Origin: a virus
Strand: one strand, 5' to 3'
DNA length: 64,000 nt
IMG/VR virus record: IMGVR_UViG_3300023174_000039
Coordinates: 248,001-312,000 of that record
The position numbers and the translations under genes are program-made. Positions within the stretch are counted from its first letter, which is position 1; each line of letters opens with the position of its first letter. Of this stretch, positions 1-64,000 are shown piece after piece. The notes beneath the pieces are model-generated. The model saw only the letters and a list, made by a program, of their open reading frames with translations, was not told the DNA's origin and did no database searches.

Positions 1-720
1 CTAACTTGATCTCGGTAGCACCTGGTACTGTGTATGTTACACCACTTGCTGATTGGTACTGACTTGGGAAGTGATAAATGTAGGGTGGATCTAGCAGGTT
101 AGGGTGCCACGAATAATTAACAGAGTCAACTTTGATAGTAGCAGGAACTGACCAATTGTCTTTACAGGGCAATGTGGTCACTTGAAACGCATCCACCAAC
201 TTGATTTCAGTGGCACCAGGCACAGTGTATGTTACACCACTGGCTGATTGCCATTGATCTGGAAAGTGATAAATGTAAGGTGGTGCAAATGGATCAGGAT
301 GCCATGAATAATCCACGCTGGCAGTAGCGACACTGTCGGGTATGAACCAATGTTGGTTACAGGGCAATGTGGTCACTTGAAACGCATCCACCAACTTGAT
401 TTCAGTGGCGCCCGGAACGACATATGTTACCCCACTTGCGGGTTGCCATTGATCCGGGAAGTGATAAATGTAAGGCGGGTCTAGCGGGTTAGGATGCCAT
501 GAATAATCAACGGTGGACTTTGAGACAGAGTCTGGTATTAACCAATTGTCTTTACAGGGCAATGTGGTCACTTGAAACGCATCGATTAGTTTGATCTCAG
601 TGGCACCGGGCACAGTGTATGTTACACCACTGGCTGATTGATACTGGCTTGAAAAATGATAAATGTAAGGAGGATCCAATGGATCTGGGTGCCATGAATA
701 GTCTACTCTGTCAAAGTTCA
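1..720. repeat. Tandem 195-bp coding repeats
   Basis: The block ending CAATGTGGTCACTTGAAACG recurs near positions 170, 365 and 560, and the unit length is 195 bp. The repeats are in frame within the minus-strand repeat-protein gene and continue past the left edge. Neighbouring units differ by scattered substitutions, as expected for tandem duplications that are still homogenising. Confidence 0.85.
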
Positions 721-1231
721 CATGATTTGGGCATTTCCAATGTGCGTATTGTCGGGTTGCTTTAGCCTGTTGTGTATGTACCAGCTTGATACCCTGATTG
801 CCTGTGTACACAGGACCACCGGCGCTTTGCCATTGTGTGCCAAAGTGATATTCATATGCTGGTTCACGATAGTCCGGATGCCATGAAAAATCAAAACTAT
901 GTTGATCAATTCCTGCAGGAATCCGCCAGTTATCTACTGTAGACAATCTTGTGATAGTACGATCTACATGATAGTGTGTTTCAGTATAGCCCGCAGCAGG
1001 CACAAGATACACACCTGCATCTGCTTGATGTTGGCTAGGCCAGGCATGTCGCTGATGAGCTTGCCAAGGAACAGGCTCCCAAAGAAAATCCCACTCTCTA
1101 AGATCTGCTAAGTATGTGATCCACCAAAAGAACCTTGTGCGACTCAACTGCTGTGCATGCCCAATATCACTTGCTTCACGCTCATGAGCAAACAACCCTG
1201 GCTTCTTACCTGAATAAAAAATATCAAACAT
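1..1231 (-). CDS. Repeat protein with SWHP-type 65-residue repeats (3' end outside window)
   Basis: This reading frame starts at the ATG complementary to 1229-1231 and stays open to the window edge (410 codons visible), so it is partial at its C-terminus. The N-terminal ~90 residues are rich in aromatics (FFWWITYLADLREWDFLWEP). A divergent first repeat with FDFSWHPD follows, then at least three near-identical units of 65 residues (195 bp). Each unit carries YSWHP, PPYIYHF, a QWQSASGVTYTVPGATEIKL-like stretch, DAFQVTTLPC and a tryptophan. One Cys and several Trp/His/Pro residues recur per unit. I know no assigned function; similar SWHPD repeats occur in marine phage proteins near glycosyltransferase-like genes. 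The gene diverges from the one at 1230 and the two start codons overlap. Function is unknown; the repeats are seen directly. Confidence 0.8.
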   Translation of the reverse strand, partial: MFDIFYSGKKPGLFAHEREASDIGHAQQLSRTRFFWWITYLADLREWDFLWEPVPWQAHQRHAWPSQHQADAGVYLVPAAGYTETHYHVDRTITRLSTVDNWRIPAGIDQHSFDFSWHPDYREPAYEYHFGTQWQSAGGPVYTGNQGIKLVHTQQAKATRQYAHWKCPNHVNFDRVDYSWHPDPLDPPYIYHFSSQYQSASGVTYTVPGATEIKLIDAFQVTTLPCKDNWLIPDSVSKSTVDYSWHPNPLDPPYIYHFPDQWQPASGVTYVVPGATEIKLVDAFQVTTLPCNQHWFIPDSVATASVDYSWHPDPFAPPYIYHFPDQWQSASGVTYTVPGATEIKLVDAFQVTTLPCKDNWSVPATIKVDSVNYSWHPNLLDPPYIYHFPSQYQSASGVTYTVPGATEIKL

Positions 1232-2336
1232 GATTAGAATAGACGAAATTTACAACAACACTTTTTGGCCCTGGATTAATAATCAAATCCCTGGCACTAG
1301 AACATACTTCTGTGATCCACCTGGCCGCAGTGATCCAGATGCATTGTTTAACTTTGGTCGAGATGACATTCCCGAAAACGATTTTGTGTTTTTCCATGAT
1401 CAAGAACCTGTGCATTTAGATCTTCATAGACCTTTGTTTACACAGGTCAGAGAGTACACCGAAGACATTAGAAAAAGCAACGGCGATGTCAAAAAAGGCG
1501 GGCATGTAATTGTCAGCGAGCATGGAGAATACGTGCGTGAGTTGTGTCGTGCATACGGATGGAAGAGCCATTATTACTTTTATCATGGATGGGCTTGCAA
1601 GGATTGGTTTCGAGGATATGATAAAACTTTCTTGATCCCTCGAGCAAAAGACAGAGCTCCTACACGCACATTTATGAGTCCTAATAGGATTGTTGCCGGC
1701 AAACGAGATCACAGAGTTTTGTTTTTGTATAATGTATTTAAGCACGGGCTAGATCAAAATTATATTTCGGCTCCTAGAATATGTCCTTACGAAAATGTAG
1801 ATATTTCACAGATAGCACTCAAGTATAATAACATATATCCTGACATAGAGCAAGTGTTCTTGGCAGCAGAATTGCCTAGATTGTTTGCCGGCGAAGACAC
1901 TCAGATCATGACCAGCTGTTGGTTGGGCAACTATGCAGAAGCACAAGACAGTTTGGTGTATGTTCCTACAGAGACTGTGTACTTTGGCAAACGATTACAC
2001 ATCACTGAGAAAACATTCAAGGCAATTGCCTTGGAAATGCCATTTGTGCTGGTAGCGCCTGCACACAGTTTGGAGTACATGCGCAGTTATGGATTCCAAA
2101 CATTTGATGGTATATTTGATGAGAGCTATGATCAGGAAACGGATGATAACAAACGTATTGAAAAAGTTACTCAGCTACTAAAAGATCTAGATAATTTATC
2201 CGTAGCAGAACGTCAACAGATACATCGTGCTTGCTTGCCCATTGTTCAACACAATTTTGAACACTTTTATGGCACCGGATTGGAAAACATCCTGTGGCCT
2301 GAACTGATCAACATGCTGAATGAACTTCGTAGCTGA
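1230..2336 (+). CDS. Putative glycosyltransferase-like protein, TEKTFK/DESYD family (paralog 1)
   Basis: A 368-residue protein. Its C-terminal third has the signature ITEKTFKAIALEMPFVLVAP, then LEYMRSYGFQTFDGIFDESY. The same pattern appears in three other proteins of this window (starting at 2320, 13981 and 18891), so this is a paralogous family. The arrangement E-K-x-F/Y-K, PFV, then G-F-x-T-F-D and D-E-S-Y-D resembles the sugar-nucleotide-binding end of some fucosyltransferase-type glycosyltransferases, but that link is an inference. No signal peptide or membrane segment is visible. The ATG at 1230 overlaps the opposing start codon at 1231, and no clear Shine-Dalgarno sequence precedes it. 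The next gene overlaps the 3' end by 17 bp, suggesting translational coupling. Confidence 0.72.
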   Translation: MIRIDEIYNNTFWPWINNQIPGTRTYFCDPPGRSDPDALFNFGRDDIPENDFVFFHDQEPVHLDLHRPLFTQVREYTEDIRKSNGDVKKGGHVIVSEHGEYVRELCRAYGWKSHYYFYHGWACKDWFRGYDKTFLIPRAKDRAPTRTFMSPNRIVAGKRDHRVLFLYNVFKHGLDQNYISAPRICPYENVDISQIALKYNNIYPDIEQVFLAAELPRLFAGEDTQIMTSCWLGNYAEAQDSLVYVPTETVYFGKRLHITEKTFKAIALEMPFVLVAPAHSLEYMRSYGFQTFDGIFDESYDQETDDNKRIEKVTQLLKDLDNLSVAERQQIHRACLPIVQHNFEHFYGTGLENILWPELINMLNELRS

Positions 2337-3474
2337 TTCAATCATCAAAGGTCGGCCATACCCTGCACTGGCACAGCATCAAGCTATACCTTACACACAG
2401 GGCTGGAGAGAATTTGGAAAACATTGGCCACATACTACTCCTGCTGAGTTATTTGGACACATGAGTGATCATGGGTACCAGTATAGTTTGACCACAGAAG
2501 GCAACGGGTACTATGTAATTGGGCTGGGATTCTTTGATTTCACCATTGATTACTTTGCTCTTGTTGACCGTGCATTACTGCAAAGAATTCAGCAAAAGCT
2601 AGTGACTGTGCTGTTTTACTACCACGAAGGCGATAATCCGCACAACATCAAACAGCGTCTGGATTCATTATGCCAATTGCATGGATTGTCAACCGATTGC
2701 TATCGCTTTGTTAGCGGTAACACTGCTGCCAATTCAATCCCGGGCTTTGTGTACTTTCCTGATCATGAACTGTTGTTCTGGCGCAGGAATCAAGATGTAG
2801 CACCTGTTGTGTTGCACACTAACACAAGGCCATATACATTTGTCGCACTAAGCAGAACACACAAATGGTGGAGAGCAGCCATCATGGCAGACCTGTTACA
2901 AAGCAACATGCTGTCACAGAGTTTGTGGAGTTACAACACTGAGTTGCCACTGGGAGATGATCCTGCGGACAATCCCATAGAACAACTGCCCAATGTTGAT
3001 GTTGATGTGTTCATGACAAACGGACCATACAGATGTGACACATTAACAGTGGATGAACACAACAATCATGCATTAACAGTACCCGAGCATTACACGGATG
3101 CATATTTTAATGTTGTAGTAGAAACACACTTTGATGCTGACGGATCTGGTGGTGCTTTCCTAACTGAAAAAACATTCAAACCCATAAAGAATGCACAACC
3201 ATTTGTGCTGGTTGCACCAGCTGGTAGTTTACAATGCTTACGTGAGCTAGGATATCGTACATTTGATTCCGTGCTGGACAATAGCTACGATTTGGAAACA
3301 AACAACACTCAGCGTTGGCTCAAAGTAAAACAAACATTACAACAAATACAACAAGATCCACACGGCATTTTTTTACGCTGTCGTGATGATATACTGCACA
3401 ACCAGCAGTTATTTCAATCCACGAAACTGGACAGATTAAATACTTTACTAAAGAACCTATATGAACAAAATTAA
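2320..3474 (+). CDS. Putative glycosyltransferase-like protein, TEKTFK/DESYD family (paralog 2)
   Basis: A 384-residue protein of the same family as its upstream neighbour. The signature TEKTFKPIKNAQPFVLVAPA is followed by LRELGYRTFD and LDNSYD near residues 275-330. The N-terminal half differs from paralog 1, so the copies probably share a donor-binding C-terminal domain and differ in acceptor recognition (inference). It starts inside the end of paralog 1 and its own end overlaps the amidinotransferase start by 14 bp, making a coupled plus-strand run. The enzymatic activity is not established from sequence. Confidence 0.7.
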   Translation: MNFVADSIIKGRPYPALAQHQAIPYTQGWREFGKHWPHTTPAELFGHMSDHGYQYSLTTEGNGYYVIGLGFFDFTIDYFALVDRALLQRIQQKLVTVLFYYHEGDNPHNIKQRLDSLCQLHGLSTDCYRFVSGNTAANSIPGFVYFPDHELLFWRRNQDVAPVVLHTNTRPYTFVALSRTHKWWRAAIMADLLQSNMLSQSLWSYNTELPLGDDPADNPIEQLPNVDVDVFMTNGPYRCDTLTVDEHNNHALTVPEHYTDAYFNVVVETHFDADGSGGAFLTEKTFKPIKNAQPFVLVAPAGSLQCLRELGYRTFDSVLDNSYDLETNNTQRWLKVKQTLQQIQQDPHGIFLRCRDDILHNQQLFQSTKLDRLNTLLKNLYEQN

Positions 3475-4486
3475 CTCCTACACCAGCTGGCAACCTCTTG
3501 AAGAGGTCATTGTGGGTCGCGCCTACTCACCTGATTACTTTGACTTTATTGACAATCCACAAGTGCGTAATCAACTGCAACAGATTCTCTACGAGACTGA
3601 AGAAGACTTGAACGGCCTACAACGAACCATTGAAAAGTATGGTGCTCGAGTACGTCGTCCTAACTTGCCCAGTAAAGACTCGTTTATTTGGCACCAAACA
3701 GAGGGCGGAGGTGCTCCGCTGCCGCCACTGACACCACGCGATTGGCAAATCACCATGGGCGACAAACTGTTGCGGGTGCTCAACATGGAAGAACTAGATG
3801 ACATCTGTGCCGACTTTGGCGATCAAGTTGTTAACCCTCACAAGAGTCGGTGGGACGAAGACTGTATCTTAAATGGTGCGAGTGCCAGCTGTATTGTGCG
3901 TGTGGGTCGCGATGTGTTCTTTGACAACTCAGATTTTTTACGTCCTGATCAAACCAAGTGGATTGTGGACAATGTGCTAGGAGAAGGGTATCGTGTTCAC
4001 GAAGCTATCACAGACGGTCATGGAGATGCTGTGTTTGCTATTCTCAAGCCCGGTGTGTTGCTATCCAGCAAACACGATGTGAACTTGGATCTGGCCAAAG
4101 ATTTTCCTGGCTGGGACGTTTGCAAGATCTGGGACAGTTCAATCTGGGCTGCCATGGAAGTGGGCAAGTTCAAATACGAGCAAACTCCTGGTGCTTGGTA
4201 TGTGCAAGGACAAACACCCACAGCTGAGTTCACAAAGTTTGTGGACACATATTTAAACAAGTGGACTGGCTTTGTGGCCGAAACTGTGTTTGATGTCAAC
4301 TGCCTGGTACTGGATGAAGAAAATGTTATCTTCAGCGCCTACAACCGAGAAGTGTTTGACTACTGTAAAAAACATCGTATCAATCCCATTATCAGTGAAC
4401 TGCGCCACAGCTACTTTTGGGACGGTGGCATCTCATGCTGTACACAAGATCTACGTCGTCGTGGCGGCCTAGAAGATTATCTATAA
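3461..4486 (+). CDS. Glycine/arginine amidinotransferase-like enzyme
   Basis: A 341-residue protein of the amidinotransferase (AGAT/StrB, pentein fold) family. These enzymes transfer the amidino group of arginine to an amine through a covalent amidino-cysteine. The C-terminus GGISCCTQDLRRRG matches the AGAT active-site stretch (GGFHCWTCDVRRRG in animal AGAT), which makes Cys326 the catalytic nucleophile. The histidine of TDGHGDAVF (His187) fits the catalytic His. The N-terminus LEEVIVGR and the segment PPLTPRDW are also typical. Length is close to the catalytic domain of the family. It lies between glycosyltransferase-like genes and an SGNH hydrolase, so the acceptor could be an amino sugar or another surface amine (inference). 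The start overlaps the upstream gene. Confidence 0.85.
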   Translation: MNKINSYTSWQPLEEVIVGRAYSPDYFDFIDNPQVRNQLQQILYETEEDLNGLQRTIEKYGARVRRPNLPSKDSFIWHQTEGGGAPLPPLTPRDWQITMGDKLLRVLNMEELDDICADFGDQVVNPHKSRWDEDCILNGASASCIVRVGRDVFFDNSDFLRPDQTKWIVDNVLGEGYRVHEAITDGHGDAVFAILKPGVLLSSKHDVNLDLAKDFPGWDVCKIWDSSIWAAMEVGKFKYEQTPGAWYVQGQTPTAEFTKFVDTYLNKWTGFVAETVFDVNCLVLDEENVIFSAYNREVFDYCKKHRINPIISELRHSYFWDGGISCCTQDLRRRGGLEDYL

Positions 4487-4508
4487 GCATGTTGCAGAGG
4501 ATATAAAA

Positions 4509-5177
4509 ATGAAAATATTGGTCAATGGCGACAGCAACATGTGCGGCGAAGAACTTGAAGACCGCAGTCTGGGTATATCATCACAGGTGGCCAAGATATT
4601 GGGTGCGGATATCAACAATCTTAGTCTCAGTGGCAGTAGCAATGATCGAATATACAACAGCACCATGGATTATGTTCTTAATCAGCCCACACCAGATCTG
4701 GTTCTGATTGGCTGGAGTGAAATGTGTCGTGTGCAATGGTTTTTGGATGATGTGCATCCGTTTGGTGAGTTTGTGGAAATAAACAACCTGGGTGTGGGAC
4801 GTCGTGAGTATCCAGACCATTATGCCAGGCGTCTAGAAAGATGGCACGAAATCAGCAACAATCTAGAATTTCGTACACATCTCAGTTACTACTGGCACGA
4901 ACGCATATATAACTTACACAAGTTTTTGCAAAACCGATGTATTAATCATTTGTTTTTTCATTCATTTCATGACTTCAAAGTAACTGATGCAAATGATCAG
5001 CTTGACTGGTCCAACTGTTTTATGGATCCTTACAGCTGGGACAACACCTATGTGCATTGGTGTGCAGATCAAGGATACAAAGAAATAACGCCTGGATGGT
5101 ATCATTATGAACCTGCGGGACAACGTGCGTGGGCCGAACGCATCGTTGAGTATATTAAACAACACAATATTATATGA
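4509..5177 (+). CDS. SGNH/GDSL-family hydrolase (copy 1)
   Basis: A 222-residue protein with the SGNH-hydrolase pattern: block I GDSNMCGEE near residues 7-15 (nucleophile Ser), block II LSLSGSSNDR near 38-47, block III IGWSEM, and a C-terminal YHYEPAGQRAWAERI in the position of the catalytic His block. Such enzymes remove or transfer acyl esters, often O-acetyl groups on sugars; the substrate here is unknown. An AGAGGA Shine-Dalgarno sequence at about 4495-4501 supports the ATG at 4509. The stop overlaps the next gene's start by 4 bp. Two further SGNH proteins occur on the opposite strand (6252-7061 and 8460-9110). Confidence 0.78.
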   Translation: MKILVNGDSNMCGEELEDRSLGISSQVAKILGADINNLSLSGSSNDRIYNSTMDYVLNQPTPDLVLIGWSEMCRVQWFLDDVHPFGEFVEINNLGVGRREYPDHYARRLERWHEISNNLEFRTHLSYYWHERIYNLHKFLQNRCINHLFFHSFHDFKVTDANDQLDWSNCFMDPYSWDNTYVHWCADQGYKEITPGWYHYEPAGQRAWAERIVEYIKQHNII

Positions 5178-6289
5178 TTTATTCCGTTGACCAAATTCGA
5201 CATCTACATTTAGAAATAAGCAGTTTATGCAATGCCGCGTGTCCGTTGTGCCCTAGAAATTTCAATGGCTATAAACACAATGCAGGATACACAGAGCACA
5301 ACATGTCATTGGCAGAGGCACAAAAAATATTTCCCGTGGAGTTTGTGCAACAACTAGAGGTCATAGTGATCAATGGGAACTTTGGCGATGCTGTAATGAA
5401 TCCAGACACTGTGCCAATTGTTAGATATTTTAAAGAACACAATCCCAAGATACATATCAATATCAGCACCAATGGTGCCGCAAGAGATGCCAGATTCTGG
5501 AAAGACCTGGCAGCATCTGATGTTGAAGTGAGTTTTTGTATTGACGGCGTTGATGATTTCACGCACGGACTGTATCGACGCAACACAATGTACAGCACAA
5601 TCATGCGTAACTCTGCTACATTTATAGCTGCCGGAGGACGAGCTAACTGGAAGATGATTAAGTTTGATCATAATGGTCCATTTCAGGAACAGGCCCATCA
5701 GCTCAGCATACAAAGAGGATTCACGAATTTTTCACTGATCAACGACGGACGAGACATAGGACCTGTTTACAATGACCAAGGCGATTTACAATACACCATT
5801 GGAGAGGCACGGATCGATTGGCAGCCACCTGCAAGAATTGAACCGTTGTTAGAAATGAATTTTGATGAAAAATTCAAAGGTAATCAGATTATCTGGGTCA
5901 AGAAAGAAGAGATCAAAGAAATCCACTGTGAAGTTGCAGTATCAAAAAGTGTATATGTCAGCAGTACCGGAGATGTGTTCCCTTGTTGTTACATGGGCAT
6001 AAATCCTGCTGAATACAGAAACAATACCAGTCACGGATACAGCATGGAACAAATCAATCAGATTATGGCCAAGAACAATGCACTAGAGCACGATCTTGCC
6101 ACCTGTATTGCATGGTTTGATCACATTGAATCCAGCTGGAACAAAGACTCATTTGAGAATGGCAGATTACTGACCTGCAATCAATCATGCGGAGGCGACA
6201 ATCAGCGTCCGCAGTTTCATGTCAAAGAAGCCACAATATACTATAACGATGTTAACGGGTCCCAAACCCAGGATCAGGCCACCGACTAG
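5174..6289 (+). CDS. Radical SAM protein, CNAACPLC type
   Basis: A 371-residue protein with the radical SAM cluster motif CNAACPLC at residues 19-26, which binds a [4Fe-4S] cluster and SAM. The usual GGEP motif is replaced by GNFGDAVMNPD. The C-terminal part has GDVFPCCYMG and a later LLTCNQSCGG, consistent with a SPASM/twitch-like auxiliary-cluster domain placed C-terminally. It resembles the protein at 59758-60768 in layout and differs from the six N-terminal-twitch radical SAM proteins on the opposite strand. The start overlaps the SGNH stop by 4 bp. The last 38 bp overlap the convergent gene ending at 6252. The substrate is unknown. Confidence 0.82.
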   Translation: MIYSVDQIRHLHLEISSLCNAACPLCPRNFNGYKHNAGYTEHNMSLAEAQKIFPVEFVQQLEVIVINGNFGDAVMNPDTVPIVRYFKEHNPKIHINISTNGAARDARFWKDLAASDVEVSFCIDGVDDFTHGLYRRNTMYSTIMRNSATFIAAGGRANWKMIKFDHNGPFQEQAHQLSIQRGFTNFSLINDGRDIGPVYNDQGDLQYTIGEARIDWQPPARIEPLLEMNFDEKFKGNQIIWVKKEEIKEIHCEVAVSKSVYVSSTGDVFPCCYMGINPAEYRNNTSHGYSMEQINQIMAKNNALEHDLATCIAWFDHIESSWNKDSFENGRLLTCNQSCGGDNQRPQFHVKEATIYYNDVNGSQTQDQATD

Positions 6290-7061
6290 CATTTGGGTTC
6301 GGGGCATAAAAGTTTGTTAAATCAATGGGCCTTGATCCTGGCTCATAGTTTTGATATGTGTCAACTACCAGTGCGCTCATCATTCGATTGTTGTAAGAAC
6401 TAAAATGATTGCATCGACGGTCTTGTATCATGTAGTGCTTTATTATTTCTGCGTCAGTTCCTTTGCCCTCACTGAAACTCACATGAATCAATGGTGTTGT
6501 AAACACCACTCCGGGTAGCGCGGACTTGGAGATTTCTACTGTAAACGGATAGTTGTTAAAATGTATTTGTTTGATGTCTTTAAAAGTCCTGTCTATTTCG
6601 TGGAACCATTGCACTTGTGACCAATCTTGAAAAGAGTAATCAATCAAGTCTGCGGCCCAGGATTGTAGGGATTTTGCCAGCGTTGTTTTGTACTTGTACT
6701 TGGCATCATCTGAGTGCGGTTTCCAATCCAGGTTTAACATTTCATTTCCCACATCTCCATTTTCGCTATTGTACCTGGTGCTGTTGGTGTGACAAAATAC
6801 CATGAGTTCAATGGATTCAATCCATTCAGGATCATACTCCATATGATCAAATAGTTGTTTACGAGAATAATACCAACTGCGACCAGCAAATCCAAAACTG
6901 TACAAGTTCAACTCCAATGCCTCCGCAGTTAAATCCAGCCAACTCTTATTTTTTGGGTCAGAGTCTTTCTGCTGGGCCATCTTGTGCGGTATCACACTGT
7001 CCTCATTCCAACAACTGCAGAAACTGTCACCTACAAATACTATGTTTTTTTTAAATGGCAT
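6252..7061 (-). CDS. SGNH/GDSL-family hydrolase (copy 2)
   Basis: I place the start at the ATG complementary to 7059-7061, giving 269 residues beginning MPFKKNIVFVGDSFC. The frame is open up to an ATG at 7196, but that start would overlap the upstream gene by 146 bp and precede the natural first strand of the SGNH fold. Visible blocks are VGDSFCS (nucleophile Ser13), LYSFGFAGRSWYYSR, MVFCHTNSTR, and CNHFSSYNN near the C-terminal third as a candidate catalytic His block. It is the last gene of the long minus-strand operon. Its 3' end overlaps the convergent radical SAM gene by 38 bp. The probable role is hydrolysis or transfer of an acyl ester in surface modification (inference). Confidence 0.7.
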   Translation of the reverse strand: MPFKKNIVFVGDSFCSCWNEDSVIPHKMAQQKDSDPKNKSWLDLTAEALELNLYSFGFAGRSWYYSRKQLFDHMEYDPEWIESIELMVFCHTNSTRYNSENGDVGNEMLNLDWKPHSDDAKYKYKTTLAKSLQSWAADLIDYSFQDWSQVQWFHEIDRTFKDIKQIHFNNYPFTVEISKSALPGVVFTTPLIHVSFSEGKGTDAEIIKHYMIQDRRCNHFSSYNNRMMSALVVDTYQNYEPGSRPIDLTNFYAPNPNASRWPDPGFGTR

Positions 7062-8463
7062 TGTACCAGCCTGCCAATCTTGGGTAAGTTGCCGCAAAGT
7101 TTTTGCCTCGACGTTGATCGTATTGTTTAAAGAAGCTTTTGAAATCTTTTTGTAATGCCAATACGTTGGCTTCTTCAACATTGCCAGCAAACTCATCTGT
7201 TGTGTGCGCTATGTACTTTTCTTCATGGGGCGCAGTTACTTCCAGCAGATATTTTGAATAGCGTTCAATGTGGTCAATTTCAATATCTGCAAACAACTTT
7301 TTGATATCTGGACCCTTTAAGAAATCTGTAATTTCGTGTGCGTACTGCTCACGCAGTTCTCTAGGTAGTACTACTATGCTCTGAAATGTGGGGAAGCGCA
7401 CAGGATTAACGCTCAGCATGAGTCCACGACTGTGATTGCTATTGGGAGGTGCTGTGCGTTTGCGGTCTGCAAGCCAGTACAGGAACTCAGTAAATCCGTC
7501 GGCAGCGGCTGCACTCAGTGTGCCACATATGCCAGTATTGGCAATCACACCTGAGTTCAGTACCAGGTCTAGATTGCTGTTCCACAGTTCCCAGTCCAGC
7601 CCATCACGCACATACTCCATCTTGTTGCCTGTGCTTTCGGCACTAGTATATACCCATACAGGCACATCAATGCGACTGCATGCGTCTAAGAAACGTTTTA
7701 GTGTGTCTTGATCGTAGGCCAAGTTAGTGGTCATTTCTATACGACAATCAGTCTTGGAAGTGTTGTTGGCCAGCCAATCCAGTAACTTCCAGGTGTGACC
7801 TGACATCATTGGCTCGCCGCCACTGATTCGTATTTGTTTGATGGTTTTGTGCAGGCTAGAATCCCACCATTTAAAGAACGCATCGGCATAGGGGTTGTCC
7901 TCACCAAATGTATATCCTATTGCTTCGTCGCCAGTGGTTAGATAATGATTACGATGATCAGTTGGTAAATTTGTATAAGCACCGTTTTTGCGAATATCTT
8001 TAGCCCAGGTTGTGCTGATGGTTGGGGCACAATAACTGCATCCTAAATTGCAAGTGCGATCAAAACATATTTCCAAATAAGTCAGATCATAATCGTTTTC
8101 AGAACTGGAAGTGAACGCAGTGTTCAGCAACTCTGGACTCATTTGGCCACCCCAGGTGGTCCACACACGATCGCTGAGACCATCTGGTTCAACGTCTTCC
8201 ATTACCCAGCAGAATTGACAATTCTTGGGCTTGAGTCCCTGTTGCATCATGAGTCTCTCTTGTTTTTTAATGGGAGTATTGTGCAGGGCCATTGGGTTGG
8301 TCTTGATTGCTTCCAGGTCTATTAAATGTGGAGGATTATGGTGACAGCTTGTGGTCCATCCTTGGCTGAGCCATAGGCTGCTGTTGTACCATTTAGATCC
8401 ACAAAAACTTGGACTTTTAGAATCCAGGTTGTCAATCTTCCATTGTTTCATATTAATGCTCAT
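7051..8463 (-). CDS. Twitch-domain radical SAM protein (group A, copy 1)
   Basis: A 470-residue protein. The N-terminal region has SFCGSKWYNSSLWL, TTSCHH and NCQFCW, a cysteine pattern I read as an N-terminal twitch-like auxiliary Fe-S domain. The radical SAM motif CNLGCSYC follows near residues 136-143, then RISGGEPMMSG. This layout matches the phage-abundant 'twitch domain-containing radical SAM' family. Close relatives here are the proteins at 16449-17801 and 18875-20260, which share the KWYN/KW, SCHH or SCYH and EYCW/QYCW pattern. It sits between two SGNH genes; the start overlaps the preceding stop by 4 bp. The reaction and substrate are unknown. Confidence 0.82.
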   Translation of the reverse strand: MSINMKQWKIDNLDSKSPSFCGSKWYNSSLWLSQGWTTSCHHNPPHLIDLEAIKTNPMALHNTPIKKQERLMMQQGLKPKNCQFCWVMEDVEPDGLSDRVWTTWGGQMSPELLNTAFTSSSENDYDLTYLEICFDRTCNLGCSYCAPTISTTWAKDIRKNGAYTNLPTDHRNHYLTTGDEAIGYTFGEDNPYADAFFKWWDSSLHKTIKQIRISGGEPMMSGHTWKLLDWLANNTSKTDCRIEMTTNLAYDQDTLKRFLDACSRIDVPVWVYTSAESTGNKMEYVRDGLDWELWNSNLDLVLNSGVIANTGICGTLSAAAADGFTEFLYWLADRKRTAPPNSNHSRGLMLSVNPVRFPTFQSIVVLPRELREQYAHEITDFLKGPDIKKLFADIEIDHIERYSKYLLEVTAPHEEKYIAHTTDEFAGNVEEANVLALQKDFKSFFKQYDQRRGKNFAATYPRLAGWYNAI

Positions 8464-9110
8464 TGTATTCCTGTCAATTTATTTTTTAATACCGGGACAA
8501 TTACTTGATTGTAGTATCGTTGATGTCCGTCGTTGTTGGGATGGTCGCACACTGATGATTCTGCTTTGGTCCACTTGAAATCAGCAAAAGATAAAAACTG
8601 CGAATCACGCAGTCGATCAAGCACATGGTTATTCAGAGAAGGTATGTGTACAGGGTCAGGCATACACCAGAGAAAATCTGCACCCACCAGCTGGGCAGAA
8701 GCATATGCAGCCAACAATGTTGTGATTGAACTAGCATGCCCTATTCTATCACTGTACAAATATTTGTAGTAGTGTTCTACGGCTGTTTCAAGTTGAGGAA
8801 ATGTGCGATCTGACTGCCAGTTTGGGCCAATTGATTCGGCTGCATTTTCAGTGCGTCTGATTTGAATTCGAGCGGCAAACGACACACAACATATAACCAA
8901 TTTGATATCGTCGGTTAGTTCTTGATGTAATCGTTCCACAATAGATGCATTGCTGTAGCCTGGGCGGGAACGATTGTCCACTGTGACAGCAAACTCTTTT
9001 TGTATTAAACTAGGCCATGCATACTCACTTGGTTTAGCAATATAACCCATGGGGGTATCCGAGCATCCTTGACCAAAGGTAAAACTATCTCCTAATACCA
9101 CAATTTTCAT
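8460..9110 (-). CDS. SGNH/GDSL-family hydrolase (copy 3)
   Basis: A 216-residue protein with a clean SGNH pattern: GDSFTFGQG near residues 7-15 (nucleophile Ser), SRPGYSNASI near 48-57 (Gly/Asn blocks), and CDHPNNDGHQ near 192-201 (D-x-x-H-type catalytic block). No signal peptide is visible, so it acts in the host cytoplasm or within a complex. It abuts the carbamoyltransferase gene at 9111 and overlaps the next radical SAM gene by 4 bp. Position suggests acyl removal or transfer on a glycan or peptide modified by neighbouring enzymes (inference). Confidence 0.82.
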   Translation of the reverse strand: MKIVVLGDSFTFGQGCSDTPMGYIAKPSEYAWPSLIQKEFAVTVDNRSRPGYSNASIVERLHQELTDDIKLVICCVSFAARIQIRRTENAAESIGPNWQSDRTFPQLETAVEHYYKYLYSDRIGHASSITTLLAAYASAQLVGADFLWCMPDPVHIPSLNNHVLDRLRDSQFLSFADFKWTKAESSVCDHPNNDGHQRYYNQVIVPVLKNKLTGIQ

Positions 9111-10586
9111 TTAGCTACAAACCTTTACATTGTACAACTGTTCAAATCTATCGGCATCAGCACGGTCATTTACCATGGGTTCTCCACGTATGTTTAGACT
9201 TGTGTTGAGCAACATGGCACAACCAGTTTCTTCATGCCAGGCTTCTAGTAGACGTCTGATCCCCGATCCGTCTGCGGGAACTGTTTGCACACGACTAGTG
9301 CCGTCATAATGAACGATAGCAGGAAATAAGTCACGATGCCTGCAACGAGCGATGACTTGCATATACCTACTGTTAGGGAAACCGCTAGGCATATCAAAAT
9401 AATTATGAACATGCTCCTCCAGAATAACTGGCGCAAATGGCCTGAATTGTTGTCTGCGTTTGATTGCATTTACACGTTCCTTTATGTCTGCCCCACGTGG
9501 GTCTGCCAATAATGATCTATTGCCCAAAGCCCTGGGACCAAATTCGGCACGACCACTGGCCACACCCACAATTTTATCCCGTAAAAGACCAGCCACGAGA
9601 TCGCCGACAGGATAGTGACCAGGGATATTGTGGCCCAAATAGGCATTGGTCCAATGTATCTGTTTCCTGTAAGCCAATGCTGCCGCACCAAGGCTACTGC
9701 CAGCATCGCCAGGACAAGGCATAATCCATATGTTATCAAAGTATTTTCCCAAGTTACGATTGGCACTACAGTTAAGAGCCACACCGCCCATGTACACTAA
9801 ATTGTTAGACCACGCAAAGTCACGTGCTCTACGCATTACATTATTGATCAACTGTTCTGCAATGCATTGAGCACCGGCAGCAATGTCATAATCTGACAGA
9901 TCTTTCAAGTATTTACGATCTATTCCTGTGTGTAGATTTTCACGGAATCTTATTTGATCTGAGTCTTTTACTAGTGTTTTCATACCAGTAGCCTGTGTGG
10001 CATCGCCATAGGCTGCCATGCCCATCAAGATGTATTCTTCGTCTAATGGGCGTAGGCCAACGCTGCCAGTAGCCGCAGAGTAGAACAGTCCAATTGAATG
10101 TGGATAACGTTGTGTCCAAAGTTTTCGATATGTTGCATAACCTTTTTGATCATATTCTGCTGCCCAGATTGTAATGGTATCAAATTCACCCACAGCATCA
10201 ATGACCACCACTGTGGCACGATTGTATGGCGAGGTTTGAAATCCTGCTGCCGCATGGCAAGCATGATGGTTGTGTGCGCTTGTGGTAGGTGAGCTCAGCA
10301 GAGCCCGAGGCACTTGTTGTTGTAGCACTTGATCAAGTGTGACTTTGTTCCACTCAATGCCTTGACCAGCATACCATTGTCGTAGTTGTTTAATCCAAGG
10401 ACGCTCGTAGTAGGCCACATGATCCACGCTATCAGTCAATGCATCCTCAATCAGTCCAGAGCAAATATCAGCGTCATTCTTGAGTTTTGAATAACGCTCA
10501 GAATGCCCGGCAAAAAGAATATCGCCCTGATGAATTACAGTAGCGGCAGCGTCGTGAAAACCTGCTGAAATTCCAAGTATTTTCAT
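9111..10586 (-). CDS. O-carbamoyltransferase, NodU/CmcH family
   Basis: A 491-residue protein of the carbamoyltransferase family (NodU, CmcH, TobZ), which moves a carbamoyl group from carbamoyl phosphate, through carbamoyl-adenylate, onto a sugar or antibiotic hydroxyl. Typical features are the N-terminus ILGISAGFHDAAAT, the metal-binding HNHHACHAAAGF at residues 105-116, GGVALNCSAN, then GRAEFGPRALGNRS near 342-356, RRQQFRPFAPVI and NTSLNIRGEPMV. Length is a little shorter than many homologs. The start overlaps the stop of a 33-residue ORF by ATGA. Within this operon the likely target is a hydroxyl on a surface sugar (inference). Confidence 0.9.
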   Translation of the reverse strand: MKILGISAGFHDAAATVIHQGDILFAGHSERYSKLKNDADICSGLIEDALTDSVDHVAYYERPWIKQLRQWYAGQGIEWNKVTLDQVLQQQVPRALLSSPTTSAHNHHACHAAAGFQTSPYNRATVVVIDAVGEFDTITIWAAEYDQKGYATYRKLWTQRYPHSIGLFYSAATGSVGLRPLDEEYILMGMAAYGDATQATGMKTLVKDSDQIRFRENLHTGIDRKYLKDLSDYDIAAGAQCIAEQLINNVMRRARDFAWSNNLVYMGGVALNCSANRNLGKYFDNIWIMPCPGDAGSSLGAAALAYRKQIHWTNAYLGHNIPGHYPVGDLVAGLLRDKIVGVASGRAEFGPRALGNRSLLADPRGADIKERVNAIKRRQQFRPFAPVILEEHVHNYFDMPSGFPNSRYMQVIARCRHRDLFPAIVHYDGTSRVQTVPADGSGIRRLLEAWHEETGCAMLLNTSLNIRGEPMVNDRADADRFEQLYNVKVCS

Positions 10587-10684
10587 TTATAGATAAATGG
10601 ATCTCGTTTGCGTAGTTCTTTTAGTTTTTTGCGATAGCGAATTTCCATGCGAATTCTGTCAATTAAATTTCGAATCCATTTCAT
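10583..10684 (-). CDS. Small basic conserved phage protein (33 residues)
   Basis: A short ORF starting at the ATG complementary to 10682-10684 and ending in TGA at 10583-10585. It encodes a 33-residue, strongly basic, probably helical peptide that begins MKWIRNLIDRIRME and ends RDPFIYK. It fills the gap between the 356-residue protein and the carbamoyltransferase almost exactly, with an ATGA overlap downstream and a 1-nt gap upstream, which argues for a real gene. Peptides ending in a similar RDPFIY motif recur in marine T4-like phages (from memory, not checked). Function is unknown. Confidence 0.65.
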   Translation of the reverse strand: MKWIRNLIDRIRMEIRYRKKLKELRKRDPFIYK

Positions 10685-10685
10685 A

Positions 10686-11756
10686 TTAAGTTCCTTGTGT
10701 GATACACTGTACCTGACGATCACGAAAGTCAGCATCGCTCCAGTGATAGTTGTATATAGCACTAGAGCAACTGGTTGTTATTTTATACACATCTAAATAG
10801 TTATTTAACATGGACCAGATTGTGGCAGCATCTGTTGTGCCAAAACTCCGGATCAAATTCACTTGTGCCACTCTAGGATGGCCAATGGTGAGTGCTTTGT
10901 TTTCGGGGTCAAATCCATTGGCCACAAGCCATTCTCGGAACTGAGCCAGTTCTTTTATCTGCCACGGATAAGCGCCTGGATCTCTTGCCCACTCTATATC
11001 AAAGTCGCCGGCAGCTTCTGTTTGTGCTCGCAGTGTTGTGGTGGTCAATTCGTTTATGCGACTGTCGCGACCTTCATCATGGAACACTTCCCAATGATGT
11101 TTGCCCACTGCTTTGTTGACGCCCACATACACACCGCCTAGGCTGCGATTGATTGTTTCTATGCCAAACAGTTCATAATCTTCTGGCTGTAATTCGAATC
11201 TTGGTGCATTTAACCAACACATGAGTTGGCTGGGACGCACCCATTCAGGTGCATGTTGTGCCTTGCGCATGCTGAGCACAAGACTTTCATACTCGTGACA
11301 CAACAAGTTTAATTGACGAATGTGCCAACGTGTGGCAGCATCTGCGGCTGTGTAAAACGGACTCATTGCACCTGATACGCCTTGAAGGTCTTCAAAATAA
11401 CGGTGCAATCGATTTGTTTTGCTGTGTATGAGTTTGCCTCCAGGCAACCCATCGCCTACAGCACCTGCAGTAATGGTATTTGTGGTATCAAAATGATCTG
11501 TAATTTGATAGCCCATGTCCGCGGCATTGATGGCGGCAATTGACTGATTGATTTGATCACATATGTACTCTGCTGTTCTAGCACCTTGATGCCATCCAAA
11601 CCAACAGTAGTTCTTTTCTAAATGAAGATTGTTTTGTAATATATCATTCAGTGCCGCCAGCCAACGACGGCTAAGGCTGTGATCTTCTACATCTATGTAC
11701 ACTGGCAATAGGTCACCTGTGTGCATGTTTCTCAATGTTATTTCAATTTGTTCCAA
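10686..11756 (-). CDS. Conserved protein of unknown function (356 residues)
   Basis: I do not recognise a defined domain in this 356-residue protein. It has recurring His/Trp-rich stretches (CWFGWHQG near residue 51, NRLHRYFEDLQ, GKHHWEVFHDEGRD) and ends with a cluster around TTSCSSAIYNYHWSDADF. There is no signal peptide or membrane helix. It lies inside the radical SAM operon, overlapping the stop of the upstream radical SAM gene by 14 bp and followed 1 nt later by the 33-residue ORF. Position makes a role with the adjacent radical SAM enzyme plausible, as partner, substrate-binding protein or downstream enzyme, but this is inference only. Confidence 0.6.
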   Translation of the reverse strand: MEQIEITLRNMHTGDLLPVYIDVEDHSLSRRWLAALNDILQNNLHLEKNYCWFGWHQGARTAEYICDQINQSIAAINAADMGYQITDHFDTTNTITAGAVGDGLPGGKLIHSKTNRLHRYFEDLQGVSGAMSPFYTAADAATRWHIRQLNLLCHEYESLVLSMRKAQHAPEWVRPSQLMCWLNAPRFELQPEDYELFGIETINRSLGGVYVGVNKAVGKHHWEVFHDEGRDSRINELTTTTLRAQTEAAGDFDIEWARDPGAYPWQIKELAQFREWLVANGFDPENKALTIGHPRVAQVNLIRSFGTTDAATIWSMLNNYLDVYKITTSCSSAIYNYHWSDADFRDRQVQCITQGT

Positions 11757-13056
11757 TTTGATCCCACCATTCTTTGACGTCAGTCCGTGCGCTCAATATC
11801 TTTGCCATATCAGTAGGCGCTGTGCGTATGCTTTCTAATTTTAACACACGAGCATGGCCTTTTGCAAGCCCTGCACGATAAGTATCTGGCCATTGTTCCT
11901 CAAACGTTGGTCTAGACTGTAGTTGCAACAACATGTCACGCATGACTTGTGTGCGGCATTGCGGCACTAGATCGTTTATCCAGGAATTCAGCAACGGTCT
12001 GGGCAGAGCCAATGGGCTCATTACAATATCTGGACCAAAGCTGAATATCACCTTGGCCAGCAATTCTACCCCATATTCTTCTGCAAGTTGTTCCACTGCT
12101 AGTATTTCTGTCATGCCCGGCAAGGTCAGCGTAAAGTCCAGGCGCATTTGTCTGCGGTTCTGCTGTATGGCTACGCCTTGTGCAAAGTTGTTTCTGAACT
12201 GTTCGTAGTCAAGTCCTGTGCGGATGTATTCTCCTGTGGCTCCTGTTCCGTCAAGACTGGCGCATATCTGCCAGTCGCGGATACAAGCCAAAATATCCCG
12301 ATATAGATTACAGCCCCTATAGTCAACGCGACTAAGATTGGTATTATACCTTGCATATACTCTACCTCCATCTCCTAATTCCACTATTCTTTTCATGTAG
12401 CGCCAGTGCTGTTCGTACATGAGTGGCTCGCCGCCTACCCAGTATATTTCTTCTACTCTGTGTTCTTCTACTGCTTGTGCAAACTCCGCTTCGATCTGTT
12501 GGTCTTGAAAAGCACTTATTTGAGTTCTTATTTCTGGACGCATCCAATTGTTCTTGGGATTTGACCAGTCTGTCATTTCATTTTGTTTTTGTTCTGTTTC
12601 CCACGCACTGCTCAACATATCGCCACAGGTTCTGCATTTAAAATTGCACAGGTTTGAAAAACGATAATCCCAGCTTACAGGCTTCATTGTTGTGTAGCCA
12701 GTGGCGTCTGTTGTGGCTGCTATGTCTTCGTACTTGTGCTTGAACAAATGCCAGAAGTAGGTTCTGTACACATCTGTGTTCAACAGCTTTGAATTGCATA
12801 CATCACACTCAGGCAAAGTTTCACCGGCCAACATGCGACGACGCACTGATCGCATGTGATCACTGTTCCAATGCTGTTCCAAGGTAATGGGAATGTACCG
12901 GCCTGTGCCTGCCGCAGTGTCTATGTACTGTTCAAAACTCTGTGCTGGTTCTCTAGAGGCACAGCACATTCTTCGTTCAGTTTGGGGGCTTAGGTATGTG
13001 TGCGTCCATGGGGCCATACACAATGATTCGGGTTTATTTTGACTCTGCATATGCAA
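11743..13056 (-). CDS. Twitch-domain radical SAM protein (group B, copy 1)
   Basis: A 437-residue protein. The N-terminal twitch-like domain shows LCMAPWTHTYLSP, a CC pair (RRMCCAS) and CDVCNSKL. The radical SAM motif CNFKCRTC follows near residue 138, with WVGGEPLMYE downstream. The P-W-x-H plus CC pattern defines a group B shared with the proteins at 13968-15191 and 15188-16477. A second in-frame ATG two codons later is an equally good start. It overlaps the glycosyltransferase-like gene upstream by 23 bp and the next gene by 14 bp. The substrate is unknown. Confidence 0.82.
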   Translation of the reverse strand: MHMQSQNKPESLCMAPWTHTYLSPQTERRMCCASREPAQSFEQYIDTAAGTGRYIPITLEQHWNSDHMRSVRRRMLAGETLPECDVCNSKLLNTDVYRTYFWHLFKHKYEDIAATTDATGYTTMKPVSWDYRFSNLCNFKCRTCGDMLSSAWETEQKQNEMTDWSNPKNNWMRPEIRTQISAFQDQQIEAEFAQAVEEHRVEEIYWVGGEPLMYEQHWRYMKRIVELGDGGRVYARYNTNLSRVDYRGCNLYRDILACIRDWQICASLDGTGATGEYIRTGLDYEQFRNNFAQGVAIQQNRRQMRLDFTLTLPGMTEILAVEQLAEEYGVELLAKVIFSFGPDIVMSPLALPRPLLNSWINDLVPQCRTQVMRDMLLQLQSRPTFEEQWPDTYRAGLAKGHARVLKLESIRTAPTDMAKILSARTDVKEWWDQIGTN

Positions 13057-13981
13057 TTATGGGATTTATTATTTCATTTATTATCCGAGACTCTGCCAAA
13101 TTATGATCATAAAATCGATTGTGATTGTGTTCTAACTTTTGTAATGTCAATTGGTCGTGAGGTACTGGATCAAAATTCTTTACGGTACTGACCAATGCTG
13201 TCAATCTCTCGGTGTAATCACTGATATTATCATAACTTTCGTCAAATAGATTGTCAAATGTTTCAAATCCCTGGGACTGGAGATATTTTAAATGTCCCGC
13301 TTGTGCCATTACCACAAAAGGATGATAAAAAGCCATGGGTTTAAATGTCTTTTCTGTGACAAATATTTCAGGAGCATCCACAAGTGTTTCTGCCACTATG
13401 CTAAAATATGTGCTATCATACCAGTCTGGGTTGAAGTGTCGCTGAAAGTTTACATCATTCATATCATTGTCATTGGGCAAGGTTCTACCATGCATGGTAT
13501 AACTCCATACCAGTTGATCTAGTATTTCTGCCAAGTGCACCACCAATGCGTCGCGATGCTGCCGCCGCTGACGCATCGGCAGCAGTGCCAGTTTTTGATA
13601 GGTCCTATTAGGTTGATAACCGGACCAGTTGGCTTTGTTTAGGCTGGCTTCATTGTACCAAAACCAATTCTGATTGTGCAAAACAAAACAATTCTCTACT
13701 GGGTCAGGGAATTTATGCATTATCTGTGGTGACTCCCATAAATTATCTAATACAATTTTATAAGAATCATTGAGGTACGGTCTATACCAGTCTGTATAAT
13801 ACCAGGCTGAAGAACTGGAGTGTCTAAGAGCATTTGCAACTAACACATGATCATTGCGGTTATAATCAACACCCTCTTGCCAATTTACTATATCAAAATA
13901 TGGTTCTACCAATCTCTGTAGTAGTACTTGATGAAATGATGTCCTGTCATCCTGGTTGATTAATAATTTAAGTCGCGGCAT
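13034..13981 (-). CDS. Putative glycosyltransferase-like protein, TEKTFK/DESYD family (paralog 3)
   Basis: A 315-residue protein carrying the family signature in its C-terminal third: VTEKTFKPMAFYHPFVVMAQ, then LQSQGFETFDNLFDESYDN. It is shorter than the plus-strand paralogs because the N-terminal half is reduced. It lies between two group B radical SAM genes and overlaps both (23 bp and 14 bp), so the pair is probably translated in step. I infer glycosyl transfer from weak resemblance to GT donor-site motifs; activity is not demonstrated by the sequence. Confidence 0.68.
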   Translation of the reverse strand: MPRLKLLINQDDRTSFHQVLLQRLVEPYFDIVNWQEGVDYNRNDHVLVANALRHSSSSAWYYTDWYRPYLNDSYKIVLDNLWESPQIMHKFPDPVENCFVLHNQNWFWYNEASLNKANWSGYQPNRTYQKLALLPMRQRRQHRDALVVHLAEILDQLVWSYTMHGRTLPNDNDMNDVNFQRHFNPDWYDSTYFSIVAETLVDAPEIFVTEKTFKPMAFYHPFVVMAQAGHLKYLQSQGFETFDNLFDESYDNISDYTERLTALVSTVKNFDPVPHDQLTLQKLEHNHNRFYDHNLAESRIINEIINPIIAYAESK

Positions 13982-15191
13982 GATTATATGAATAATTTAT
14001 CAATGCTGAAAATTCTGGTTCAACCACAGCTAGGTCTTGTTCACGTTTACGGTCCAGGTCACGTATGCGCATACGCATGATGTTGCCGTCAGTGGATGCA
14101 CCCTTCATCATGAATTCCACAATACGATCAAACTCTTCACGGTACTGAGCAGGTACATCAGCAGAGTTTAAATGGTCTGCAATGGCTGTTTTGGCATCAT
14201 CAGGCAGGGTAGCAATAGAGAAGTACCAGGCATCATGCATCATGTTCCAGTACACAAAGTCAAATTGTTGTTCTACAATCCAGTGGGCCAGTTGATCAAT
14301 ATAGCGCACATTAAAGATATTCACTGTGCTACAGCATTGCAGTTGAATATTGGGATAGTCTTCCCTTAATAAACGAAAACGATCAATATTGAACACCACG
14401 TCTGCCCACACAGCATTTGAACGCTGATACTCAAAGCGTTCGCGCAAGTCATCAATCGAAAATGCAATTTCTACTGTTTTGAAATGCTTCCAGATAGCTT
14501 CTGCTTGTTCAGGAAACTGTGTGCCATTTGTGTTGTAGTGTATTTCAACTTGATGTGCAATACCACGATCCACTAGACCCTGTAACATATTGAAGTGTTC
14601 CTGGATCATGAATGGCTCGCCACCAGTGAATTCAATGTAACGAATGTCAGTCAGAATGTGATCAATTTCTGCCCAGAACGTTTCATTTTCTCTGGGCCAG
14701 GCGCCTGCTTGTAGCATTTGATAATGAAAGCTGGCTTTCTTCTCGTCGCCACGCAGTTGTGTGAGTTCTTCAGCGGCAAATTGACTTGAGCTCCAGGATC
14801 CACATATGCGGCATTTTAAGTTGCAAATGTTGCCCAGTTTGAGATCCATGAACATCAAGGGCTTGGCATCTGCTGTCCAGGCCTGATCGTCAATCACGTG
14901 CTTGAGTCGGTTGAGTGTGTGCATGCGTTTGCTGGTGCGTCCTGAACGCTCTTCGTTCCAGCACTTGCGACATGTCTGTGGCTTTTCGCCATCCAAGAAC
15001 TGTTGCCGTAGACCGCGCATGTGAGTGCTGTTTTGTATGTCTTTAAAGTTGGCAGTCATCAAGCTGAATTTCACGTTGTTGTCATCGACAATTTCGTCAT
15101 CAGCCAAACAGCAAGGGCGCACTGTGCCAATCGGGCTAGCTTCAAGACTGACCCAAGGTAGTACGCAGAATTTTTCGTGTGGTAATTTCAT
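13968..15191 (-). CDS. Twitch-domain radical SAM protein (group B, copy 2)
   Basis: A 407-residue protein. The N-terminal twitch-like domain contains FCVLPWVSLEASPIGTVRPC with a second Cys, then TCRKCWNEER. The radical SAM motif CNLKCRICGSWSSSQF lies near residues 120-127 and FTGGEPFMIQ follows. It conforms well to the phage twitch radical SAM family in length and motif order. Its ATG overlaps the preceding stop as ATGA. The C-terminal region, after RMRIRDLDRKREQD, looks helical. The reaction is unknown; neighbours suggest peptide or glycan modification. Confidence 0.83.
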   Translation of the reverse strand: MKLPHEKFCVLPWVSLEASPIGTVRPCCLADDEIVDDNNVKFSLMTANFKDIQNSTHMRGLRQQFLDGEKPQTCRKCWNEERSGRTSKRMHTLNRLKHVIDDQAWTADAKPLMFMDLKLGNICNLKCRICGSWSSSQFAAEELTQLRGDEKKASFHYQMLQAGAWPRENETFWAEIDHILTDIRYIEFTGGEPFMIQEHFNMLQGLVDRGIAHQVEIHYNTNGTQFPEQAEAIWKHFKTVEIAFSIDDLRERFEYQRSNAVWADVVFNIDRFRLLREDYPNIQLQCCSTVNIFNVRYIDQLAHWIVEQQFDFVYWNMMHDAWYFSIATLPDDAKTAIADHLNSADVPAQYREEFDRIVEFMMKGASTDGNIMRMRIRDLDRKREQDLAVVEPEFSALINYSYNHAAT

Positions 15192-16477
15192 TTTAATGCT
15201 TTCAATTCAGGAATAACATCCAGGATGTTTTCTTTTCTAATTTCGTCCAGCTGTTGAGTCTTGCTCCAGAATTTAGGGATCAAATGACTGTTGTCTGTAG
15301 CTTGCAAATAGTTAATAGCTGATTCAAAACCCTGTGTGGCACGACCCAACCGGTCCTGGGGGCGTAACCATGCCAGGTGCTGTTGATATAACTCAATCAA
15401 TTCAGCTTTGTATTCTGGTGTGGCAATATCAATTCTATAATACGCAGGGTCTTGCAGTATGTTTACGTTTAGATCCTGAGGGTTTAATAGACCTTTTTCA
15501 ACCCAGTCACGATGAAACTCAGGCAAGTGTTGAGCATTCATAATGCTCAACGTGGGCGAAATATAAAAATCTACTTCAGGACAAATGCTCAGCATGTCTC
15601 TGCGATTTTGTTCCACCACTGACCAGTCTGTGCCCTTGCGTATGTATTCGCCACGTGCACCAGAATCGTCTAGACTTGCGCCCACTGCCACTGATTGAAA
15701 CTGTTTCCAGTATTCAAAAACTGAGTTACCTTTAAGGTCTGTGTGTGTGAAGTTTGTGTTGTATATTAGTCGTACATCAAATCGTTGGCGTTTGACCAGC
15801 TCGTCAAGAATATGATAGTGTTCTTCCATCAACAGCGGTTCGCCGCCGGCAAAATAAATTTGTTCTACATAGTCTAGATGCGGCTCTAGTTGTTCCCACA
15901 CATCTGTTTCTGTGCGGCCAGCATAGTTGAGAACTTTGTTTTTTTGTTTCCAATCACCGCCGGCCAATTTGGCTTGATCTTGATACCACGAACTACTAAA
16001 GATATGACCACAACTGCGGCAACTTAGATTGCACAGATTACTGAAGCGAATGTCCCAGTAGGTCATTTCAAATTGGTCAGTATGTCCTGTAGAATCTGTA
16101 GCTTGTACTCGATCCACATGGTGCCCATGGTGCTTGTTTGCTGATTGTCGCCCTGTGAAGAAACCCGATTGTTCTTGTTCGTAGCAACGTCCGCAGGCAG
16201 CATTGGGTATTTCACTCAGCATGTCCTTGCGCAATTGGCGCTGTGCTGGGCTATTCCATATTTCTTTAAGAGTGTTTGTGCGACAATTGCCAATTTGCCC
16301 CACACCCATTTCGGCGTGACAGCACGGGTATGCTTCGCCTGTGGGGTAGGCATGTAAATGAATCCAAGGATAGATACAGAAAGTTTTGGATTCTGTCAAC
16401 AAGAATCTTTCACGTTCTGTCAGTGCGCTCATGTCTCCACGCACTAGATCACTGCTGTTGTATTTGTATTGTGTCAT
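15188..16477 (-). CDS. Twitch-domain radical SAM protein (group B, copy 3)
   Basis: A 429-residue protein with the N-terminal FCIYPWIHLHAYPTGEAYPC pattern followed by another Cys, then ACGRCYEQEQSG. The radical SAM motif CNLSCRSCGHIFSSSW sits near residue 147 and FAGGEPLLMEE follows. It is close in layout to the group B copies at 11743 and 13968, consistent with duplication followed by divergence. The start overlaps the group A gene upstream by 29 bp, and its stop overlaps the next gene by 4 bp. The substrate is unknown. Confidence 0.83.
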   Translation of the reverse strand: MTQYKYNSSDLVRGDMSALTERERFLLTESKTFCIYPWIHLHAYPTGEAYPCCHAEMGVGQIGNCRTNTLKEIWNSPAQRQLRKDMLSEIPNAACGRCYEQEQSGFFTGRQSANKHHGHHVDRVQATDSTGHTDQFEMTYWDIRFSNLCNLSCRSCGHIFSSSWYQDQAKLAGGDWKQKNKVLNYAGRTETDVWEQLEPHLDYVEQIYFAGGEPLLMEEHYHILDELVKRQRFDVRLIYNTNFTHTDLKGNSVFEYWKQFQSVAVGASLDDSGARGEYIRKGTDWSVVEQNRRDMLSICPEVDFYISPTLSIMNAQHLPEFHRDWVEKGLLNPQDLNVNILQDPAYYRIDIATPEYKAELIELYQQHLAWLRPQDRLGRATQGFESAINYLQATDNSHLIPKFWSKTQQLDEIRKENILDVIPELKALK

Positions 16478-17801
16478 ACCATTCTTTTAAGTTGGGGAAT
16501 ACGCTGCCAAAATTCTTGTGTCTGCGATGATCGTATTGCGAATAGAACTGTTTGAAATCATTGTGCAGTGAAGGCATGTCAAATGTGTCCGAATGAGGGG
16601 TCTTTACTACATCTAGGTAATCAATTAGCCGTTGTGTGTGATTTACTTCGTGTTCGTGCAACAAAGAGTTGGTACAATTGTTTGCAAGCCATTTTTCTAG
16701 CGCCACACGGAATTGTTCACGCAGTTCTGTGGGCATTACAAGTGCAGATTGAAAACTGGGAAAGCGCAAGATATTTAATGTAAAATTCACACGTTCACGA
16801 CCGTATGTGCGTTTTAATTCCAGCAATTGATCTAGTAACTCGGGCAATGTGGGCAGGCACAAGGCATTGATTGTACACATCACGTGTACTGCTTTTACTG
16901 TATTACTCTGCAACAGCAGGTTTATGTTTGAAAGCCATTGTGCATAGTCCAGGCCGTCACGTATGTACTCAGCACTTGTACCAGTGGCTTCCATACTGGT
17001 GTAAAGTTCCACATGCGGCAGTGAACGGATGGCATCAATGAACTCCTGCAGTTTTTCGGTATCAAAACTCAGATTTGAATTGATAGCTAGTTTTGTAGTT
17101 GACTTGCCCTGATTTGTTTTGAACCAATCAATCAGCTTCCAGGTGTAGCCCGACATCAAGGGCTCTCCGCCGGTTATTCTTAGTTCTTGCAAGGTTTTGT
17201 GGAGGTCTGTTTCCCACCATTCAAAGAAGGCGTTGACGTAAGGATTATCCTCACCGAATTTATAAAGTTGAGCACTATTATGCTCATGAGTAAAGTGGTT
17301 GCGACCATCTGACTGTAACTTAACATAAGGTCCATTTCGCTTGATGTCATTGACCCATGTGCTTGAAAATGCAGGATTGCAGTAACTACAAGCAAGCTGG
17401 CAAGTGCGATCAAAAGCAATTTCCAAGGTGCGTAGGTTAACGTCTTCGTGTACAGGTGTGTTAAAAGCTTCATTTAATGATTCTATAGGATATATCTTTG
17501 ATTTATACACACGATCGCTCACAGCATCACGACCCATGTCTTCAATCTTCCAACAGTACTCGCAGCCTGCTGGTCGTTCACCTGCTAGCATTTTTGCACG
17601 ATCATCACGTTTTTGTCGTGTGTTATGCAAGGCAGCAGGATTAATAATTACTTCTTTTTCAGTCACGTGATGTGCTGGTGGATGATGACAACTTGTGGTT
17701 TGTCCTGAGCCCAACCAGATGGTTGCATTGTACCATTTAGCGGCACAAAAACTAGCTGACTTGGTATCAAGGTGTTGTTGACGGAATTCTAGATCGTTCA
17801 T
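16449..17801 (-). CDS. Twitch-domain radical SAM protein (group A, copy 2)
   Basis: A 450-residue protein whose layout parallels the protein at 7051-8463: N-terminal SFCAAKWYNATIWL, TTSCHHPPAH and GCEYCWKIED, then CQLACSYCNPAFSSTW near residue 133 and RITGGEPLMSGYTWKL. The C-terminal FKQFYSQYDHRRHKNF segment also recurs in that paralog (FFKQYDQRRGKNF). These shared stretches show direct paralogy rather than only a common domain. The gene overlaps both neighbours (29 and 35 bp). The specific reaction cannot be read from the sequence. Confidence 0.83.
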   Translation of the reverse strand: MNDLEFRQQHLDTKSASFCAAKWYNATIWLGSGQTTSCHHPPAHHVTEKEVIINPAALHNTRQKRDDRAKMLAGERPAGCEYCWKIEDMGRDAVSDRVYKSKIYPIESLNEAFNTPVHEDVNLRTLEIAFDRTCQLACSYCNPAFSSTWVNDIKRNGPYVKLQSDGRNHFTHEHNSAQLYKFGEDNPYVNAFFEWWETDLHKTLQELRITGGEPLMSGYTWKLIDWFKTNQGKSTTKLAINSNLSFDTEKLQEFIDAIRSLPHVELYTSMEATGTSAEYIRDGLDYAQWLSNINLLLQSNTVKAVHVMCTINALCLPTLPELLDQLLELKRTYGRERVNFTLNILRFPSFQSALVMPTELREQFRVALEKWLANNCTNSLLHEHEVNHTQRLIDYLDVVKTPHSDTFDMPSLHNDFKQFYSQYDHRRHKNFGSVFPNLKEWYDTIQIQQQ

Positions 17802-18891
17802 TTAAAAATTGCTCTAATAGTAAGGGAAGGTGAGCACGTTGTTGTTGGTTGTACTCCACAAGATGTTGCTGATTGTATTTACAGATGTCGCGGCTGGCTC
17901 GCCAGAAATGTTCAGGACCACTTTTCAAAATATAACGCACTGTTTCTATTATACGCTTGATCCTGGCATGTGGACAATCAATTTGGTCGTAGGATTCATC
18001 TATAATGCCATCAAATGTTTGAAAGCCAGCATGCTGTAGGTCTCGAAGATAGCCGCAATTGGCAGCAACCACAAACGGATGTGCCATCAGAATTGGCTTG
18101 TAGATCTTTTCTGTTCTAAATGAATACGGATAATCAAATATGGTTTCTGACACTAGGCTAAACCAAGAGTCTGTGTAGCAAAAATGATTAACTATGGCAT
18201 CGCCCCAGGTGTTACCAAACAACTCATGCTTGATAAAACCCGATGTGCTCACCGTGGTCAATTGTGGCACAGCACGTGAAATTTCATACTCTGGAGGCAG
18301 TAATCTTATGTGCTCCTGTTTGTCGGGAGTGAGTCTGGATGTGAATTCCATTTCTACTGTGCTGCCTAGATTGGTCCACAATGCACGATCCAATAGTCCT
18401 TGATCACGCAGACCGTCAATTAAACATTTACGATGGGGGCGTAAGCGGCCGTTTAAAAACAAAAACTCATAGGGTCTTGAATCTGTATACTCCCATAATG
18501 CTTGTATCTGTGATGCCCGATTTTCCCTGTATTCAACAATGTTTGAAAAGTAACAATCTGTACTGAAATGATTCCACCCAGGTTCTAGGCCACCAGATGT
18601 CATTAACAGTATGCGGCCATCACGCACATGGTCTTCTATCATGAGTCGTTTCAATTGTAGCAGGATAGTTTCGCTTCCTTCTGCAGGATTACAAAATACA
18701 ATCCGACCCGGATGTTCCGTTGCCCATGTGGTTATTGCTGTCCAGTTGTCTTTTAACAACAGCCGCCCAATGATGTAAATATTTTCTGGATTCAAGTCAG
18801 GCATTTGCCAAAATGAGTCGTCGGCATAGGGCTTGAGTAAATCCCACACTTCAGCCCATTCGTCTACCACAATCTTATGTGTTCCTAGCAT
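17767..18891 (-). CDS. Putative glycosyltransferase-like protein, TEKTFK/DESYD family (paralog 4)
   Basis: A 374-residue protein. The C-terminal signature is RTEKIYKPILMAHPFVVAAN, then LQHAGFQTFDGIIDESYDQ. Here Tyr replaces Phe in the EKTFK element. The middle contains YEFLFLNGRLRPHRKCLIDG, a stretch reminiscent of phage glycosyltransferase-like proteins. It sits between two group A radical SAM genes and overlaps both (35 and 17 bp). Pairing of this family with radical SAM genes therefore occurs twice in the operon. The glycosyltransferase assignment is an inference. Confidence 0.7.
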   Translation of the reverse strand: MLGTHKIVVDEWAEVWDLLKPYADDSFWQMPDLNPENIYIIGRLLLKDNWTAITTWATEHPGRIVFCNPAEGSETILLQLKRLMIEDHVRDGRILLMTSGGLEPGWNHFSTDCYFSNIVEYRENRASQIQALWEYTDSRPYEFLFLNGRLRPHRKCLIDGLRDQGLLDRALWTNLGSTVEMEFTSRLTPDKQEHIRLLPPEYEISRAVPQLTTVSTSGFIKHELFGNTWGDAIVNHFCYTDSWFSLVSETIFDYPYSFRTEKIYKPILMAHPFVVAANCGYLRDLQHAGFQTFDGIIDESYDQIDCPHARIKRIIETVRYILKSGPEHFWRASRDICKYNQQHLVEYNQQQRAHLPLLLEQFLNERSRIPSTTP

Positions 18892-20260
18892 GATACTTGC
18901 ATTCGGCCCACCAGGCTCGCATTTCAGGAAACGTATTTAAAAAGTCTGTGCCTCTACGGCGATCGTGCTCACTAAAGAATCTATAGAAATCGGCTTGTGC
19001 TACAGCATTAGACTGTGATTGACCTTCACGCATCCAGGCAATATCTCGTTCCAGGCGCTGTACTTCGTAGTCTTTGAATCCGTGCAAAGGATTAGCGTCA
19101 GTTGTCATGTTGTCCAGCATGAAGTTTCTGGCACGTTCTAGTTGCACAGCATAGCTTTCTGGCAACAGTTGTAGACTTTGCCAAGCAGGTTCACGGAGCA
19201 CAGGTGTATCAAACCACACACGTTGATATGTAGCAGAATGCTTTTTGCGCAGAGCAAGTATCCATTCTAGCAATACTGGCAAGCCAGTCACTGTGAGATT
19301 GTTCATTGTGATAATAAACGTTAGACTATTGCGGTTTGGTATCTCGTGCAAGAATCGTTCAACGTTTCGGGCCATACGTGCATAGTCCAGGCCATGGCGT
19401 ATGTACTCGGCTTGTGCGGCATGGCCAGAATCCAAACTAACATACTGCATGAAGTGTTCAATACGCGGAGTACATAGTTTTTTGGCATAATCCATGTACT
19501 TTTCAAACAATGTGTCTTCTACTGAAAAGTTAGATGTCACATTCAAGTGCAGTTTGGGATTGTCGTGCTCTAACACATAGTCAAATACTCTGTAGGTATT
19601 ACGATCCATGAGTGGTTCGCCGCCGGTCATGCGGAAGTGTTCCAGCTGTGGGTACAGTGTGGGCCACCATTCCCAAAATGCATCTACGTAAGGGTTAGCA
19701 GTCCGATTAGGAATAGGTCTGCGATCACCACTGAAATGTTCAGGTGCATTATGAGGGCGACTGGTGGGGTAAGCCCCAAGTCTTTCCATTTCATCTTGCC
19801 AGCTTGAACTAAACTGGGGTGAGCAATAACTACATTTAAGATTACAAGCGTGATTAAAATTAACTTCCACATAACTGGGGATAATATCATCTTCGTTTCC
19901 CGTGCTGTTACGAATTTTTTCTAGATCCACAGCGGCCCAAGGTTCACCTGAACGATAGTGCCGATCACTCAGCTTGCCTAGATTTTCCATGTTCCAACAG
20001 TACTGACATTCACTGGGTTTTTCACCAGACAACATCATTTTTCTTTGTGCTTTTTTATGATCAGTATTGTGCAAGCCACCTGGACGTTTTATATCTTCTG
20101 GGCTGATGCGATGCAGTGGAGGATGGTAGCAAGAATTGTTTAGTCCTGTTGGCAAGTGAAAACTAACTTGTTTCCACTTGGCCAGACACAGCGCCGGGCC
20201 AAGTTCTTGTTGCATCTGCTCGGCAGAGCTCATAAACCCGCTTTGATCACCTTTGCTCAT
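18875..20260 (-). CDS. Twitch-domain radical SAM protein (group A, copy 3)
   Basis: I choose the ATG complementary to 20258-20260 (461 residues, starting MSKGDQSGFM). It overlaps the upstream TAA as TAATG and fits the tight coupling of this operon better than the TTG two codons upstream. N-terminal motifs are LCLAKWKQVSFHL, NNSCYHPPLH and ECQYCWNMEN. The radical SAM motif CNLKCSYCSPQFSSSW lies near residue 136, then RMTGGEPLMDR. The C-terminal FYRFFSEHDRRRGTDF matches the group A paralogs. It follows a GT-A-like gene. The substrate is unknown. Confidence 0.83.
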   Translation of the reverse strand: MSKGDQSGFMSSAEQMQQELGPALCLAKWKQVSFHLPTGLNNSCYHPPLHRISPEDIKRPGGLHNTDHKKAQRKMMLSGEKPSECQYCWNMENLGKLSDRHYRSGEPWAAVDLEKIRNSTGNEDDIIPSYVEVNFNHACNLKCSYCSPQFSSSWQDEMERLGAYPTSRPHNAPEHFSGDRRPIPNRTANPYVDAFWEWWPTLYPQLEHFRMTGGEPLMDRNTYRVFDYVLEHDNPKLHLNVTSNFSVEDTLFEKYMDYAKKLCTPRIEHFMQYVSLDSGHAAQAEYIRHGLDYARMARNVERFLHEIPNRNSLTFIITMNNLTVTGLPVLLEWILALRKKHSATYQRVWFDTPVLREPAWQSLQLLPESYAVQLERARNFMLDNMTTDANPLHGFKDYEVQRLERDIAWMREGQSQSNAVAQADFYRFFSEHDRRRGTDFLNTFPEMRAWWAECKYHARNT

Positions 20261-21192
20261 TACCAACCTTCTTGCTTGCGTATGACATCAATCTCACGTG
20301 TCATAGCACCTTGGTTGTGCCAATTGCTACGATAATGGCGTTTGAAAAATGCGCTTTGCTCTTGTTCCAAAATAGCCATGGGCAAATCTAACTGAGTTCC
20401 TAAATCAACACCCAGTTGGTTGCTGAGTAATCGCGGTTGGCTGTCTTTAACTGTGAGCCATAATTCAGATAATGCATCAAACCATTGCACCTGTTTGTGA
20501 TCCCAATTGGTAAGCATGGTCATGTATGTGCCTTGTCGTGCGCCAGCAATGGCCCATTCACCGTGGTCAACATCTGTACCCACATTATGCCAGATGGTCA
20601 AGTTCTCTAGGTTTTTCTTGTGTGCTTGTTCTTTGAAGTCTTCCACTGTGGGCTTGGCGCCTTTGTTCAGACACATCTTTACACCCTCACGGAAGCCGGC
20701 ACGCCAAGCATGAAATGCATCACCGTTGGGATAAGTTGTTGAGTAGCAGTCGTACATGGGCCAGTACAAGGGATCAAAACAAAACTCTACTTCAGTTTCT
20801 GTACGGCCGTCTGTGGCTTCGTGTGTGCGCATGTTCATTACAAATTCTTGTGTCCACGAACTTAGACCTCCGTTGCCATACATGAGTCCATTGACGTGAT
20901 TACGGGCTCTCCAGCGGAACACTGCTTTTTCATACTCTGCAGTGGGAAATGACAGTGTTTGATTAAAGAACTCTGGGTCAGGCATGTTGTCGCCATCAAT
21001 GAGAATAAAGCGTTCAGTATCAGACGCTTCGGCAGCTGCCTTGTGTGCGGCATCACTTCCTTTGACCCCATCCACACGCTTGGCCCAAGGTACCATGTTG
21101 CGTATCTTGACCCAAAATTCTTCTTTCTGTGGTTCGTCGTAGGTTAGATAAATGCAGTCTAGATCTGCTACATCAATTTGATTCAAAGCCAT
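20260..21192 (-). CDS. GT-A-like glycosyltransferase-related protein
   Basis: A 310-residue protein. The segment RFILIDGDNMPDPEFF near residues 62-77 has the strand-plus-D-x-D arrangement of GT-A glycosyltransferases (nucleotide-sugar and metal binding). The N-terminus DLDCIYLTYDEP also fits the first strand of this fold. The later part (KMCLNKGAKPTVEDFKEQ, NLTIWHNVGTDVDHGEW) is characteristic of a family I associate with marine phages but cannot name. The start overlaps the 113-residue gene by 20 bp. Glycosyl transfer is likely but not certain. Confidence 0.62.
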   Translation of the reverse strand: MALNQIDVADLDCIYLTYDEPQKEEFWVKIRNMVPWAKRVDGVKGSDAAHKAAAEASDTERFILIDGDNMPDPEFFNQTLSFPTAEYEKAVFRWRARNHVNGLMYGNGGLSSWTQEFVMNMRTHEATDGRTETEVEFCFDPLYWPMYDCYSTTYPNGDAFHAWRAGFREGVKMCLNKGAKPTVEDFKEQAHKKNLENLTIWHNVGTDVDHGEWAIAGARQGTYMTMLTNWDHKQVQWFDALSELWLTVKDSQPRLLSNQLGVDLGTQLDLPMAILEQEQSAFFKRHYRSNWHNQGAMTREIDVIRKQEGW

Positions 21193-21514
21193 GTGTTTGT
21201 TTACTCCATCGTTGGTGCGTATCAGATTCGGAAACTACAATGCTAACATCACGGGGATGACATGGTGTTCCTGTTTCTGTAGGTTTTAATTTACTAATAA
21301 TATTTTCTGTAAGTTCATACAGTTTTCCTTTGTGTACTCTCACATTTGCAGGGTTTCGACTGTATGTTTCGTGGTCAATTTCTATGTATGTACCTGGCAA
21401 ATCTTCCATGCTATAGAATAACGGAATTCCTTGTTGGTCGTAGTACAATCTATAAAAAATGTCATAGACTTTGGGAGTATCTGTTAGAATTTTCCAGAAC
21501 TCTTCATCTGTCAT
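21173..21514 (-). CDS. Conserved small phage protein of unknown function (113 residues)
   Basis: No recognised domain. The protein is 113 residues, acidic in its first half (MTDEEFWKILTDTPKVYDIF) and Ser/Thr/His-rich at the end. It overlaps the flanking glycosyltransferase-like genes by 11 and 20 bp, so it belongs to the same translated unit and is probably real. A role as a small accessory to these enzymes would be a guess. Confidence 0.55.
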   Translation of the reverse strand: MTDEEFWKILTDTPKVYDIFYRLYYDQQGIPLFYSMEDLPGTYIEIDHETYSRNPANVRVHKGKLYELTENIISKLKPTETGTPCHPRDVSIVVSESDTHQRWSKQTHGFESN

Positions 21515-22292
21515 TGGTCCACTCCTTGACTCTGTAATGCAAGGCTCCCCATTGTACTATGGTGTTGATCTTGGCTATGTAGTTGTGGTATTCAAACACA
21601 AACTCATCAAGCCAGGCCTCTGTACGACTGCCGGCATGTTGTTGCTTCATGTGGGTAATCTGTGGGTAACTGGCAAATGGCATGGTACATCGTTCTGCGC
21701 CAATGATATTGGCAGCCATAGCATACACTAGATCCGTGCTTGGAATGTCTTCGGGGAACTTCAATAACTTCCGATATTCTTCCCAGTTTTCAAATATCTT
21801 GCGTACTGTATCAAAAAATTCCTTGGCTGTTTCACTGAGTCTCCAGTATGTGATAGCATTGTACACATCTGGAAGGTCGTTGGCATCAAATACTTTGCGA
21901 TAGTATCTGCTGGCGGCCTGTTGGTTTTTCCAATCTCTGCAACCAGTTGATACCACTAGATCACGATTGCGTAACAGAGTCCACCAGTGATCAATAGGGC
22001 TAGTAATCATCATGTCTGCTTCCAGCTTGATTGTTTCTCTAAACGGTGTTGCACGAAACACTTGCCAGTCGTTGGCCCAGGGGTTTTCTAAATCCAACGG
22101 ATAAGGAAACTCACGCACATAGTCAAACAGCGGCGGATTTGATGCATCTGTAGCATTGGTCAGCAAACAGATTTGCGCATCAGGATGCCAGTATTTGATG
22201 GTCTTGGCCAGTGTTTCGGCACAACTCACATAGTTTGTGCCGGGTATGTTAATTGCTACTATTAGGTAGCCTTGTTCGGCGATCGGTTTCAA
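21504..22292 (-). CDS. GT-A-like glycosyltransferase-related protein with TTG start
   Basis: A 262-residue protein. The N-terminus GYLIVAINIPGTNYVSCAET and ICLLTN fit the Rossmann-like half of GT-A enzymes. IKLEADMMITSPIDHWW near residues 89-105 occupies the D-x-D position, here as E-A-D. No ATG lies near the N-terminus. The TTG complementary to 22290-22292 is preceded by TAGGAG six bases upstream and by an in-frame TAG before that, so TTG is very likely the start. The gene begins inside the end of the next GT gene (44-bp overlap). It probably transfers a sugar; the donor and acceptor are unknown. Confidence 0.65.
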   Translation of the reverse strand: MKPIAEQGYLIVAINIPGTNYVSCAETLAKTIKYWHPDAQICLLTNATDASNPPLFDYVREFPYPLDLENPWANDWQVFRATPFRETIKLEADMMITSPIDHWWTLLRNRDLVVSTGCRDWKNQQAASRYYRKVFDANDLPDVYNAITYWRLSETAKEFFDTVRKIFENWEEYRKLLKFPEDIPSTDLVYAMAANIIGAERCTMPFASYPQITHMKQQHAGSRTEAWLDEFVFEYHNYIAKINTIVQWGALHYRVKEWTNDR

Positions 22293-23088
22293 CGATGTCT
22301 CCTAGATGTTTTTTGCCCATGGCATGGAAATCCAAGCCTTCGAAGCTCATGTGTTTGAGCTTCTGGTCACTGTCTGTGTATTCTATTGCGTATGAATCAC
22401 TGTTGAGATGTTTCAAGTGTCTGCTTAATCGTGTGTTGGGCATGACGCTGGGCAAGGCCCAGGGTATTTCGTCTACCTTCATTGTATGTCCACTCACAAT
22501 GCCCAGTGCAATACTTAATGCAAAGTCGTTGCGATAGGTAGCACGATCAATGTTGTACAAGTCTCTATAATGCTGCCAGTTGTCTCGCACCATTTGCATG
22601 CAATCAAATATATATTGTGCAGTATTGCTCTTACGGAACATCATCACTGTGGCCCACCACATGGGTATGTTGTATTGTCCAAACATGTTTAGTCCACGCA
22701 TGTCTGTTTGTCCAGCAAGGTCAAATGCTTGTCTATGGCACATGAAGTCTTGCTGTGCGTTTAGTAATTGTTTTAGATTGTTACTGGCCACAACATAGTC
22801 AGCATCCAGCACAATAGTTTGATCATACGGGGTCAAACTGTATGCGTCAACACGCCCGGCATTGTGCCAAGTCACTGTTTTGTCATAATCTTCAAAGTAG
22901 CGAGTACCGCCTGATTCAGCATCAGCGCGGATCACACGGTCAAATGCTGTGCCAGTGTATTCAATATTGGTCACTACACTAACAGGTAGATTCAAATGTC
23001 GACGTACATTGCCAGCACTCCATTCAGCCATGGCCAAGTAGTCTGTTTCTTCGTTGTTGAAGGCAAAGATTAGCACACCTGCGGTCAT
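22249..23088 (-). CDS. GT-A-like glycosyltransferase-related protein
   Basis: A 279-residue protein. GVLIFAFNNEETDYLAMAEW begins the fold, and QTIVLDADYVVASNNL near residues 90-105 supplies a D-x-D motif after a hydrophobic strand, as in GT8-like GT-A enzymes. MWWATVMMFRKS and the later DFALSIALGIVSG are consistent with an acceptor-side domain. It overlaps the upstream 101-residue gene by 4 bp. It is second in the operon, so it would be among the earliest translated of the modification enzymes. Activity is inferred from fold motifs only. Confidence 0.68.
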   Translation of the reverse strand: MTAGVLIFAFNNEETDYLAMAEWSAGNVRRHLNLPVSVVTNIEYTGTAFDRVIRADAESGGTRYFEDYDKTVTWHNAGRVDAYSLTPYDQTIVLDADYVVASNNLKQLLNAQQDFMCHRQAFDLAGQTDMRGLNMFGQYNIPMWWATVMMFRKSNTAQYIFDCMQMVRDNWQHYRDLYNIDRATYRNDFALSIALGIVSGHTMKVDEIPWALPSVMPNTRLSRHLKHLNSDSYAIEYTDSDQKLKHMSFEGLDFHAMGKKHLGDIVETDRRTRLPNSSN

Positions 23089-23390
23089 CGTTGCTTTCTT
23101 AATTCTTCATGCTCTGCAAGCCATCCGTTCATTTGCTCTTGCCATCGTTGCTGTGCTGCCAGTTCAAGTTCTCTAACATCAACCTTTACTGGAGTTTCGT
23201 ACAAGTCTAGCAACACTGCTGTGTCATCAGGGCACACAGCTAGCACGGCCAATAGTTCAGCACCTGCTCTCCACATACCACCTGCATAAGCAAACAACAT
23301 GCGAGCTTCGTATTTTTCTTTTAGTACACGTTTTGCGGCAACGTGATCAAACCTTGCTCGTGCGTGAGCAACTAATTCATTGGTATCCAT
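23085..23390 (-). CDS. Conserved phage protein of unknown function (101 residues), first gene of the operon
   Basis: A 101-residue mostly helical protein (MDTNELVAHARARFDH, KRVLKEKYEARMLFAYAGGM, ending EEMNGW-type helices with LAEHEELRKQR). I recall similar proteins in marine T4-like phages without a function. It starts at the ATG complementary to 23388-23390. A promoter with -10 TATACT lies only six bases upstream, so the mRNA may be nearly leaderless, and no Shine-Dalgarno sequence is visible. It overlaps the next gene by ATGA. Confidence 0.68.
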   Translation of the reverse strand: MDTNELVAHARARFDHVAAKRVLKEKYEARMLFAYAGGMWRAGAELLAVLAVCPDDTAVLLDLYETPVKVDVRELELAAQQRWQEQMNGWLAEHEELRKQR

Positions 23391-23396
23391 AGTGAT

Positions 23397-23425
23397 AGTA
23401 TACGCTGGTTTTAGATAAAAGTAAA
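23397..23425 (-). promoter_or_regulatory. Sigma70-like promoter for the minus-strand accessory operon
   Basis: On the minus strand, TTTACT (complement of 23420-23425) and TATACT (complement of 23397-23402) are separated by 17 bases. The -10 matches the consensus at five of six positions and the -35 at four of six. The expected transcription start falls at about 23389-23391, on the ATG of the first gene. The -35 overlaps the adjoining terminator hairpin. Confidence 0.6.
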
Positions 23426-23446
23426 GGGCCCAACGGCCCTTTTGGT
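23423..23446. terminator. Intrinsic terminator ending the late structural module
   Basis: The stem AAAGGGCC / GGCCCTTT (8 bp) with a CAAC loop lies just downstream of the minus-strand gene ending at 23461. Read on the minus strand, the stem is followed by a T-rich stretch (TTTACTTTTAT); on the plus strand it is followed by TTTTGG. It probably stops late transcripts before the accessory operon. Confidence 0.75.
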
Positions 23447-23460
23447 AAACAAGTTTGCTA

Positions 23461-24435
23461 TTAAGCGAACGTTGCTGCCACAGTTGGAGTTCCCCAGGCG
23501 GCTGTGGTTAGATATGTTGAACTTGGTGGGTAATATGTAACAATAGTACATGGTGCTGTTCCTGGTGTTGCACTAGTTGGGGCTGAGCCACCAGAAATTG
23601 GGTCACCTTCAGGATTTACCCAGGTTGTTGAGATTACCAATGTATCAGAACTTGCACCTTTGGCCAATGTGTGTTGGATATAGTTAGCAGTGTATGGTGC
23701 AGTGGCTGAGAACTGTTTGTAAACAATGGTTGCGGCAGCACCAGCAGTTAATGAATACCAGCCAGTGGTAGTGGCCAGTGTATTAGGCGTACCTGTTCCA
23801 CCAATTTTGGTTGTTCCTGTGTAGCTGGTAGAGGCAATGGTTTGTGCCGCACCGTTTACACGTCCAGAAATCCAAATTGCACCACACAGTGTGTTGGCCA
23901 AGTTATTCCATTCAGGATCACCTGTTTGTCCAGTAGAACTCTTTGCCACTTGAATTTTAACAAGTCCGCCAGCATTAAAGAAATATCTTGCGGCAGCAGC
24001 ACTGGCAAATGTCACAGTGTTTGTAAATGTCATTGTCCAAGCACCGGCAGTTTTACCACCTGTGTTAGAGTTAGTACCAGTCCAGCCAGTGAACTGCGAA
24101 CCACTCGCGGCTGCGTTTCCACGATTGGTAGTCAATGTAGTCAAGTCAGTGTTTAGTGCTGCCAAAATATTAATGATGTTACCAGCAGTTGGTGCGGTTC
24201 TAGCAGTGATTGCTGTGCCTTGATGGCTTCCCATTGAACTAATGGTGTTGACCAAACTAGCCCACTGTGTAGCAGTAACAGTGTTTGTAGCGGCCACAGT
24301 ACCCAATGCTGATTGTCCGTACCCTGCATCAGTTGACCCAGTTGCCCATATGCTATTGACGTTGGCACCGGCCGTGTCATTAGCAAACCCATTGTAGTCC
24401 GTTGCTACAATTAAACTACCGCTTGAATATGTCAT
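23461..24435 (-). CDS. Putative virion protein (Ala/Gly/Thr-rich, 324 residues)
   Basis: A 324-residue low-charge protein rich in Ala, Gly, Thr and Ser (ATNTVTATQWASLVNTISSM, STSYTGTTKIGGTGTPNTLA), typical of phage fibre or capsid-decoration proteins. No enzymatic motif is visible. It is the last gene of the late module, directly after the fibre gene, and has its own late-type octamer TATAAATT upstream (complement of 24451-24458) and AGGATA as a likely Shine-Dalgarno sequence. A tail-fibre or fibre-associated role is inferred from composition and position. Confidence 0.62.
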   Translation of the reverse strand: MTYSSGSLIVATDYNGFANDTAGANVNSIWATGSTDAGYGQSALGTVAATNTVTATQWASLVNTISSMGSHQGTAITARTAPTAGNIINILAALNTDLTTLTTNRGNAAASGSQFTGWTGTNSNTGGKTAGAWTMTFTNTVTFASAAAARYFFNAGGLVKIQVAKSSTGQTGDPEWNNLANTLCGAIWISGRVNGAAQTIASTSYTGTTKIGGTGTPNTLATTTGWYSLTAGAAATIVYKQFSATAPYTANYIQHTLAKGASSDTLVISTTWVNPEGDPISGGSAPTSATPGTAPCTIVTYYPPSSTYLTTAAWGTPTVAATFA

Positions 24436-24448
24436 GCTATTATCCTAA

Positions 24449-26191
24449 TTAATTTATACTTACAATGGCTTCCACTGTGCCTAGATCAACTGTTGATTTA
24501 TCTACTAATGATCTACCAATTACGTTAAATGGGGTTGGTTCTCCGGGTAGTGCGGCACGGGCTACACCATTTCCGGCACTGACCAAGCGGTCACCTTTAG
24601 TAATTTGTCCTACAACCTTAACTGGTACACGCCCAGTCATTGCAACTGGCGGGTGTGTATCGTTCTGACCGGCACCACCATTCATAGTAAAAGCTGGTCT
24701 TGTACTTATCACTCCGAACACATTTTCGCTTAAATCTGTACGAGATCTAGTAATTTCTTTGGCTCCACCAAGTTCAACCACGGTTCCTGGGTCCATAACT
24801 TCGTCTGCTTCAAATCGTTCTGCAACGTCAGCGTATAGTGCAGTGGTCGCAGTAGCAAACACTTGGTTAAAGTAGTTGGAACTTGATCCAATGTTACCCA
24901 CAGCGTTTGATCCTGATTTGGCAATGCTTTGAGTGGTCAATGTTGAAACAGTAATACCTGTACCAGAAACTACCATGACATTTGATGTGCCACCAATATT
25001 AAAGTTGATGTTACCGCCACTTGCACCAACGTTGGCTTCTGAAGTACCATTTGAAATCTTTGTTACTGAAACGGCTGCACTAATACCAGTCAATTGAGAT
25101 CCGTTACCAACAAAATATATGGCATCAATGTTACCTGAACTTGTGATATTACCGGTTGAACTAATCAATCCAGATGTACGTAAATTCCCGCCTTGAACGT
25201 TGGCAGTAGCACTGATATTTGTGCCTTGAACCAATGCACCTGAAATAACATTGCCGCCTGTGACGTTGCCTGTAGCAGTGACCAAGCCTACTGTACGCAA
25301 GTTTCCGCCATCAATGTTACCTGTTGAGCTAACACTAGCTGTTTGGAAAGAGCCTGCAGTAATAATATTTCCGCCGGTGATGTTGCCAGTGGCTGTTATA
25401 GTACCACCAGTACCTAAATTACCACCAATGATTGATCCAGTAACAATTGCAGTACCACCTGATAACAAGTTACCACCGGTGATGTTACCTGAACTAGTTA
25501 GATATCCGTTGACATTCGCACCAGTTGATGTTACTGTAACAGAGGTAGCACCGCCTGCAGTGAGCGTGATATTTCCGCCATTGGTAACATTACCAGCTAG
25601 TGTACTAGAAGCACTCTTGGTAACTGTGATACCTGGATAGATTGTTGGAAAATTTGTGTTTGTAGGAGCAGCTGGAGTAAATGCACTATCAACACTGACA
25701 ATGGCAATTTGCTGATTGTTTACATACAGGCTGGTAATAAAGTGTGGCGAACCGCCTGAGTCGTTGACTGTGCCTGGAATAGCACCTGCAGTACCCTCAC
25801 TGCTGGTATATGCAGGACCAACTACAATAAAACTAGAACCAGTGTATACTTTTAATTGTTGGTTTGTTGTATCGTACCATAAGTCGCCAGTGACATTTGA
25901 TGTAGGTTGTGTGCTACTGGCAGTGGCAGCACTAATAGTTTTAAAGATAGAACCGTTGTAGACTTTTAACAAGTTATTGGTTTTATCCCACCACAGTTGT
26001 CCAGTTAACGGTGCGCCAGGGGCTGTGGTATTGGATCCATTTTCCAGCAAGTGGATAAAGTTTTCGTCTAAAAATTCACCATAGCCAGCGTAGTTCTTAC
26101 CTACCAGCGTCATGCTACTAGATGAATTGATTGTGCCGTCTGGTATTGTTGCAAAAACTGCACCATCAGTAAGATTAATTGTATATGCCAT
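24449..26191 (-). CDS. Tail fibre-like protein with TGNITGGN repeats
   Basis: A 580-residue protein. The N-terminal region (SSSMTLVGKNYAGYGEFLDE near residues 22-41, then GQLWWDKTNNLLKVYNG and DLWYDTTNQQLKVYTG) is an attachment and tandem-motif region common in marine phage fibres. The middle has about ten degenerate repeats of the T-G-N-I-x-G-G-N-L type, predicting a trimeric beta-helical shaft. The C-terminus (TTALYADVAERFEADEVMDP, GTVVELGGAKEI, ENVFGVIST) resembles the ADYAE-type intramolecular chaperone or peptidase G2-like ends of fibres, though autocleavage cannot be shown from sequence. A perfect TATAAATA octamer lies upstream. Confidence 0.78.
   Translation of the reverse strand: MAYTINLTDGAVFATIPDGTINSSSSMTLVGKNYAGYGEFLDENFIHLLENGSNTTAPGAPLTGQLWWDKTNNLLKVYNGSIFKTISAATASSTQPTSNVTGDLWYDTTNQQLKVYTGSSFIVVGPAYTSSEGTAGAIPGTVNDSGGSPHFITSLYVNNQQIAIVSVDSAFTPAAPTNTNFPTIYPGITVTKSASSTLAGNVTNGGNITLTAGGATSVTVTSTGANVNGYLTSSGNITGGNLLSGGTAIVTGSIIGGNLGTGGTITATGNITGGNIITAGSFQTASVSSTGNIDGGNLRTVGLVTATGNVTGGNVISGALVQGTNISATANVQGGNLRTSGLISSTGNITSSGNIDAIYFVGNGSQLTGISAAVSVTKISNGTSEANVGASGGNINFNIGGTSNVMVVSGTGITVSTLTTQSIAKSGSNAVGNIGSSSNYFNQVFATATTALYADVAERFEADEVMDPGTVVELGGAKEITRSRTDLSENVFGVISTRPAFTMNGGAGQNDTHPPVAMTGRVPVKVVGQITKGDRLVSAGNGVARAALPGEPTPFNVIGRSLVDKSTVDLGTVEAIVSIN
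24451..24458 (-). promoter_or_regulatory. T4-late-like promoter octamer TATAAATT
   Basis: The complement of 24451-24458 reads TATAAATT, a 7 of 8 match to the T4 late -10 element TATAAATA that gp55-type sigma recognises. It lies 16 bases before the ATG at 24435, with AGGATA between them as a ribosome-binding site. Confidence 0.5.
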
Positions 26192-26216
26192 GTCAGTTAC
26201 CTGTTCCTGTTTTCAA

Positions 26217-26224
26217 TATTTATA
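26217..26224 (-). promoter_or_regulatory. T4-late-like promoter octamer TATAAATA
   Basis: The complement of 26217-26224 is a perfect TATAAATA in the short gap before the tail-fibre gene starting at 26191. AGGAACAGGTAAC in the leader provides a Shine-Dalgarno region. It fits the gp55-like late sigma encoded at 55045. Confidence 0.65.
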
Positions 26225-26825
26225 CAGCATTAATATTGCTTAATGTCTGTATACGTAATGTATAATCAATTTGAATCTGTCGATTCAAACTTTTTTGCAC
26301 TGGATGGAAGATCACATGCGTGATCAAACGTAGGTTATCTGCGCTTCCGTTCCAGGCTTTTAGTCCCAATTCGTCAAATACATATTCGCCATTGTAATTT
26401 GTTGAATTATCAAATGCTTGTTGTTCTGGCGGCTCGCCGTAGTCTAGCAAACAACTTACCAAAATGTCTGTATAAACATTTCCAGATGTATGTAACACTG
26501 TCATTTTGTTGTTTTCTGGATCAGTATCTGCTGCCGAATTGTCGTTTATTACCTTGGCATAGGTTTGATTGTACAAGTCAGCATTTTGACCTGTTGTGTT
26601 TGGGGGCAAATATGTAATAACGCCCGTAGGGTCTACACTAGATCCACCGTTGCCAAACGCCATTTGATAGATATACCCGGTGTTACGATCAGCCAGAGTC
26701 TGGGCCATTGCAATTGAAATATTTTCGTAATGAATAGCATTATGATCATCATAAAAGATCTCACCACTTTTTGGGTCGTGTATCTTGACATGTCCTGTAA
26801 TCTTGGCAAGTCCTGAAGTTATCAT
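26220..26825 (-). CDS. Conserved virion-associated protein of unknown function (201 residues)
   Basis: A 201-residue protein with a predicted beta-rich character: AKITGHVKIHDPKSGEIFYD at the N-terminus, RNTGYIYQMAFGNGGSSVDP in the middle, and EYVFDELGLKAW followed by an IQIDYTLRIQT end. I do not recognise a named domain. The position between the giant baseplate-linked protein and the fibre suggests a baseplate or fibre-connector component. Its ATG overlaps the stop of the small upstream ORF as ATGA. Confidence 0.6.
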   Translation of the reverse strand: MITSGLAKITGHVKIHDPKSGEIFYDDHNAIHYENISIAMAQTLADRNTGYIYQMAFGNGGSSVDPTGVITYLPPNTTGQNADLYNQTYAKVINDNSAADTDPENNKMTVLHTSGNVYTDILVSCLLDYGEPPEQQAFDNSTNYNGEYVFDELGLKAWNGSADNLRLITHVIFHPVQKSLNRQIQIDYTLRIQTLSNINAV

Positions 26826-26974
26826 CCTCGTCCCTCCACAATGGTTTTTTGTGTAGTTGGGTCGCTGATTCTAAAATGGGCTTGTACGCTGATTGTGCCC
26901 ATTTCGTTTGGGCGGCGGGGCCGGGCCGGCTGTGGAGCGGGTGTTGCGGGCTTGTTGTGCGTTGTATTTGACAT
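26822..26974 (-). CDS. Small proline-rich late protein (50 residues)
   Basis: An ORF from the ATG complementary to 26972-26974 to TGA at 26822-26824. It encodes a 50-residue peptide with a Pro/Ala/Arg-rich N-terminus (KPATPAPQPARPRRPNE) and a C-terminal half HFRISDPTTQKTIVEGRG that looks beta-forming. The DNA of the N-terminal half is far more GC-rich than its surroundings. It fits tightly between the giant gene (19-nt gap upstream) and the next gene (ATGA overlap), which supports it as real. Function unknown; possibly a small structural piece. Confidence 0.6.
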   Translation of the reverse strand: MSNTTHNKPATPAPQPARPRRPNEMGTISVQAHFRISDPTTQKTIVEGRG

Positions 26975-26993
26975 GGTCTTTTATTTATCCGTG

Positions 26994-29900
26994 TTATAAT
27001 CCGCGTAAGAACCTTGCGGCTTGTGTGTTGGTTTGTTGCAGAGCAATACCATTGGAAACTGTGCTTATTGTACCTGTTCCTGTGCCAGGTCCTGTTGCAG
27101 TAAACAGTATTCCCACTGTGTTTTCTGCGGCGCCAATCCGGGTAAAATCAGTGTTGCCAACAGCATTAATAAAGTAACTTTCTCCGGCAATTGCCGTGGT
27201 TGCCTTTTGAACTATGCCATTACCATACCAGAAGTATCCACGACGTTGAGCAATAGTAACTGATACTCCAGCTGCTGGCGCCAGCAACGGATGATATGGA
27301 TCGTTATCGGTGATAAATTCTACGCCAATTGTGTAAGGGTCTCCTGGCACCACTGGATCCACAGTAAACACAGTATAGCGATATTGACTGGGTGTGTTGA
27401 CTTCTGTAATTGGGTATTGGCGAGTTCCTCCCACATACACTTCAATGCTGTGATCAATGTACACTGTACTGGAATCTTTGGGGTCTACAATAGGCAAGTA
27501 AATGCTTGGGGCATAGAATATAGTAGTTGATCCATCTGCCAATGTGTCATCTTTGATGATGTGATCTTGGTACTGTTCGCCCAGCAAATTGCCACGGCCC
27601 ATGTCGTAGATTGGGGTGCCAATGATGTGCTCTGCGGCAGCAGTACCAGCAGTACCTCGCATGAGTCCTGAAATTGTATTCAATGCAGTATTGCGGTAAC
27701 GATACATAATGCGCTCGCCACCAATGGTACACACACCAAATACTCCATTTGTTAAGTCTGGCTCAGACAAGTTTGATGCATTTAACACATACATTATGTC
27801 AGCTATAGAACTTAATGGTTGAACTAGTTCTGTGGTGGAGTTTGTTGTAATTCTGTAGGTAGCTTGTACTCCTCGCATGTCCTGAAACACCCGGAAAGCC
27901 ATGGCTTCTGGTACAATGCTATTGGTAAATTCTTGTATTACTGCAATATCGCTAGAAGCAATTGCACCGCTGGCAAAAATCACATACTGTCCTTGCACAG
28001 TGTAATCTTGTCCGTCAAACAATCTATAACCATTGAGTGTTACCCATAGACGACTTGCATCAACTCCCAGTCTACCAAGGTCAAATTGATTTGACAGCAA
28101 CGGAATACCTTCAGAATAAGCATATGATCCGGGATCATTGTTGACTACTCCTGTATCAAATGCAGTTGAATCATATGGTTCATCAATAACCACTCCGCCT
28201 ACTACGGGTCCTTGATACACTTGAGTTAAAATGTTCTGTTGTGAAGTATCATTAAACGTAGTCACAGCAATAATTGATCCAACCGATGGCGGGCTAATCA
28301 GTTGCAATTGAGATCCTGCTACATAGTATGCGGCTGCAACACTTACAGAGATTAAAATTCTAGCACCGTAATCAGGCGCTGTAACAAACTGTACTTGACG
28401 ACCCGGAGTGTTAGATCCATTCCAGTTGGTCACACTGTAGTCTCCTGTGATTGAACCAAAACTCTGCACTTGTAGAACGTTATCTACAAACACAGTAATG
28501 TCTGTCACAGGATTGATAATTGATTGCTGATATCCACCACGTTGTGGCAATCCAAAGCTGGTAGTACTGTTGTCACCAATCCACTCAATGCCTTCATAAG
28601 GACGCAATCTAACACCATTGATTTCTACAATCATGTTAGGAATATTTGTACCTGCTACCGAATTGGCCAAGTTAACAGTTTTGCTGGCATTAATAGCCGA
28701 AGTAACTGTGAAATATTCTGTTTGCGGTGTGCTCCAGGAATACTGTTTTGGTGTAGTAAATCCAAGAATAGTTATATTCAACGCATCGGTACTGGTGTAT
28801 ACTCGGTTCAGCGCGATCTTGCTAAGAGTTGTTGGCACAAACTGTTGCCAGTAGGCTGTGTTATGGATATCAATACCGGCAATGACATTTTGTAATGCTC
28901 TATAATATGTTGTAGGCCCTGTTGTGTATACTACATCAAGTGTGCTGTAAGTATTCAACTGGTTCCATATACTTGCTGGATAGTAAGGTTCCCAGGAGTT
29001 AACTGCGGTATACACGCCATTAACAAACAAAACTGCTTGATATATTTCAGTTGAATTAACAGGCACAATCAATTTGTTGCCCACTTTGTCACCAACATAA
29101 TTTTGTCTGTACAACTGACTTCCGCCGCCCAATTCGTAAGCTGTGATGTTTATAATGTCGCCACTGGTCACTCCAGAACGCATTGCAACAGTGCGAGCTA
29201 CCCAATCAACCACATAGTCAATATTTGGCACAAGATCTATTCCTGAGCTAACATTGCTAATTTCAAGATGCACTGGGTTTTCTACCAGTCCGTTCCAATT
29301 CAGCTCAGTGTTGCTCAAGCTGTATGTGTACCGACGGCTGGTAATTTGAAATCCATGACCGTTGGATCCAGCAATGTTGTCATACAATGTCCAGTCTGAC
29401 CCTGGACGAGTATATACTCTTATGTCTAGTGTGTCAAATTCAGAGCCATTTACTAGTTCTTCGGGTGCATAACCTTCATACATTCCAATAAATTTTCCAC
29501 CATCAATGTTGATGTCAGAATATCTTGTGCCCAGGTATACATCACGGAAACTACTGGAGTATGTGGCATCCAGCATTTGCAAACTGATTGCTTGCATAGA
29601 TCCCGTGGCTGTTGTTAGCTCTATTGTAAACCCGCCAACTTTGGCGCAGATAGTAAAATGTGTTTGATCAACTATGTCTTTTACAAAATAGTTAACATCT
29701 TGTTCTATACCGCCAATGGTAGTGCCTAAGAATTTGATAGGTGCAGTTGCTTGCAGTCCCAAAGTATTGGTGCACGTAATTTGGTTGTTGTCTGCAGAAG
29801 TTGCAGTACACTCAAGTTGTGTACTGGTTGGGTCACTTCCCAAGAAATAGTCTCCCCAAACCTGCACACCTGGATAACTTGTACCATCAATCAACAATGG

Positions 29901-32900
29901 CAGGTCAAGACCTGGTTCGTTGACTCCTGGAATATAGTAACCCATTGTGCGATCAACCCCACTAAGTTCATTAGCAGGAACTAATTGCCAATCTTCTAAA
30001 TTAAATGTTGCACTTGTTACTGATGTACCAGTAGGATTGGCAGCTCTCCAAACTTGATCATCGTATCTAACTAATGTACCGTTCTCGTAAGTGACATTGG
30101 CAGTCCATGTGAGTATGTTTGTATGGTACTGATACCGATCGTATTTGATAACAGTTTTAAAGCTACGAACAAGGTCGTTATTCATTAACGCATATGCTCG
30201 CGCTCCAGAGCCATTGCCACCACTGAATATCACATTGGGTGTCGCATAATATCCTGAACCTTCGTCAATGATTGCAACGTACAATACCGACGCTGTACCT
30301 GATGCATTAACTGGTCCCAAGAAAGCCTGTAGTGTAGCAGGCGTTGTTGCATCACCATCAAGAGTTACTGTTGGCGGTTCTGTATAGCCGCTGCCGCCAG
30401 TGATCACTTTGATAAGTTGTAAATTCAACAAGTAATGATTGTACCACTGACTGTACGGCCATGCTTGCCATACTAGACTTGATGGCGGAGTATCACTCAG
30501 TGTATTGTCTTGCTGGTGTGTGCTGTGCAAGTACGGCTCTTGATAACGTGGGTCAGTGGTGTCATCAATGTTTAAAATTGGACTTGTGTACTGGGGAACA
30601 ACCAAACTGGTATTATAGTAAGCCGGTACATCAAAGTCAGTTACGTCACCGCCGTATTCGTCTTGACCGTTGTATCGCAAATTAAATTCACGAATTTGAA
30701 CGTGATAGGGTTTGACTTCTTTGACGTAGTCAAGCACAAATTCTTGATTGTCACGACGATAGTTCTGGAACGGTGCTAGGTTACGAATATTATGATCTAC
30801 ATCAATCAATGATGTTTTGACCAACCACTCAGGTGCTGAGAATTCACTCAACACAAAGTTAAACATCAAAGTTAATGCTTTGTTGCGCTCAAGTGCAAGT
30901 TCGTCAATGAACAATTCTTCGTTGATTGCTTGTATAATCTTGCGAGTTTCAATCACTGGCTCCTGGTCAAAGTATTGTGCGTCAAATACTTCAACGTCAA
31001 ATCCAAAACGTCCCAGTGCATAGTTGTATATTTCTGCAGAGATTTCAATTGTTCCATCTTGTAACCCAACTCGTTCCCATCCAAGATCAGTTAACAAATA
31101 AATTTCAAACTTGCCTTGAGCATTGGCAGTGACCTTTACACTAGATCCAACAGGCACCGTGATTGTTGCCAGGGCACTGTAGTTAGGAACTTCAGCGATA
31201 ACTTTGGTGCTTGAATTGTATCCTGGACGATACCAGTTGACATAACTCCAGTATCTACGAGTATCATAATTTTGCACACGAGTCAACACAAGTTCTTTGG
31301 TACCAACCAAAGCGCCTTGTCCGTTTTGAACTGTGTAAATTGTCCACAAGCCGTTGTTTCGACTATCACTGTCAACTAGATACTTGTATCCAAATGGTAC
31401 TAGACTGATATCTTGAAAACTAAGAATTTCTAAATTAGCAACTCTTAGATTCCAATTGACAATTCCACCGGTAGTTGATGGCGGTTCAGGTTCTCTAGAG
31501 TTCAACAGCAAAAGGCTGCGATTTTCAACTATGGGATACAATGATAACACATTGTTTGTGCGCACAATGTAATTTTTCAGTGCGGCAAATCGGTCCACAA
31601 ACATTGACTGTCGTGGACGGAACTGTACGCCGTATCGTTCTGCATCGTTTAGTGTGGGGTCAGGAACTAAATTACCAGCAGTATCAACACCGCAAAAGCT
31701 GTCTTGCAATTTGCGATACAAGTTGGTGCTTAAGAATGCGTCTGACTTTCCTTGTGCAATTAGTTCATATTCAACGTGAACATTGTTATCAGTGTATTCT
31801 CGATCAAATTCAACACTGATCACTGTGTCTTCTGCTTCAATGATCGTTGTGGCATTGTAAATTGCAACAGTACTTGCATTAACCGGAGCAATATATGCTA
31901 TTCCGCTGGCTTTGGGATTTTCAATATAATTGGCCACTGTTTGTGGTGCCAGAGTTTTACCTTGTTGTGTTGCAACAGTTGTGAGTCCCTTGACCCAGAA
32001 ATAGTAATAGGTATTGAATGTACCATCAACACTTAATTTGGTACTCACAGTATATGAATACACATTCAATGGTTTTCCTTCACCTGTGTATGTTGCAGGT
32101 GGTACACTAGATTGTATCCATTGATACATATCAACGGTACTTCCTGGAAATACTTGTCCCCAACGACGGCTTGCATACACAATGTCATCCTGGTTTGGAT
32201 CAATAAATCTCACTGTGCTAACATCCCACCAGACTTGTCCCACATGATCAGCTAACCAGGTGTTTCCTGAATTGTTAGTTGGGCCAACATTATAACCTGC
32301 GGGGTCAATTGCGCTGATGTAATTGATATTTTGTTTGGCAGCGCCAAGTATCTTACCTTGCAATGGATCAAAGAAATCAAACTGCTGTGTTCTTGCACTG
32401 GTAAGTCGATCGTATGTAAACACCGAATTCAACAGTCGAATATCCACCACTGGTTGTTGTACTCGTATTGGAGTCCAAGCTGGCATGCGAGTTGCATTTT
32501 CGAACACAAATACACGACCATAGTTAGATCCTGAACTGTCAGCGGCAGTAGCATCACTGCCCGACGCTCCAACCATTAACACACCGTCAACATAGCTTAC
32601 AGATGCACCATATACATCATAAGGATAAACGTTGCTGTCAGTTATTTGTAAACCAAATGCAAATTTACCTGGGTTGGCTGCGGTTTCATCTGCGCTGGCC
32701 AAATAATCATATGTGTACACCGCACCACTTTGAACCACTTCTGAGAAGAAGATTGTGCTGTTTTCATCAAAGTCTGTGGTACCATCATCAAATATAGTGA
32801 TCAAATACAATGTGCCACGAGGAGAGCCAACTACTAAGTTAGCAGCCGAGTCATCAATGCTAATACTTGTGCCAAATCCAGCAAAGTCTACAGGATAAGG

Positions 32901-35900
32901 GCTATAGATACTTTGGGTGTATGTAAAAGTATTGAAACCAATTGTGGTAAATGCACTACCAACTGATCCTGGAGCCACCTGAAGTTTGTTGCCCGGTGCA
33001 GCCGAGGCAGGATTTTTAACAGCAATAGTCAGGTATCCTTTAGATACACTGGCCACAACGTTTGGTACAGTTTCTGTAATAGACTGTGCTAGACGTTGCA
33101 GGCTTGTTTGTTCAGCGGTGGGAAATAAAATTACAACGTCTTGATTGTTGACTCGTAGAGTATGTCCGGGTGTCAACACCGGATCCTGGTTTAAAGACAC
33201 TGTGCTACCGTACACACGGCTTTGATTTACATTGCGTTGTACACTTCCAGACTTCCAGCCATCTGTGCTGTCTTGTGGAGCACCAACATACAAACTGCAA
33301 CTGTACACACAGATGTCTACAGATTGTCCAAAGTTAGTGTATTCAGTCACAGTATTTTTGGTAATCTTTTGCATCTGTGTGAACTGGTTGGTTTCAATCT
33401 CAATTACATCGCCAGTTTGTAGATCAGAGTTAATGGTGATATCATTGCCGCTGACAGTGAAACTATTTGAAGCTCCAATGATACTGTTGTTTTGGTTTAC
33501 CAAGAATACATTATTAACAATAACACTTACAGGTGCAGTAACAGTTCCTAGTACTGTGAACATGGTTGAGCTTGGATCAGTTCCGTAATCAAACCGCTGA
33601 ACGTTGCGATCAAACACATACACACTACCAGCATCAACCTTGCCACTGATGTCTTCGTCTTTACATCCAATAATGACTTGTCGGCCATCAACTGTGGTAG
33701 TGACACTATAGCCAAACTGTGCATCGGCTGCTAGTCCGGCAACAGTCAATGTGTTAACATATTCAAAATAACTCTGAGCTTGTACTGAAATTAAGGTACC
33801 TGCGGCAGGATTGTTAACAAATGTCATGTCCTGTGTGCTGGTATTAAATGTGTAATCGATACCTGGACGTTGTAACACAGTATCAACATATACAGAGAAT
33901 GAATAGATGTTATCAACTGTGAAGAAATATTCATTTAGAGAAAATGTTGATGTTAGTGTAACAGGAGTGTATGCAATATTAAATGTTTCAACTTTTCCAC
34001 CTGCGCCCACAGATACCACTGTTAGCACTAAATTTGCTTGGCCGCCAAACTTGCTGGCTGCAAAAGTTATTGTATTTCCTACTGCATACCCAGTACCACC
34101 AGCAGTTACACCTACACCTCCTGAGATACTGCCTGGTTGTCCAACTTCATTACGAACTCGTCTGATAGTAAACTTAGCGCCTGTGCCTGAACCAGAAGTT
34201 GATGTTTGAGCAACGTTATAGTAATTGCCGCCATCAATAATTTTATTGTTATAACGGTGAATGTCAACCAACACACCAACTGCTGGCGCTGTTGCAAATG
34301 TCACTGTGGCCAATCCTGAGTCAACTGTGTAGTCTGTACCAAGTAATTGTTGTGTTCCGTCGAGTGTTACCAACAGCTGAGTAGCAGTGTTAATTTGTAT
34401 AGTTTGAGCTATGCTAAAAGATTTGGTGACTCCATCTCCTCTAGATTTAACAAATTGATCTTGCCAGTCTACTCGACCGTATGCATATACTTTGTTGGCA
34501 GCAGGTGCTCCTATGTATACCCAGCGTTCATCAGTGCTGATTGCTACGCTGTGTCCAAATAATCCTGATTCAGTGTTGTTGGGTGATACCAACAACTGCC
34601 ACGATACATAGGGAATTACACCCGGTTTGCCAAGATTTGGATCACGATAAATTATCGCGGCGTATCCAACATCTGCTTGGCTGGCAGGACCAAGACTCTT
34701 GCTTGCACCAGCAACTGCCCATGTTTGGTTGCCAAATTCCACGGCATTTCCAAATCCGCGAGCGCCGGTAGTGTCAAGAGTTAAAACAGCATCTCCGTTG
34801 GCCACTGGACTTACAGGTGCATACTGATCGCTGTAGTTTTTAACATAAACATACACAGCACCTTTTTCTGCACCAGTTGGGAATCCGTAGCGTGGGCTAC
34901 CTACCAAAGCGGCAAATCTATTACGGGCCTGTGACACGCTCTGTCCATACTGCTCTGTGGCATCTAGTAATTTAGGTGACAACTCAATCACTGTTGAAAA
35001 CTGATTTTCTTTTTGTAAAACTTCCCAATGCCCTGTTCCGTCATTGTCTACCCATAACTTAGCACCTGTTTGAATATCATTTGCATAAGGTAGATTTATA
35101 ATGTCACTGGCCTGTCTCACACGTTGAGTTTTTAATGTAAATCCAATACCAACGCCGTTGATAACTGTTTGGCCACCAGGGGTGAATGTATATGCAATAG
35201 TAACACGGTTAATACCTTGAACAGTTAGTACTTTGTATACACCATCAATTCTTGTGTCAAATTGTTTGATGATCAGTCGATCGCCAACTGACAAACCGTG
35301 TGGCTTGGTAAAGTTTACAATTGATGTTCCATCTAGGTTGTCACACACGTGGTCAATAAAACCTGGAATGTTGACGCAACGATAAATGTCCCAGTCGTAG
35401 TTGTTGACCTTGGCCACCCATACGGTGGCACCAACACTCACCAATCCTAAATTGGCAGCAATAGTAGATCTTGTTCCGAGATCAAAAGTAGCAATGTCAG
35501 CATCTTCAAGATTGACATATCCTGCATTTGGCAATGCAGTATCAGTTACTTGTGTGATTGTGGTAGGCAAAAAGTCTGGAGAAGTCAATTTATAACTTTG
35601 TCTCCAGACATTGTCTAATAAAATAGTCTGGTCTGCTTGACTTTGTTCTTGTGGTTGAATAACTTGTACTAAACTTGGATTTGCACTTAGCAATGCACGA
35701 TTTAGTTTTAGTTCAACAAAACTGCGGTTAGCATTGGCTCCGTATACTGCACGTTGTACCGCCCAGTTTTCATAGATCTGATAGTCTGCAGATTCTTTAC
35801 CAAGATTAGCATTGCTCAACAACTCTGCTGAAAGAATTGTGCCTTTGGTGCCCAAAAACTGTGAATAAACATTTACCTGGCTGACATCATCCAAATTCAG

Positions 35901-38900
35901 TGCTGCCATGTACTGGCGCGGACGGAATCCAATCAAGCCATAACTCAGCAAATCGTTGTCATTCTCAAGATTGGCACTGTTGATACTGTATGAATTTTGT
36001 AATTGGTTGGCCTTGTTTGAGATATTGGGCAATAATCCCAATGCAATCTGATTGTAATCGCTCTTGACCCACTTGTTGAAATCAAAGTCAGTACTGGGAT
36101 CAACAATGACCTGCGCACTCCAATACTGGTCTTTGTACTTGACAATTTGTCCTTTGCTGTACTTCTTGAGACCAGACCATTCTTCAACATTGTCTTGGTT
36201 TAGAATGAAACCTTGTGCATCCACAGTGCCATTCCACTCAGTGGTTGTTACACCAACAAAATTCAATCGGCTTTGTCTAGCACCTGTAATTGGTTGATAT
36301 ATTAAATCTCCAAACACTGATTGATTGTTCAACACAATCATGTGTTCAAAATTTGTGAATCTTAAATCAGCAAAACTTAAACTTTGATCAGTCAATGGCT
36401 GTAATGTCAATGTGTTATCAAGACGAACAATATTGATATTACGAGCAGGCAGCTCACGTTTGTTTTGATCTAGTATGACATTCTCGCTGGTCTGTGTGAC
36501 AATGCTGTCAACCACTGCGCCTGGTTTGGTAATTGTCAACGCACTGGCCAGTGGGTTGAGATTGATCAGGCAATTGTTTTCCCATCCTTGCTGACTCCAA
36601 TACAAGAACTCAACAACCATCTGGTCCCAGTCTAACTGATAGCCGTTGACTCTGTCATCAAACGTGAGTCCTTGATCTGTTAGTAGTTTGCCATAGCTCA
36701 ACAAGAAATCACAAACACTGGTTTGGTTAGTAAACACATACCCATAAGGAACTTGTGCCACTGTATTTGTATAAGTGGTAGGGACTCTCACAGTAACATC
36801 GCCAACTGTATATGGCTTTAATCTACCAGCTGACTGGCTTACTAAAATATTAAAGTACGGCTGAGTGGTTGAATATCCATATACAGCATAACCGCCTTCA
36901 ACAATTTGTATCACAACTGAGCTATAAATTAGTCGATCAAATGGCTGATTTTTGTACAGCAACAAATCATAACTTTCGTCAGGAATCAACAATGTTGCAT
37001 TCAAGCTGTTGGGGCTAGATTTTTCTGTGTATAATTTGATATACTGTTTGTCGGAATAACTAGCCAGTCTATAGCACAAGCGAACATCAATGCTGGCAAG
37101 ATCTGCTTCAAGGGCAGAGGTGCTGTTTATACCAGTGATACGATTATAGTCCACAATCCAGTTAATAAAACTAGCTTTGCTTGTGCCGTCACCGTACACT
37201 TGTATGCCATTGGCATCAAGTCGATACCGGTCATTGTAAAGAAATTGATCAAACTCTGCCTGATAACGATATAAATCTCTATCAGCGTACAGTGCGTAAA
37301 ACTTAGCTGGAATTGTCAATGCATACAATCTCATGACAGCAAATGGATAAGCACTAGAGTTCCGCCATGATGATTCAACAGGACTACCGTCGCCGGCACT
37401 CCAACTCTTTTGAAATGTTGTTTCGTTGTAGTTGCCAACTACACATTCAAACGGGCTTACTAAATTGCCTTCAGTATCAACTGGTATCACTTGAGTGAGT
37501 CCTGGACGCACATAGGCTGGTAGTACATATGTTCCTGCTGGATCTGCTACAATACCTGCTTCTAAATCATCCCATAGCACCATGTTTTCAGATGTGTAAG
37601 GTCCTACACCATATACAGTTTCCCACCAGGTTGGTTTGATACTGAATCCCAGCATCTCCCAAGGAGTTTTGGCAGGATCTTGTGTGTCATAAAAGTATCT
37701 ATAGATGCCACGCCAGGAGCCAATTAAGTTTTGACCAGTAGATAGTTTGTTTTGTGATCCACTATAGTTCCAGGAGAATTCGTTGTTTACAATATAATTT
37801 TGTGTGTTGTAATCAAGTTTGTTCCAGCCCACATAACTTAAAAAATCAACATTCAATATGGAATTAATTTCTTGTGATGAGTAACCGGTGTTGCGGAATT
37901 GTCCAGGAATAACATCACTGGCATTGATAGGCACTGGGTTGCCATCAAGTTTCAAGTTGTTGTAGATTCGAGTTTCAAACTCAAGTAACACTTGGTCTCG
38001 TACGTCACCAAATACTGGGGTTTGACTACCATCATGCCCAATGATAACTTCGCTGGAGCCGGATGTGGTGTCAATTGCAGTTATTACTGGACGGAATGTT
38101 GGGTACAGACCCATCTTGGTAGGAGTGTTTGGAACAAAACTTCCGTAAGTCGCTGAGTATTCTTGAACAGAGATAACATCGCCAATGGCCAATGGCACAA
38201 GTACTGTAATGCGTGGGCCATCTGTAGCAACAGTATAATCAATGCCACGAGTTAGTAATGCTTTGTTTTTGTAAACTAACAGTCCCAGATAGTTAGATGA
38301 TGTATAATTGTAAACTTGTACTGTATCAAATACATTGGTTGTGATCAAACTTACTGTGTAATTGTTTTCAATGTACACTGACCCTGATGGCAACATGTCT
38401 GACCAATAGAACGGATTAGATTCTAATCGTCCCAGAGTAATGTTGGCCATGGCCTCTACCAATATCTCTGCAGGAGTTTCTGTGTACAAAGTTAAATTGG
38501 TAACTTCGTTCATCAATAAGTCTTTGAACTTTTGGTATTCTCGCGAATTGTACTGCAAGGCAGCAAAAATATTATATTCTTTACTACGATTAAAATATCC
38601 AGCCAGTGTCAACGGACTACTTTGTTGTAGGATAATCAATCCATAAGGGCCAATGTTTCCAAGGTCTCGAGTGTTGTTGGCACCATTGATTTTACCAGAC
38701 AGTGTAATTAAGTTTTCACATATGGATTCGTAATGCGTACGAATGGTACCCAAAGTGAATACATCGCTGTTGCCATTGAGCGGGTTGTTCTCCAAATTGA
38801 TAGGCACTTGATAAAATGCCACTTGACTTGTTTGGTCGCTTAACACCAATACTTCCACAATATCGCCAATGGCATAGGTATTATCCAACGTGATAGTAGA

Positions 38901-41804
38901 TGAGTTAGACGTGGTTTCTAAAGTGTATGTTCCTGGATCTTTAAATTTACTACCAACGTAGATTTTTACAGCTGGAACAATGCCGTCGCTTTGTGCTTGA
39001 ATATCCAGCAACAAAGGTCTACCAGTGTAGGTAAATTTAAACTGTTGTCTAACCTGAGTTGGTGTAATTGCTGTGTTCCATCCTAGCAGTCGATCATACA
39101 ATAATCTTGTGGCATACTCTCTAGGAAATCCAGAGCTGATGGACGAAGTTGTACTAACGTTATCACGCACATATAAAAATGTATCTTTGTATAGATTATT
39201 TTCAAATACAATGTCACCAACGTTGTTCAAATTCAAATACTGTAACGGAAATTGTAAAATTGGATCTAATATACCTGTAGATCCTTCGGCATAACTGAAT
39301 AATTTTGATCCAGCAAATGTTGTTGATGGGTATACTGCTTTGTTTCCAAAGCTCACCCCATTGGCGTCGTACACATTGAACAATGGTGCTTGTTGAACTT
39401 TGGTTTTCAGTTGCGCTTTGGTCCAAACAACTCCATCATACCAAAATGTAATGCCTCTAAGAGTTGAGCCATCTAGACACACAGTACTCTCGTCGACTAA
39501 TACATCACCGTCATTGGCCAGCGTCAAATTAATAACAGGCTGAGAAATTATTGGAGATATTGAATCGGGAGACACAAAATTAACAACCCAAATCTTATTT
39601 CGAACATTGGCATCTGCATCCTTGGCAAAGATAACTCGGCTGCCTTGAACAAAATTGTATCCGTCTACGGTATAACCAGTTGACCCTTCTACATTACTAA
39701 ACGCATCAGTTTCTGCAAAGTCAATGACATTGACCGGCTGTTTGCCTTCTGTACCCATGTTGTACAACCGTAGTCCAGGGCGAAATTGAATAATTGGACG
39801 TTTGGCTCGGTACTGATTGTCAATGGTAACATCTGTATTATTGTATTTTGCAGTGGCGTTGATAACATCTATATGAAACCAGCGATTGCCTCTGGTCCAG
39901 GCATTGAGATCCAAGCTGGCACGGCTGATGGTTAGATAATCCAAATCTGACGGCTCTGATGCAAATGTACTGGTATCAGCATCTACCACATATGTTTCTG
40001 GGCAGATAAAATCTGTCACTGGCAACAACTTTATGGCCGTACCAACCCCACTGATATAATATTCGTTGCCAATGTAACTTGCTGGCACCACATCTCCACG
40101 GAATACAATTTTCAACCCATTGGTAAACTCTACACCATTTGGGCTGGTATATGTTTTTTTGCCAATGATTTCATCAATGTACAAAGTAGAACTTTGTGAT
40201 TGTTCAATCAGTCTGATTCGACCAAATATTCCTGGATCTGTCCCATCTTGATAGTACAACGTATCCTGCGACGCAGTCAGCAACGGTATTTGTTTAAACA
40301 CCCCAGCATCGTTCTTAAACCATCCGGTACTGGCATAAGTGTTACCATACAAGATAGTGAACTTTTCTAGATCATTGATAGTACCTACATTGGTTAGGCT
40401 AATGTAAATAAAACCATTATTATTAATATAGTTAATCTGCCAGATATCTCGACGCTGGGACAATGGTACTTCAGTTTGTTGTGTATATAACAAACTATCA
40501 TATCCTCCCACTTGACTTGTACTGCCTTGTGACAACGGATCAAAGTATGTGGTTTTGGTCCAACCGCCTACATCAGTATCCAGTGATGTGCCTTCAAAAA
40601 TCAGTGTTCTACCATCAAGTGCAGTGATGCCATCGATACCGCCGTGAGTGGCAATAAAATCAGCCACAGTGATATTGTTGATTTGATCAAATCTCAAATC
40701 AGTCAATAAATCAACTGTGCCAATGCTGGGTAGATTATAGTAAAACTGTTGCGCAATTTTGGTAGGAGCGTTAAATGTTATGGTGCCAAGATCTTCTCCA
40801 TTATTGGTTACACCATACACATCTCTAGAACTGATATTTGGGGTAGAGGGCATTTTTCCATTGAACCCTGGCGCGGCTTGAATCCAAAAGCCTGGACCAG
40901 TTCCTGGGGTACCATCAACAATGTTCAGTTGTCCACGCATGTTTGATTGCGTGGAGCTAGAATAGTACAAGGTATCTGGGGCGTCTTGGGGCACAACAAA
41001 TGTTACCAATCCAGTAACAGCACCATTATTGGTTACACCTATACTGTAAACATTGTTTAGTCCTGTGGTTGCGGCTGTTTTAATATAGAACGGATACACA
41101 CCATTTAAATTTAAATTAAACACATAGGTGTTGCCACGAACCAAAGTCAATGTAGGATTGTTAACATAGTCAATGACATATGCACTGGTTCCAGAATTAG
41201 TCACACGATAGTTTACAGTTTCTTTATCGTTTTGTGCCACTTGAAAAGTGTAACTGCCGCCACGCACCAGATCAACTGTGGGATTATCTCCGTTAAGACC
41301 AGAGAATGTGTACACACCATTGGCTCTTGTGACTACAAAATTGTCCGATGCCGGAACTCCAGTCGCTGCCACATCTACTGCTCCTGGCCCGCCAGGTAGC
41401 CAAAAATACTGACTGAAGTTGATGAACGTATCCCAGTCAATGAATGGGTCCCAGGTATAGTATTCGCTTTCAAATAGTCTGTCAGGTCGTGCAGAATTGC
41501 CGCCTTGATATGCAATTGAATCCAGCAGGCCCGGGTAAGTGATAGCATCTTCAATGGTATTGGTATCTGGCTTGAGACTGATAATACCTGGCTCAAGTTG
41601 ATAATCAGCACGAGCTTTGGTTGGCTCTACGACATATTTTTCGTTGGGGTTAACACCTGGACCCACTGTGCGGCCAATGAATCCTTGAGTCTTTTTAAAT
41701 TTGGGCTCTTGTATCAACTGATCCAGCGTGGCCGCTAGGAACTGTTTGTTTACATCAGTCTGAAAAATTTCAGGTAAAAAATCTACGCTTCGTACTTTTG
41801 CCAT
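26994..41804 (-). CDS. Giant virion/baseplate-associated protein (4,936 residues)
   Basis: One uninterrupted frame of 14.8 kb starting in a TAATG overlap with the gp6 gene. N-terminal ~150 residues (VDFLPEIFQTDVNKQFLAAT, FINFSQYFWLPGGP) look like a baseplate-anchoring region. Residues ~190-310 contain two beta-sandwich segments of the PTLTLVRGNTYVFN...GVTNNG type, which I read as cupredoxin-like phage domains. Short modules near ~1885, ~3915 and ~4290 (YSKGQIVKYKDQYWSAQ and similar) resemble CBM5/12-type carbohydrate-binding modules. Residues ~2290-3080 carry FG-GAP-like blades (FGHSVAIS, VYIGAP, LVVGSP). The C-terminus has a GNTDFTRIGA module. No catalytic domain is apparent. Large structural proteins after gp6 are known in marine T4-like phages. 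Likely role: baseplate or fibre scaffold and host binding (inference). Confidence 0.8.
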   Translation of the reverse strand: MAKVRSVDFLPEIFQTDVNKQFLAATLDQLIQEPKFKKTQGFIGRTVGPGVNPNEKYVVEPTKARADYQLEPGIISLKPDTNTIEDAITYPGLLDSIAYQGGNSARPDRLFESEYYTWDPFIDWDTFINFSQYFWLPGGPGAVDVAATGVPASDNFVVTRANGVYTFSGLNGDNPTVDLVRGGSYTFQVAQNDKETVNYRVTNSGTSAYVIDYVNNPTLTLVRGNTYVFNLNLNGVYPFYIKTAATTGLNNVYSIGVTNNGAVTGLVTFVVPQDAPDTLYYSSSTQSNMRGQLNIVDGTPGTGPGFWIQAAPGFNGKMPSTPNISSRDVYGVTNNGEDLGTITFNAPTKIAQQFYYNLPSIGTVDLLTDLRFDQINNITVADFIATHGGIDGITALDGRTLIFEGTSLDTDVGGWTKTTYFDPLSQGSTSQVGGYDSLLYTQQTEVPLSQRRDIWQINYINNNGFIYISLTNVGTINDLEKFTILYGNTYASTGWFKNDAGVFKQIPLLTASQDTLYYQDGTDPGIFGRIRLIEQSQSSTLYIDEIIGKKTYTSPNGVEFTNGLKIVFRGDVVPASYIGNEYYISGVGTAIKLLPVTDFICPETYVVDADTSTFASEPSDLDYLTISRASLDLNAWTRGNRWFHIDVINATAKYNNTDVTIDNQYRAKRPIIQFRPGLRLYNMGTEGKQPVNVIDFAETDAFSNVEGSTGYTVDGYNFVQGSRVIFAKDADANVRNKIWVVNFVSPDSISPIISQPVINLTLANDGDVLVDESTVCLDGSTLRGITFWYDGVVWTKAQLKTKVQQAPLFNVYDANGVSFGNKAVYPSTTFAGSKLFSYAEGSTGILDPILQFPLQYLNLNNVGDIVFENNLYKDTFLYVRDNVSTTSSISSGFPREYATRLLYDRLLGWNTAITPTQVRQQFKFTYTGRPLLLDIQAQSDGIVPAVKIYVGSKFKDPGTYTLETTSNSSTITLDNTYAIGDIVEVLVLSDQTSQVAFYQVPINLENNPLNGNSDVFTLGTIRTHYESICENLITLSGKINGANNTRDLGNIGPYGLIILQQSSPLTLAGYFNRSKEYNIFAALQYNSREYQKFKDLLMNEVTNLTLYTETPAEILVEAMANITLGRLESNPFYWSDMLPSGSVYIENNYTVSLITTNVFDTVQVYNYTSSNYLGLLVYKNKALLTRGIDYTVATDGPRITVLVPLAIGDVISVQEYSATYGSFVPNTPTKMGLYPTFRPVITAIDTTSGSSEVIIGHDGSQTPVFGDVRDQVLLEFETRIYNNLKLDGNPVPINASDVIPGQFRNTGYSSQEINSILNVDFLSYVGWNKLDYNTQNYIVNNEFSWNYSGSQNKLSTGQNLIGSWRGIYRYFYDTQDPAKTPWEMLGFSIKPTWWETVYGVGPYTSENMVLWDDLEAGIVADPAGTYVLPAYVRPGLTQVIPVDTEGNLVSPFECVVGNYNETTFQKSWSAGDGSPVESSWRNSSAYPFAVMRLYALTIPAKFYALYADRDLYRYQAEFDQFLYNDRYRLDANGIQVYGDGTSKASFINWIVDYNRITGINSTSALEADLASIDVRLCYRLASYSDKQYIKLYTEKSSPNSLNATLLIPDESYDLLLYKNQPFDRLIYSSVVIQIVEGGYAVYGYSTTQPYFNILVSQSAGRLKPYTVGDVTVRVPTTYTNTVAQVPYGYVFTNQTSVCDFLLSYGKLLTDQGLTFDDRVNGYQLDWDQMVVEFLYWSQQGWENNCLINLNPLASALTITKPGAVVDSIVTQTSENVILDQNKRELPARNINIVRLDNTLTLQPLTDQSLSFADLRFTNFEHMIVLNNQSVFGDLIYQPITGARQSRLNFVGVTTTEWNGTVDAQGFILNQDNVEEWSGLKKYSKGQIVKYKDQYWSAQVIVDPSTDFDFNKWVKSDYNQIALGLLPNISNKANQLQNSYSINSANLENDNDLLSYGLIGFRPRQYMAALNLDDVSQVNVYSQFLGTKGTILSAELLSNANLGKESADYQIYENWAVQRAVYGANANRSFVELKLNRALLSANPSLVQVIQPQEQSQADQTILLDNVWRQSYKLTSPDFLPTTITQVTDTALPNAGYVNLEDADIATFDLGTRSTIAANLGLVSVGATVWVAKVNNYDWDIYRCVNIPGFIDHVCDNLDGTSIVNFTKPHGLSVGDRLIIKQFDTRIDGVYKVLTVQGINRVTIAYTFTPGGQTVINGVGIGFTLKTQRVRQASDIINLPYANDIQTGAKLWVDNDGTGHWEVLQKENQFSTVIELSPKLLDATEQYGQSVSQARNRFAALVGSPRYGFPTGAEKGAVYVYVKNYSDQYAPVSPVANGDAVLTLDTTGARGFGNAVEFGNQTWAVAGASKSLGPASQADVGYAAIIYRDPNLGKPGVIPYVSWQLLVSPNNTESGLFGHSVAISTDERWVYIGAPAANKVYAYGRVDWQDQFVKSRGDGVTKSFSIAQTIQINTATQLLVTLDGTQQLLGTDYTVDSGLATVTFATAPAVGVLVDIHRYNNKIIDGGNYYNVAQTSTSGSGTGAKFTIRRVRNEVGQPGSISGGVGVTAGGTGYAVGNTITFAASKFGGQANLVLTVVSVGAGGKVETFNIAYTPVTLTSTFSLNEYFFTVDNIYSFSVYVDTVLQRPGIDYTFNTSTQDMTFVNNPAAGTLISVQAQSYFEYVNTLTVAGLAADAQFGYSVTTTVDGRQVIIGCKDEDISGKVDAGSVYVFDRNVQRFDYGTDPSSTMFTVLGTVTAPVSVIVNNVFLVNQNNSIIGASNSFTVSGNDITINSDLQTGDVIEIETNQFTQMQKITKNTVTEYTNFGQSVDICVYSCSLYVGAPQDSTDGWKSGSVQRNVNQSRVYGSTVSLNQDPVLTPGHTLRVNNQDVVILFPTAEQTSLQRLAQSITETVPNVVASVSKGYLTIAVKNPASAAPGNKLQVAPGSVGSAFTTIGFNTFTYTQSIYSPYPVDFAGFGTSISIDDSAANLVVGSPRGTLYLITIFDDGTTDFDENSTIFFSEVVQSGAVYTYDYLASADETAANPGKFAFGLQITDSNVYPYDVYGASVSYVDGVLMVGASGSDATAADSSGSNYGRVFVFENATRMPAWTPIRVQQPVVDIRLLNSVFTYDRLTSARTQQFDFFDPLQGKILGAAKQNINYISAIDPAGYNVGPTNNSGNTWLADHVGQVWWDVSTVRFIDPNQDDIVYASRRWGQVFPGSTVDMYQWIQSSVPPATYTGEGKPLNVYSYTVSTKLSVDGTFNTYYYFWVKGLTTVATQQGKTLAPQTVANYIENPKASGIAYIAPVNASTVAIYNATTIIEAEDTVISVEFDREYTDNNVHVEYELIAQGKSDAFLSTNLYRKLQDSFCGVDTAGNLVPDPTLNDAERYGVQFRPRQSMFVDRFAALKNYIVRTNNVLSLYPIVENRSLLLLNSREPEPPSTTGGIVNWNLRVANLEILSFQDISLVPFGYKYLVDSDSRNNGLWTIYTVQNGQGALVGTKELVLTRVQNYDTRRYWSYVNWYRPGYNSSTKVIAEVPNYSALATITVPVGSSVKVTANAQGKFEIYLLTDLGWERVGLQDGTIEISAEIYNYALGRFGFDVEVFDAQYFDQEPVIETRKIIQAINEELFIDELALERNKALTLMFNFVLSEFSAPEWLVKTSLIDVDHNIRNLAPFQNYRRDNQEFVLDYVKEVKPYHVQIREFNLRYNGQDEYGGDVTDFDVPAYYNTSLVVPQYTSPILNIDDTTDPRYQEPYLHSTHQQDNTLSDTPPSSLVWQAWPYSQWYNHYLLNLQLIKVITGGSGYTEPPTVTLDGDATTPATLQAFLGPVNASGTASVLYVAIIDEGSGYYATPNVIFSGGNGSGARAYALMNNDLVRSFKTVIKYDRYQYHTNILTWTANVTYENGTLVRYDDQVWRAANPTGTSVTSATFNLEDWQLVPANELSGVDRTMGYYIPGVNEPGLDLPLLIDGTSYPGVQVWGDYFLGSDPTSTQLECTATSADNNQITCTNTLGLQATAPIKFLGTTIGGIEQDVNYFVKDIVDQTHFTICAKVGGFTIELTTATGSMQAISLQMLDATYSSSFRDVYLGTRYSDINIDGGKFIGMYEGYAPEELVNGSEFDTLDIRVYTRPGSDWTLYDNIAGSNGHGFQITSRRYTYSLSNTELNWNGLVENPVHLEISNVSSGIDLVPNIDYVVDWVARTVAMRSGVTSGDIINITAYELGGGSQLYRQNYVGDKVGNKLIVPVNSTEIYQAVLFVNGVYTAVNSWEPYYPASIWNQLNTYSTLDVVYTTGPTTYYRALQNVIAGIDIHNTAYWQQFVPTTLSKIALNRVYTSTDALNITILGFTTPKQYSWSTPQTEYFTVTSAINASKTVNLANSVAGTNIPNMIVEINGVRLRPYEGIEWIGDNSTTSFGLPQRGGYQQSIINPVTDITVFVDNVLQVQSFGSITGDYSVTNWNGSNTPGRQVQFVTAPDYGARILISVSVAAAYYVAGSQLQLISPPSVGSIIAVTTFNDTSQQNILTQVYQGPVVGGVVIDEPYDSTAFDTGVVNNDPGSYAYSEGIPLLSNQFDLGRLGVDASRLWVTLNGYRLFDGQDYTVQGQYVIFASGAIASSDIAVIQEFTNSIVPEAMAFRVFQDMRGVQATYRITTNSTTELVQPLSSIADIMYVLNASNLSEPDLTNGVFGVCTIGGERIMYRYRNTALNTISGLMRGTAGTAAAEHIIGTPIYDMGRGNLLGEQYQDHIIKDDTLADGSTTIFYAPSIYLPIVDPKDSSTVYIDHSIEVYVGGTRQYPITEVNTPSQYRYTVFTVDPVVPGDPYTIGVEFITDNDPYHPLLAPAAGVSVTIAQRRGYFWYGNGIVQKATTAIAGESYFINAVGNTDFTRIGAAENTVGILFTATGPGTGTGTISTVSNGIALQQTNTQAARFLRGL

Positions 41805-44800
41805 TAAATGACTCCACTGCCTGGTGCTGTTCTTAGATTGGTGCTGGTCAGGGCTTCAATCACTTCTATATTAGTTATGTCTGCTGCATTCACAAAAATT
41901 TCGTTGGGCTCAGATCTAATCTCATACAAGTCACCAAAACTTTTCTGTGTGTCAAGTGGTACTAGCACTATTGAACTAATGATAGTGCCAAGTGTTCTGT
42001 GTAAGTATCCTGCTAGTTCAGAGAAATAAAATGTATCGCCAAAGTTCCATTTGTCAATGCTGAAATAGCTGTTCATTGCTGCCACCACACTGCTCTTGAT
42101 TTCACTGGTACTGGCTGTTGAGTTCTGTGCTTTGATCACTTTGATTGTGGCTCTCAGTTGTTGTGCGGCTTTGGCACCAAACAATGGTTTAAAGTTCACT
42201 GAGTTCAACACAATGTTGTCTGAAATCATTTTGTAATCTTGTAAGCCTTGGTATGCTGTTGACAATTCATCAATGGTAGGAACGTCAGGTTCTGTCACTG
42301 TACCTGTGGTGTCTTTGATCCAGTTCTGATATGCGGTATAATATGCCTGTGTAACCACGTACAGGTCAATGATGTTTGTGGTGCCAGGATCAATGCGATT
42401 GGTCAATGGCGAGTTGTGACGATACTGGAAATACAAGTTTTGTCTTCCTGCTCTTGCAATCCATCCTGACTGTTGAACCAATGTTCGTGTGCCAGCAACA
42501 TTGATACTGAGTAGATAAAACAAGTTTTGAGAATAAGCATAGAACACTTGTCCTGGACTCCACTCTGATTTTACCAATTCAATGTCGTCTAATGTAGCGT
42601 AGTCTGAGTTGACTACCCCTTCTTCAACCAACAAGTAACGTTGTAAGTTGTCAAAGTCCACTGTTTGCTGGAGGAACACCCAAGGTCCTGTGCTGGGAGT
42701 AGTTGGAACTGGTCCTACAATCTCACTAAAGAAATCTGGATTATCAGGTACACCATCATTGTCTGAATCGCGGAAACTTACCAAGACCTGGAAGTCATCA
42801 ACATATCCGTCACTCTCTACAGGCTGTCCAATGATATTCATGTAGATATCACTTTGCAACGGCTTGCTGTCAGTTGGTTGTGTATTCATTGCCAACACAT
42901 TGATAAAGTCTTTGATAATTGTGCCAGTTCGACTGTCGTAGACCAATTGGTCATCATAGAAGAAGAAACGTGTTTGTAACACACTGCCAAAGTTATATGC
43001 AAGTCCGCGGAAAGTCACTGTGTAGTTTTGATTTTCAACCACAAACTGTGCTAGCCAACTGGCATCCTTGTTTGTGCCTGATGTATCCCCGGCATATGTT
43101 TGACTCCACGTAGCATTGGCGTTGAGATTTGTACTGGTGATCAAATACCATGTACCTGGAGGAATAGTTACACCTTGTGCTGTGACGAGTTCTGTACTGG
43201 CGTAACCAATACCAAAATTGCGGAACAATTCAATTTGATCGCCCATTTGTTGCTCTAGTGACAATGGCAAGTCTGTGATAAACACAGGAATGATGCTGTC
43301 AACCACTGCTCCTGTTGGCACAAAGTTATTGAGAGTTACTGGGCCAGTGCCTGATGGTAAGTTGCCAATACCGCCATTGTACCCGTCTCCCACGATGGCT
43401 TGTGGAGCTGCCCATATCTCAGAACTTTCTTCTGGTTTAGTAGGTGGCCCTGGTTGCAATCTGTTGTTACGATCAAAATGGTATTCTATCCCGTTGATTG
43501 TTGGGGCAGTGAATTTAATAATGCTGCCGACTTGTACGTATTTAAAAACCGTCGTGGTGCTATTACCAACCGGAATAGCATTTCCGTTGGCATTTTCAAA
43601 GTACCCAGTGGTTTCGTTGGCCAGTGTGGTACTCTGTTGCCAGGTACTTAATGCTGTGGCTGAATCTACAACGTTGACTGTGGGTCTAGGAAAGTTGGCA
43701 TAATAAAATTGTTTCATTGTGGCTTTGCCCACTTGTGGTTGAGCAGAGTTAGTAACAAAGTCAGCAATTTCGTTGCGGTTGATCCACGAGAACAATACTG
43801 TGGGGAGAATATTTTGTTCCCACAACGCACCGTCACTGGAGAAAGAGTTAGTTGATGAATACTTGCCAGTATTGTCCACTAGATCCAGGTACCGGCTGGT
43901 ACCAATTGAACTACGGTTTAGAGCCTTGGATTTAATAATACTATTGTAGGCAGTGTAAGGAAACAGATTGTAGTCTTCACCATTGACCATACGGTTTTGT
44001 GTGTAGTATCTGGCAGGAGCACGTTGCTTGATTGCGTCAATTGTTTCACGTGCTTGTGCATTGCTCACTGGTTGAGTGATGCCACAAGTGAATGTGATTG
44101 TTTGAATGTTACCATTGCGGTCAGTGTAACTGATTGGCAATGTAACGTTTTGCATTTCTTCAGGATTGATAATGTACTGCAATCCGTTTGATGCACGAGT
44201 ATAGCAACGGAAGATACCAACTGGAATCTCTGAGAACACTCCGTCGCCAAAAACTAGAGTAATTTGGTCATTGCTACGACTGGTGGTAGAATAAATAGGA
44301 CGCAATGCCACAGTTTGTTCTGCGGCTGCTGTGTATACACTTTCTACATACTGCCATTCGCGGTTGATATTGCCTAGATTGGTAAGTTCAAACAACCAAC
44401 GGTCGGTGTTGTTGACGCCTTCTACATTGATGTTTACAGTGCGGTTGCTTGTGCGTTCCGCCAAGTTAAAATCTGTGTTCTGCAATGTGCCTTGCTTGAA
44501 CATAAAGAAGTAGCCGGTGTTGGCAGAACTAAATCCCAATTGATCATTACGGAACAACACGTTGAAACTTGTGTTTGGAACTGGTGGTGGCTCATATAGA
44601 TAGTCTCGGCCTACACTGGTGGATGTGGTGGCTTCAAATGGCATATTAACACCATCAACTGTGGCAGTATAAGGGATCACTGGCAAAAAGCCTGGCACTA
44701 GATTCACTGCATACTCAGCAGTATCCACACCTAGTATTGTTTGTTTGTTGCCTGGACGACCAACACGTTGAGTATCAACCAATGAAGCATTGATAATTGC

Positions 44801-45271
44801 TGTGAACTGTTCTTGCCAGTCTGGATTTGTAGGATCTGCCCAGTCAACTGTGACGTTAGATAAGTTCACTCCGTTATAGTCAACAACATTTTCTGTTGTG
44901 GTAACATTGAATACTTTTAACAGGCCTTGAGCGGCTGTGTTGCGCTTGGGACTGTAGCTTACTAGGTTAGCAAGACGCACAACAGAATCACGACGTTCTG
45001 CTGTGTCCAAATAATTCTCACGAGTATTAAGGTCAGTACGGAAAGCAAGCGATTGCCCCATAAACGCAATAATGTCTAACAGCGCAATAAATTCACTTGA
45101 CTCAATGTAGTCATTGAATGTTTCTGGATAGTACAAACGTAGATAATCTACAAAACTCTTGCGTAGAGTTTCAAAATCGTAGCTTTGGAAGTCTGCTTCT
45201 CTATACGTCTGATAGATTTGCTTCCAATCTTCTACTCCAAATATTGCCGTTTGTCTAGTGGTTGTTGCCAT
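41804..45271 (-). CDS. 6: Baseplate wedge protein, T4 gp6-like
   Basis: A 1,155-residue protein. The N-terminus (FRTDLNTRENYLDTAERRDS, VVRLANLVSYSPKRNTAA) and the later NSIIKSKALNRSSIGTSRYL with an I-x-x-I-K-Q-R-A-P region are typical of gp6/J-like baseplate wedge proteins. The C-terminal LRATIKVIKAQN and the region around FGDTFYFSEL match the conserved dimerisation part. It is about 1.7 times as long as T4 gp6 (660 residues), with insertions in the middle. In T4, gp6 forms the ring that opens on infection. It is encoded directly after gp25, the conserved T4-like order, and a CATAAATA octamer lies upstream. Confidence 0.85.
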   Translation of the reverse strand: MATTTRQTAIFGVEDWKQIYQTYREADFQSYDFETLRKSFVDYLRLYYPETFNDYIESSEFIALLDIIAFMGQSLAFRTDLNTRENYLDTAERRDSVVRLANLVSYSPKRNTAAQGLLKVFNVTTTENVVDYNGVNLSNVTVDWADPTNPDWQEQFTAIINASLVDTQRVGRPGNKQTILGVDTAEYAVNLVPGFLPVIPYTATVDGVNMPFEATTSTSVGRDYLYEPPPVPNTSFNVLFRNDQLGFSSANTGYFFMFKQGTLQNTDFNLAERTSNRTVNINVEGVNNTDRWLFELTNLGNINREWQYVESVYTAAAEQTVALRPIYSTTSRSNDQITLVFGDGVFSEIPVGIFRCYTRASNGLQYIINPEEMQNVTLPISYTDRNGNIQTITFTCGITQPVSNAQARETIDAIKQRAPARYYTQNRMVNGEDYNLFPYTAYNSIIKSKALNRSSIGTSRYLDLVDNTGKYSSTNSFSSDGALWEQNILPTVLFSWINRNEIADFVTNSAQPQVGKATMKQFYYANFPRPTVNVVDSATALSTWQQSTTLANETTGYFENANGNAIPVGNSTTTVFKYVQVGSIIKFTAPTINGIEYHFDRNNRLQPGPPTKPEESSEIWAAPQAIVGDGYNGGIGNLPSGTGPVTLNNFVPTGAVVDSIIPVFITDLPLSLEQQMGDQIELFRNFGIGYASTELVTAQGVTIPPGTWYLITSTNLNANATWSQTYAGDTSGTNKDASWLAQFVVENQNYTVTFRGLAYNFGSVLQTRFFFYDDQLVYDSRTGTIIKDFINVLAMNTQPTDSKPLQSDIYMNIIGQPVESDGYVDDFQVLVSFRDSDNDGVPDNPDFFSEIVGPVPTTPSTGPWVFLQQTVDFDNLQRYLLVEEGVVNSDYATLDDIELVKSEWSPGQVFYAYSQNLFYLLSINVAGTRTLVQQSGWIARAGRQNLYFQYRHNSPLTNRIDPGTTNIIDLYVVTQAYYTAYQNWIKDTTGTVTEPDVPTIDELSTAYQGLQDYKMISDNIVLNSVNFKPLFGAKAAQQLRATIKVIKAQNSTASTSEIKSSVVAAMNSYFSIDKWNFGDTFYFSELAGYLHRTLGTIISSIVLVPLDTQKSFGDLYEIRSEPNEIFVNAADITNIEVIEALTSTNLRTAPGSGVI

Positions 45272-45298
45272 TGTTCTGTAACCTTTGTGTCACTGAAG

Positions 45299-45306
45299 TA
45301 TTTATG
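45299..45306 (-). promoter_or_regulatory. T4-late-like promoter octamer CATAAATA
   Basis: The complement of 45299-45306 is CATAAATA, a 7 of 8 match to the late element, in the 54-bp gap between the gp25 and gp6 genes. AAAGGTTAC downstream could serve as the Shine-Dalgarno region for the ATG at 45271. Confidence 0.45.
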
Positions 45307-45325
45307 GTTACTAAAAACGGCGTAG

Positions 45326-45700
45326 TTATACGTAGGAGGCCACTCGTTGTTGTTGATCAAAGAATATGCTGAGAATTTCGGCGTTTTGCGTGGGCACTGC
45401 TGTGAGTTGTATCTCGATCAAGATACCATTTTCCTGTGGATAAGTTTGTATATCACTGATGTAGATGCGCGGATCACCGCCTGCTACACGTTGTATTTCT
45501 GCTTCTATTCCGTTTTGTGTTTGTGTTGTTTGTGGTTCAAACAAAAAATCCCAAATCACTGTGCCATATGCTGGGCGACCAGGCAGTTGTCCTTGACGGA
45601 TATTAAATGCATTCAACAGGTCACGTTTGATCAGATCAAAGTCAGTTAATGTAAACTTTTTGTATTGTCTAATGGTGTTGAACCCAATGAATGTAGTCAT
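45326..45700 (-). CDS. 25: Baseplate wedge protein, T4 gp25-like (lysozyme-like fold)
   Basis: A 124-residue protein matching the gp25/W family in length and motifs: DFDLIKRDLLNAFNIRQGQL, RPAYGTVIWDFLFEP near residues 41-55 (the conserved glycine-and-aromatic stretch), EAEIQRVAGGDPRI and a C-terminal beta hairpin. In T4, gp25 joins the wedge to the sheath and nucleates sheath assembly. Despite the older name, the fold lacks lysozyme activity. Placement immediately before gp6 is the classical order. Confidence 0.93.
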   Translation of the reverse strand: MTTFIGFNTIRQYKKFTLTDFDLIKRDLLNAFNIRQGQLPGRPAYGTVIWDFLFEPQTTQTQNGIEAEIQRVAGGDPRIYISDIQTYPQENGILIEIQLTAVPTQNAEILSIFFDQQQRVASYV

Positions 45701-45708
45701 GATAATAT

Positions 45709-47049
45709 TTATATGCTTTGTAACGAGGCATTAAATCGGCGAATGTTTTCAATTTCGTTATCTAATAATTCAATCAATGCTTGAGCGTTTGCGATTGCCA
45801 ATTCAGCTCGGGTACTAAGTGTTTTAGAAGTAGTTGCTACTGAAATTGCTACTGCGGCCAAACTGTCAACGACTGGAGTAATTTCGGACTTTAATGCTGT
45901 TATTCGTGCTTCTCTAGCGTCAACTGTGTCTGACAACATGGGTTCAGCAATGATAGCATTGGCCTTGGACTCAACATCACTGAGTTGCATATACAATGTT
46001 TTTAGTTCTTGTTCAGCAGCTGGGTCAGGTGTACCTTTGTTATAGTTTAAACTGGGGATCTTATCGTTTCCAACTACTCTACCAACGGCAGCATTAAGAG
46101 TTGTTCTGTTAACAGTCCCCACTGATCCAGTGATCTGTTTGATGTTCAATGTCTCGTTAGCCAGTTTCTCATCAACTAGATTTACTGCAAACGATGCATC
46201 TTTAGCTGTTTGGTTGAACTTTGACAGTAGACCCGAACTTAACGTTGATGTTTGTCCTGTTGCCCAGGCCAGAGTTGCAGTAACATCTTTGGCTGCGTTT
46301 AATGCAACTCCTCCGAGCACTGTTGCAGATAATTTATCTATAGGCAACCCCAATGATTTAACTTGATCTAATCCTGTGGTCATGAGACTCTGTTGTACTT
46401 TGCTTTGCGCTGCCGGGTTGTTTAACATATTCTGAACTTGGTTAATTCCATCTTTACCAGTCCATACCGAAGGGCTGTTCAACACACTGGTTATAGAATT
46501 TTGTCCCGTGGAAACATATTTGGCTGTCATGCCTGGCTTGATGTATCCTGCTTTTTCTAACTGCCCAACATCAAGTCCAAAATTGCCGGCACCCCCAAGA
46601 TTACTCACAATTGATGATGGTTGAGCCAATAACTTACTTGCCTGAGCAAGGGTACCAGTGACCTGTGAAGGATTTAGATTTCCAATGCTAGCAAGTGCTG
46701 GTAATTCTTTAACAAAGTTTCCTGGATTTATACCAGCAGTAATTCCTGTTTTACTGAGTGCAGATGTTATTCCATTGGTTGCTTTGGAAACTGATGCTCC
46801 TATACTGCTTATACCTGAAGTCAACTGAGATTGTGCTGATTTCAACCCATCAGCCACTTGACTTGCCGCATTTAGTACGTCACCTGATTTAAATCCTGTT
46901 AGGCCGCCTGTTTTGACTTGTTTTTCAAATATAGCCTGCGCTTGTGCCTGTGTCAAAGTGCTGGGTCCAGAAATTTTAAATGTTTTTGCACTGTCGGCAT
47001 CTGCTGGTGCGCCCGGCACCTGATCAATATTGAATGTAAATGTTCCCAT
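45709..47049 (-). CDS. Putative tail/baseplate structural protein (446 residues)
   Basis: A 446-residue protein between the gp5-like and gp25 genes. It starts with TFTFNIDQVPGAPADADSAK, continues with a Ser/Ala/Gly-rich middle (SQLTSGISSIGASVSKATNG) and ends in a helical segment (VESKANAIIAEPMLSDTVDA, RAELAIANAQALIELLDNEI) with heptad-like spacing. No catalytic motif. I cannot match it to a T4 gene; position in the hub-wedge cluster implies a virion component. Its stop codon lies within a TATAAATA octamer (complement of 45706-45713) that is only 5 bases before the gp25 start. Confidence 0.6.
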   Translation of the reverse strand: MGTFTFNIDQVPGAPADADSAKTFKISGPSTLTQAQAQAIFEKQVKTGGLTGFKSGDVLNAASQVADGLKSAQSQLTSGISSIGASVSKATNGITSALSKTGITAGINPGNFVKELPALASIGNLNPSQVTGTLAQASKLLAQPSSIVSNLGGAGNFGLDVGQLEKAGYIKPGMTAKYVSTGQNSITSVLNSPSVWTGKDGINQVQNMLNNPAAQSKVQQSLMTTGLDQVKSLGLPIDKLSATVLGGVALNAAKDVTATLAWATGQTSTLSSGLLSKFNQTAKDASFAVNLVDEKLANETLNIKQITGSVGTVNRTTLNAAVGRVVGNDKIPSLNYNKGTPDPAAEQELKTLYMQLSDVESKANAIIAEPMLSDTVDAREARITALKSEITPVVDSLAAVAISVATTSKTLSTRAELAIANAQALIELLDNEIENIRRFNASLQSI

Positions 47050-47050
47050 G

Positions 47051-48550
47051 TTATTCTGCCTGTATTTCTACGCCTTCAGGAACAGGTTCTGCTCCTGGTG
47101 GAGGTGGTGGTTTACCTTCTTCAAGACTCAGCTTGACATCAACCCCTTCGTTGTGATAACTGTAGGGTTCGTGTGTGGGTGCTCTGCTCACAATACTTTC
47201 AAGTCCGTCTGCTAGAGTTTGCCAACCTTTACTGGTGTCAAACTCTGTGTCGTCCATGGTGGTTTTAACCACGGGCTTGGGTGCTGTTACTGAGGCTGCT
47301 GATGGCCCGTTCAAATCAATACCACCAGCTGAGAATATCAGCGTACTACCACCTTTCCAGGAACCGTTTGAACTATCTAACGCAAGTGATCCATCTGCTT
47401 TGACTCCAATGTAACTCTTGCTGTACAAGGTTAAATTTTCCTGTGCTGTAGCAGTCAAATTCATTTCTGCTTCTAATGTGATATTTTCTTTGGATTTGGC
47501 AGTGATGTTACGACCTGCATACATGTTGATATCTCGGTCGGCATGAAGATTGATATCTCCACGGGTGCGAACATTTACAGAGTTTGTGGCAAACACATCC
47601 ACAGTGCCTTCAGATCCAAACTCCAACCATGTGAGTCCATTGGCATGTGTGATATAAAAGAAATCGCCCGAATCACTCATGGTAATTTGATGACCCTTGG
47701 CAGTTCGCAAACGGAACAATGCATTATCGCCGTCTTGATTACCGTCGTCCATGACCAATGTATGGCCGCCCATGCGTCCAATAACTTTGACATCTTGTGG
47801 TTTTAGTGTGCCCGCATCAATGCGATCTCTAATCTCACCTGGTTTGATACCGCCTTGGTAAATGGCAACACCTGGAGTACTGACACCAAATACTGCACTA
47901 GGCGATTCTCGTTGACAGCTACTGGCAATTGGGCCGCGCTCGGGGTCATTTATTAGACCTTGTTGGAATAGCGCGGCGGCCACAACACTGTGGACTGGCT
48001 TGGACTGTTCAAAGAAACGTGGATTGTTGATTACCCCAAGATTAGTGTCGTTGATTTCAGTTACAGGTGCTTGACTAGCATCTGCTAGATACACTTTTTG
48101 GTTTTCGTTTTGTGCCACAAAATTTGTTGCAGAGCCAATTGCAGGGATCATGTGGTTGATACCTTGTTCAGGTACTACACCAATGTAATAACCTTGATCT
48201 CGATCACCGTTGATAAAGATACAAACTACGGTGACTCCCAGATCTGGCGGTGTGAACCACATACCATAACTGTTTCTGTTGCCAGGATATGTGCCTGGAC
48301 CTGTGCTGGTTCCTGACTTAGGTGTGGCGCCATAAAAACTAGGCAAATAATCCACTGTGGTCCACTTGGTTTCGTCAGTCATGTTGCCATCGTTGAAGTT
48401 GGTAATGAATACTTGTAGTCTCCCTGCTCGTGTGGGGTCAATGTTGTTCATTACTATGCCCAAAAACGGACCGTTCTCTGATGGGTATCCGCCACGGTCT
48501 AATTTATAATTCCCGGGACGTCCACGACTGCGTTGTGTATTTTCTGCCAT
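47051..48550 (-). CDS. 5: Baseplate hub spike protein, T4 gp5/VgrG-like, without lysozyme domain
   Basis: A 499-residue protein. The N-terminal OB-fold region shows FLGIVMNNIDPTRAGRLQVF, then WFTPPDLGVTVVCIFINGDR and GYYIGVVPEQG, as in gp5 N-terminal/VgrG OB domains. The C-terminal half holds a beta-helical needle with repeats (VRTRGDINLHADRDINMYAG, RNITAKSKENITLEAEMNL). The T4 lysozyme domain that normally sits between these parts is absent, as in many marine T4-likes. The last residues are Pro/Glu-rich. It would puncture the outer membrane from the tail tip. Confidence 0.88.
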   Translation of the reverse strand: MAENTQRSRGRPGNYKLDRGGYPSENGPFLGIVMNNIDPTRAGRLQVFITNFNDGNMTDETKWTTVDYLPSFYGATPKSGTSTGPGTYPGNRNSYGMWFTPPDLGVTVVCIFINGDRDQGYYIGVVPEQGINHMIPAIGSATNFVAQNENQKVYLADASQAPVTEINDTNLGVINNPRFFEQSKPVHSVVAAALFQQGLINDPERGPIASSCQRESPSAVFGVSTPGVAIYQGGIKPGEIRDRIDAGTLKPQDVKVIGRMGGHTLVMDDGNQDGDNALFRLRTAKGHQITMSDSGDFFYITHANGLTWLEFGSEGTVDVFATNSVNVRTRGDINLHADRDINMYAGRNITAKSKENITLEAEMNLTATAQENLTLYSKSYIGVKADGSLALDSSNGSWKGGSTLIFSAGGIDLNGPSAASVTAPKPVVKTTMDDTEFDTSKGWQTLADGLESIVSRAPTHEPYSYHNEGVDVKLSLEEGKPPPPPGAEPVPEGVEIQAE

Positions 48551-48559
48551 TATAGGTCC

Positions 48560-51500
48560 TTAGAAGTCTTTCTCTATAGTTTGTGGATTTGAATCAGTTT
48601 GTAGTTCAGCATTGGCATCAATCATGTTTTGATCTACGCCCATTTTAGGTGGTGCTAAAAACGCATTCAAACCAATGTCTTGGCCGTCACTGCTGGTTGT
48701 AGAATTTTGTTGCGGTCCTGGTGCTGAATCATCATTGGGTGTGGTGCTGGTAATAGATGCACTGGCAGTATTAGAATTATTAACTTCTGCTTCTATCTCT
48801 GCCTTTGTCTTGCCACCAGTTTTATTTGTTGATGTGCTGTCTTCAGATCTACTGCTAGCACCATCATTGCCAACACTGTTGCTTGGTTGCGTTACTGCAT
48901 TCTTCAAATTTTCAGTTGGATACAGATACAATGATCCATCAATGGTTTGTTCAAATCTACCTTGACGAAATTCTGAAGTACACTTGATTGCCTGGTACAC
49001 ATAGCTGTTTATAGGTTTACGTGGGCCGCCTTCTTTTCCATACGGGTTAGCAAGTCCTGTGTTTAAATTGTAGTCTTGTGGCTTTTGCCATTCAATGGAA
49101 AACATCACCTGCTGCGAATCAAAATTTATAGTGCCGTCAGGTAAAAACCCACCGTAATAAAAATTGCCAATGCCAACTCCGCTAGATACACTGCCTTGTT
49201 GTATCCATCCTGGATCACCAACAATTTTTATTTTGCCTTTGGCCAAGTCACTGGGGCTGTACAAAGACTCTGCCGCATTGGCACTGACTTCATTGGCATC
49301 TAACTCGGCACCTGATCGTGTTTGATCACTTGCAGCCTGGTAAGAATATTTTGTTAGTTCTCTCATACTACTGGTATATTTTTGTCGTAGTTTCTTAAGG
49401 TTGTTGTTGCCAGGTTCTTTACCACTTACTGTCATGTTATACAAGTGATTGAATGTGGCTTGGTAGTCAATCACATCTGTGTTTTCTCCAGTGAACCAGT
49501 AAAGATATTGTTTGTGTACTCCCAAGAACTTGGGAATAGGATAGAACTTGCTGTTGAAGTTTTGTATGATGTACGGACTGATAATGTATCTAATGGTATA
49601 AGAATAATCGTTGCGCTTGTAATCATATTTGCCAGGAATTGCTTCCATGGTAATTTCAAACCAATTTAAATTTGCAGTTGCCGGAACTTTGTTTTCAGAC
49701 GAGTTGTCATCTTCTCCGTCTTTGTTTATTTTTTCTACGTTGGGAGTCTCTGAGTTTTGTATTGCTGCCTGCTTGTAGATATAACTGCTGTTGCGAATGG
49801 TCAAATCAATAGCTTGCAGTATTTGTTGACCTGCAGTTACATTGAAATTTCTTACATTGTTGTCAGTGCGTTGTCTAGCAGTGTCTTTGCTCTTGGGATC
49901 CTTGGCTGCGGCTGGAGACATAGGAGTTGCACTTTGGTTTTTTACTTTACCAGGCAAAGTAATCAATGCATCTCTAATGGCTTCAGCTCCATTGGTAAAC
50001 ACAATTTCGTATGTGTCTGGTACTTGATAAATTCCTTTGGCTACTAGTTCGGCCTGAAGTTCATTCATGGCACCCATAAGTCCGGCAGTGATGGTTTTCT
50101 TAGGAGTTGGCGCCGCACTGGCTTTGGCTGGGCTGGGCAGTGCTACTCCAGTTACCGAGTTTAGACCGCCAGTTGCGCTGTCTGTACGTCTTGGATCGTT
50201 TGCATTACGCCCGCCGGCTGCCGCTGCATTTTGTCTTGTTAGCCGAGCAGTTTCAGCATTGCTTTGATTGCTGTTTGTAGGAGTAGTTGTGGTACTTGCT
50301 CCGGGGTTTGACGTAGTAGTTGCACCAGTTCCGTATTTGGCCGACCCGCCAAGCAATCCGCTTACAGTTGAATCTGACAGTTCTATATCATAAGGAACAG
50401 TGCCACGTGCGGTTGTACCGGCAATCAACTGTCCCACTGGTCCACATTCAAAATCATAGCTTACCAACTTGTTGCTCACACCCCAGTTGATTTTTTTAAT
50501 AATAAAAGGAATAAACTTTTCACAAATGGCATTGGGGTCACTCAGTCCGTCTTTGCCTTTGGCACCTGGTCGTATCAAGTTACCTGCTTCGTCATATCCA
50601 TACCAACGTATGACCATGAGATATTGTGCGGCTGTGTAGTTAACTGCACCTGTAGAATCTCTGGGTGCTTGATCTTGTACAGCTTGGTATAATCTGTCAA
50701 TTAGTGTGATGCCACCAGGTTCAATTACAGTGAACTTCATGTTGGTAACCATGTGCGCTGCATTGGTTTGCTTGCCTGGAAACTGATTTTCAACGGTGAT
50801 ACTTTCAATATAAAAGTCATCCGCAAAAAATGGATTACGTCCAGCATCTGGATCTTTGGCTCCAGGGGTAGCAATTGCTGACGATGTGTCTACACCCGGA
50901 GTAGGGTCTCCAGCATTCAAATTACTTGTACTGGCACTTGATAGCGCACCTTTAGCTCCCCCAACATTGGTAGGTGCTCCGCCAGATTGGAACAGCAAAT
51001 TGTAGCCGTTGACTTTCTTTTGTTTGCTTTGTATTAGTGCTTGGTACTGTGCCGGTGTCATCAAATACACCGAAGCATTATATGTTGAACTAGCAAACTT
51101 GGCTAGAATATTAGGCTGAGGAACAATAGGTTGTGGATCGTTAAACCCATTGTTAGTTTTTACAGATTGTGTTTCGGGTGTTGGGGGAATATTATCGTCA
51201 ACTTGCCCGTTGCCAGCAGTGGTTGGTGTGATTGGAGCACCGGTAGAACTTCCATTGGCTTCGCTGCCAATATTGGTATTAGTATCAGAATTAAGATTAA
51301 ATGTTGTTGTATTTGCACCTGTGTTTGTGTTTGTGTTTGTGTTTGTATTTGCACCTGTGTTTGTGTTTGTGTTTGTGTTTGTATTTGCACCTGTGGTCAC
51401 AAAACCATCACCAGTGTTTACCGGAGGAACTGGCATTGCTTGTCCAGACACTCCCTCATAGGTAGCTTGTGTGGTATTAAACGTTTTAGTAGCTTGATCA

Positions 51501-51862
51501 GTTCCTGCACTTGCAACTCCCACATCAGGCTGAGTGGCATTTGTAGGAGTGGTTGTTGCTGGAGGCGTTGTTACACGCCCGTCAGGACCTGCTTGCAATG
51601 GCGGCGGCTTGTTGGAATTGTTTGTTGCATCATCGTTGACTGTTTTACCAGCAGATTCTCCTGGGGTTGTTTGAATAGAATTTAGTTGTGCTTCCAGTGC
51701 TCTAATTTGCCCAGGAATAGTGGCAACTTCGGTAGTGTATCTTGCTATGATAGCCTGATTGCTTTGTAAACTTTTGTTTAATGTAGAAAGGCCATTTTGA
51801 GCAACACGATAGCGATCCTGAAGGGCGGCAATCTGTTGTTGAATTTGTGCCGAGGTAGCCAT
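48560..51862 (-). CDS. Baseplate hub-associated structural protein (1,100 residues)
   Basis: An 1,100-residue protein. It opens with a coiled coil (IQQQIAALQDRYRVAQNGLS, then IPGQIRALEAQLNS, residues ~5-60), followed by a low-complexity Thr/Asn linker (residues ~155-190, from a 36-bp DNA repeat). A first folded region (~250-470) contains DFYIESITVENQFPGKQTNA and MVIRWYGYDEAGN. A second folded region (~590-990) contains WFEITMEAIPGKYDYKRNDY and SKFYPIPKFLGVHKQYLYWF. The tail has one VDQNMIDANAELQ motif also found five-fold in the neighbour at 52165. It lies between the gp5-like spike and gp53 and may occupy the place of gp27 or another hub piece (inference). Confidence 0.68.
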   Translation of the reverse strand: MATSAQIQQQIAALQDRYRVAQNGLSTLNKSLQSNQAIIARYTTEVATIPGQIRALEAQLNSIQTTPGESAGKTVNDDATNNSNKPPPLQAGPDGRVTTPPATTTPTNATQPDVGVASAGTDQATKTFNTTQATYEGVSGQAMPVPPVNTGDGFVTTGANTNTNTNTNTGANTNTNTNTNTGANTTTFNLNSDTNTNIGSEANGSSTGAPITPTTAGNGQVDDNIPPTPETQSVKTNNGFNDPQPIVPQPNILAKFASSTYNASVYLMTPAQYQALIQSKQKKVNGYNLLFQSGGAPTNVGGAKGALSSASTSNLNAGDPTPGVDTSSAIATPGAKDPDAGRNPFFADDFYIESITVENQFPGKQTNAAHMVTNMKFTVIEPGGITLIDRLYQAVQDQAPRDSTGAVNYTAAQYLMVIRWYGYDEAGNLIRPGAKGKDGLSDPNAICEKFIPFIIKKINWGVSNKLVSYDFECGPVGQLIAGTTARGTVPYDIELSDSTVSGLLGGSAKYGTGATTTSNPGASTTTTPTNSNQSNAETARLTRQNAAAAGGRNANDPRRTDSATGGLNSVTGVALPSPAKASAAPTPKKTITAGLMGAMNELQAELVAKGIYQVPDTYEIVFTNGAEAIRDALITLPGKVKNQSATPMSPAAAKDPKSKDTARQRTDNNVRNFNVTAGQQILQAIDLTIRNSSYIYKQAAIQNSETPNVEKINKDGEDDNSSENKVPATANLNWFEITMEAIPGKYDYKRNDYSYTIRYIISPYIIQNFNSKFYPIPKFLGVHKQYLYWFTGENTDVIDYQATFNHLYNMTVSGKEPGNNNLKKLRQKYTSSMRELTKYSYQAASDQTRSGAELDANEVSANAAESLYSPSDLAKGKIKIVGDPGWIQQGSVSSGVGIGNFYYGGFLPDGTINFDSQQVMFSIEWQKPQDYNLNTGLANPYGKEGGPRKPINSYVYQAIKCTSEFRQGRFEQTIDGSLYLYPTENLKNAVTQPSNSVGNDGASSRSEDSTSTNKTGGKTKAEIEAEVNNSNTASASITSTTPNDDSAPGPQQNSTTSSDGQDIGLNAFLAPPKMGVDQNMIDANAELQTDSNPQTIEKDF
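51311..51392. repeat. 36-bp tandem repeat encoding a Thr-Asn linker
   Basis: The unit ATTTGCACCT plus four GTGTTT-type hexamers is 36 bp, with copies starting at 51311 and 51347 and a third partial copy at 51383. On the coding minus strand it gives alternating Asn-Thr with Gly-Ala. Unit lengths of 6 and 36 bp keep the frame, so length changes by slippage would alter only linker length. Confidence 0.85.
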
Positions 51863-51865
51863 TGA

Positions 51866-52165
51866 TTAAAACCCCAGTGATGTTTTGAGAGTGTTGAGTT
51901 TAGGCAAGTAAATTTTTACACCTGACTTAAAATCCAACGGTGGTGCTGTGAGTGTGTTAGGGTTGCGTTGATAAAATACCCACCACAAGGCAGCATCTTG
52001 GTACAAGTCAAATGCCAACAGGTCTGGTCGATACTGGTATGTTTGATTGATGATAAATTCCAGGTCATCAGTTTCTTTGGGAATAGATCGGTTGACCATG
52101 ACATCCAAGAAAAACTGACTATATCCAGTTTGATAGTACGGGCTTGTTGACACATAGTTAGACAT
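51866..52165 (-). CDS. 53: Baseplate wedge protein, T4 gp53-like
   Basis: A 99-residue protein with the features of gp53-like baseplate wedge proteins in marine T4-likes: SQFFLDVMVNRSIPKETDDL, then INQTYQYRPDLLAFDLY, ALWWVFYQRNPN and a final PPLDFKSGVKIYLP that resembles a LysM-like segment. It is shorter than T4 gp53 (196 residues), as is usual for marine relatives. It overlaps the stop/start junction with the gp48-like gene by one base and is followed 3 nt later by the hub gene. Confidence 0.82.
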   Translation of the reverse strand: MSNYVSTSPYYQTGYSQFFLDVMVNRSIPKETDDLEFIINQTYQYRPDLLAFDLYQDAALWWVFYQRNPNTLTAPPLDFKSGVKIYLPKLNTLKTSLGF

Positions 52166-54918
52166 TACCAGAATCCTCCTTTGATCAACGCACCCGATGC
52201 AAATTCTTTCATGTTGAACTGTGTGCTCACTTGACTGCGTGTGTTGATTGGCAGCAGAGTAATACTGAGTTCAATCTTGGTTGGCACATAGGTTGCCTGC
52301 GAAGTGTTATTGACGTTTTGATTTATCATACCTGGAGTTGGCGGAGTTGCTGTAGCACCCACTGGGGGTTTGGTTGGTGTTCCTAACAATCGTGTTAGGC
52401 TAGCAGATCCAGCATTGGCCGCAATAGCACCTGTTCGGGCACGTTGTGTTAACAAATTTGTACCATAGTTGTTGGGTGCATTTGCTCTTATATAGTCAAC
52501 ATCAGGCGGTAGGCTGTAGTTAAACTGCGATACCACACACGGATGCTGATTAAACTGGTACGCACCCAGGCCACTTAGATAAGTCAGCGGGGGCGGTGCA
52601 CCGCGATATGCATCTTTGGCACCGTAGAACATTTTGGTTACACTGCGGAAGAAGTGAATTACTGCTAACAAGTAGGCGGCTTCTTGTGTGTCTTGTGCGG
52701 TAAATGTAGCACGAATATTGATGTCATTCACGCGGCTGTTCTTGTAGAAGTATCCACGGAAGTTTGAGTGTGTGAGATCATACATTTCATAGTTGGCATT
52801 GTATGATGTTTCAATTGACGGAGTGTAAGGGAATATCACACCATCGGTGTCGTATAAGGGTTTTAATATGCCTGCTTCGGCACCATCTTTGCCGGCTTTG
52901 TACAGGTAGTTTGCCCCAGGTGCCAGTTGCAATCGCACACGCCAATCTGAACTGGCAGGCTGTTTGTAACGTGCTTGTAGTGTGGCTTGGTTCAGTGCAT
53001 TATTTTTAGCGGCTGCAGTTTCGGCAGCATCTCGATCAGCATTGATTTGATCTTGTATAGGGCCTGTGGTTCCATCATCAGCGGCGGCACCCAGTGCTGG
53101 ATCAGTTTTAGAGTCAACATTGGTGGCTTCATATTGTTCGGCACCTTCAGCAGCGGCAGCTGCCAATTCAGCATCAACTTCTTCCGGCGATAACAGCGGC
53201 GGTTCTTCTAGTGCGTTTTCATTGGCACGAACTTGTTCATCAACTCCGGCAAATTCATCTACAGCTTCTGGATCAAAGTGCTGAGGTTCTGCATTGGCGT
53301 CAATAAGATTTTGATCAACTATAGAGTTTTGAGGGTCTGCATTAGCGTCAACAAAATTCTGGTCAACTGCTTGCGGATCAAAACTTTGAGGTGCTGCATT
53401 AGCGTCAAGAAGATTCTGATCAACTGCTTGTGGATCAAAGTTTTCCGGCGCCGTGTTAGCGTCAATAAAGTTTTGATCAACTGCTGCTGGGTCTCTCGAT
53501 TCAAACAGTGCCGCAGTTTCAGCTTCGGTCAATTCTGTTACGGTAACATCAGCTTCAACAAACGAATCAACTAAGTTTGGATCAGCACCATCAAACAATG
53601 CATTGGTTTCTTCTTCGCTGAGAATTGTTAATGTAGTTTCTGCCTGAACTTCTGCATTGGCGTCAAGAAAGTTCTGATCCACAGCAGTTTCTGGATCATT
53701 GTCGGCGACTACTAATGCATTGAGATTTTGGTTGTTAGCGGTGAATGCATCAGAGTTTTCTACAATTACTGCTTGATTTATTTCAACAGATGTCAGCTGG
53801 CGGTTATTGTTATCTGTTGCATTGTCAATGTTGGTCTGTGCTCGATCGATTACAGATGCATTTTCTGCAATTGTGGCCAGTTGTGCGGCATTGTTTGCTT
53901 CAAGTAATGCTCGTCGATCAGCAGGCAAGTTGTCATCTGCGAGTTCACGATTGTTCTGATCAATGATTGCTTGTGCTTGCCGTTGCTGTTCTTGTGCCTC
54001 TGCCAATGATTCTTGATTGGCCAAGATTGATCGATTGTTGGCTTGAATATTTTCTTCTGCTCGGGCAATTTCGGTTTGTGCACCAACAACATTTTGTAAA
54101 TTTTGATCCTCGTCATCTGTTAATACAGTGTTTCCGGCCAAAAGTTTTGCGGCATCCTGAGCAACAGCGGATGTGTCAGGTGTTGGTACTGGATTGCCCG
54201 TGGTAGTACCACTCTGTGTCACTGATGAGTTGGTGGTTTTACCTAGTCCAGAATAATATGTACCGCCAGTTTCTTCATTGATAGCAAAGCCAGGCATCAA
54301 GTTACCATCGTCGTCATATGCAGGAAACTGACTGGGATCTGAAGAGGGCTTAACCAGTGTTTTACTTGTTGCTGGTCCGGGATCAAAAACTGATTCGCCA
54401 ATGTTGGCTACAGCCGACGGTGCAGTTGTAGAAGAAGTAGTGCCTCCTACACCTAAAATATCTTTGGCTGAACTGAATAACGATCCAACCAGTTTGGCAG
54501 TTCCTGCAGGATTGGCCACTGCCATTGCCAAGGCAGTTGCACCTGCAATATCTAACAGTCCATTACTACTACTCATAGTTGGACCAGTTCCAGTGTTAGT
54601 TTGTACGTTGTATGGTTTTGCTTGTTTAACCCCAGAATCAACTGCTGGTGATACTGCTTTTCCTGTGGTTCCTGCGGCCACTGCTACCTTATTGTTGGCA
54701 GCATTTAGTGCCATTTGTGCGCTTTTGACTGTGGTGCTACTGGTAGTCACAGCATTTTGTGCCGCCGTTAATGCCGCAGTTTGTGCGGCTGTAGGAGTTC
54801 CGCCCTTGGCTGTTATAGTTGCAATTGCTTGCTGAGACGCGGCCAATGAAGCAACTGCATTGTTATATGCTCGTTGAGCTAGCACAGCGGCATTGTTTAG
54901 TTTTGGATCGACGGCCAT
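52165..54918 (-). CDS. Baseplate protein with gp48-like C-terminal domain and 19-residue repeats
   Basis: A 917-residue protein. The N-terminal ~270 residues are Ala/Thr/Ser-rich. Residues ~275-345 are coiled-coil-like (EENIQANNRSILANQESLAE). Residues ~405-550 contain five copies of a 19-residue unit, V-D-Q-N-x-x-D-A-N-A-x-P-(E/Q). The C-terminal ~260 residues contain DWRVRLQLAPGANYLYKAG, PYTPSIETSYNANYEMYDLT, FFRSVTKMFYGAKDAYRGAP and SQFNYSLPPDVDYI, which resemble the T4 gp48 tail-tube-cap protein of the baseplate. The long N-terminal half is absent from T4 gp48, so this looks like an extended version. AGGAAA precedes the ATG, and GGTAAATA (54937-54944) may be a weak late promoter. Confidence 0.72.
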   Translation of the reverse strand: MAVDPKLNNAAVLAQRAYNNAVASLAASQQAIATITAKGGTPTAAQTAALTAAQNAVTTSSTTVKSAQMALNAANNKVAVAAGTTGKAVSPAVDSGVKQAKPYNVQTNTGTGPTMSSSNGLLDIAGATALAMAVANPAGTAKLVGSLFSSAKDILGVGGTTSSTTAPSAVANIGESVFDPGPATSKTLVKPSSDPSQFPAYDDDGNLMPGFAINEETGGTYYSGLGKTTNSSVTQSGTTTGNPVPTPDTSAVAQDAAKLLAGNTVLTDDEDQNLQNVVGAQTEIARAEENIQANNRSILANQESLAEAQEQQRQAQAIIDQNNRELADDNLPADRRALLEANNAAQLATIAENASVIDRAQTNIDNATDNNNRQLTSVEINQAVIVENSDAFTANNQNLNALVVADNDPETAVDQNFLDANAEVQAETTLTILSEEETNALFDGADPNLVDSFVEADVTVTELTEAETAALFESRDPAAVDQNFIDANTAPENFDPQAVDQNLLDANAAPQSFDPQAVDQNFVDANADPQNSIVDQNLIDANAEPQHFDPEAVDEFAGVDEQVRANENALEEPPLLSPEEVDAELAAAAAEGAEQYEATNVDSKTDPALGAAADDGTTGPIQDQINADRDAAETAAAKNNALNQATLQARYKQPASSDWRVRLQLAPGANYLYKAGKDGAEAGILKPLYDTDGVIFPYTPSIETSYNANYEMYDLTHSNFRGYFYKNSRVNDINIRATFTAQDTQEAAYLLAVIHFFRSVTKMFYGAKDAYRGAPPPLTYLSGLGAYQFNQHPCVVSQFNYSLPPDVDYIRANAPNNYGTNLLTQRARTGAIAANAGSASLTRLLGTPTKPPVGATATPPTPGMINQNVNNTSQATYVPTKIELSITLLPINTRSQVSTQFNMKEFASGALIKGGFW
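53285..53690. repeat. 57-bp coding repeats (VDQN...DANA units)
   Basis: GCGTCAA...TTCTGATCAACTGC-type blocks recur every 57 bp around 53345, 53402 and 53459, with further copies near 53300 and 53670. They encode the 19-residue units of the gp48-like protein. A single related copy occurs at about 48590-48640 in the adjacent hub gene. Confidence 0.8.
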
Positions 54919-54936
54919 TATTAGTTTCCTATATGT

Positions 54937-54944
54937 TATTTACC
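54937..54944 (-). promoter_or_regulatory. Weak T4-late-like octamer GGTAAATA
   Basis: The complement of 54937-54944 reads GGTAAATA (6 of 8 against TATAAATA), upstream of the minus-strand gp48-like gene. Spacing to the ATG at 54918 is right for a short leader containing AGGAAA. It is the only late-type element seen at the head of this module. Confidence 0.3.
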
Positions 54945-54987
54945 GGGTTTAAAATGTGGGCCGTTTATCCGTAATCGCACAAACAGG

Positions 54988-55015
54988 TTGACAAATGTTG
55001 TAAATATGCTACACT
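54988..55015 (+). promoter_or_regulatory. Sigma70-like promoter for the gp55-gp47-gp46 operon
   Basis: TTGACA (54988-54993, perfect -35), a 16-bp spacer and TACACT (55010-55015, 4 of 6 for the -10) lie 30 bases before the gp55 ATG. TAGGAG at about 55028-55033 is the ribosome-binding site. This indicates host RNA polymerase transcribes the operon in early or middle infection. Confidence 0.65.
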
Positions 55016-55044
55016 ACATTATATTTTAGGAGTTCATACACAGT

Positions 55045-55944
55045 ATGTCTTTATTGCCCAAGCCGGCCGCCAAGGTCAACTATCTCAACAACAGAGATAT
55101 TTTAAAAGAGATTCACCACAGCAAAAACACTTACTGCTGGTACAGAGACAGAGATCTAGATCATCAGTTTGATTTAATCTTACCTAGCGTGGACAAAATA
55201 AATCAACGCACTGTGGTTGAAGCACGTAAAAACCGTGCGGACCGTATCAAACGAGAAACAGGCGAAATTATTGATCAAAAGAAGATACCCAATACAGATC
55301 TAGTGTTTCGTATCACGTGTTGGGATCATATTCCCAAGGCACCTAAGAAAATTACCAAAGCTGAAGCAAAAAAGAAAAAGCTAGAAGAAATACTGGATCT
55401 AGATGATGCGGTTGAAGATGACCCGCTAGCAGACCTAGTAGATGTGCCGGTACTGAACATGAACTATGTGCGTTTGAACTTCCCACCGTTTGAACACTAT
55501 CGACTAGATGAAAATAAAAATACTTTTTTGGTTGGGCGAAGTCACTGGCAGGGCGACTTGGAAACAGGAGAGTTTTCTAGAGATCATGGCAACATGACTC
55601 GTAAACTTGCAATGATGTTTATGAAGCTGTGTGAGCGTTATGCCACACGGTCAAACTGGCGTGGCTACACCTACAACGAAGAGATGCGTGGACAGGCTCT
55701 ACTACAACTCAGCCAAATTGGTCTGCAGTTTGACGAGTCAAAATCGCAGAACCCTTTTGCTTATTACACTGCGGCCATTACCAACAGCTTTACTCGTATC
55801 CTAAATATTGAGAAGAAGAATCAAAACATACGCGATGACATTTTGGAAATGAACGGATTGAATCCATCATGGACTAGACAGAATTCCGGCAAGGCAGGTA
55901 TGGCAGCCATGTCCGGACCGGTTGTGTCTAGCTTGGATGAGTAG
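55045..55944 (+). CDS. 55: Late-transcription sigma factor, T4 gp55-like
   Basis: A 299-residue protein. The C-terminal part (NWRGYTYNEEMRGQALLQLS, SKSQNPFAYYTAAITNSFTR, ILNIEKKNQNIRDDILEMNG) matches gp55 and resembles sigma70 region 2, which binds RNA polymerase core and melts the late -10 element. The N-terminal half contains a Lys-rich and acidic low-complexity stretch (ITKAEAKKKKLEEILDLDDA) and is longer than in T4 gp55 (185 residues). TATAAATA-type octamers before structural genes in this window fit its expected specificity. It is the first gene of the plus-strand operon. Confidence 0.9.
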   Translation: MSLLPKPAAKVNYLNNRDILKEIHHSKNTYCWYRDRDLDHQFDLILPSVDKINQRTVVEARKNRADRIKRETGEIIDQKKIPNTDLVFRITCWDHIPKAPKKITKAEAKKKKLEEILDLDDAVEDDPLADLVDVPVLNMNYVRLNFPPFEHYRLDENKNTFLVGRSHWQGDLETGEFSRDHGNMTRKLAMMFMKLCERYATRSNWRGYTYNEEMRGQALLQLSQIGLQFDESKSQNPFAYYTAAITNSFTRILNIEKKNQNIRDDILEMNGLNPSWTRQNSGKAGMAAMSGPVVSSLDE

Positions 55945-55956
55945 TATAATCAATAG

Positions 55957-56973
55957 ATGAGTAATCTATTTAAAAAAGCCGCAATCTTCACAGACATCCA
56001 CTTTGGTCTCAAGTCAAACAGCACATTGCACAACGAAGACTGTTTGGCTTTTGTCAAATGGGCCACTGCCAAGGCCAAGGCAGAAGGCTGTGACACTTGT
56101 CTGTTTCTAGGTGATTGGCACAACAATCGATCAAGCCTAAACATTGTCACACTAAGCTACAGTCTGCGAGCATTAGAACACATGAATGCCAACTTTGATC
56201 GTGTGTTTTTCATTCCTGGCAATCATGACTTGTATTATCGTGACAAGCGTGATATACAAAGTGTAGAATGGGCCAAACACTTGCCAAACATTGAAATATG
56301 CAACGACTGGTTCAGTGATGGCAATGTTATCATTGCTCCTTGGTTGTGTGGCGACGATCATAAACGTATTCCCAAACTAAAAGGTCAGTACATGTTTGGG
56401 CATTTTGAACTGCCTGGATACATGATGAATGCCATGGTAGAGATGCCAGATCACGGAGAGATCCGCAGGGAAGACTTCAACAACTTTGATCATGTGTTCA
56501 CTGGTCACTTTCACAAACGTCAGACCAAAAAGAACATTACCTACATTGGTAACTGCTTTCCGCACAACTATGCTGATGCCGGTGACGATGATCGTGGATT
56601 GACTATTTTAGAGTGGGGGCAAGATCCGGTGTATCATGCGTGGCCCGCACAACCCAAATATCGGGTGTTAGGGTTAAGCTCGGTAATTGACAATGCTGCC
56701 ACACTGCTTGCTCCTGACATGCATGTTCGTGTACAATTAGACATTGAGATCTCATACGAAGAAGCCAACTTCATTAAAGAAACATTTATCAAGCAGTATC
56801 AACTGCGAGAAATGGCATTGATTCCTAACAAGAACTCCGGGGTTGACACAGACATGGCACCCGGAGAAGTAAAGTTTGAATCTGTTGATCAAATTGTTAC
56901 AGACCAACTCACCAACATTGAATCTGAATTTTACGATCCAAAACTGTTGCTAAAGATTTATCAAAACTTATGA
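55957..56973 (+). CDS. 47: Recombination nuclease subunit, T4 gp47-like (Mre11/SbcD family)
   Basis: A 338-residue metallophosphoesterase with the Mre11 motifs in order: FTDIHFG (residues ~10-16), LGDWHNN (~52-58), IPGNHDLYY (~86-94), MFGHFELPG and TGHFHKRQT (~182-190). With gp46 it resects double-strand ends to feed recombination-dependent replication and host DNA breakdown. Size equals that of T4 gp47. Its end overlaps the inserted methyltransferase gene by 4 bp. Confidence 0.95.
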   Translation: MSNLFKKAAIFTDIHFGLKSNSTLHNEDCLAFVKWATAKAKAEGCDTCLFLGDWHNNRSSLNIVTLSYSLRALEHMNANFDRVFFIPGNHDLYYRDKRDIQSVEWAKHLPNIEICNDWFSDGNVIIAPWLCGDDHKRIPKLKGQYMFGHFELPGYMMNAMVEMPDHGEIRREDFNNFDHVFTGHFHKRQTKKNITYIGNCFPHNYADAGDDDRGLTILEWGQDPVYHAWPAQPKYRVLGLSSVIDNAATLLAPDMHVRVQLDIEISYEEANFIKETFIKQYQLREMALIPNKNSGVDTDMAPGEVKFESVDQIVTDQLTNIESEFYDPKLLLKIYQNL

Positions 56974-57680
56974 GATTTCAAGACACACGTTTCTGGAAAA
57001 ATTACAGTGAGTACACTCGTATTACACTGAACTCGTCTATGCGATCAACCGTTGATGCTGTAATTTACTGGCGGTTGTTAAATTATTTTAAGTTTAATAA
57101 GTTTTTAGAAATTGGGGTATATCAAGGATTAACTACTGGATTGATATTTGACACAACACCTACTGCTCATGTGACTGCAATTGATCCAACAGATCGGTTG
57201 GCATTATTTTATAAAAATTATCCAGAATACCAATCACAGTTTACTTTTATTAACCAACCAAGTCAAAAAGTTGAGTTAGGTGACACCATGTATGATTTTA
57301 TTCTAGTCGATGGCGACCATTCCTACGAGATAGTGGTAGATGATATTTTAAAATGTTTACCAAGGCTGGACACTAGTGGGGTGTTAGCAATTGACGATTA
57401 CAAACTGCCGGGGGTTGCAAAAGCAATAGAATACCTGTATAATTTAAAAACTGACTGGGTTCCATTTTTACGATCTGAACAAACTGAATTTTGGCATCAT
57501 TGCAGGTGTGATCGTGGTGACTTTTTAGATTCCTTGTTCACTGATTCAATTAGTAAATTTATTTTTATTAGAAACACAGTTGACCAATATAACAATACCA
57601 TATGCTCTGCAACCACACTAGGCATATTTACTGATCAAACTGAATACTTTGATATGGCCTTACAGCACTATAACATATGA
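56970..57680 (+). CDS. Class I SAM-dependent methyltransferase inserted between gp47 and gp46
   Basis: A 236-residue protein with methyltransferase motif I FLEIGVYQGLTTGLIF near residues 45-60, an acidic residue at the next strand (HVTAIDPTD), and DFILVDGDHSYE near 109-120, as in Methyltransf_24/CmcI-like enzymes. These act on small molecules or sugars more often than DNA; no DNA-recognition domain is visible. The gene is conspicuously AT-rich and favours AT-ending codons compared with gp47 and gp46, suggesting later acquisition. It overlaps both neighbours by 4 bp, so it is fully integrated into the operon. Substrate unknown. Confidence 0.75.
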   Translation: MRFQDTRFWKNYSEYTRITLNSSMRSTVDAVIYWRLLNYFKFNKFLEIGVYQGLTTGLIFDTTPTAHVTAIDPTDRLALFYKNYPEYQSQFTFINQPSQKVELGDTMYDFILVDGDHSYEIVVDDILKCLPRLDTSGVLAIDDYKLPGVAKAIEYLYNLKTDWVPFLRSEQTEFWHHCRCDRGDFLDSLFTDSISKFIFIRNTVDQYNNTICSATTLGIFTDQTEYFDMALQHYNI

Positions 57681-59758
57681 TCCAAATTAAAAACTTGACT
57701 GTTAAAAACTTCATGAGTGTGGGCAATGCCACACAAGGTATTGACTTTGACCGTAACGACCTTACACTTGTGCTGGGCGAAAACTTGGATCTAGGCGGTG
57801 ACGGATCACGCAATGGCACAGGCAAGACCACTATCATTAATGCGTTGAGTTATGCTTTGTATGGACAAGCACTATCAAACATTCGCAAAGATAATCTTGT
57901 GAACAAAACCAACGGCAAGAATATGTTGGTTAGTCTAGACTTTGTTGTGAACGGGCAAGAATACAAGATCGAACGTGGGCGCAAACCCAATGTGTTGCGG
58001 TTTTATGTCAACAATCAAGCGCAGGTATCTACAGACGAAGCGCAAGGCGATAGTCGAGAAACACAAGATGCAATTGAACGGATTATGAATATGAGTCATG
58101 ACATGTTCAAACATGTGCTGGCGCTAAACACTTACACCGAACCGTTCTTGAGTTTAAAAGCCAATGACCAGCGCAACATAATCGAGCAGTTGTTGGGTAT
58201 CACTTTGCTGAGTGAACGTGCAGATGCCATCAAAGAACTTAATCGACAGACCAAAGATGGCATCAGTCAAGAAGAATTTCGTATTCGTGCTGTGCAAGAA
58301 GCCAACAAACGCATCGAAGAACAGATTGAAAGTTTGAAACGCAGACAAGTACTCTGGCAGAAGAAGTACGATAGTGATGTAGCATATCTCGTGGCACAAT
58401 ATGATGATCTAGACAAGATTGATATTGAAGTAGAATTACTAGCTCACAAAGATCTGGCCTTGTGGACCACAAGAAAACAACAACAAGATGCGTATACTGC
58501 ACTTGTTGGTCGCCAAACTGCTTGGAAGCAAAAACAACAAAAAGATATCAGTGAGTTGGAATCAGGTTACAACAATCTCAGTCACATTGACATTACTGCA
58601 GAACTACAAGCACATGCGGACTTGGCTGCTCACACACAACAAGCCAAGGACATTGCTGACCTTGAAAAACTCATTGCTAGATGTGTTACCGACGAGGCAA
58701 AAGAACAGAAAACAATTGATAAGCTCAAAACCGAAATTGATGAATTAAAAAATCACAAGTGTTATGCTTGTGGGCAAGACTTTCACGACGCCAATCATGA
58801 AACAGTGCTAGCAACAAAAGAAAAGGCTCTACAAGAAGCCGCACTGCAAGCATTGAGTACCAATGGTCAGTGGATAGAAAATACAGATGCATTGGCTGCA
58901 TTAGGTGTGCTAGGTACCAAACCCACCACACACTACCGTACAGAAACAGAAGCAATTCGACATTCAAGTGAACTAGAAAATATTCAACACAAGATTGATG
59001 CCAAACGTGCAGAAACAGATCCCTATGCTGAACAACTAGCAGAACATGCCCTTGTAGAAGTCGGCACACAACCTGTTACACATTACGACACAGAGGCTCA
59101 AGCTGTTGAGCACCGCAGTCGTATGAACACATTGCTGACACAGATTGCTACCAAAGGTGAAGAGAAGGATCCTTACACAGAACAGATTGTTGAAATGCAA
59201 CAACAAGCATTGCAGACTGTGAGTTACGATACACTCAACGATCTTACCAGATTGCAAGATCATCAAGACTTCTTGCTCAAACTATTGACATCAAAAGATT
59301 CATTTGTGCGCAAGAAAATTATTGATCAGAACTTGAGTTACCTGAACGCACGACTCACACACTATCTAGATCGCATTGGATTGCCACACACTGTGAAGTT
59401 CCAGAACGATCTAAGTGTAAGCATTGAAGAACTGGGTCGTGAACTAGATTTTGATAACTTATCACGTGGTGAACGCAATCGATTAATCTTGAGTATGTCA
59501 TGGGCCTTCCGTGACGTATGGGAAAGTCTGTACTCACCAATCAACTTGTTGTTTATTGACGAGTTAATTGACAACGGTCTAGACACACAAGGCGTAGAAA
59601 ATGCCCTGGCTTTGCTGAAGAAGATGAGTCGCGAACGCCACAAGAGTATCTGGCTTGTAAGCCATAGAGACGAGCTTGCAGGGCGTGTGGAAAACATTCT
59701 CAAAGTTGTAAAAGAGAATGGCTTTACCAGCTACAACACCGACATAGAACTGGCATAA
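57677..59758 (+). CDS. 46: Recombination nuclease ATPase subunit, T4 gp46-like (Rad50/SbcC family)
   Basis: A 693-residue SMC-type ATPase. Walker A is RNGTGKTTI (residues ~44-52), coiled-coil arms follow (~180-350 and ~370-540), and a zinc hook HKCYACGQDFH has its CxxC near 361-364. The ABC signature is LSRGERNRL (~595) and Walker B LLFIDELIDNGLD (~624). With gp47 it makes the end-resecting nuclease. It is longer than T4 gp46 (560 residues), mainly in the coiled coils. The stop overlaps the next start as TAATG. Confidence 0.95.
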   Translation: MIQIKNLTVKNFMSVGNATQGIDFDRNDLTLVLGENLDLGGDGSRNGTGKTTIINALSYALYGQALSNIRKDNLVNKTNGKNMLVSLDFVVNGQEYKIERGRKPNVLRFYVNNQAQVSTDEAQGDSRETQDAIERIMNMSHDMFKHVLALNTYTEPFLSLKANDQRNIIEQLLGITLLSERADAIKELNRQTKDGISQEEFRIRAVQEANKRIEEQIESLKRRQVLWQKKYDSDVAYLVAQYDDLDKIDIEVELLAHKDLALWTTRKQQQDAYTALVGRQTAWKQKQQKDISELESGYNNLSHIDITAELQAHADLAAHTQQAKDIADLEKLIARCVTDEAKEQKTIDKLKTEIDELKNHKCYACGQDFHDANHETVLATKEKALQEAALQALSTNGQWIENTDALAALGVLGTKPTTHYRTETEAIRHSSELENIQHKIDAKRAETDPYAEQLAEHALVEVGTQPVTHYDTEAQAVEHRSRMNTLLTQIATKGEEKDPYTEQIVEMQQQALQTVSYDTLNDLTRLQDHQDFLLKLLTSKDSFVRKKIIDQNLSYLNARLTHYLDRIGLPHTVKFQNDLSVSIEELGRELDFDNLSRGERNRLILSMSWAFRDVWESLYSPINLLFIDELIDNGLDTQGVENALALLKKMSRERHKSIWLVSHRDELAGRVENILKVVKENGFTSYNTDIELA

Positions 59759-60768
59759 TGTTAGCTACTTGGCACTTTCACATTGAGATCTCCAGCAAGT
59801 GTACCTTGCAGTGTCCTCGTTGTGCTCGTCAAGAAGTACCCAACAGTCTTGTGAATACAGAACTAGACCTAGAATTTTTTAAACGTAATTTTACTCCAGA
59901 GTTTATCAAAAACAATGTAGAGAAGATTACGTTTTGTGGCGACGATGGTGATCCTATATATGCACATGATCTAATTCCTGTTATAGAATATATCAAAAGC
60001 GTCAAACCTGTTGAGTTTGTGATTGTCACCAATGGATCGCATAAAAAAACTGCATGGTGGACAGAACTAGGCCAATCTCTAGATTCCAGCGACAGTGTGC
60101 ATTTTAGTGTAGACGGATATGACAATGACAGCAATAACCTGTATCGTGTCAACAGTGATTATGATAGTGTTGTTGATGGCATAAAAACTTTGCGAGCATC
60201 AAGCGATTGCAAGATTGTGTGGGCCGCTATTGCTTTCAAATTCAACGAAGAACAATTAGACTCCATGAAAGAGTTTGCACAATCTATAGGTGTTGACCGG
60301 TTCCAGTTAACCAAGAGTACCAAATTTGGCAGTGTGTATCCTTCATATGGCATAAACGATCCATTGCAACCCAGTGTAAAATACATTAGCAGTACTCACC
60401 GATTTGAACGTGAGGCAACGGTGTTTACAGATACAGGATCCCAAGACTCTGTATCCCAGACAAACATACAATTATTCAAACAAACAACAAGTCGCAATGG
60501 TATTACTCCATTGTGCATGATAGGCAACAAAGGACTGTACATTGATGCCCGCGGCAGGTTATTTCCCTGCTGTTGGGTAGCTAACCGATACAATCACAAT
60601 TCAGACTGGCAACAACAGGCAACAAACTTTGATTTACACAACAAAACATTAATCAATGTACTTGCAGATACATTTTGGTCTACAGAATTTCAAACATTCA
60701 AGTGGCAAGAATGCCAAAGCAAGTGCAAAACTTCAGTAGTAGACGAGAAATACGCAACTTCTTGGTAA
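59758..60768 (+). CDS. Radical SAM protein, CTLQCPRC type
   Basis: A 336-residue protein with the cluster motif CTLQCPRC at residues 15-22, GDDGDPIYAHD in place of GGEP, and DARGRLFPCCWVAN near 262-275. A later ECQSKCKTS adds further Cys ligands. This matches the layout of the protein at 5174-6289 (C-terminal auxiliary domain, no N-terminal twitch), so the phage carries two members of this subgroup 54 kb apart. It begins inside the gp46 stop codon and therefore shares the replication operon. Substrate unknown. Confidence 0.82.
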   Translation: MLATWHFHIEISSKCTLQCPRCARQEVPNSLVNTELDLEFFKRNFTPEFIKNNVEKITFCGDDGDPIYAHDLIPVIEYIKSVKPVEFVIVTNGSHKKTAWWTELGQSLDSSDSVHFSVDGYDNDSNNLYRVNSDYDSVVDGIKTLRASSDCKIVWAAIAFKFNEEQLDSMKEFAQSIGVDRFQLTKSTKFGSVYPSYGINDPLQPSVKYISSTHRFEREATVFTDTGSQDSVSQTNIQLFKQTTSRNGITPLCMIGNKGLYIDARGRLFPCCWVANRYNHNSDWQQQATNFDLHNKTLINVLADTFWSTEFQTFKWQECQSKCKTSVVDEKYATSW

Positions 60769-60808
60769 CGGAGATAACTATACAGCAAGGATAAATCGCA
60801 TACAACAC

Positions 60809-61237
60809 ATGACATGGCTATATCAAGATACCCCAATTGAGATGTTGCCCGATGAGTGTGTTGGATTTGTTTACTTGATTACAAATAATCTCACTGGACG
60901 CAAGTACATAGGCAAAAAATTAGCAAAATTTAGCAAAACAACATACAAGACAGTTAAGCAAAAGAATGGCATCAAGAAGAAGAAAAAGATACGATCAAAG
61001 GTCGACTCAGACTGGAGAGAGTACTATGGGTCAAGCCCAGAATTAACTTCAGACGTAATCAAACTAGGCACCGAAAACTTTACCAGAGAAATACTTTTTT
61101 ATTGCAACTCTAAATCGGAATGTAGTTACATTGAAGCAAGAGAACAATTTGCAAGAAGAGTATTAGAATCACAAGATTATTACAATGGCCACATACAAGT
61201 GCGTGTGCATGGCAGTCATATTATAGGCAAATTATGA
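60809..61237 (+). CDS. SegE-like GIY-YIG nuclease-family protein
   Basis: A 142-residue protein with a GIY-YIG-type N-terminus: FVYLITNNLTGRKYIGKKLA near residues 15-34, a Lys-rich insertion (KQKNGIKKKKKIRSK), WREYYGSSPEL, and a conserved EREILF-type segment (FTREILFYC) followed by an Glu in YIEAREQF. Relatives in T4-like phages are named SegE-like; in T4, Seg proteins are free-standing homing endonucleases, but this version is widespread in marine phages and may serve DNA metabolism instead. It overlaps the next gene by 4 bp. Confidence 0.8.
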   Translation: MTWLYQDTPIEMLPDECVGFVYLITNNLTGRKYIGKKLAKFSKTTYKTVKQKNGIKKKKKIRSKVDSDWREYYGSSPELTSDVIKLGTENFTREILFYCNSKSECSYIEAREQFARRVLESQDYYNGHIQVRVHGSHIIGKL

Positions 61238-61503
61238 CCAAACTTGATTGGAACCGACAACCTTGGATCAGTACAATGAACTCAGAGTACTGGACAAATC
61301 CAAAGACCGGGTTTGACAAGGCTTGGCACGAGCAACAAAAACACAAAAAAGCACAGACAGAGAAAGAAAAGCAGTTTTTAGGCATACATGCAACACACGA
61401 GTTAGATCGCATTCAGCTAGAGTACGGTCCTCATGCAGGCAAACTTATTTGTAAAACTTGTAAAAATAAATTTCTAAAGTGGCTTCCAAAGGAAGCATTT
61501 TAA
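61234..61503 (+). CDS. Small CxxC protein of unknown function (89 residues)
   Basis: An 89-residue protein with a basic, helical middle (KAWHEQQKHKKAQTEKEKQF) and a C-terminal half-zinc-ribbon-like element, GPHAGKLICKTCKNKFLKWL. Similar 'H-x-K-L-x-C-x-x-C...KWLPK' ends are found in marine T4-like phage proteins whose role is unknown to me. It is the last gene of the plus-strand operon, before a noncoding region of 467 bases. Confidence 0.65.
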   Translation: MTKLDWNRQPWISTMNSEYWTNPKTGFDKAWHEQQKHKKAQTEKEKQFLGIHATHELDRIQLEYGPHAGKLICKTCKNKFLKWLPKEAF

Positions 61504-61509
61504 TCTAAC

Positions 61510-61875
61510 ACTGAAGGTTAGCGGGCCAGTTTGTAATACCGCTGTGGAAAAACCGGGGAATAACCGGACACGTAACATATTGAAGCACTCCCGTCAGTAG
61601 ATCTGACTATCCTGAAAAATTGGAAGTGAGTCTGAGAGCAGAACCCTACGCTCAACGCTTTGATATAGTATGAATGTTAGCATACGAGAACACCGGCTAT
61701 AAAAACTTAAACACTAGGAACGAGGTTTAAGGTAGCAAGAGATTGCAATGTCGACGTAGGTTGGGAAAGGTCAGAGCCCAGTAGCACACGGTGTATAAAA
61801 ATACCTACTTCCAATGTCGTGGCTGTGACAACTCACATGAAGACAAAAACGGAACCGCGCAAAACGGTTCCGTCT
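61510..61875 (+). ncRNA. Candidate structured RNA of unknown class
   Basis: This stretch has no coding frame but holds many short complementary segments on the plus strand: CTAAC/GTTAG (near 61505-61521), AGCGG/CCGCT (61520-61543), CACTCC/GGAAGTG enclosing GTCAG/CTGAC (61586-61627), GTATG/CATAC (61669-61685), CTTAAAC/GTTTAAG (61707-61732, 7 bp), GCAA/TTGC, and GTAGGT/ACCTAC (61756-61807) enclosing TGGG/CCCA. A 9-bp hairpin ends the region at 61849-61873. I could not match it to tRNA, tmRNA, RNase P RNA or a complete group I core. Orientation is a guess from its position after a plus-strand operon. Confidence 0.4.
61845..61873 (-). terminator. Intrinsic terminator (minus strand)
   Basis: A 9-bp perfect stem ACGGAACCG / CGGTTCCGT with a 7-nt loop. 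On the minus strand it is followed by TTTTT (complement of 61845-61849). It would catch minus-strand transcripts that pass the first terminator. On the plus strand there is no U-run, but the hairpin could still protect an RNA 3' end. Confidence 0.65.
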
Positions 61876-61920
61876 GACTAAAACAATCTACATGAATACT
61901 TAATCGCTTCGCTCTTGAAT

Positions 61921-61971
61921 TAAAAAAACATTGACGAGCAAAGCGAGTCAATAGAACTTCGTAGAAGTTCT
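61921..61971 (-). terminator. Intrinsic terminator after the nucleosidase gene (minus strand)
   Basis: Just past the TAA at 61971, an 8-bp stem AGAACTTC / GAAGTTCT (61953-61971) is followed on the minus strand by a second hairpin TTGAC...GTCAA (61931-61951) and then a run of seven T (complement of 61922-61928). The second hairpin plus T-run is a typical rho-independent terminator. Confidence 0.75.
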
Positions 61972-62513
61972 TAAACAGTTACTCCAAGTTCAAGTAGTTT
62001 AGCAATAAAGAACTTTTCTCCATTGGATACAGATTGTTTCCAAGAGTCATGAGCTTGATCATCTGCTTGATCAGTAATGTATTTGAAGCAACGGAATTTG
62101 ACCTTGTACCGTAAACATGCCTTGGCAATTGCATATGCCTCCATATCAACTACGTCTGCAGGTATGTCAAGTTTGGGATTCATCACAAAGTTATCTCCGG
62201 TACTGCATGTGAGTCCATTGGTACCTGTGCTCAGTATGATATCATCTTCAAATGGAGTTTGTCCGTCTGCACATCCCATGGCCTGACACGTGATATCTCT
62301 TTGTACAAATTGAGTACATTCATGTAGACCGGGACCAGCAGTAATACCACCTGCTGTGCCTATATTGATAATGCGATCTGGTTGATAACGTTCGATCACT
62401 TGTGCGGCAGTTAATGCCGCATTGACCTTGCCAACCCCGGTATAGAACACATTCATCATGTGTCGTAGGTTAGGAGCCTCGCTGGGCAAGGCTATCAAGA
62501 TCACAGTTTTCAT
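61971..62513 (-). CDS. MTA/SAH-type nucleosidase (PNP/UDP superfamily)
   Basis: I choose the ATG complementary to 62511-62513, which overlaps the upstream TGA as ATGA, giving 180 residues. A TTG six codons upstream is less likely. Family motifs: ILIALPSEAP with Glu12 at the same place as the catalytic Glu12 of E. coli MTA/SAH nucleosidase, YTGVGKVNAALT, NIGTAGG, VVDMEAYAIAKAC (nucleoside-binding Met-Glu), and YITDQADD with the catalytic Asp. Such enzymes split methylthioadenosine, S-adenosylhomocysteine and 5'-deoxyadenosine. The protein is shorter than bacterial homologs (~230 residues). With eight radical SAM proteins and a methyltransferase in the same window, by-product removal is a plausible role (inference). 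Confidence 0.85.
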   Translation of the reverse strand: MKTVILIALPSEAPNLRHMMNVFYTGVGKVNAALTAAQVIERYQPDRIINIGTAGGITAGPGLHECTQFVQRDITCQAMGCADGQTPFEDDIILSTGTNGLTCSTGDNFVMNPKLDIPADVVDMEAYAIAKACLRYKVKFRCFKYITDQADDQAHDSWKQSVSNGEKFFIAKLLELGVTV

Positions 62514-62845
62514 ACAAAGGTATCTGGCCAATCACGGAACAATGCGTGTTGAATTGTTCCTGACACAAATTGATTGAAACTTTTGTGTTTGACTTCTAGT
62601 TCACCTGCAAGAGGTGCAACACGTTTGAATGCCAAGTCCATTTGGCCCATGTCTTTGAACTCCATCAAGATCATCCATTCTGGCATGTTGGCAATACTTC
62701 TAAAGCCCATCTTGCATCTGGTAATGCGATAGTCTTCTAGTTTGCCTTCTGATTTCAAATGATCAAAGAAACTCTTCATGCCGTTAACCCAGTCCAAGTC
62801 TGAGATGTCGCCTTCTTTATCTGCCCAAATTGTGTAAATGTCCAT
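62510..62845 (-). CDS. Conserved protein of unknown function (111 residues)
   Basis: A 111-residue protein with MDIYTIWADKEGDISDLDWV at the N-terminus, RITRCKMGFRSIANMPEWMI in the middle and ELEVKHKSFNQFV near the end. The alternation of strands and helices suggests a ferredoxin-like alpha/beta dimer, possibly of the type called DUF6614; I am not certain of that name. It overlaps the upstream gene by one base (TAATG) and the nucleosidase by 4 bp, so all are co-translated. Function unknown. Confidence 0.6.
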   Translation of the reverse strand: MDIYTIWADKEGDISDLDWVNGMKSFFDHLKSEGKLEDYRITRCKMGFRSIANMPEWMILMEFKDMGQMDLAFKRVAPLAGELEVKHKSFNQFVSGTIQHALFRDWPDTFV

Positions 62846-63276
62846 TATAGTGGTCCTAGTATTTCAAAACCTTCAAGGTCCTGTTTATACAGATGTGCCT
62901 GATCCAAGTACAGGTACTGGAATCCGCGCTCTCTGTAGATTGCACATTCTGTTTGTAAGCTCGTAATACCCAACCGTAGTCGGGGCTTGCGATAGTTCCA
63001 AGCAAATTGTGCGGCTAATAAATTTTTGTCGTCGTAACGTTTCATTATTGAAAACGCTGCCAGTTCGCCGTTGTCTCGGTATCCTATTAGATCCACACCT
63101 GGTTCTGTAAATTGGCTGTCAAACAACGGCATCACACTGGCAAAGTGTTTGTAGGTACAATAGGTTCTGTATATGTCCTGTAGTTCTGCAATATTGGGCT
63201 GAGTGATATAAAACCAGTCAACTGTGGGTTTGTATGTTGTTTTTTCCAAATTGATTCTAGCAAACTGATAGGTCAT
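62845..63276 (-). CDS. GNAT/acyltransferase-like conserved phage protein
   Basis: A 143-residue protein. GELAAFSIMKRYDDKNLLAA followed by FAWNYRKPRLRLGITSL and ECAIYRERGFQYLYLDQAHL resembles the central strand and helix layout of GNAT or Ate1/FemAB-like acyltransferases, and close relatives are common in marine T4-like phages. No classic acetyl-CoA P-loop (Q/R-x-x-G-x-G/A) is obvious, so the activity is uncertain. The start overlaps the upstream stop by 4 bp. Confidence 0.6.
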   Translation of the reverse strand: MTYQFARINLEKTTYKPTVDWFYITQPNIAELQDIYRTYCTYKHFASVMPLFDSQFTEPGVDLIGYRDNGELAAFSIMKRYDDKNLLAAQFAWNYRKPRLRLGITSLQTECAIYRERGFQYLYLDQAHLYKQDLEGFEILGPL

Positions 63277-63776
63277 GTTCTTGGGTCTTTTCTATGTTGA
63301 AATAAGCCAGTGAGATACTCTTCGGGCCAGGTGTCATAAAATCCTCGCTTGGCCATTAACTGTGCTTTTGAATCAAGATCGCTCAGACTTTGTACTAATG
63401 CAAGCGCATATGTACCTTGATTCATACAGATTCCGTTGACAATTTCAACATCGTTGGGATGATCTTCAAGTGTTAACAAATCTGCATTTAACAAAAAATC
63501 TCTGTTGGCCTGATCTAAGCTACTTGCAAACAGGTCGTGTGGCCATTCTTTAGGATCATATGCATACACAATAACTTCTTTGTCGCCCATGCCATACCGG
63601 GCACGATTTTTAAGATCAAAGTAAGGATCAGCACCAATGAACACATCGTAGCTGTTTTTGAGTCTTGAGCTACGAGCATATGGGCAAGGAGGGAAGTTGC
63701 CCAGGGCAGGATGCGGAACTTCTACAAAGTTCACAATCCACTGCTCAATATCTCGTTTAACTTGATCTATATCCAT
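63273..63776 (-). CDS. Conserved protein of unknown function (167 residues)
   Basis: A 167-residue protein beginning with a helix (MDIDQVKRDIEQWIVNFVEV) and then a striking HPALGNFPPCPYARSS segment. Later parts are EVIVYAYDPKEWPHDLF and NQGTYALALVQSLSDLDSKA. Similar 'PPCPYA' proteins appear in marine phages and bacteria without assigned function. The Cys-Pro-Tyr element could be a metal or cofactor site, which is speculation. It abuts the upstream partial gene (one-base overlap) and overlaps the next by 4 bp. Confidence 0.55.
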   Translation of the reverse strand: MDIDQVKRDIEQWIVNFVEVPHPALGNFPPCPYARSSRLKNSYDVFIGADPYFDLKNRARYGMGDKEVIVYAYDPKEWPHDLFASSLDQANRDFLLNADLLTLEDHPNDVEIVNGICMNQGTYALALVQSLSDLDSKAQLMAKRGFYDTWPEEYLTGLFQHRKDPRT

Positions 63777-64000
63777 TAGAAGAACGGTAGTTTGCTGTTT
63801 TTAGTTGTTTCAAGATTGTCTTTGATTAACTCACTGATCATCTGACGTTCATGATGACTCATGTTCATAACATCATCATAACTGGCTCCGCCACGCATGT
63901 ACCACGACATTTTTAAGCCTTGACGTCTTAGGTCACTGGCCTCCTGGTCCATCCTGTCTACCATAGCAGAAATCTGCTCAGCTGACGAAATCAGGAGGCG
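63776..64000 (-). CDS. Conserved T4-like phage protein, N-terminus outside window
   Basis: The frame is open through the right edge (RLLISSAEQISA precedes the first in-window Met at 63964), so the gene is probably partial here. The visible part has a helical N-terminus (EASDLRRQGLKMSWYMRGGA) and ends with a helix and ETTKNSKLPFF. The M-S-W-Y-M-R-G-G...LPFF pattern recurs in marine T4-like phages (from memory), where I associate it loosely with baseplate-hub assembly genes; that link is weak. The start in this window cannot be settled. Confidence 0.6.
   Translation of the reverse strand, partial: RLLISSAEQISAMVDRMDQEASDLRRQGLKMSWYMRGGASYDDVMNMSHHERQMISELIKDNLETTKNSKLPFF

Follow-up and report, generated by a model that had tools for sequence, protein, structure and literature searches.

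A Conserved Operon with Five Ordered N-Twitch Radical SAM Enzymes in Uncultured Giant Phages and Its Possible Role in Glycan Modification

Introduction

What would a phage make, or alter, with six radical SAM enzymes encoded in one operon? The question is raised by a 331,654-bp phage record that holds 17 radical-SAM matches, and it was addressed in a stretch of 64,000 nucleotides of that record, here called the window. An earlier note on the same DNA had described sixteen genes on one strand behind a single sigma70-like promoter and had proposed a dedicated biosynthetic system acting on a phage or host surface molecule. To our knowledge, a radical SAM series has not been ascribed to any phage, and no published description of an ordered five-slot system was found.

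Layout and Conservation of the Operon

The operon consists of 17 ORFs, one more than had been counted, all on the minus strand from 23390 to 6252 (Table 1). The close packing described earlier holds for 14 of the 16 junctions, which abut or overlap by 4–44 bp (the exact lengths being uncertain where ORFs of the mechanical list start at TTG, as several do), but not for a 99-bp gap (10587–10685) and a 146-bp overlap (7051–7196). The latter is probably an artefact of an upstream ATG, with the true start of the last gene (6252..7196) probably inside the called ORF.

Table 1. Features of the operon and its surroundings (positions in the window).
Position	Strand	Feature	Basis
1230..2336	+	T, facing TEKTFK-family protein	
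2320..3474	+	T, facing TEKTFK-family protein	
3461..4486	+	Am, amidinotransferase, nearest solved relative StrB1-type	PDB 1bwd, E 2.8e-13
4509..5177	+	SGNH/DUF6071-like protein, facing	DUF6071 7e-6, just below cut-off
5174..6289	+	Radical SAM, C-terminal SPASM, not N-twitch	PF04055; PF13186 residues 252–301
6252..7196	-	SGNH-like protein, accessory	Iterated profile only; no Pfam match
7051..8463	-	Sixth N-twitch radical SAM (rA1), accessory	NF033640 260 bits
8460..9110	-	SGNH/GDSL-like protein, accessory	Lipase_GDSL_2 E 1e-4, below cut-off
9111..10586	-	C, O-carbamoyltransferase	Pfam Carbam_trans_N and _C
10686..11756	-	U3, 356-aa core protein	Conserved beside slot 1
11743..13056	-	Slot 1 N-twitch radical SAM (rB1), immediately before U3	NF033640 267 bits
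13034..13981	-	T, TEKTFK-family, predicted GT-B glycosyltransferase (structure model); varies among relatives	
13968..15191	-	Slot 2 N-twitch radical SAM (rB2)	NF033640 332 bits; clade; cysteines
15188..16477	-	Slot 3 N-twitch radical SAM (rB3)	NF033640 405 bits; clade; cysteines
16449..17801	-	Slot 4 N-twitch radical SAM (rA2)	NF033640 306 bits; clade; cysteines
17767..18891	-	T, TEKTFK-family, probable GT-B glycosyltransferase, as a homologue of the modelled T	
18875..20266	-	Slot 5 N-twitch radical SAM (rA3)	NF033640 312 bits; own clade; cysteines
20260..21192	-	G3, GT2-like protein, invariant DxD (LIDGDN)	Weak Pfam matches of relatives
21173..21514	-	U1, 113-aa core protein	Between G2b and G3 in at least 69 loci
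21504..22292	-	G2b, GT8-like glycosyltransferase	phrog_1903 2.7e-9
22249..23088	-	G2a, GT8-like glycosyltransferase, LDAD motif	Accompanies G2b in most loci
23085..23390	-	Ch, 101-aa protein, first gene	Conserved first gene
23397..23425	-	Sigma70-like promoter TTTACT-17-TATACT	-10 box ~6 nt before Ch start
23423..23442	-	Terminator-like hairpin between tail gene and operon	Sequence
23461..24435	-	Ser/Thr-rich putative structural (tail) protein, directly upstream of operon	Position and composition

Judged from a sequence comparison of 72 distinct IMG/VR loci with a readable core, the arrangement goes beyond chance. Five orthologous radical-SAM slots were found in 66 of the 72, standing after Ch, two G2 genes, U1 and G3 and before U3 and C, and their order was exactly slot 5, 4, 3, 2, 1 in 56 loci. 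A radical SAM gene was found directly upstream of U3 in 80/80 loci (the best 80 matches), and C within four genes of U3 in 70/70 loci among the matches listed. These counts are lower bounds (more than 60 distinct loci, with more beyond the matches listed), and the sample leans towards close relatives since the loci compared are best matches. The core, U1 excepted, presented dN/dS values of about 0.03–0.14, and the correlations of distances between core genes were positive but uneven (0.09–0.61) and are not taken as proof of co-inheritance. Accessory T, S and extra radical SAM genes differ between loci. At the level of sequence, the loci thus show a fixed core (Ch, two G2, U1, G3, five N-twitch radical SAM, U3 and C) with interchangeable extras, namely TEKTFK proteins, SGNH-like proteins, the amidinotransferase and further radical SAM genes. 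Of the six radical SAM genes, five are fixed, ordered orthologues, and the sixth (7051–8463) is accessory, as are the SGNH genes, a distinction absent from the earlier note. The conserved co-occurrence and order in this neighbourhood comparison strongly support a dedicated biosynthetic system. Two findings had been named in advance as telling against it, unrelated gene distributions and unconserved cysteines; the distributions were found to be linked and the cysteines conserved.

A consensus promoter scan of this sequence alone was uninformative, with 39 sites against 40 in shuffles (chance level). The sigma70-like promoter proposed earlier is nevertheless kept between loci, a site of at least 9/12 being found upstream of Ch in 58% of 62 loci compared with 7% of random segments. 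Hairpins with other stem sequences occupy the junction between tail gene and operon in several loci. The product of the upstream gene contains 28% Ser+Thr (genome mean 12.7%), and in 62 of 66 loci a homologue of it immediately precedes Ch; the putative label "tail" derives from position and composition. This product is a candidate acceptor for the operon enzymes. The operon's own promoter, and a terminator separating it from the tail gene, suggest that it may be expressed apart from the virion genes, which weakens the case for a tail-protein acceptor.

The Radical SAM Enzymes

All six operon radical SAM proteins passed the NCBIfam model NF033640 (N_Twi_rSAM; curated cut-off 170 bits), with 260–405 bits over most of their length. 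Residues C21, C40, C82 and C85 in the N-terminal part and C138, C142 and C145 (CxxxCxxC) are invariant in all six, and the same cysteines are invariant in homologues of the five conserved slots, except in two homologues without the N-terminus. The family match and the invariant cysteines confirm the earlier description of six radical SAM proteins with N-terminal auxiliary cysteines. The SPASM domain PF13186 was also matched N-terminally, at residues 34–99 of slot 3 and 9–78 of slot 2, and more weakly in slot 1. The division into two paralogous groups was borne out by the tree, with slots 5 and 4 and rA1 as A-type and slots 1, 2 and 3 as B-type. The slots form separate clades (support 1.0 for slot 1); rA1 groups near slot 4 and reaches only about 40% with its best match in the nearest relatives. 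Six of the seven further radical SAM copies scanned from the same record also exceeded the cut-off. The seventh, plus-strand enzyme of the earlier note is indeed a radical SAM protein, but of a different type, with a C-terminal SPASM domain and an NF033640 score below the cut-off (27.7 bits). The name of this model gives no reaction, the model does not cover an ordered five-slot operon in phages, and no characterised reaction for an N-twitch radical SAM enzyme was found in the literature. In characterised enzymes the twitch domain is C-terminal (PMC8326336), whereas in the operon enzymes it is N-terminal.

Partner Proteins

The carbamoyltransferase, amidinotransferase and TEKTFK calls made earlier were supported. 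C carries both Carbam_trans domains (PF02543, 2e-34; PF16861, 5e-49) and is NovN/GdmN/TobZ-like, its nearest PDB entries being NovN (7.9e-51) and TobZ (4.9e-37). The PDB entry matched by Am is an inosamine-phosphate amidinotransferase, and Am is a recurrent facing gene, though absent from some loci. The AlphaFold model of the TEKTFK protein at 13034..13981 (pLDDT 91.8) matched exostosin (E 2.9e-4, prob 1.00) and FUT9 (E 1.8e-3, prob 0.99) in Foldseek, with TMq values of 0.40–0.48 for the GT-B matches exostosin, FUT9 and BshA. The model therefore suggests that TEKTFK proteins are probably glycosyltransferases of GT-B fold, a point missed earlier. By sequence, T matched no known GT family (Pfam and PDB profile search), so membership in GT10 or GT47 is not claimed.

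The GT-A calls fared less well. PDB profile matches of G2 were almost all to glycogenin and weak (E 0.075), with no GT8 Pfam match; the glycan cluster that holds a cyanophage homologue of G2b also encodes GDP-mannose dehydratase, GT11, GT6, GT25 and a tail fibre. In the G3 family D66 and D68 are invariant and 9 of 16 members matched Glyco_tranf_2_3 weakly (best E 0.0036), the member in the window giving no match. G2 may thus be weakly assigned as GT8-like and G3 as GT2-like. The SGNH calls are likewise weak for both operon genes (Table 1), and the one at 8460..9110 has no orthologue at this site in the nearest relatives.

U3 is a conserved core protein, which the earlier note had not recognised. 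Its AlphaFold model is confident (pLDDT 91.0) and found no fold match in the PDB (best E 0.49); in BFVD it matched uncharacterised phage proteins only. For Agrobacterium phage Atu_ph07, BFVD gave a fold resembling U3, but its sequence matched neither U3 nor, above the cut-off, the N-twitch model. Ch matched a PHROG tail assembly chaperone below significance (E 0.067).

Distribution and Relation to Known Systems

The carriers form a large family of uncultured aquatic giant phages, and three full-size operon phages presented 13–21 N-twitch matches each. A near-identity search with 25 kb against deposited phages gave no match, and tblastn of the slot-4 radical SAM, TEKTFK, U3, U1 and G3 proteins against 50,697 deposited phage records was likewise empty; the system in its present form has thus escaped culture-based phage biology. 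Taken together, the six radical SAM proteins gave an alignment too heterogeneous for genome scans, and slot 3 alone was used. Among deposited phages this search retrieved only the distant relatives Vibrio phages K566 and K567 (slot-3 identity 22.7%). K566 resembles the operon in that its four N-twitch radical SAM genes are accompanied by two GT8 proteins and one that is GT4-like, but no match to T, U3, C, U1, Ch or G3 was found among the K566 proteins tested. In bacterial loci, N-twitch radical SAM genes occur with G3 and once with T. In bacteria, the genes beside N-twitch arrays said little about function.

For Fe-S supply, IscU was found in 14 of the 15 operon-bearing records of at least 250 kb, the present one included. 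As an operon-specific partner it is weakened by its presence in related contigs without U3, and the link may only mark the phage lineage. MetK was rejected as a general partner (1 of 23 related records); metK is present in 135 deposited phage records.

Pelagimyophages carry radical SAM cassettes in a host recognition cluster in the tail-fibre region (PMC7029224). Compared by description, these cassettes resemble the operon in placing radical SAM and glycosyltransferase genes beside tail fibre genes, but they are variable extras given a single sentence, whereas the operon has five fixed orthologues with U3 and C. The polysaccharide and secondary-metabolite clusters of jumbo phages and cyanophages are described as sporadic and polymorphic, with no radical SAM mentioned (PMC7824862). 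They share with the operon several glycosyltransferases and, in one cluster type, carbamoyl transferases; the jumbo-phage clusters keep glycosyltransferases and NDP-sugar genes together, whereas Pfam scans recognised no NDP-sugar gene within the operon, NDP-sugar-type kinase, nucleotidyltransferase, epimerase and aminotransferase genes being present elsewhere in the record.

Proposed Pathway and Alternatives

It is plausible that the operon modifies a phage or host surface molecule, as originally proposed. The glycosyltransferase, carbamoyltransferase and amidinotransferase content points to a glycan as the target, and the recurrence of N-twitch radical SAM genes with glycosyltransferases in K566 and in bacterial loci supports a glycan pathway. 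The reading preferred here, held with evenly balanced confidence, is that the phage encodes a glycan pathway, transcribed as a sigma70-type unit of its own, with five N-twitch radical SAM enzymes in series. G2a, G2b, G3 and T would build a short sugar chain on an acceptor, on which the five enzymes would then act one after another. In each, the CxxxCxxC cluster would generate a 5'-deoxyadenosyl radical that abstracts one C–H hydrogen, and the N-terminal auxiliary cluster would serve as electron acceptor or substrate ligand, as in the twitch enzyme BtrN, so that keto-, epi- or deoxy-sugars result. In aminoglycoside pathways, twitch radical SAM dehydrogenases of the BtrN type act on a sugar or cyclitol with one auxiliary Fe-S cluster, and on these two features they are proposed as an analogy; BtrN was absent among the PDB matches listed. 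Carbamoyl, amidino and acyl groups would be added as caps, and U3 could be a scaffold or itself an enzyme. The favoured acceptor, less surely, would be a phage tail protein (the Ser/Thr-rich product of the adjoining gene), and the phage would gain an unvarying chemical coat, on its particles or on the infected cell, that shields against glycosidases, competing phages or recognition. More tentatively, the five enzymes may alter successive positions of a glycan that the phage itself builds, and U3 may have a novel protein fold.

The same chemistry might instead act on a host surface polysaccharide (LPS core or O-chain), the re-coated cell blocking adsorption of rivals. This is the published reading of phage glycosyltransferase clusters (PMC7029224, PMC7824862), and it agrees with a host-type promoter permitting expression before the virion genes, with the NDP-sugar-type genes elsewhere in the genome and with the LpxC- and PagP-like genes near the K566 radical SAM and glycosyltransferase genes. 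It appears rather doubtful, as the published clusters are described as sporadic and polymorphic, which was the argument for an outer polysaccharide, whereas the present core is constant, and Pfam scans of the operon showed no flippase, polymerase or ligase. A RiPP-like maturation of a virion protein or of U1, with the sugar enzymes as a separate matter, is suggested by the reviewed SPASM/twitch radical SAM enzymes, most of which act on peptides (PMC8326336), by weak NCBIfam cross-matches of the operon enzymes to peptide maturases and by the constant presence of the small protein U1. We consider it unlikely: RiPP radical SAM maturation involves a precursor peptide, an RRE and a C-terminal SPASM domain, whereas Pfam/NCBIfam scans found no precursor-peptide or RRE-like family here, the auxiliary domain is N-terminal, U1 is variable and without a recognisable core peptide, and most partner genes encode sugar enzymes.

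A small, diffusible aminoglycoside-like metabolite acting on competitors or the host would fit the antibiotic-pathway origin of the relatives of C and Am, and secondary metabolites were proposed in a survey for other jumbo-phage clusters (PMC7824862). The operon shows neither a recognisable aminocyclitol synthase nor an export gene, and the amidinotransferase is missing from some loci, which makes this product quite improbable. Carbamoyltransferases are known in phage DNA modification, and GTP cyclohydrolase I and a QueE-like protein mark a probable 7-deazaguanine region of the record; decoration of phage bases nonetheless seems highly improbable, given that no thymidylate-synthase-type hydroxymethylase (PF00303) was matched in the record and that the operon adjoins the tail-type gene, not the deazaguanine genes. 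Unlinked genes gathered in a hypervariable region with no common pathway would account for the variation of the accessory genes between loci, but this is contradicted by the five ordered slots with U3 and C in 66 of 72 loci and is scarcely credible.

Significance

The fixed five are under purifying selection in more than 60 distinct loci, which makes their role directly testable. If the five enzymes do act on successive positions of a phage-built glycan, this would add a class of biosynthetic pathway new to viruses and a new class of radical carbohydrate chemistry. Knowledge of their role would be of relevance to radical enzymology, to glycan chemistry and to how giant phages coat themselves or their hosts.

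Operon Layout and Radical SAM Enzymes

The operon was found to comprise 17 open reading frames (ORFs), with junctions, read from the 6252 end, of −146, −4, 0, +99, −14, −23, −14, −4, −29, −35, −17, −7, −20, −11, −44 and −4 bp. The near-continuous overlap described in the earlier note held for most junctions, which overlap or abut, but not its count of sixteen genes, and a 99-bp gap falls between U3 (356 aa) and the carbamoyltransferase gene C; the −146 bp junction is probably a start-codon artefact. ORFs were called mechanically over the whole 331,654-bp virus record, in pieces; the window spans its bases 248001–312000. The record encodes a T4-type large terminase and gave 17 PF04055 matches; 14 radical SAM proteins formed one cluster of homologues, five TEKTFK proteins (T) a second and four amidinotransferase-like proteins a third. 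All six operon radical SAM proteins scored 260–405 bits against the N_Twi_rSAM model NF033640 (cut-off 170), and their auxiliary cysteines (C-x18-C-x41-C-x2-C in the sixth copy, rA1) and CxxxCxxC motif were invariant, in agreement with the N-terminal auxiliary cysteine domain proposed earlier. The same cysteines were conserved in homologues of all five orthologous positions (slots s1–s5), except for two slot 5 homologues without the N-terminus. A tree of 96 representatives, the window's own copies and those of Vibrio phage K566 recovered both previously suggested paralogue groups (A: s5, s4 and rA1; B: s1, s2 and s3) and gave each operon position a separate clade. The plus-strand radical SAM protein was of a different type, with a C-terminal SPASM domain.

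Coordinates of the operon and of other features of the record and of phage K566
Feature	Position	Strand	Remarks
Operon	window 23390 to 6252	minus	17 ORFs
Tail-type gene	window 23461–24435	minus	upstream of Ch
4936-aa ORF	window 26994–41804	minus	single ORF beside structural genes; homologue is a 1448-aa ORF at genome 143880
1617-aa protein	genome 243088–247941	minus	left of window; many Trp/Tyr/Pro-rich repeats (DYSWxPxPxxPPYIYxFxxQW...VPGATE); C-terminal end is a G3-like domain
S-adenosylmethionine synthetase (MetK)	genome 30973–32142 (L010:11973–13142)		
IscU-type Fe-S scaffold	genome 62180–62662 (L012:5180–5662)		
NDP-sugar genes	genome 229010–231231, 202858–204397, 241067–243119		domains confirmed, subfamilies by eye
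Probable 7-deazaguanine DNA modification region	genome 195048–209517		GTP cyclohydrolase I; QueE-like radical SAM and DpdA-like protein (by eye); a further two radical SAM genes, from the 14-member cluster, lie beside these
Amidinotransferase-like genes	genome 91857, 167901, 227459, 251461		two lie near homologous small neighbours at genome 91342 and 166556
PagP-like and LpxC (PF03331, 1e-40) genes	K566 (OZ196521), stretch L181, 23993–25259		near the radical SAM/GT8 cluster

The gap between the tail-type gene and Ch (101 aa), the first operon gene, holds a hairpin followed by T-rich sequence and, beyond these, a promoter-like element that stops roughly 6 nt ahead of the ATG; other loci have similar −10 boxes at this site and hairpins of differing stem sequence. 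The sigma70-like promoter claimed for the operon gained support when 75 bp upstream of Ch in 62 loci were scored as sigma70 matches out of 12: sites of at least 9/12 were present in 58% of loci versus 7% of random segments, and of at least 10/12 in 32% versus 1.3%. The −10 position suggests a leaderless operon message.

Conservation of the Locus

IMG/VR was scanned with T, the A-type radical SAM and U3, each giving at least 600 matches, of which the best 80 per scan were compared, the fetched loci being annotated with profiles made from window genes. The recurrent map was the tail-type gene, Ch, two glycosyltransferase-like G2 genes, U1 (113 aa), glycosyltransferase-like G3, radical SAM genes interspersed with T and SGNH-like (S) genes, U3, sometimes S, and C, followed on the facing strand by two T genes and often the amidinotransferase Am; in many loci a G3-family gene was found again at the far end of the region, where this record has the 1617-aa protein. 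In the U3 scan, whose selection did not depend on radical SAM content, the gene immediately upstream of U3 encoded a radical SAM protein in 80/80 loci, and C lay at most four genes downstream in 70/70, again among the best 80 of at least 600 matches. With slots assigned by best match, the 72 loci whose U3 sequences are distinct included 66 with all five slots and 56 with the exact order s5-s4-s3-s2-s1, the others mostly missing one slot or having an extra copy (among the best matches listed). This neighbourhood comparison strongly supports the dedicated system that the earlier note proposed. Three further records (317–347 kb), retrieved by the terminase gene alone, all carried U3 and 13–21 N-twitch matches each. 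Against near relatives, dN/dS was 0.03–0.14 for core genes, with the exception of U1 (0.23–0.28), values that are rough because dS was near saturation. The operon's two S genes and rA1 had no close orthologue in the near relatives compared and are accessory.

MetK and IscU could supply the radical SAM enzymes. Of the 15 records of 250 kb or more that carry the operon, this one counted, 14 have IscU, against 17 of 50,697 deposited records; because related contigs without U3 carry it too, it marks the lineage and not the operon. MetK, found in this record but in only 1 of 23 relatives, was rejected as a shared partner.

Partner Proteins and Occurrence outside the Lineage

AlphaFold models were obtained for two proteins, T and U3. 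T gave no family match by sequence (Pfam and PDB profile search); its model (pLDDT 91.8) matched exostosin (E 2.9e-4, prob 1.00), FUT9 and BshA in Foldseek, all GT-B glycosyltransferases. The confident U3 model had no match in the PDB, and in BFVD only uncharacterised phage proteins. Glycosyltransferase calls for G2 and G3 rest on weak matches, almost all to glycogenin for the G2 profile against the PDB and to a GT2 model in 9/16 members for G3. A G2 homologue in Synechococcus phage ACG-2014f clusters with GDP-mannose dehydratase, GT11, GT6, GT25, heptose epimerase and tail fibre genes. The closest relatives of C were NovN, GdmN and TobZ, and the top match of Am was of StrB1 type. The tail-type product is Ser/Thr-rich, with a homologue in 62/66 loci. 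The record also has genes of NDP-sugar type: those for a nucleotidyltransferase, a PfkB kinase and an epimerase stand in a row (ADP-heptose-like by eye), and others encode additional epimerases and DegT aminotransferases.

Among the 50,697 deposited phage records, slot 3 matched only Vibrio phages K566 and K567 (22.7% identity), whose N-twitch genes adjoin two GT8 proteins and a GT4-like protein; lipid A remodelling by the PagP-like and LpxC genes of K566 is possible. In 84,980 species genomes of bacteria and archaea, a single scan turned up 23 loci, mostly in Bdellovibrionota-type MAGs, several having N-twitch arrays with G3 and one having T; arrays of about 7–9 genes in about 20 kb occurred in a Bacteriovoracaceae, a marine gammaproteobacterial and an unclassified bacterial MAG (L354, L365 and L370). 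The N-twitch/glycosyltransferase neighbourhood therefore recurs.

Proposed Function

The fixed series of five radical SAM enzymes and their mostly sugar-enzyme partners make serial radical tailoring the simplest reading: the phage would build a glycan, the five enzymes would tailor it in series, and carbamoyl, amidino or acyl groups would cap it. That the substrate is a glycan is considered fairly likely; for the acceptor, the balance tips only slightly towards a virion tail protein over the host surface, and the separate operon promoter argues against strict co-expression with the tail genes. O-antigen variation of the kind discussed in a survey of 224 jumbo phages is argued against by the constant core; that survey described glycosyltransferase and carbamoyltransferase clusters and nowhere mentioned radical SAM enzymes (PMC7824862). 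Radical SAM cassettes have been noted in pelagimyophage host-recognition clusters (PMC7029224), and a literature search that reached few subscription journals found no published account of this operon. Proteins belonging to a known sequence family appear to make up an undescribed, highly constrained system, a novel version of the glycan clusters of phages and possibly something more.

Follow-up and report, generated by a model that had tools for sequence, protein, structure and literature searches.

The window analysed here is a 64,000 nt stretch of DNA that forms part of a 331,654-base virus record, that of a giant phage. Within it about 370 bases without a gene raise the question of whether they encode a structured RNA and, if so, of what class. 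A sequence-only reading had proposed a novel structured RNA at this place on account of an apparently high density of complementary pairs. The lack of a gene was confirmed: an 89 aa ORF ends with its stop codon at 61503, the convergent nucleosidase gene is reached at 61971, and the interval has no ORF longer than 48 aa. Traces of decayed coding sequence were not seen. The RNA and the genes around it are arranged as follows:

60809-61237, + strand: SegE-like GIY-YIG nuclease gene (Pfam PF19835 SegE_GIY-YIG, 6e-33), directly upstream and the constant neighbour of the RNA slot
61234-61503, + strand: small ORF of 89 aa, function unassigned, between SegE and the RNA and found only in some type A loci
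61505-61896, + strand: type A RNA, whole conserved unit, from DNA conservation in more than 100 viral contigs and from covariation
61971-62501, - strand: nucleoside phosphorylase-like gene (Pfam PF01048, 8e-20), convergent, bounding the slot in the window phage

The RNA of the window is called type A here to distinguish it from types B and C, described below; its 5' end abuts the stop codon of the 89 aa ORF.

Covariation supports a structured RNA

The complementary pairs singled out from the sequence, CTTAAAC/GTTTAAG, GTAGGT/ACCTAC and TGGG/CCCA, are present and all three are real stems, at 61706-61712 with 61725-61731, at 61756-61760 with 61804-61808 (GTAGG with CCTAC) and at 61762-61765 with 61777-61780. 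An unusual density of such pairs could not be confirmed from the single sequence, which folds no better than its shuffles: the minimum free energy z was -1.31 on the + strand (9 of 100 shuffles as good) and -1.17 on the - strand (13 of 100). With z values of only about -1.3 and -1.2, pair density alone is not beyond chance, and single-sequence folding was rejected as proof of structure.

Homologues were first obtained through searches with neighbouring proteins in IMG/VR, where contigs carry about 400 bases that are mostly 83-88% identical to the window, adjacent to an 89 aa protein that is 59-84% identical. Two exact-pattern scans together with profile searches yielded more than 100 type A loci in viral contigs, and 79 distinct copies from viral contigs were aligned. 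The hand-built structure, consisting of 83 pairs in 17 helices, is paired in 96.9% of cells across these 79 RNAs, with two-sided compensatory change in 51 of the 83 pairs (561 such cells). None of 500 shuffles reached any measure of this structure, and in slid controls, where partners were moved by 1-3 columns, pairing fell to 30-38%. When column pairs were ranked by mutual information without an assumption of nesting, the top pairs were mostly base pairs, pseudoknots included.

Covariation among the homologous intergenic regions was strongly positive, and it shows type A to be a real structured RNA of about 390 bases with several pseudoknots. Combined with the lack of an Rfam 15 match, it supports the proposal of a novel structured RNA, the extent of which had been placed at 61504-61880 and is better given by the comparative data as 61505-61896 on the + strand. 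On the same comparisons, type A is a previously unlisted RNA family, absent from Rfam 15. It was not found in the phage isolates, plasmids or GTDB genomes searched; a 17-mer matched 96 GTDB stretches, and type A RNA was absent from those whose sequence could be inspected.

Anatomy of the type A RNA

The elements of the RNA, listed from 5' to 3', are:

61505-61510, + strand: P1 5' strand, CUAACA, forming a pseudoknot with UGUUAG at 61675-61680 in the apical loop of P8
61520-61543, + strand: P2 hairpin (61520-61524 with 61539-61543), with GC/CG/AU exchanges
61544-61571, + strand: P3 hairpin, outer GUG/CAC and inner CCGG/CCGG
61580-61663, + strand: P4 (61580-61586 with 61657-61663), enclosing P5, P6, P6b and P7 as a multi-helix middle domain
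61587-90 with 61628-31, + strand: P5
61593-97 with 61603-07, + strand: P6
61610-12 with 61622-24, + strand: P6b
61636-38 with 61651-53, + strand: P7
61668-61685, + strand: P8 hairpin, GUAUG/CAUAC, the loop of which forms P1
61690-61794, + strand: P9 (61690-61695 with 61789-61794) and P10 (61696-61699 with 61782-61785), crossed by P14
61706-61731, + strand: P11 hairpin, CUUAAAC/GUUUAAG, with the nearly invariant loop ACUAGGAACGAG; the 7-bp stem of the sequence-only reading
61753-61808, + strand: pseudoknot core P13/P14/P15, the nested unit of that reading
61753-55 with 61770-72, + strand: P13, GAC/GUC, in which the P15 loop pairs back to the GAC just before P14
61756-60 with 61804-08, + strand: P14, GUAGG/CCUAC, enclosing hairpin P15
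61762-65 with 61777-80, + strand: P15, UGGG/CCCA, 97.2% paired
61835-61841, + strand: X7 copy 1, ACAUGAA, preceded by CUC
61849-61873, + strand: P16 tail hairpin, ACGGAACCG/CGGUUCCGU, between the X7 copies, 95% paired and mostly invariant
61890-61896, + strand: X7 copy 2, ACAUGAA, preceded by UCU; the conserved unit ends here (3')

P1, P13 and P14 are paired in 100% of cells, with two-sided changes in 4, 3 and 4 pairs, and such changes extend to all five pairs of P6 and to five of the seven in P11. P10 is 96% paired, with two-sided changes present. P9 is only 78% paired, apparently because of register shifts between subtypes. Compensatory changes are present in each of the stems that had been named from the single sequence (P11, P14 and P15). 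No U-tract follows P16.

Comparison with known RNA classes

Searches against Rfam 15 gave nothing for the whole window at gathering thresholds and only chance-level matches for the RNA region at E up to 10. Covariance models of GOLLD, ROOL, OLE and HEARO found no match to type A at E up to 10, and the earlier failure to match the region to any class stands, with GOLLD, group I intron, HEARO and tmRNA all unsupported. A group I intron with P/Q/R/S-like strings was rejected: an Rfam match is absent and the covarying pairs contradict a P3-P7 core, covariation assigning the R-like and S-like strings to different partners. Type A interrupts no gene and sits between genes in the loci examined. Also rejected were a tmRNA, of which ARAGORN finds none, and an HDV-like double pseudoknot, which is similar in topology but for which matching catalytic sequence is absent.

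GOLLD and ROOL are said to take each other's place, and the twin X7 tail is, to our knowledge, not a familiar feature of GOLLD, ROOL or OLE. Type A resembles these RNAs, which are large and pseudoknotted, occur partly in phages and have no known coding function (structures: PMC12286853), but it is shorter and lacks a covariance-model match. Like the omega RNAs of IscB/TnpB (HEARO) it adjoins a nuclease gene on the same strand; unlike them it has a GIY-YIG neighbour instead of IscB or TnpB, no HEARO match and no guide region. That neighbour, as a PF19835 SegE_GIY-YIG protein, resembles T4 SegE and the free-standing GIY-YIG homing endonucleases. T4 SegE and its kin are short, consist of the GIY-YIG domain only and are widespread in T4-like phages, and a literature search found no report of an RNA associated with T4 SegE-like endonucleases.

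One genomic slot for several RNA types

Of 164 type A loci, 135 have a SegE-like gene immediately 5' of the RNA and on its strand; of 98 type B loci, 78 have one immediately upstream. Type B fills the same slot in sister phages whose nucleosidases share 75-98% identity with that of the window, and there too the nucleoside phosphorylase-like gene adjoins the RNA. Type B was matched by an exact 24-mer in at least 120 stretches and has base-pair covariation of its own; A and B were together in no fetched locus or tested record. Eighty SegE loci were picked by protein alone, ranked by closeness to the query SegE and thus a non-random sample; the 73 with enough sequence comprised 59 with type B, three with type A, three with type C and eight without RNA. 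On a FastTree phylogeny of 170 SegE proteins, the parsimony count gives at least 21 changes of RNA type (A/B). These loci show three or more interchangeable RNA types occupying one slot across hundreds of phages.

The cores of A, B and C have no detectable homology. Their kinship is not demonstrated, because A and B fail against the RF01718 model described below, no sequence-profile similarity was found between the A and B cores, and a covariance model of the type A middle domain found nothing in B or C. Short strings common to the cores, e.g. ACUAGG, are suggestive only.

Six type A loci from a different phage context have SegE just downstream or close by, and about ten loci of this second context carry the RNA without SegE nearby. 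The second-context loci point to horizontal transfer of the RNA. Loci of this kind, where type A lies beside other genes with or without SegE, are L149, L152, L154, L162, L166, L171, L173, L181 and L183. SegE relatives are found in 506 phage records; five of their loci were inspected and none has room for an RNA of this kind, so SegE can do without it. SegE as an obligate partner was rejected, as SegE without RNA and RNA without nearby SegE both occur.

In many type A loci the RNA begins directly at the upstream stop codon or overlaps it, and no conserved sigma-70 promoter was found upstream of type A overall, the mean score being equal to that of the shuffled control, which would make co-transcription with SegE the likeliest source of the RNA. 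Exceptions are the divergent loci L142 and L037, in which a perfect promoter-like TTGACA-N17-TATACT lies 58 nt before the RNA.

Type C contains the Polynucleobacter-1 RNA

When types A, B and C were searched against Rfam at permissive thresholds, only type C gave matches. Its 5' part contains RF01718, the Polynucleobacter-1 RNA, at 88-92 bits over the 141 positions of the model, which covers only about the 5' third of type C and misses the tail. The RF01718 model (cut-off 37 bits) had no match at E up to 10 in the type A RNA of the window, nor was there a match in other type A loci, in the whole genome of the window phage or in type B. Its relation to type A lies in type C, which occupies the same genomic slot and has the twin-X tail that falls outside Rfam's definition. 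Both type C and bacterial RF01718 loci carry this kind of tail with matched X copies, whereas types A and B score nothing against RF01718. The family was listed in 2010 without a function, from Burkholderiales and from fresh water/estuary (Weinberg et al. 2010, PMC2864571), and besides that paper a literature search found none naming RF01718.

RF01718 scored above its cut-off in three of 399 genomes, taken from the order of one MAG titled Alcaligenaceae. Bacterial RF01718 loci (L613, L614, L615 and L616) adjoin a DUF6641 gene on the other strand, recognised by a Pfam match in L613 and by likeness to the eye in the others. The L613 locus lies between two tyrosine-recombinase genes. Because such genes flank it on both sides, the bacterial copies probably lie in integrated elements.

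The twin X7 tail

The order of the tail is the same in all types, CUC-X7, hairpin and UCU-X7, with type C more variable. Within type A, 74 of 79 RNAs carry two identical X7s, in seven versions overall; by position, the copies agree in 78-79 of the 79 RNAs at each of bases one to six and in 75 at base seven. The preceding triplet is CUC at copy 1 and UCU at copy 2 in 76-79 of the 79 RNAs, and because these triplets are kept distinct while the X7s agree, wholesale gene conversion is not the reason for the agreement. Type B copies agree in all 75 parsed RNAs, under a tail parse that did not require identity. By parsimony on core trees, type A has 16 changes in copy 1, 14 in copy 2 and 16 jointly, and type B has 20, 20 and 20, giving about 35 concerted X7 changes for the two types.

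Most type C tails show matched strings of 5-9 bases; strings of 8 and 9 bases, e.g. GUGUCAAGU and AGGAUAAU, are well above the shuffled control and 5-mers are not. Three bacterial chromosomal copies carry AACAAAAG, AGCGAAA and GGCGAAAG, each twice, and so follow the same rule with other X7s, under a tail pattern that required the two strings to be identical.

X7 versions track RNA type and not phage lineage. In the ranked covariation list X7 has no conspicuous third partner column elsewhere in the RNA. Enrichment of X7 was not seen in five phage genomes, and a role as a genome-wide promoter or signal was rejected on that ground. Neither its complement nor an identical copy was found at matching or syntenic gene starts or ends in five genomes, and none was consistent within 4 kb.

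Possible function

Comparison of the loci establishes the pseudoknotted fold, the fixed slot 3' of a same-strand SegE-like gene, the replacement of the core by B or C, and the matched tail. The best explanation, to which we would give slightly less than an even chance, is a phage-encoded structured non-coding RNA that is the 3' part of the SegE transcript and combines a swappable scaffold with a twin X7 tail read by one partner. Type A would be made as part of that transcript, either cut from it or read through, and its body would fold compactly and expose the tail. One partner would then read both X7 motifs, most likely an RNA-binding protein contacting both, or else a strand pairing with each. 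Given a single reader, a change in one copy would have to be matched in the other. Recombination beside the nuclease gene could exchange the scaffold and so swap RNA types between phages; a published account places nuclease genes at the borders of genetic exchange between phages (PMC10448857). A protein partner would account for the tolerance of CUC and UCU; a nucleic-acid partner would account for the free choice of X7, but its complement was not found. Against this explanation, no partner for X7 was found in the genomes and regions searched, the 506 records with SegE relatives include five inspected loci without an RNA gap, and about ten RNAs have no nearby SegE. That X7 follows RNA type over phage lineage is also hard to square with a partner that the phage encodes at another site.

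Unlikely, in our estimate, is a regulatory RNA with twin seeds, in which both X7s would pair with one short site in phage or host RNA or DNA and the body would act as a stabiliser. Strict identity combined with free sequence over about 35 joint changes is the expectation for pairing with one common strand, and CUC and UCU are both able to pair with purine triplets. However, the five phage genomes contain no enriched or syntenic complement, and none lies inside the RNA.

It is slightly less likely still that X7 acts in DNA, as paired iteron-like sites for a DNA-binding or nicking protein, with nuclease and slot forming a homing or gene-conversion cassette. Concerted direct repeats beside a hairpin resemble iterons, RNA type has been swapped at least 21 times while SegE stays, the placing of nuclease genes at phage exchange boundaries is described in PMC10448857, and the bacterial copies are near integrase genes. 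Yet the tail directly follows the RNA covariation and persists across three RNA types, hairpin and X7 have a fixed order on a single strand, and SegE itself is not swapped together with the RNA.

Several pseudoknots, invariant unpaired segments and matched sequences at two possible processing sites would suit a ribozyme or a derivative of an intron acting at the tail by cleavage or splicing. We consider this quite improbable, as no group I, group II or ribozyme family matched, the covarying pairs do not build a group I P3-P7 core and no gene is interrupted.

By analogy with the omega RNAs of TnpB/IscB, the downstream RNA might serve SegE as a guide or scaffold in an RNA-guided GIY-YIG nuclease. 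In 65 of the 73 SegE loci of the clade the RNA adjoins SegE on the same strand, which speaks for such a role, as do six loci of another phage context in which the pair is kept with the RNA upstream of SegE. The proposal nevertheless seems very improbable, given SegE relatives in 506 phage records with inspected loci lacking the RNA, about ten RNAs without a nearby SegE, SegE and RNA types that are unlinked on the tree, and no variable guide region seen. Least probable, in our view, is that the RNA does no more than stabilise or terminate the SegE transcript as an element of its 3' UTR: it lies directly 3' of a stop codon with a hairpin near its end, but about 390 nt and multiple pseudoknots far exceed the needs of a terminator, P16 has no U-tract, and elsewhere the RNA precedes SegE or stands alone.

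More tentatively, the three types may form a superfamily of exchangeable phage RNAs, with different bodies and the same two-site tail, whose sites, identical but free in sequence, would imply paired recognition. We know of no described non-coding RNA with such a mechanism, whether through nucleic acid or a dimeric protein. The extreme form of this reading, if true, would have the RNA direct either a GIY-YIG nuclease or a step of recombination. The comparisons add a well-supported RNA family that Rfam lacks and give the orphan Polynucleobacter-1 RNA of 2010 a new place, as the leading third of a larger phage RNA that ends in a conserved tail. They also present a rare case in which RNAs without detectable homology replace each other in one genomic slot, and the matched X7 pair makes function testable.

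Neighbouring genes

The 89 aa protein (61234-61503) has a CxxC pair near its end and is absent from the type B loci read; it matched no Pfam family above the cut-off and no PHROG family. A radical-SAM protein (59758-60768 of the window) sits between an SbcC-like gene and SegE, a position at which related loci have different genes inserted. After the RNA, at 61903-61975, there are inverted repeats with A/T runs (TCGCTTCGCTC..., GAACTTCGTAGAAGTTC), which look like a terminator common to the convergent genes. Many phage records and phrog_447 label the SegE-like GIY-YIG protein 'NAD synthetase', which looks like a propagated misannotation because Pfam assigns the protein to SegE_GIY-YIG at 6e-33.
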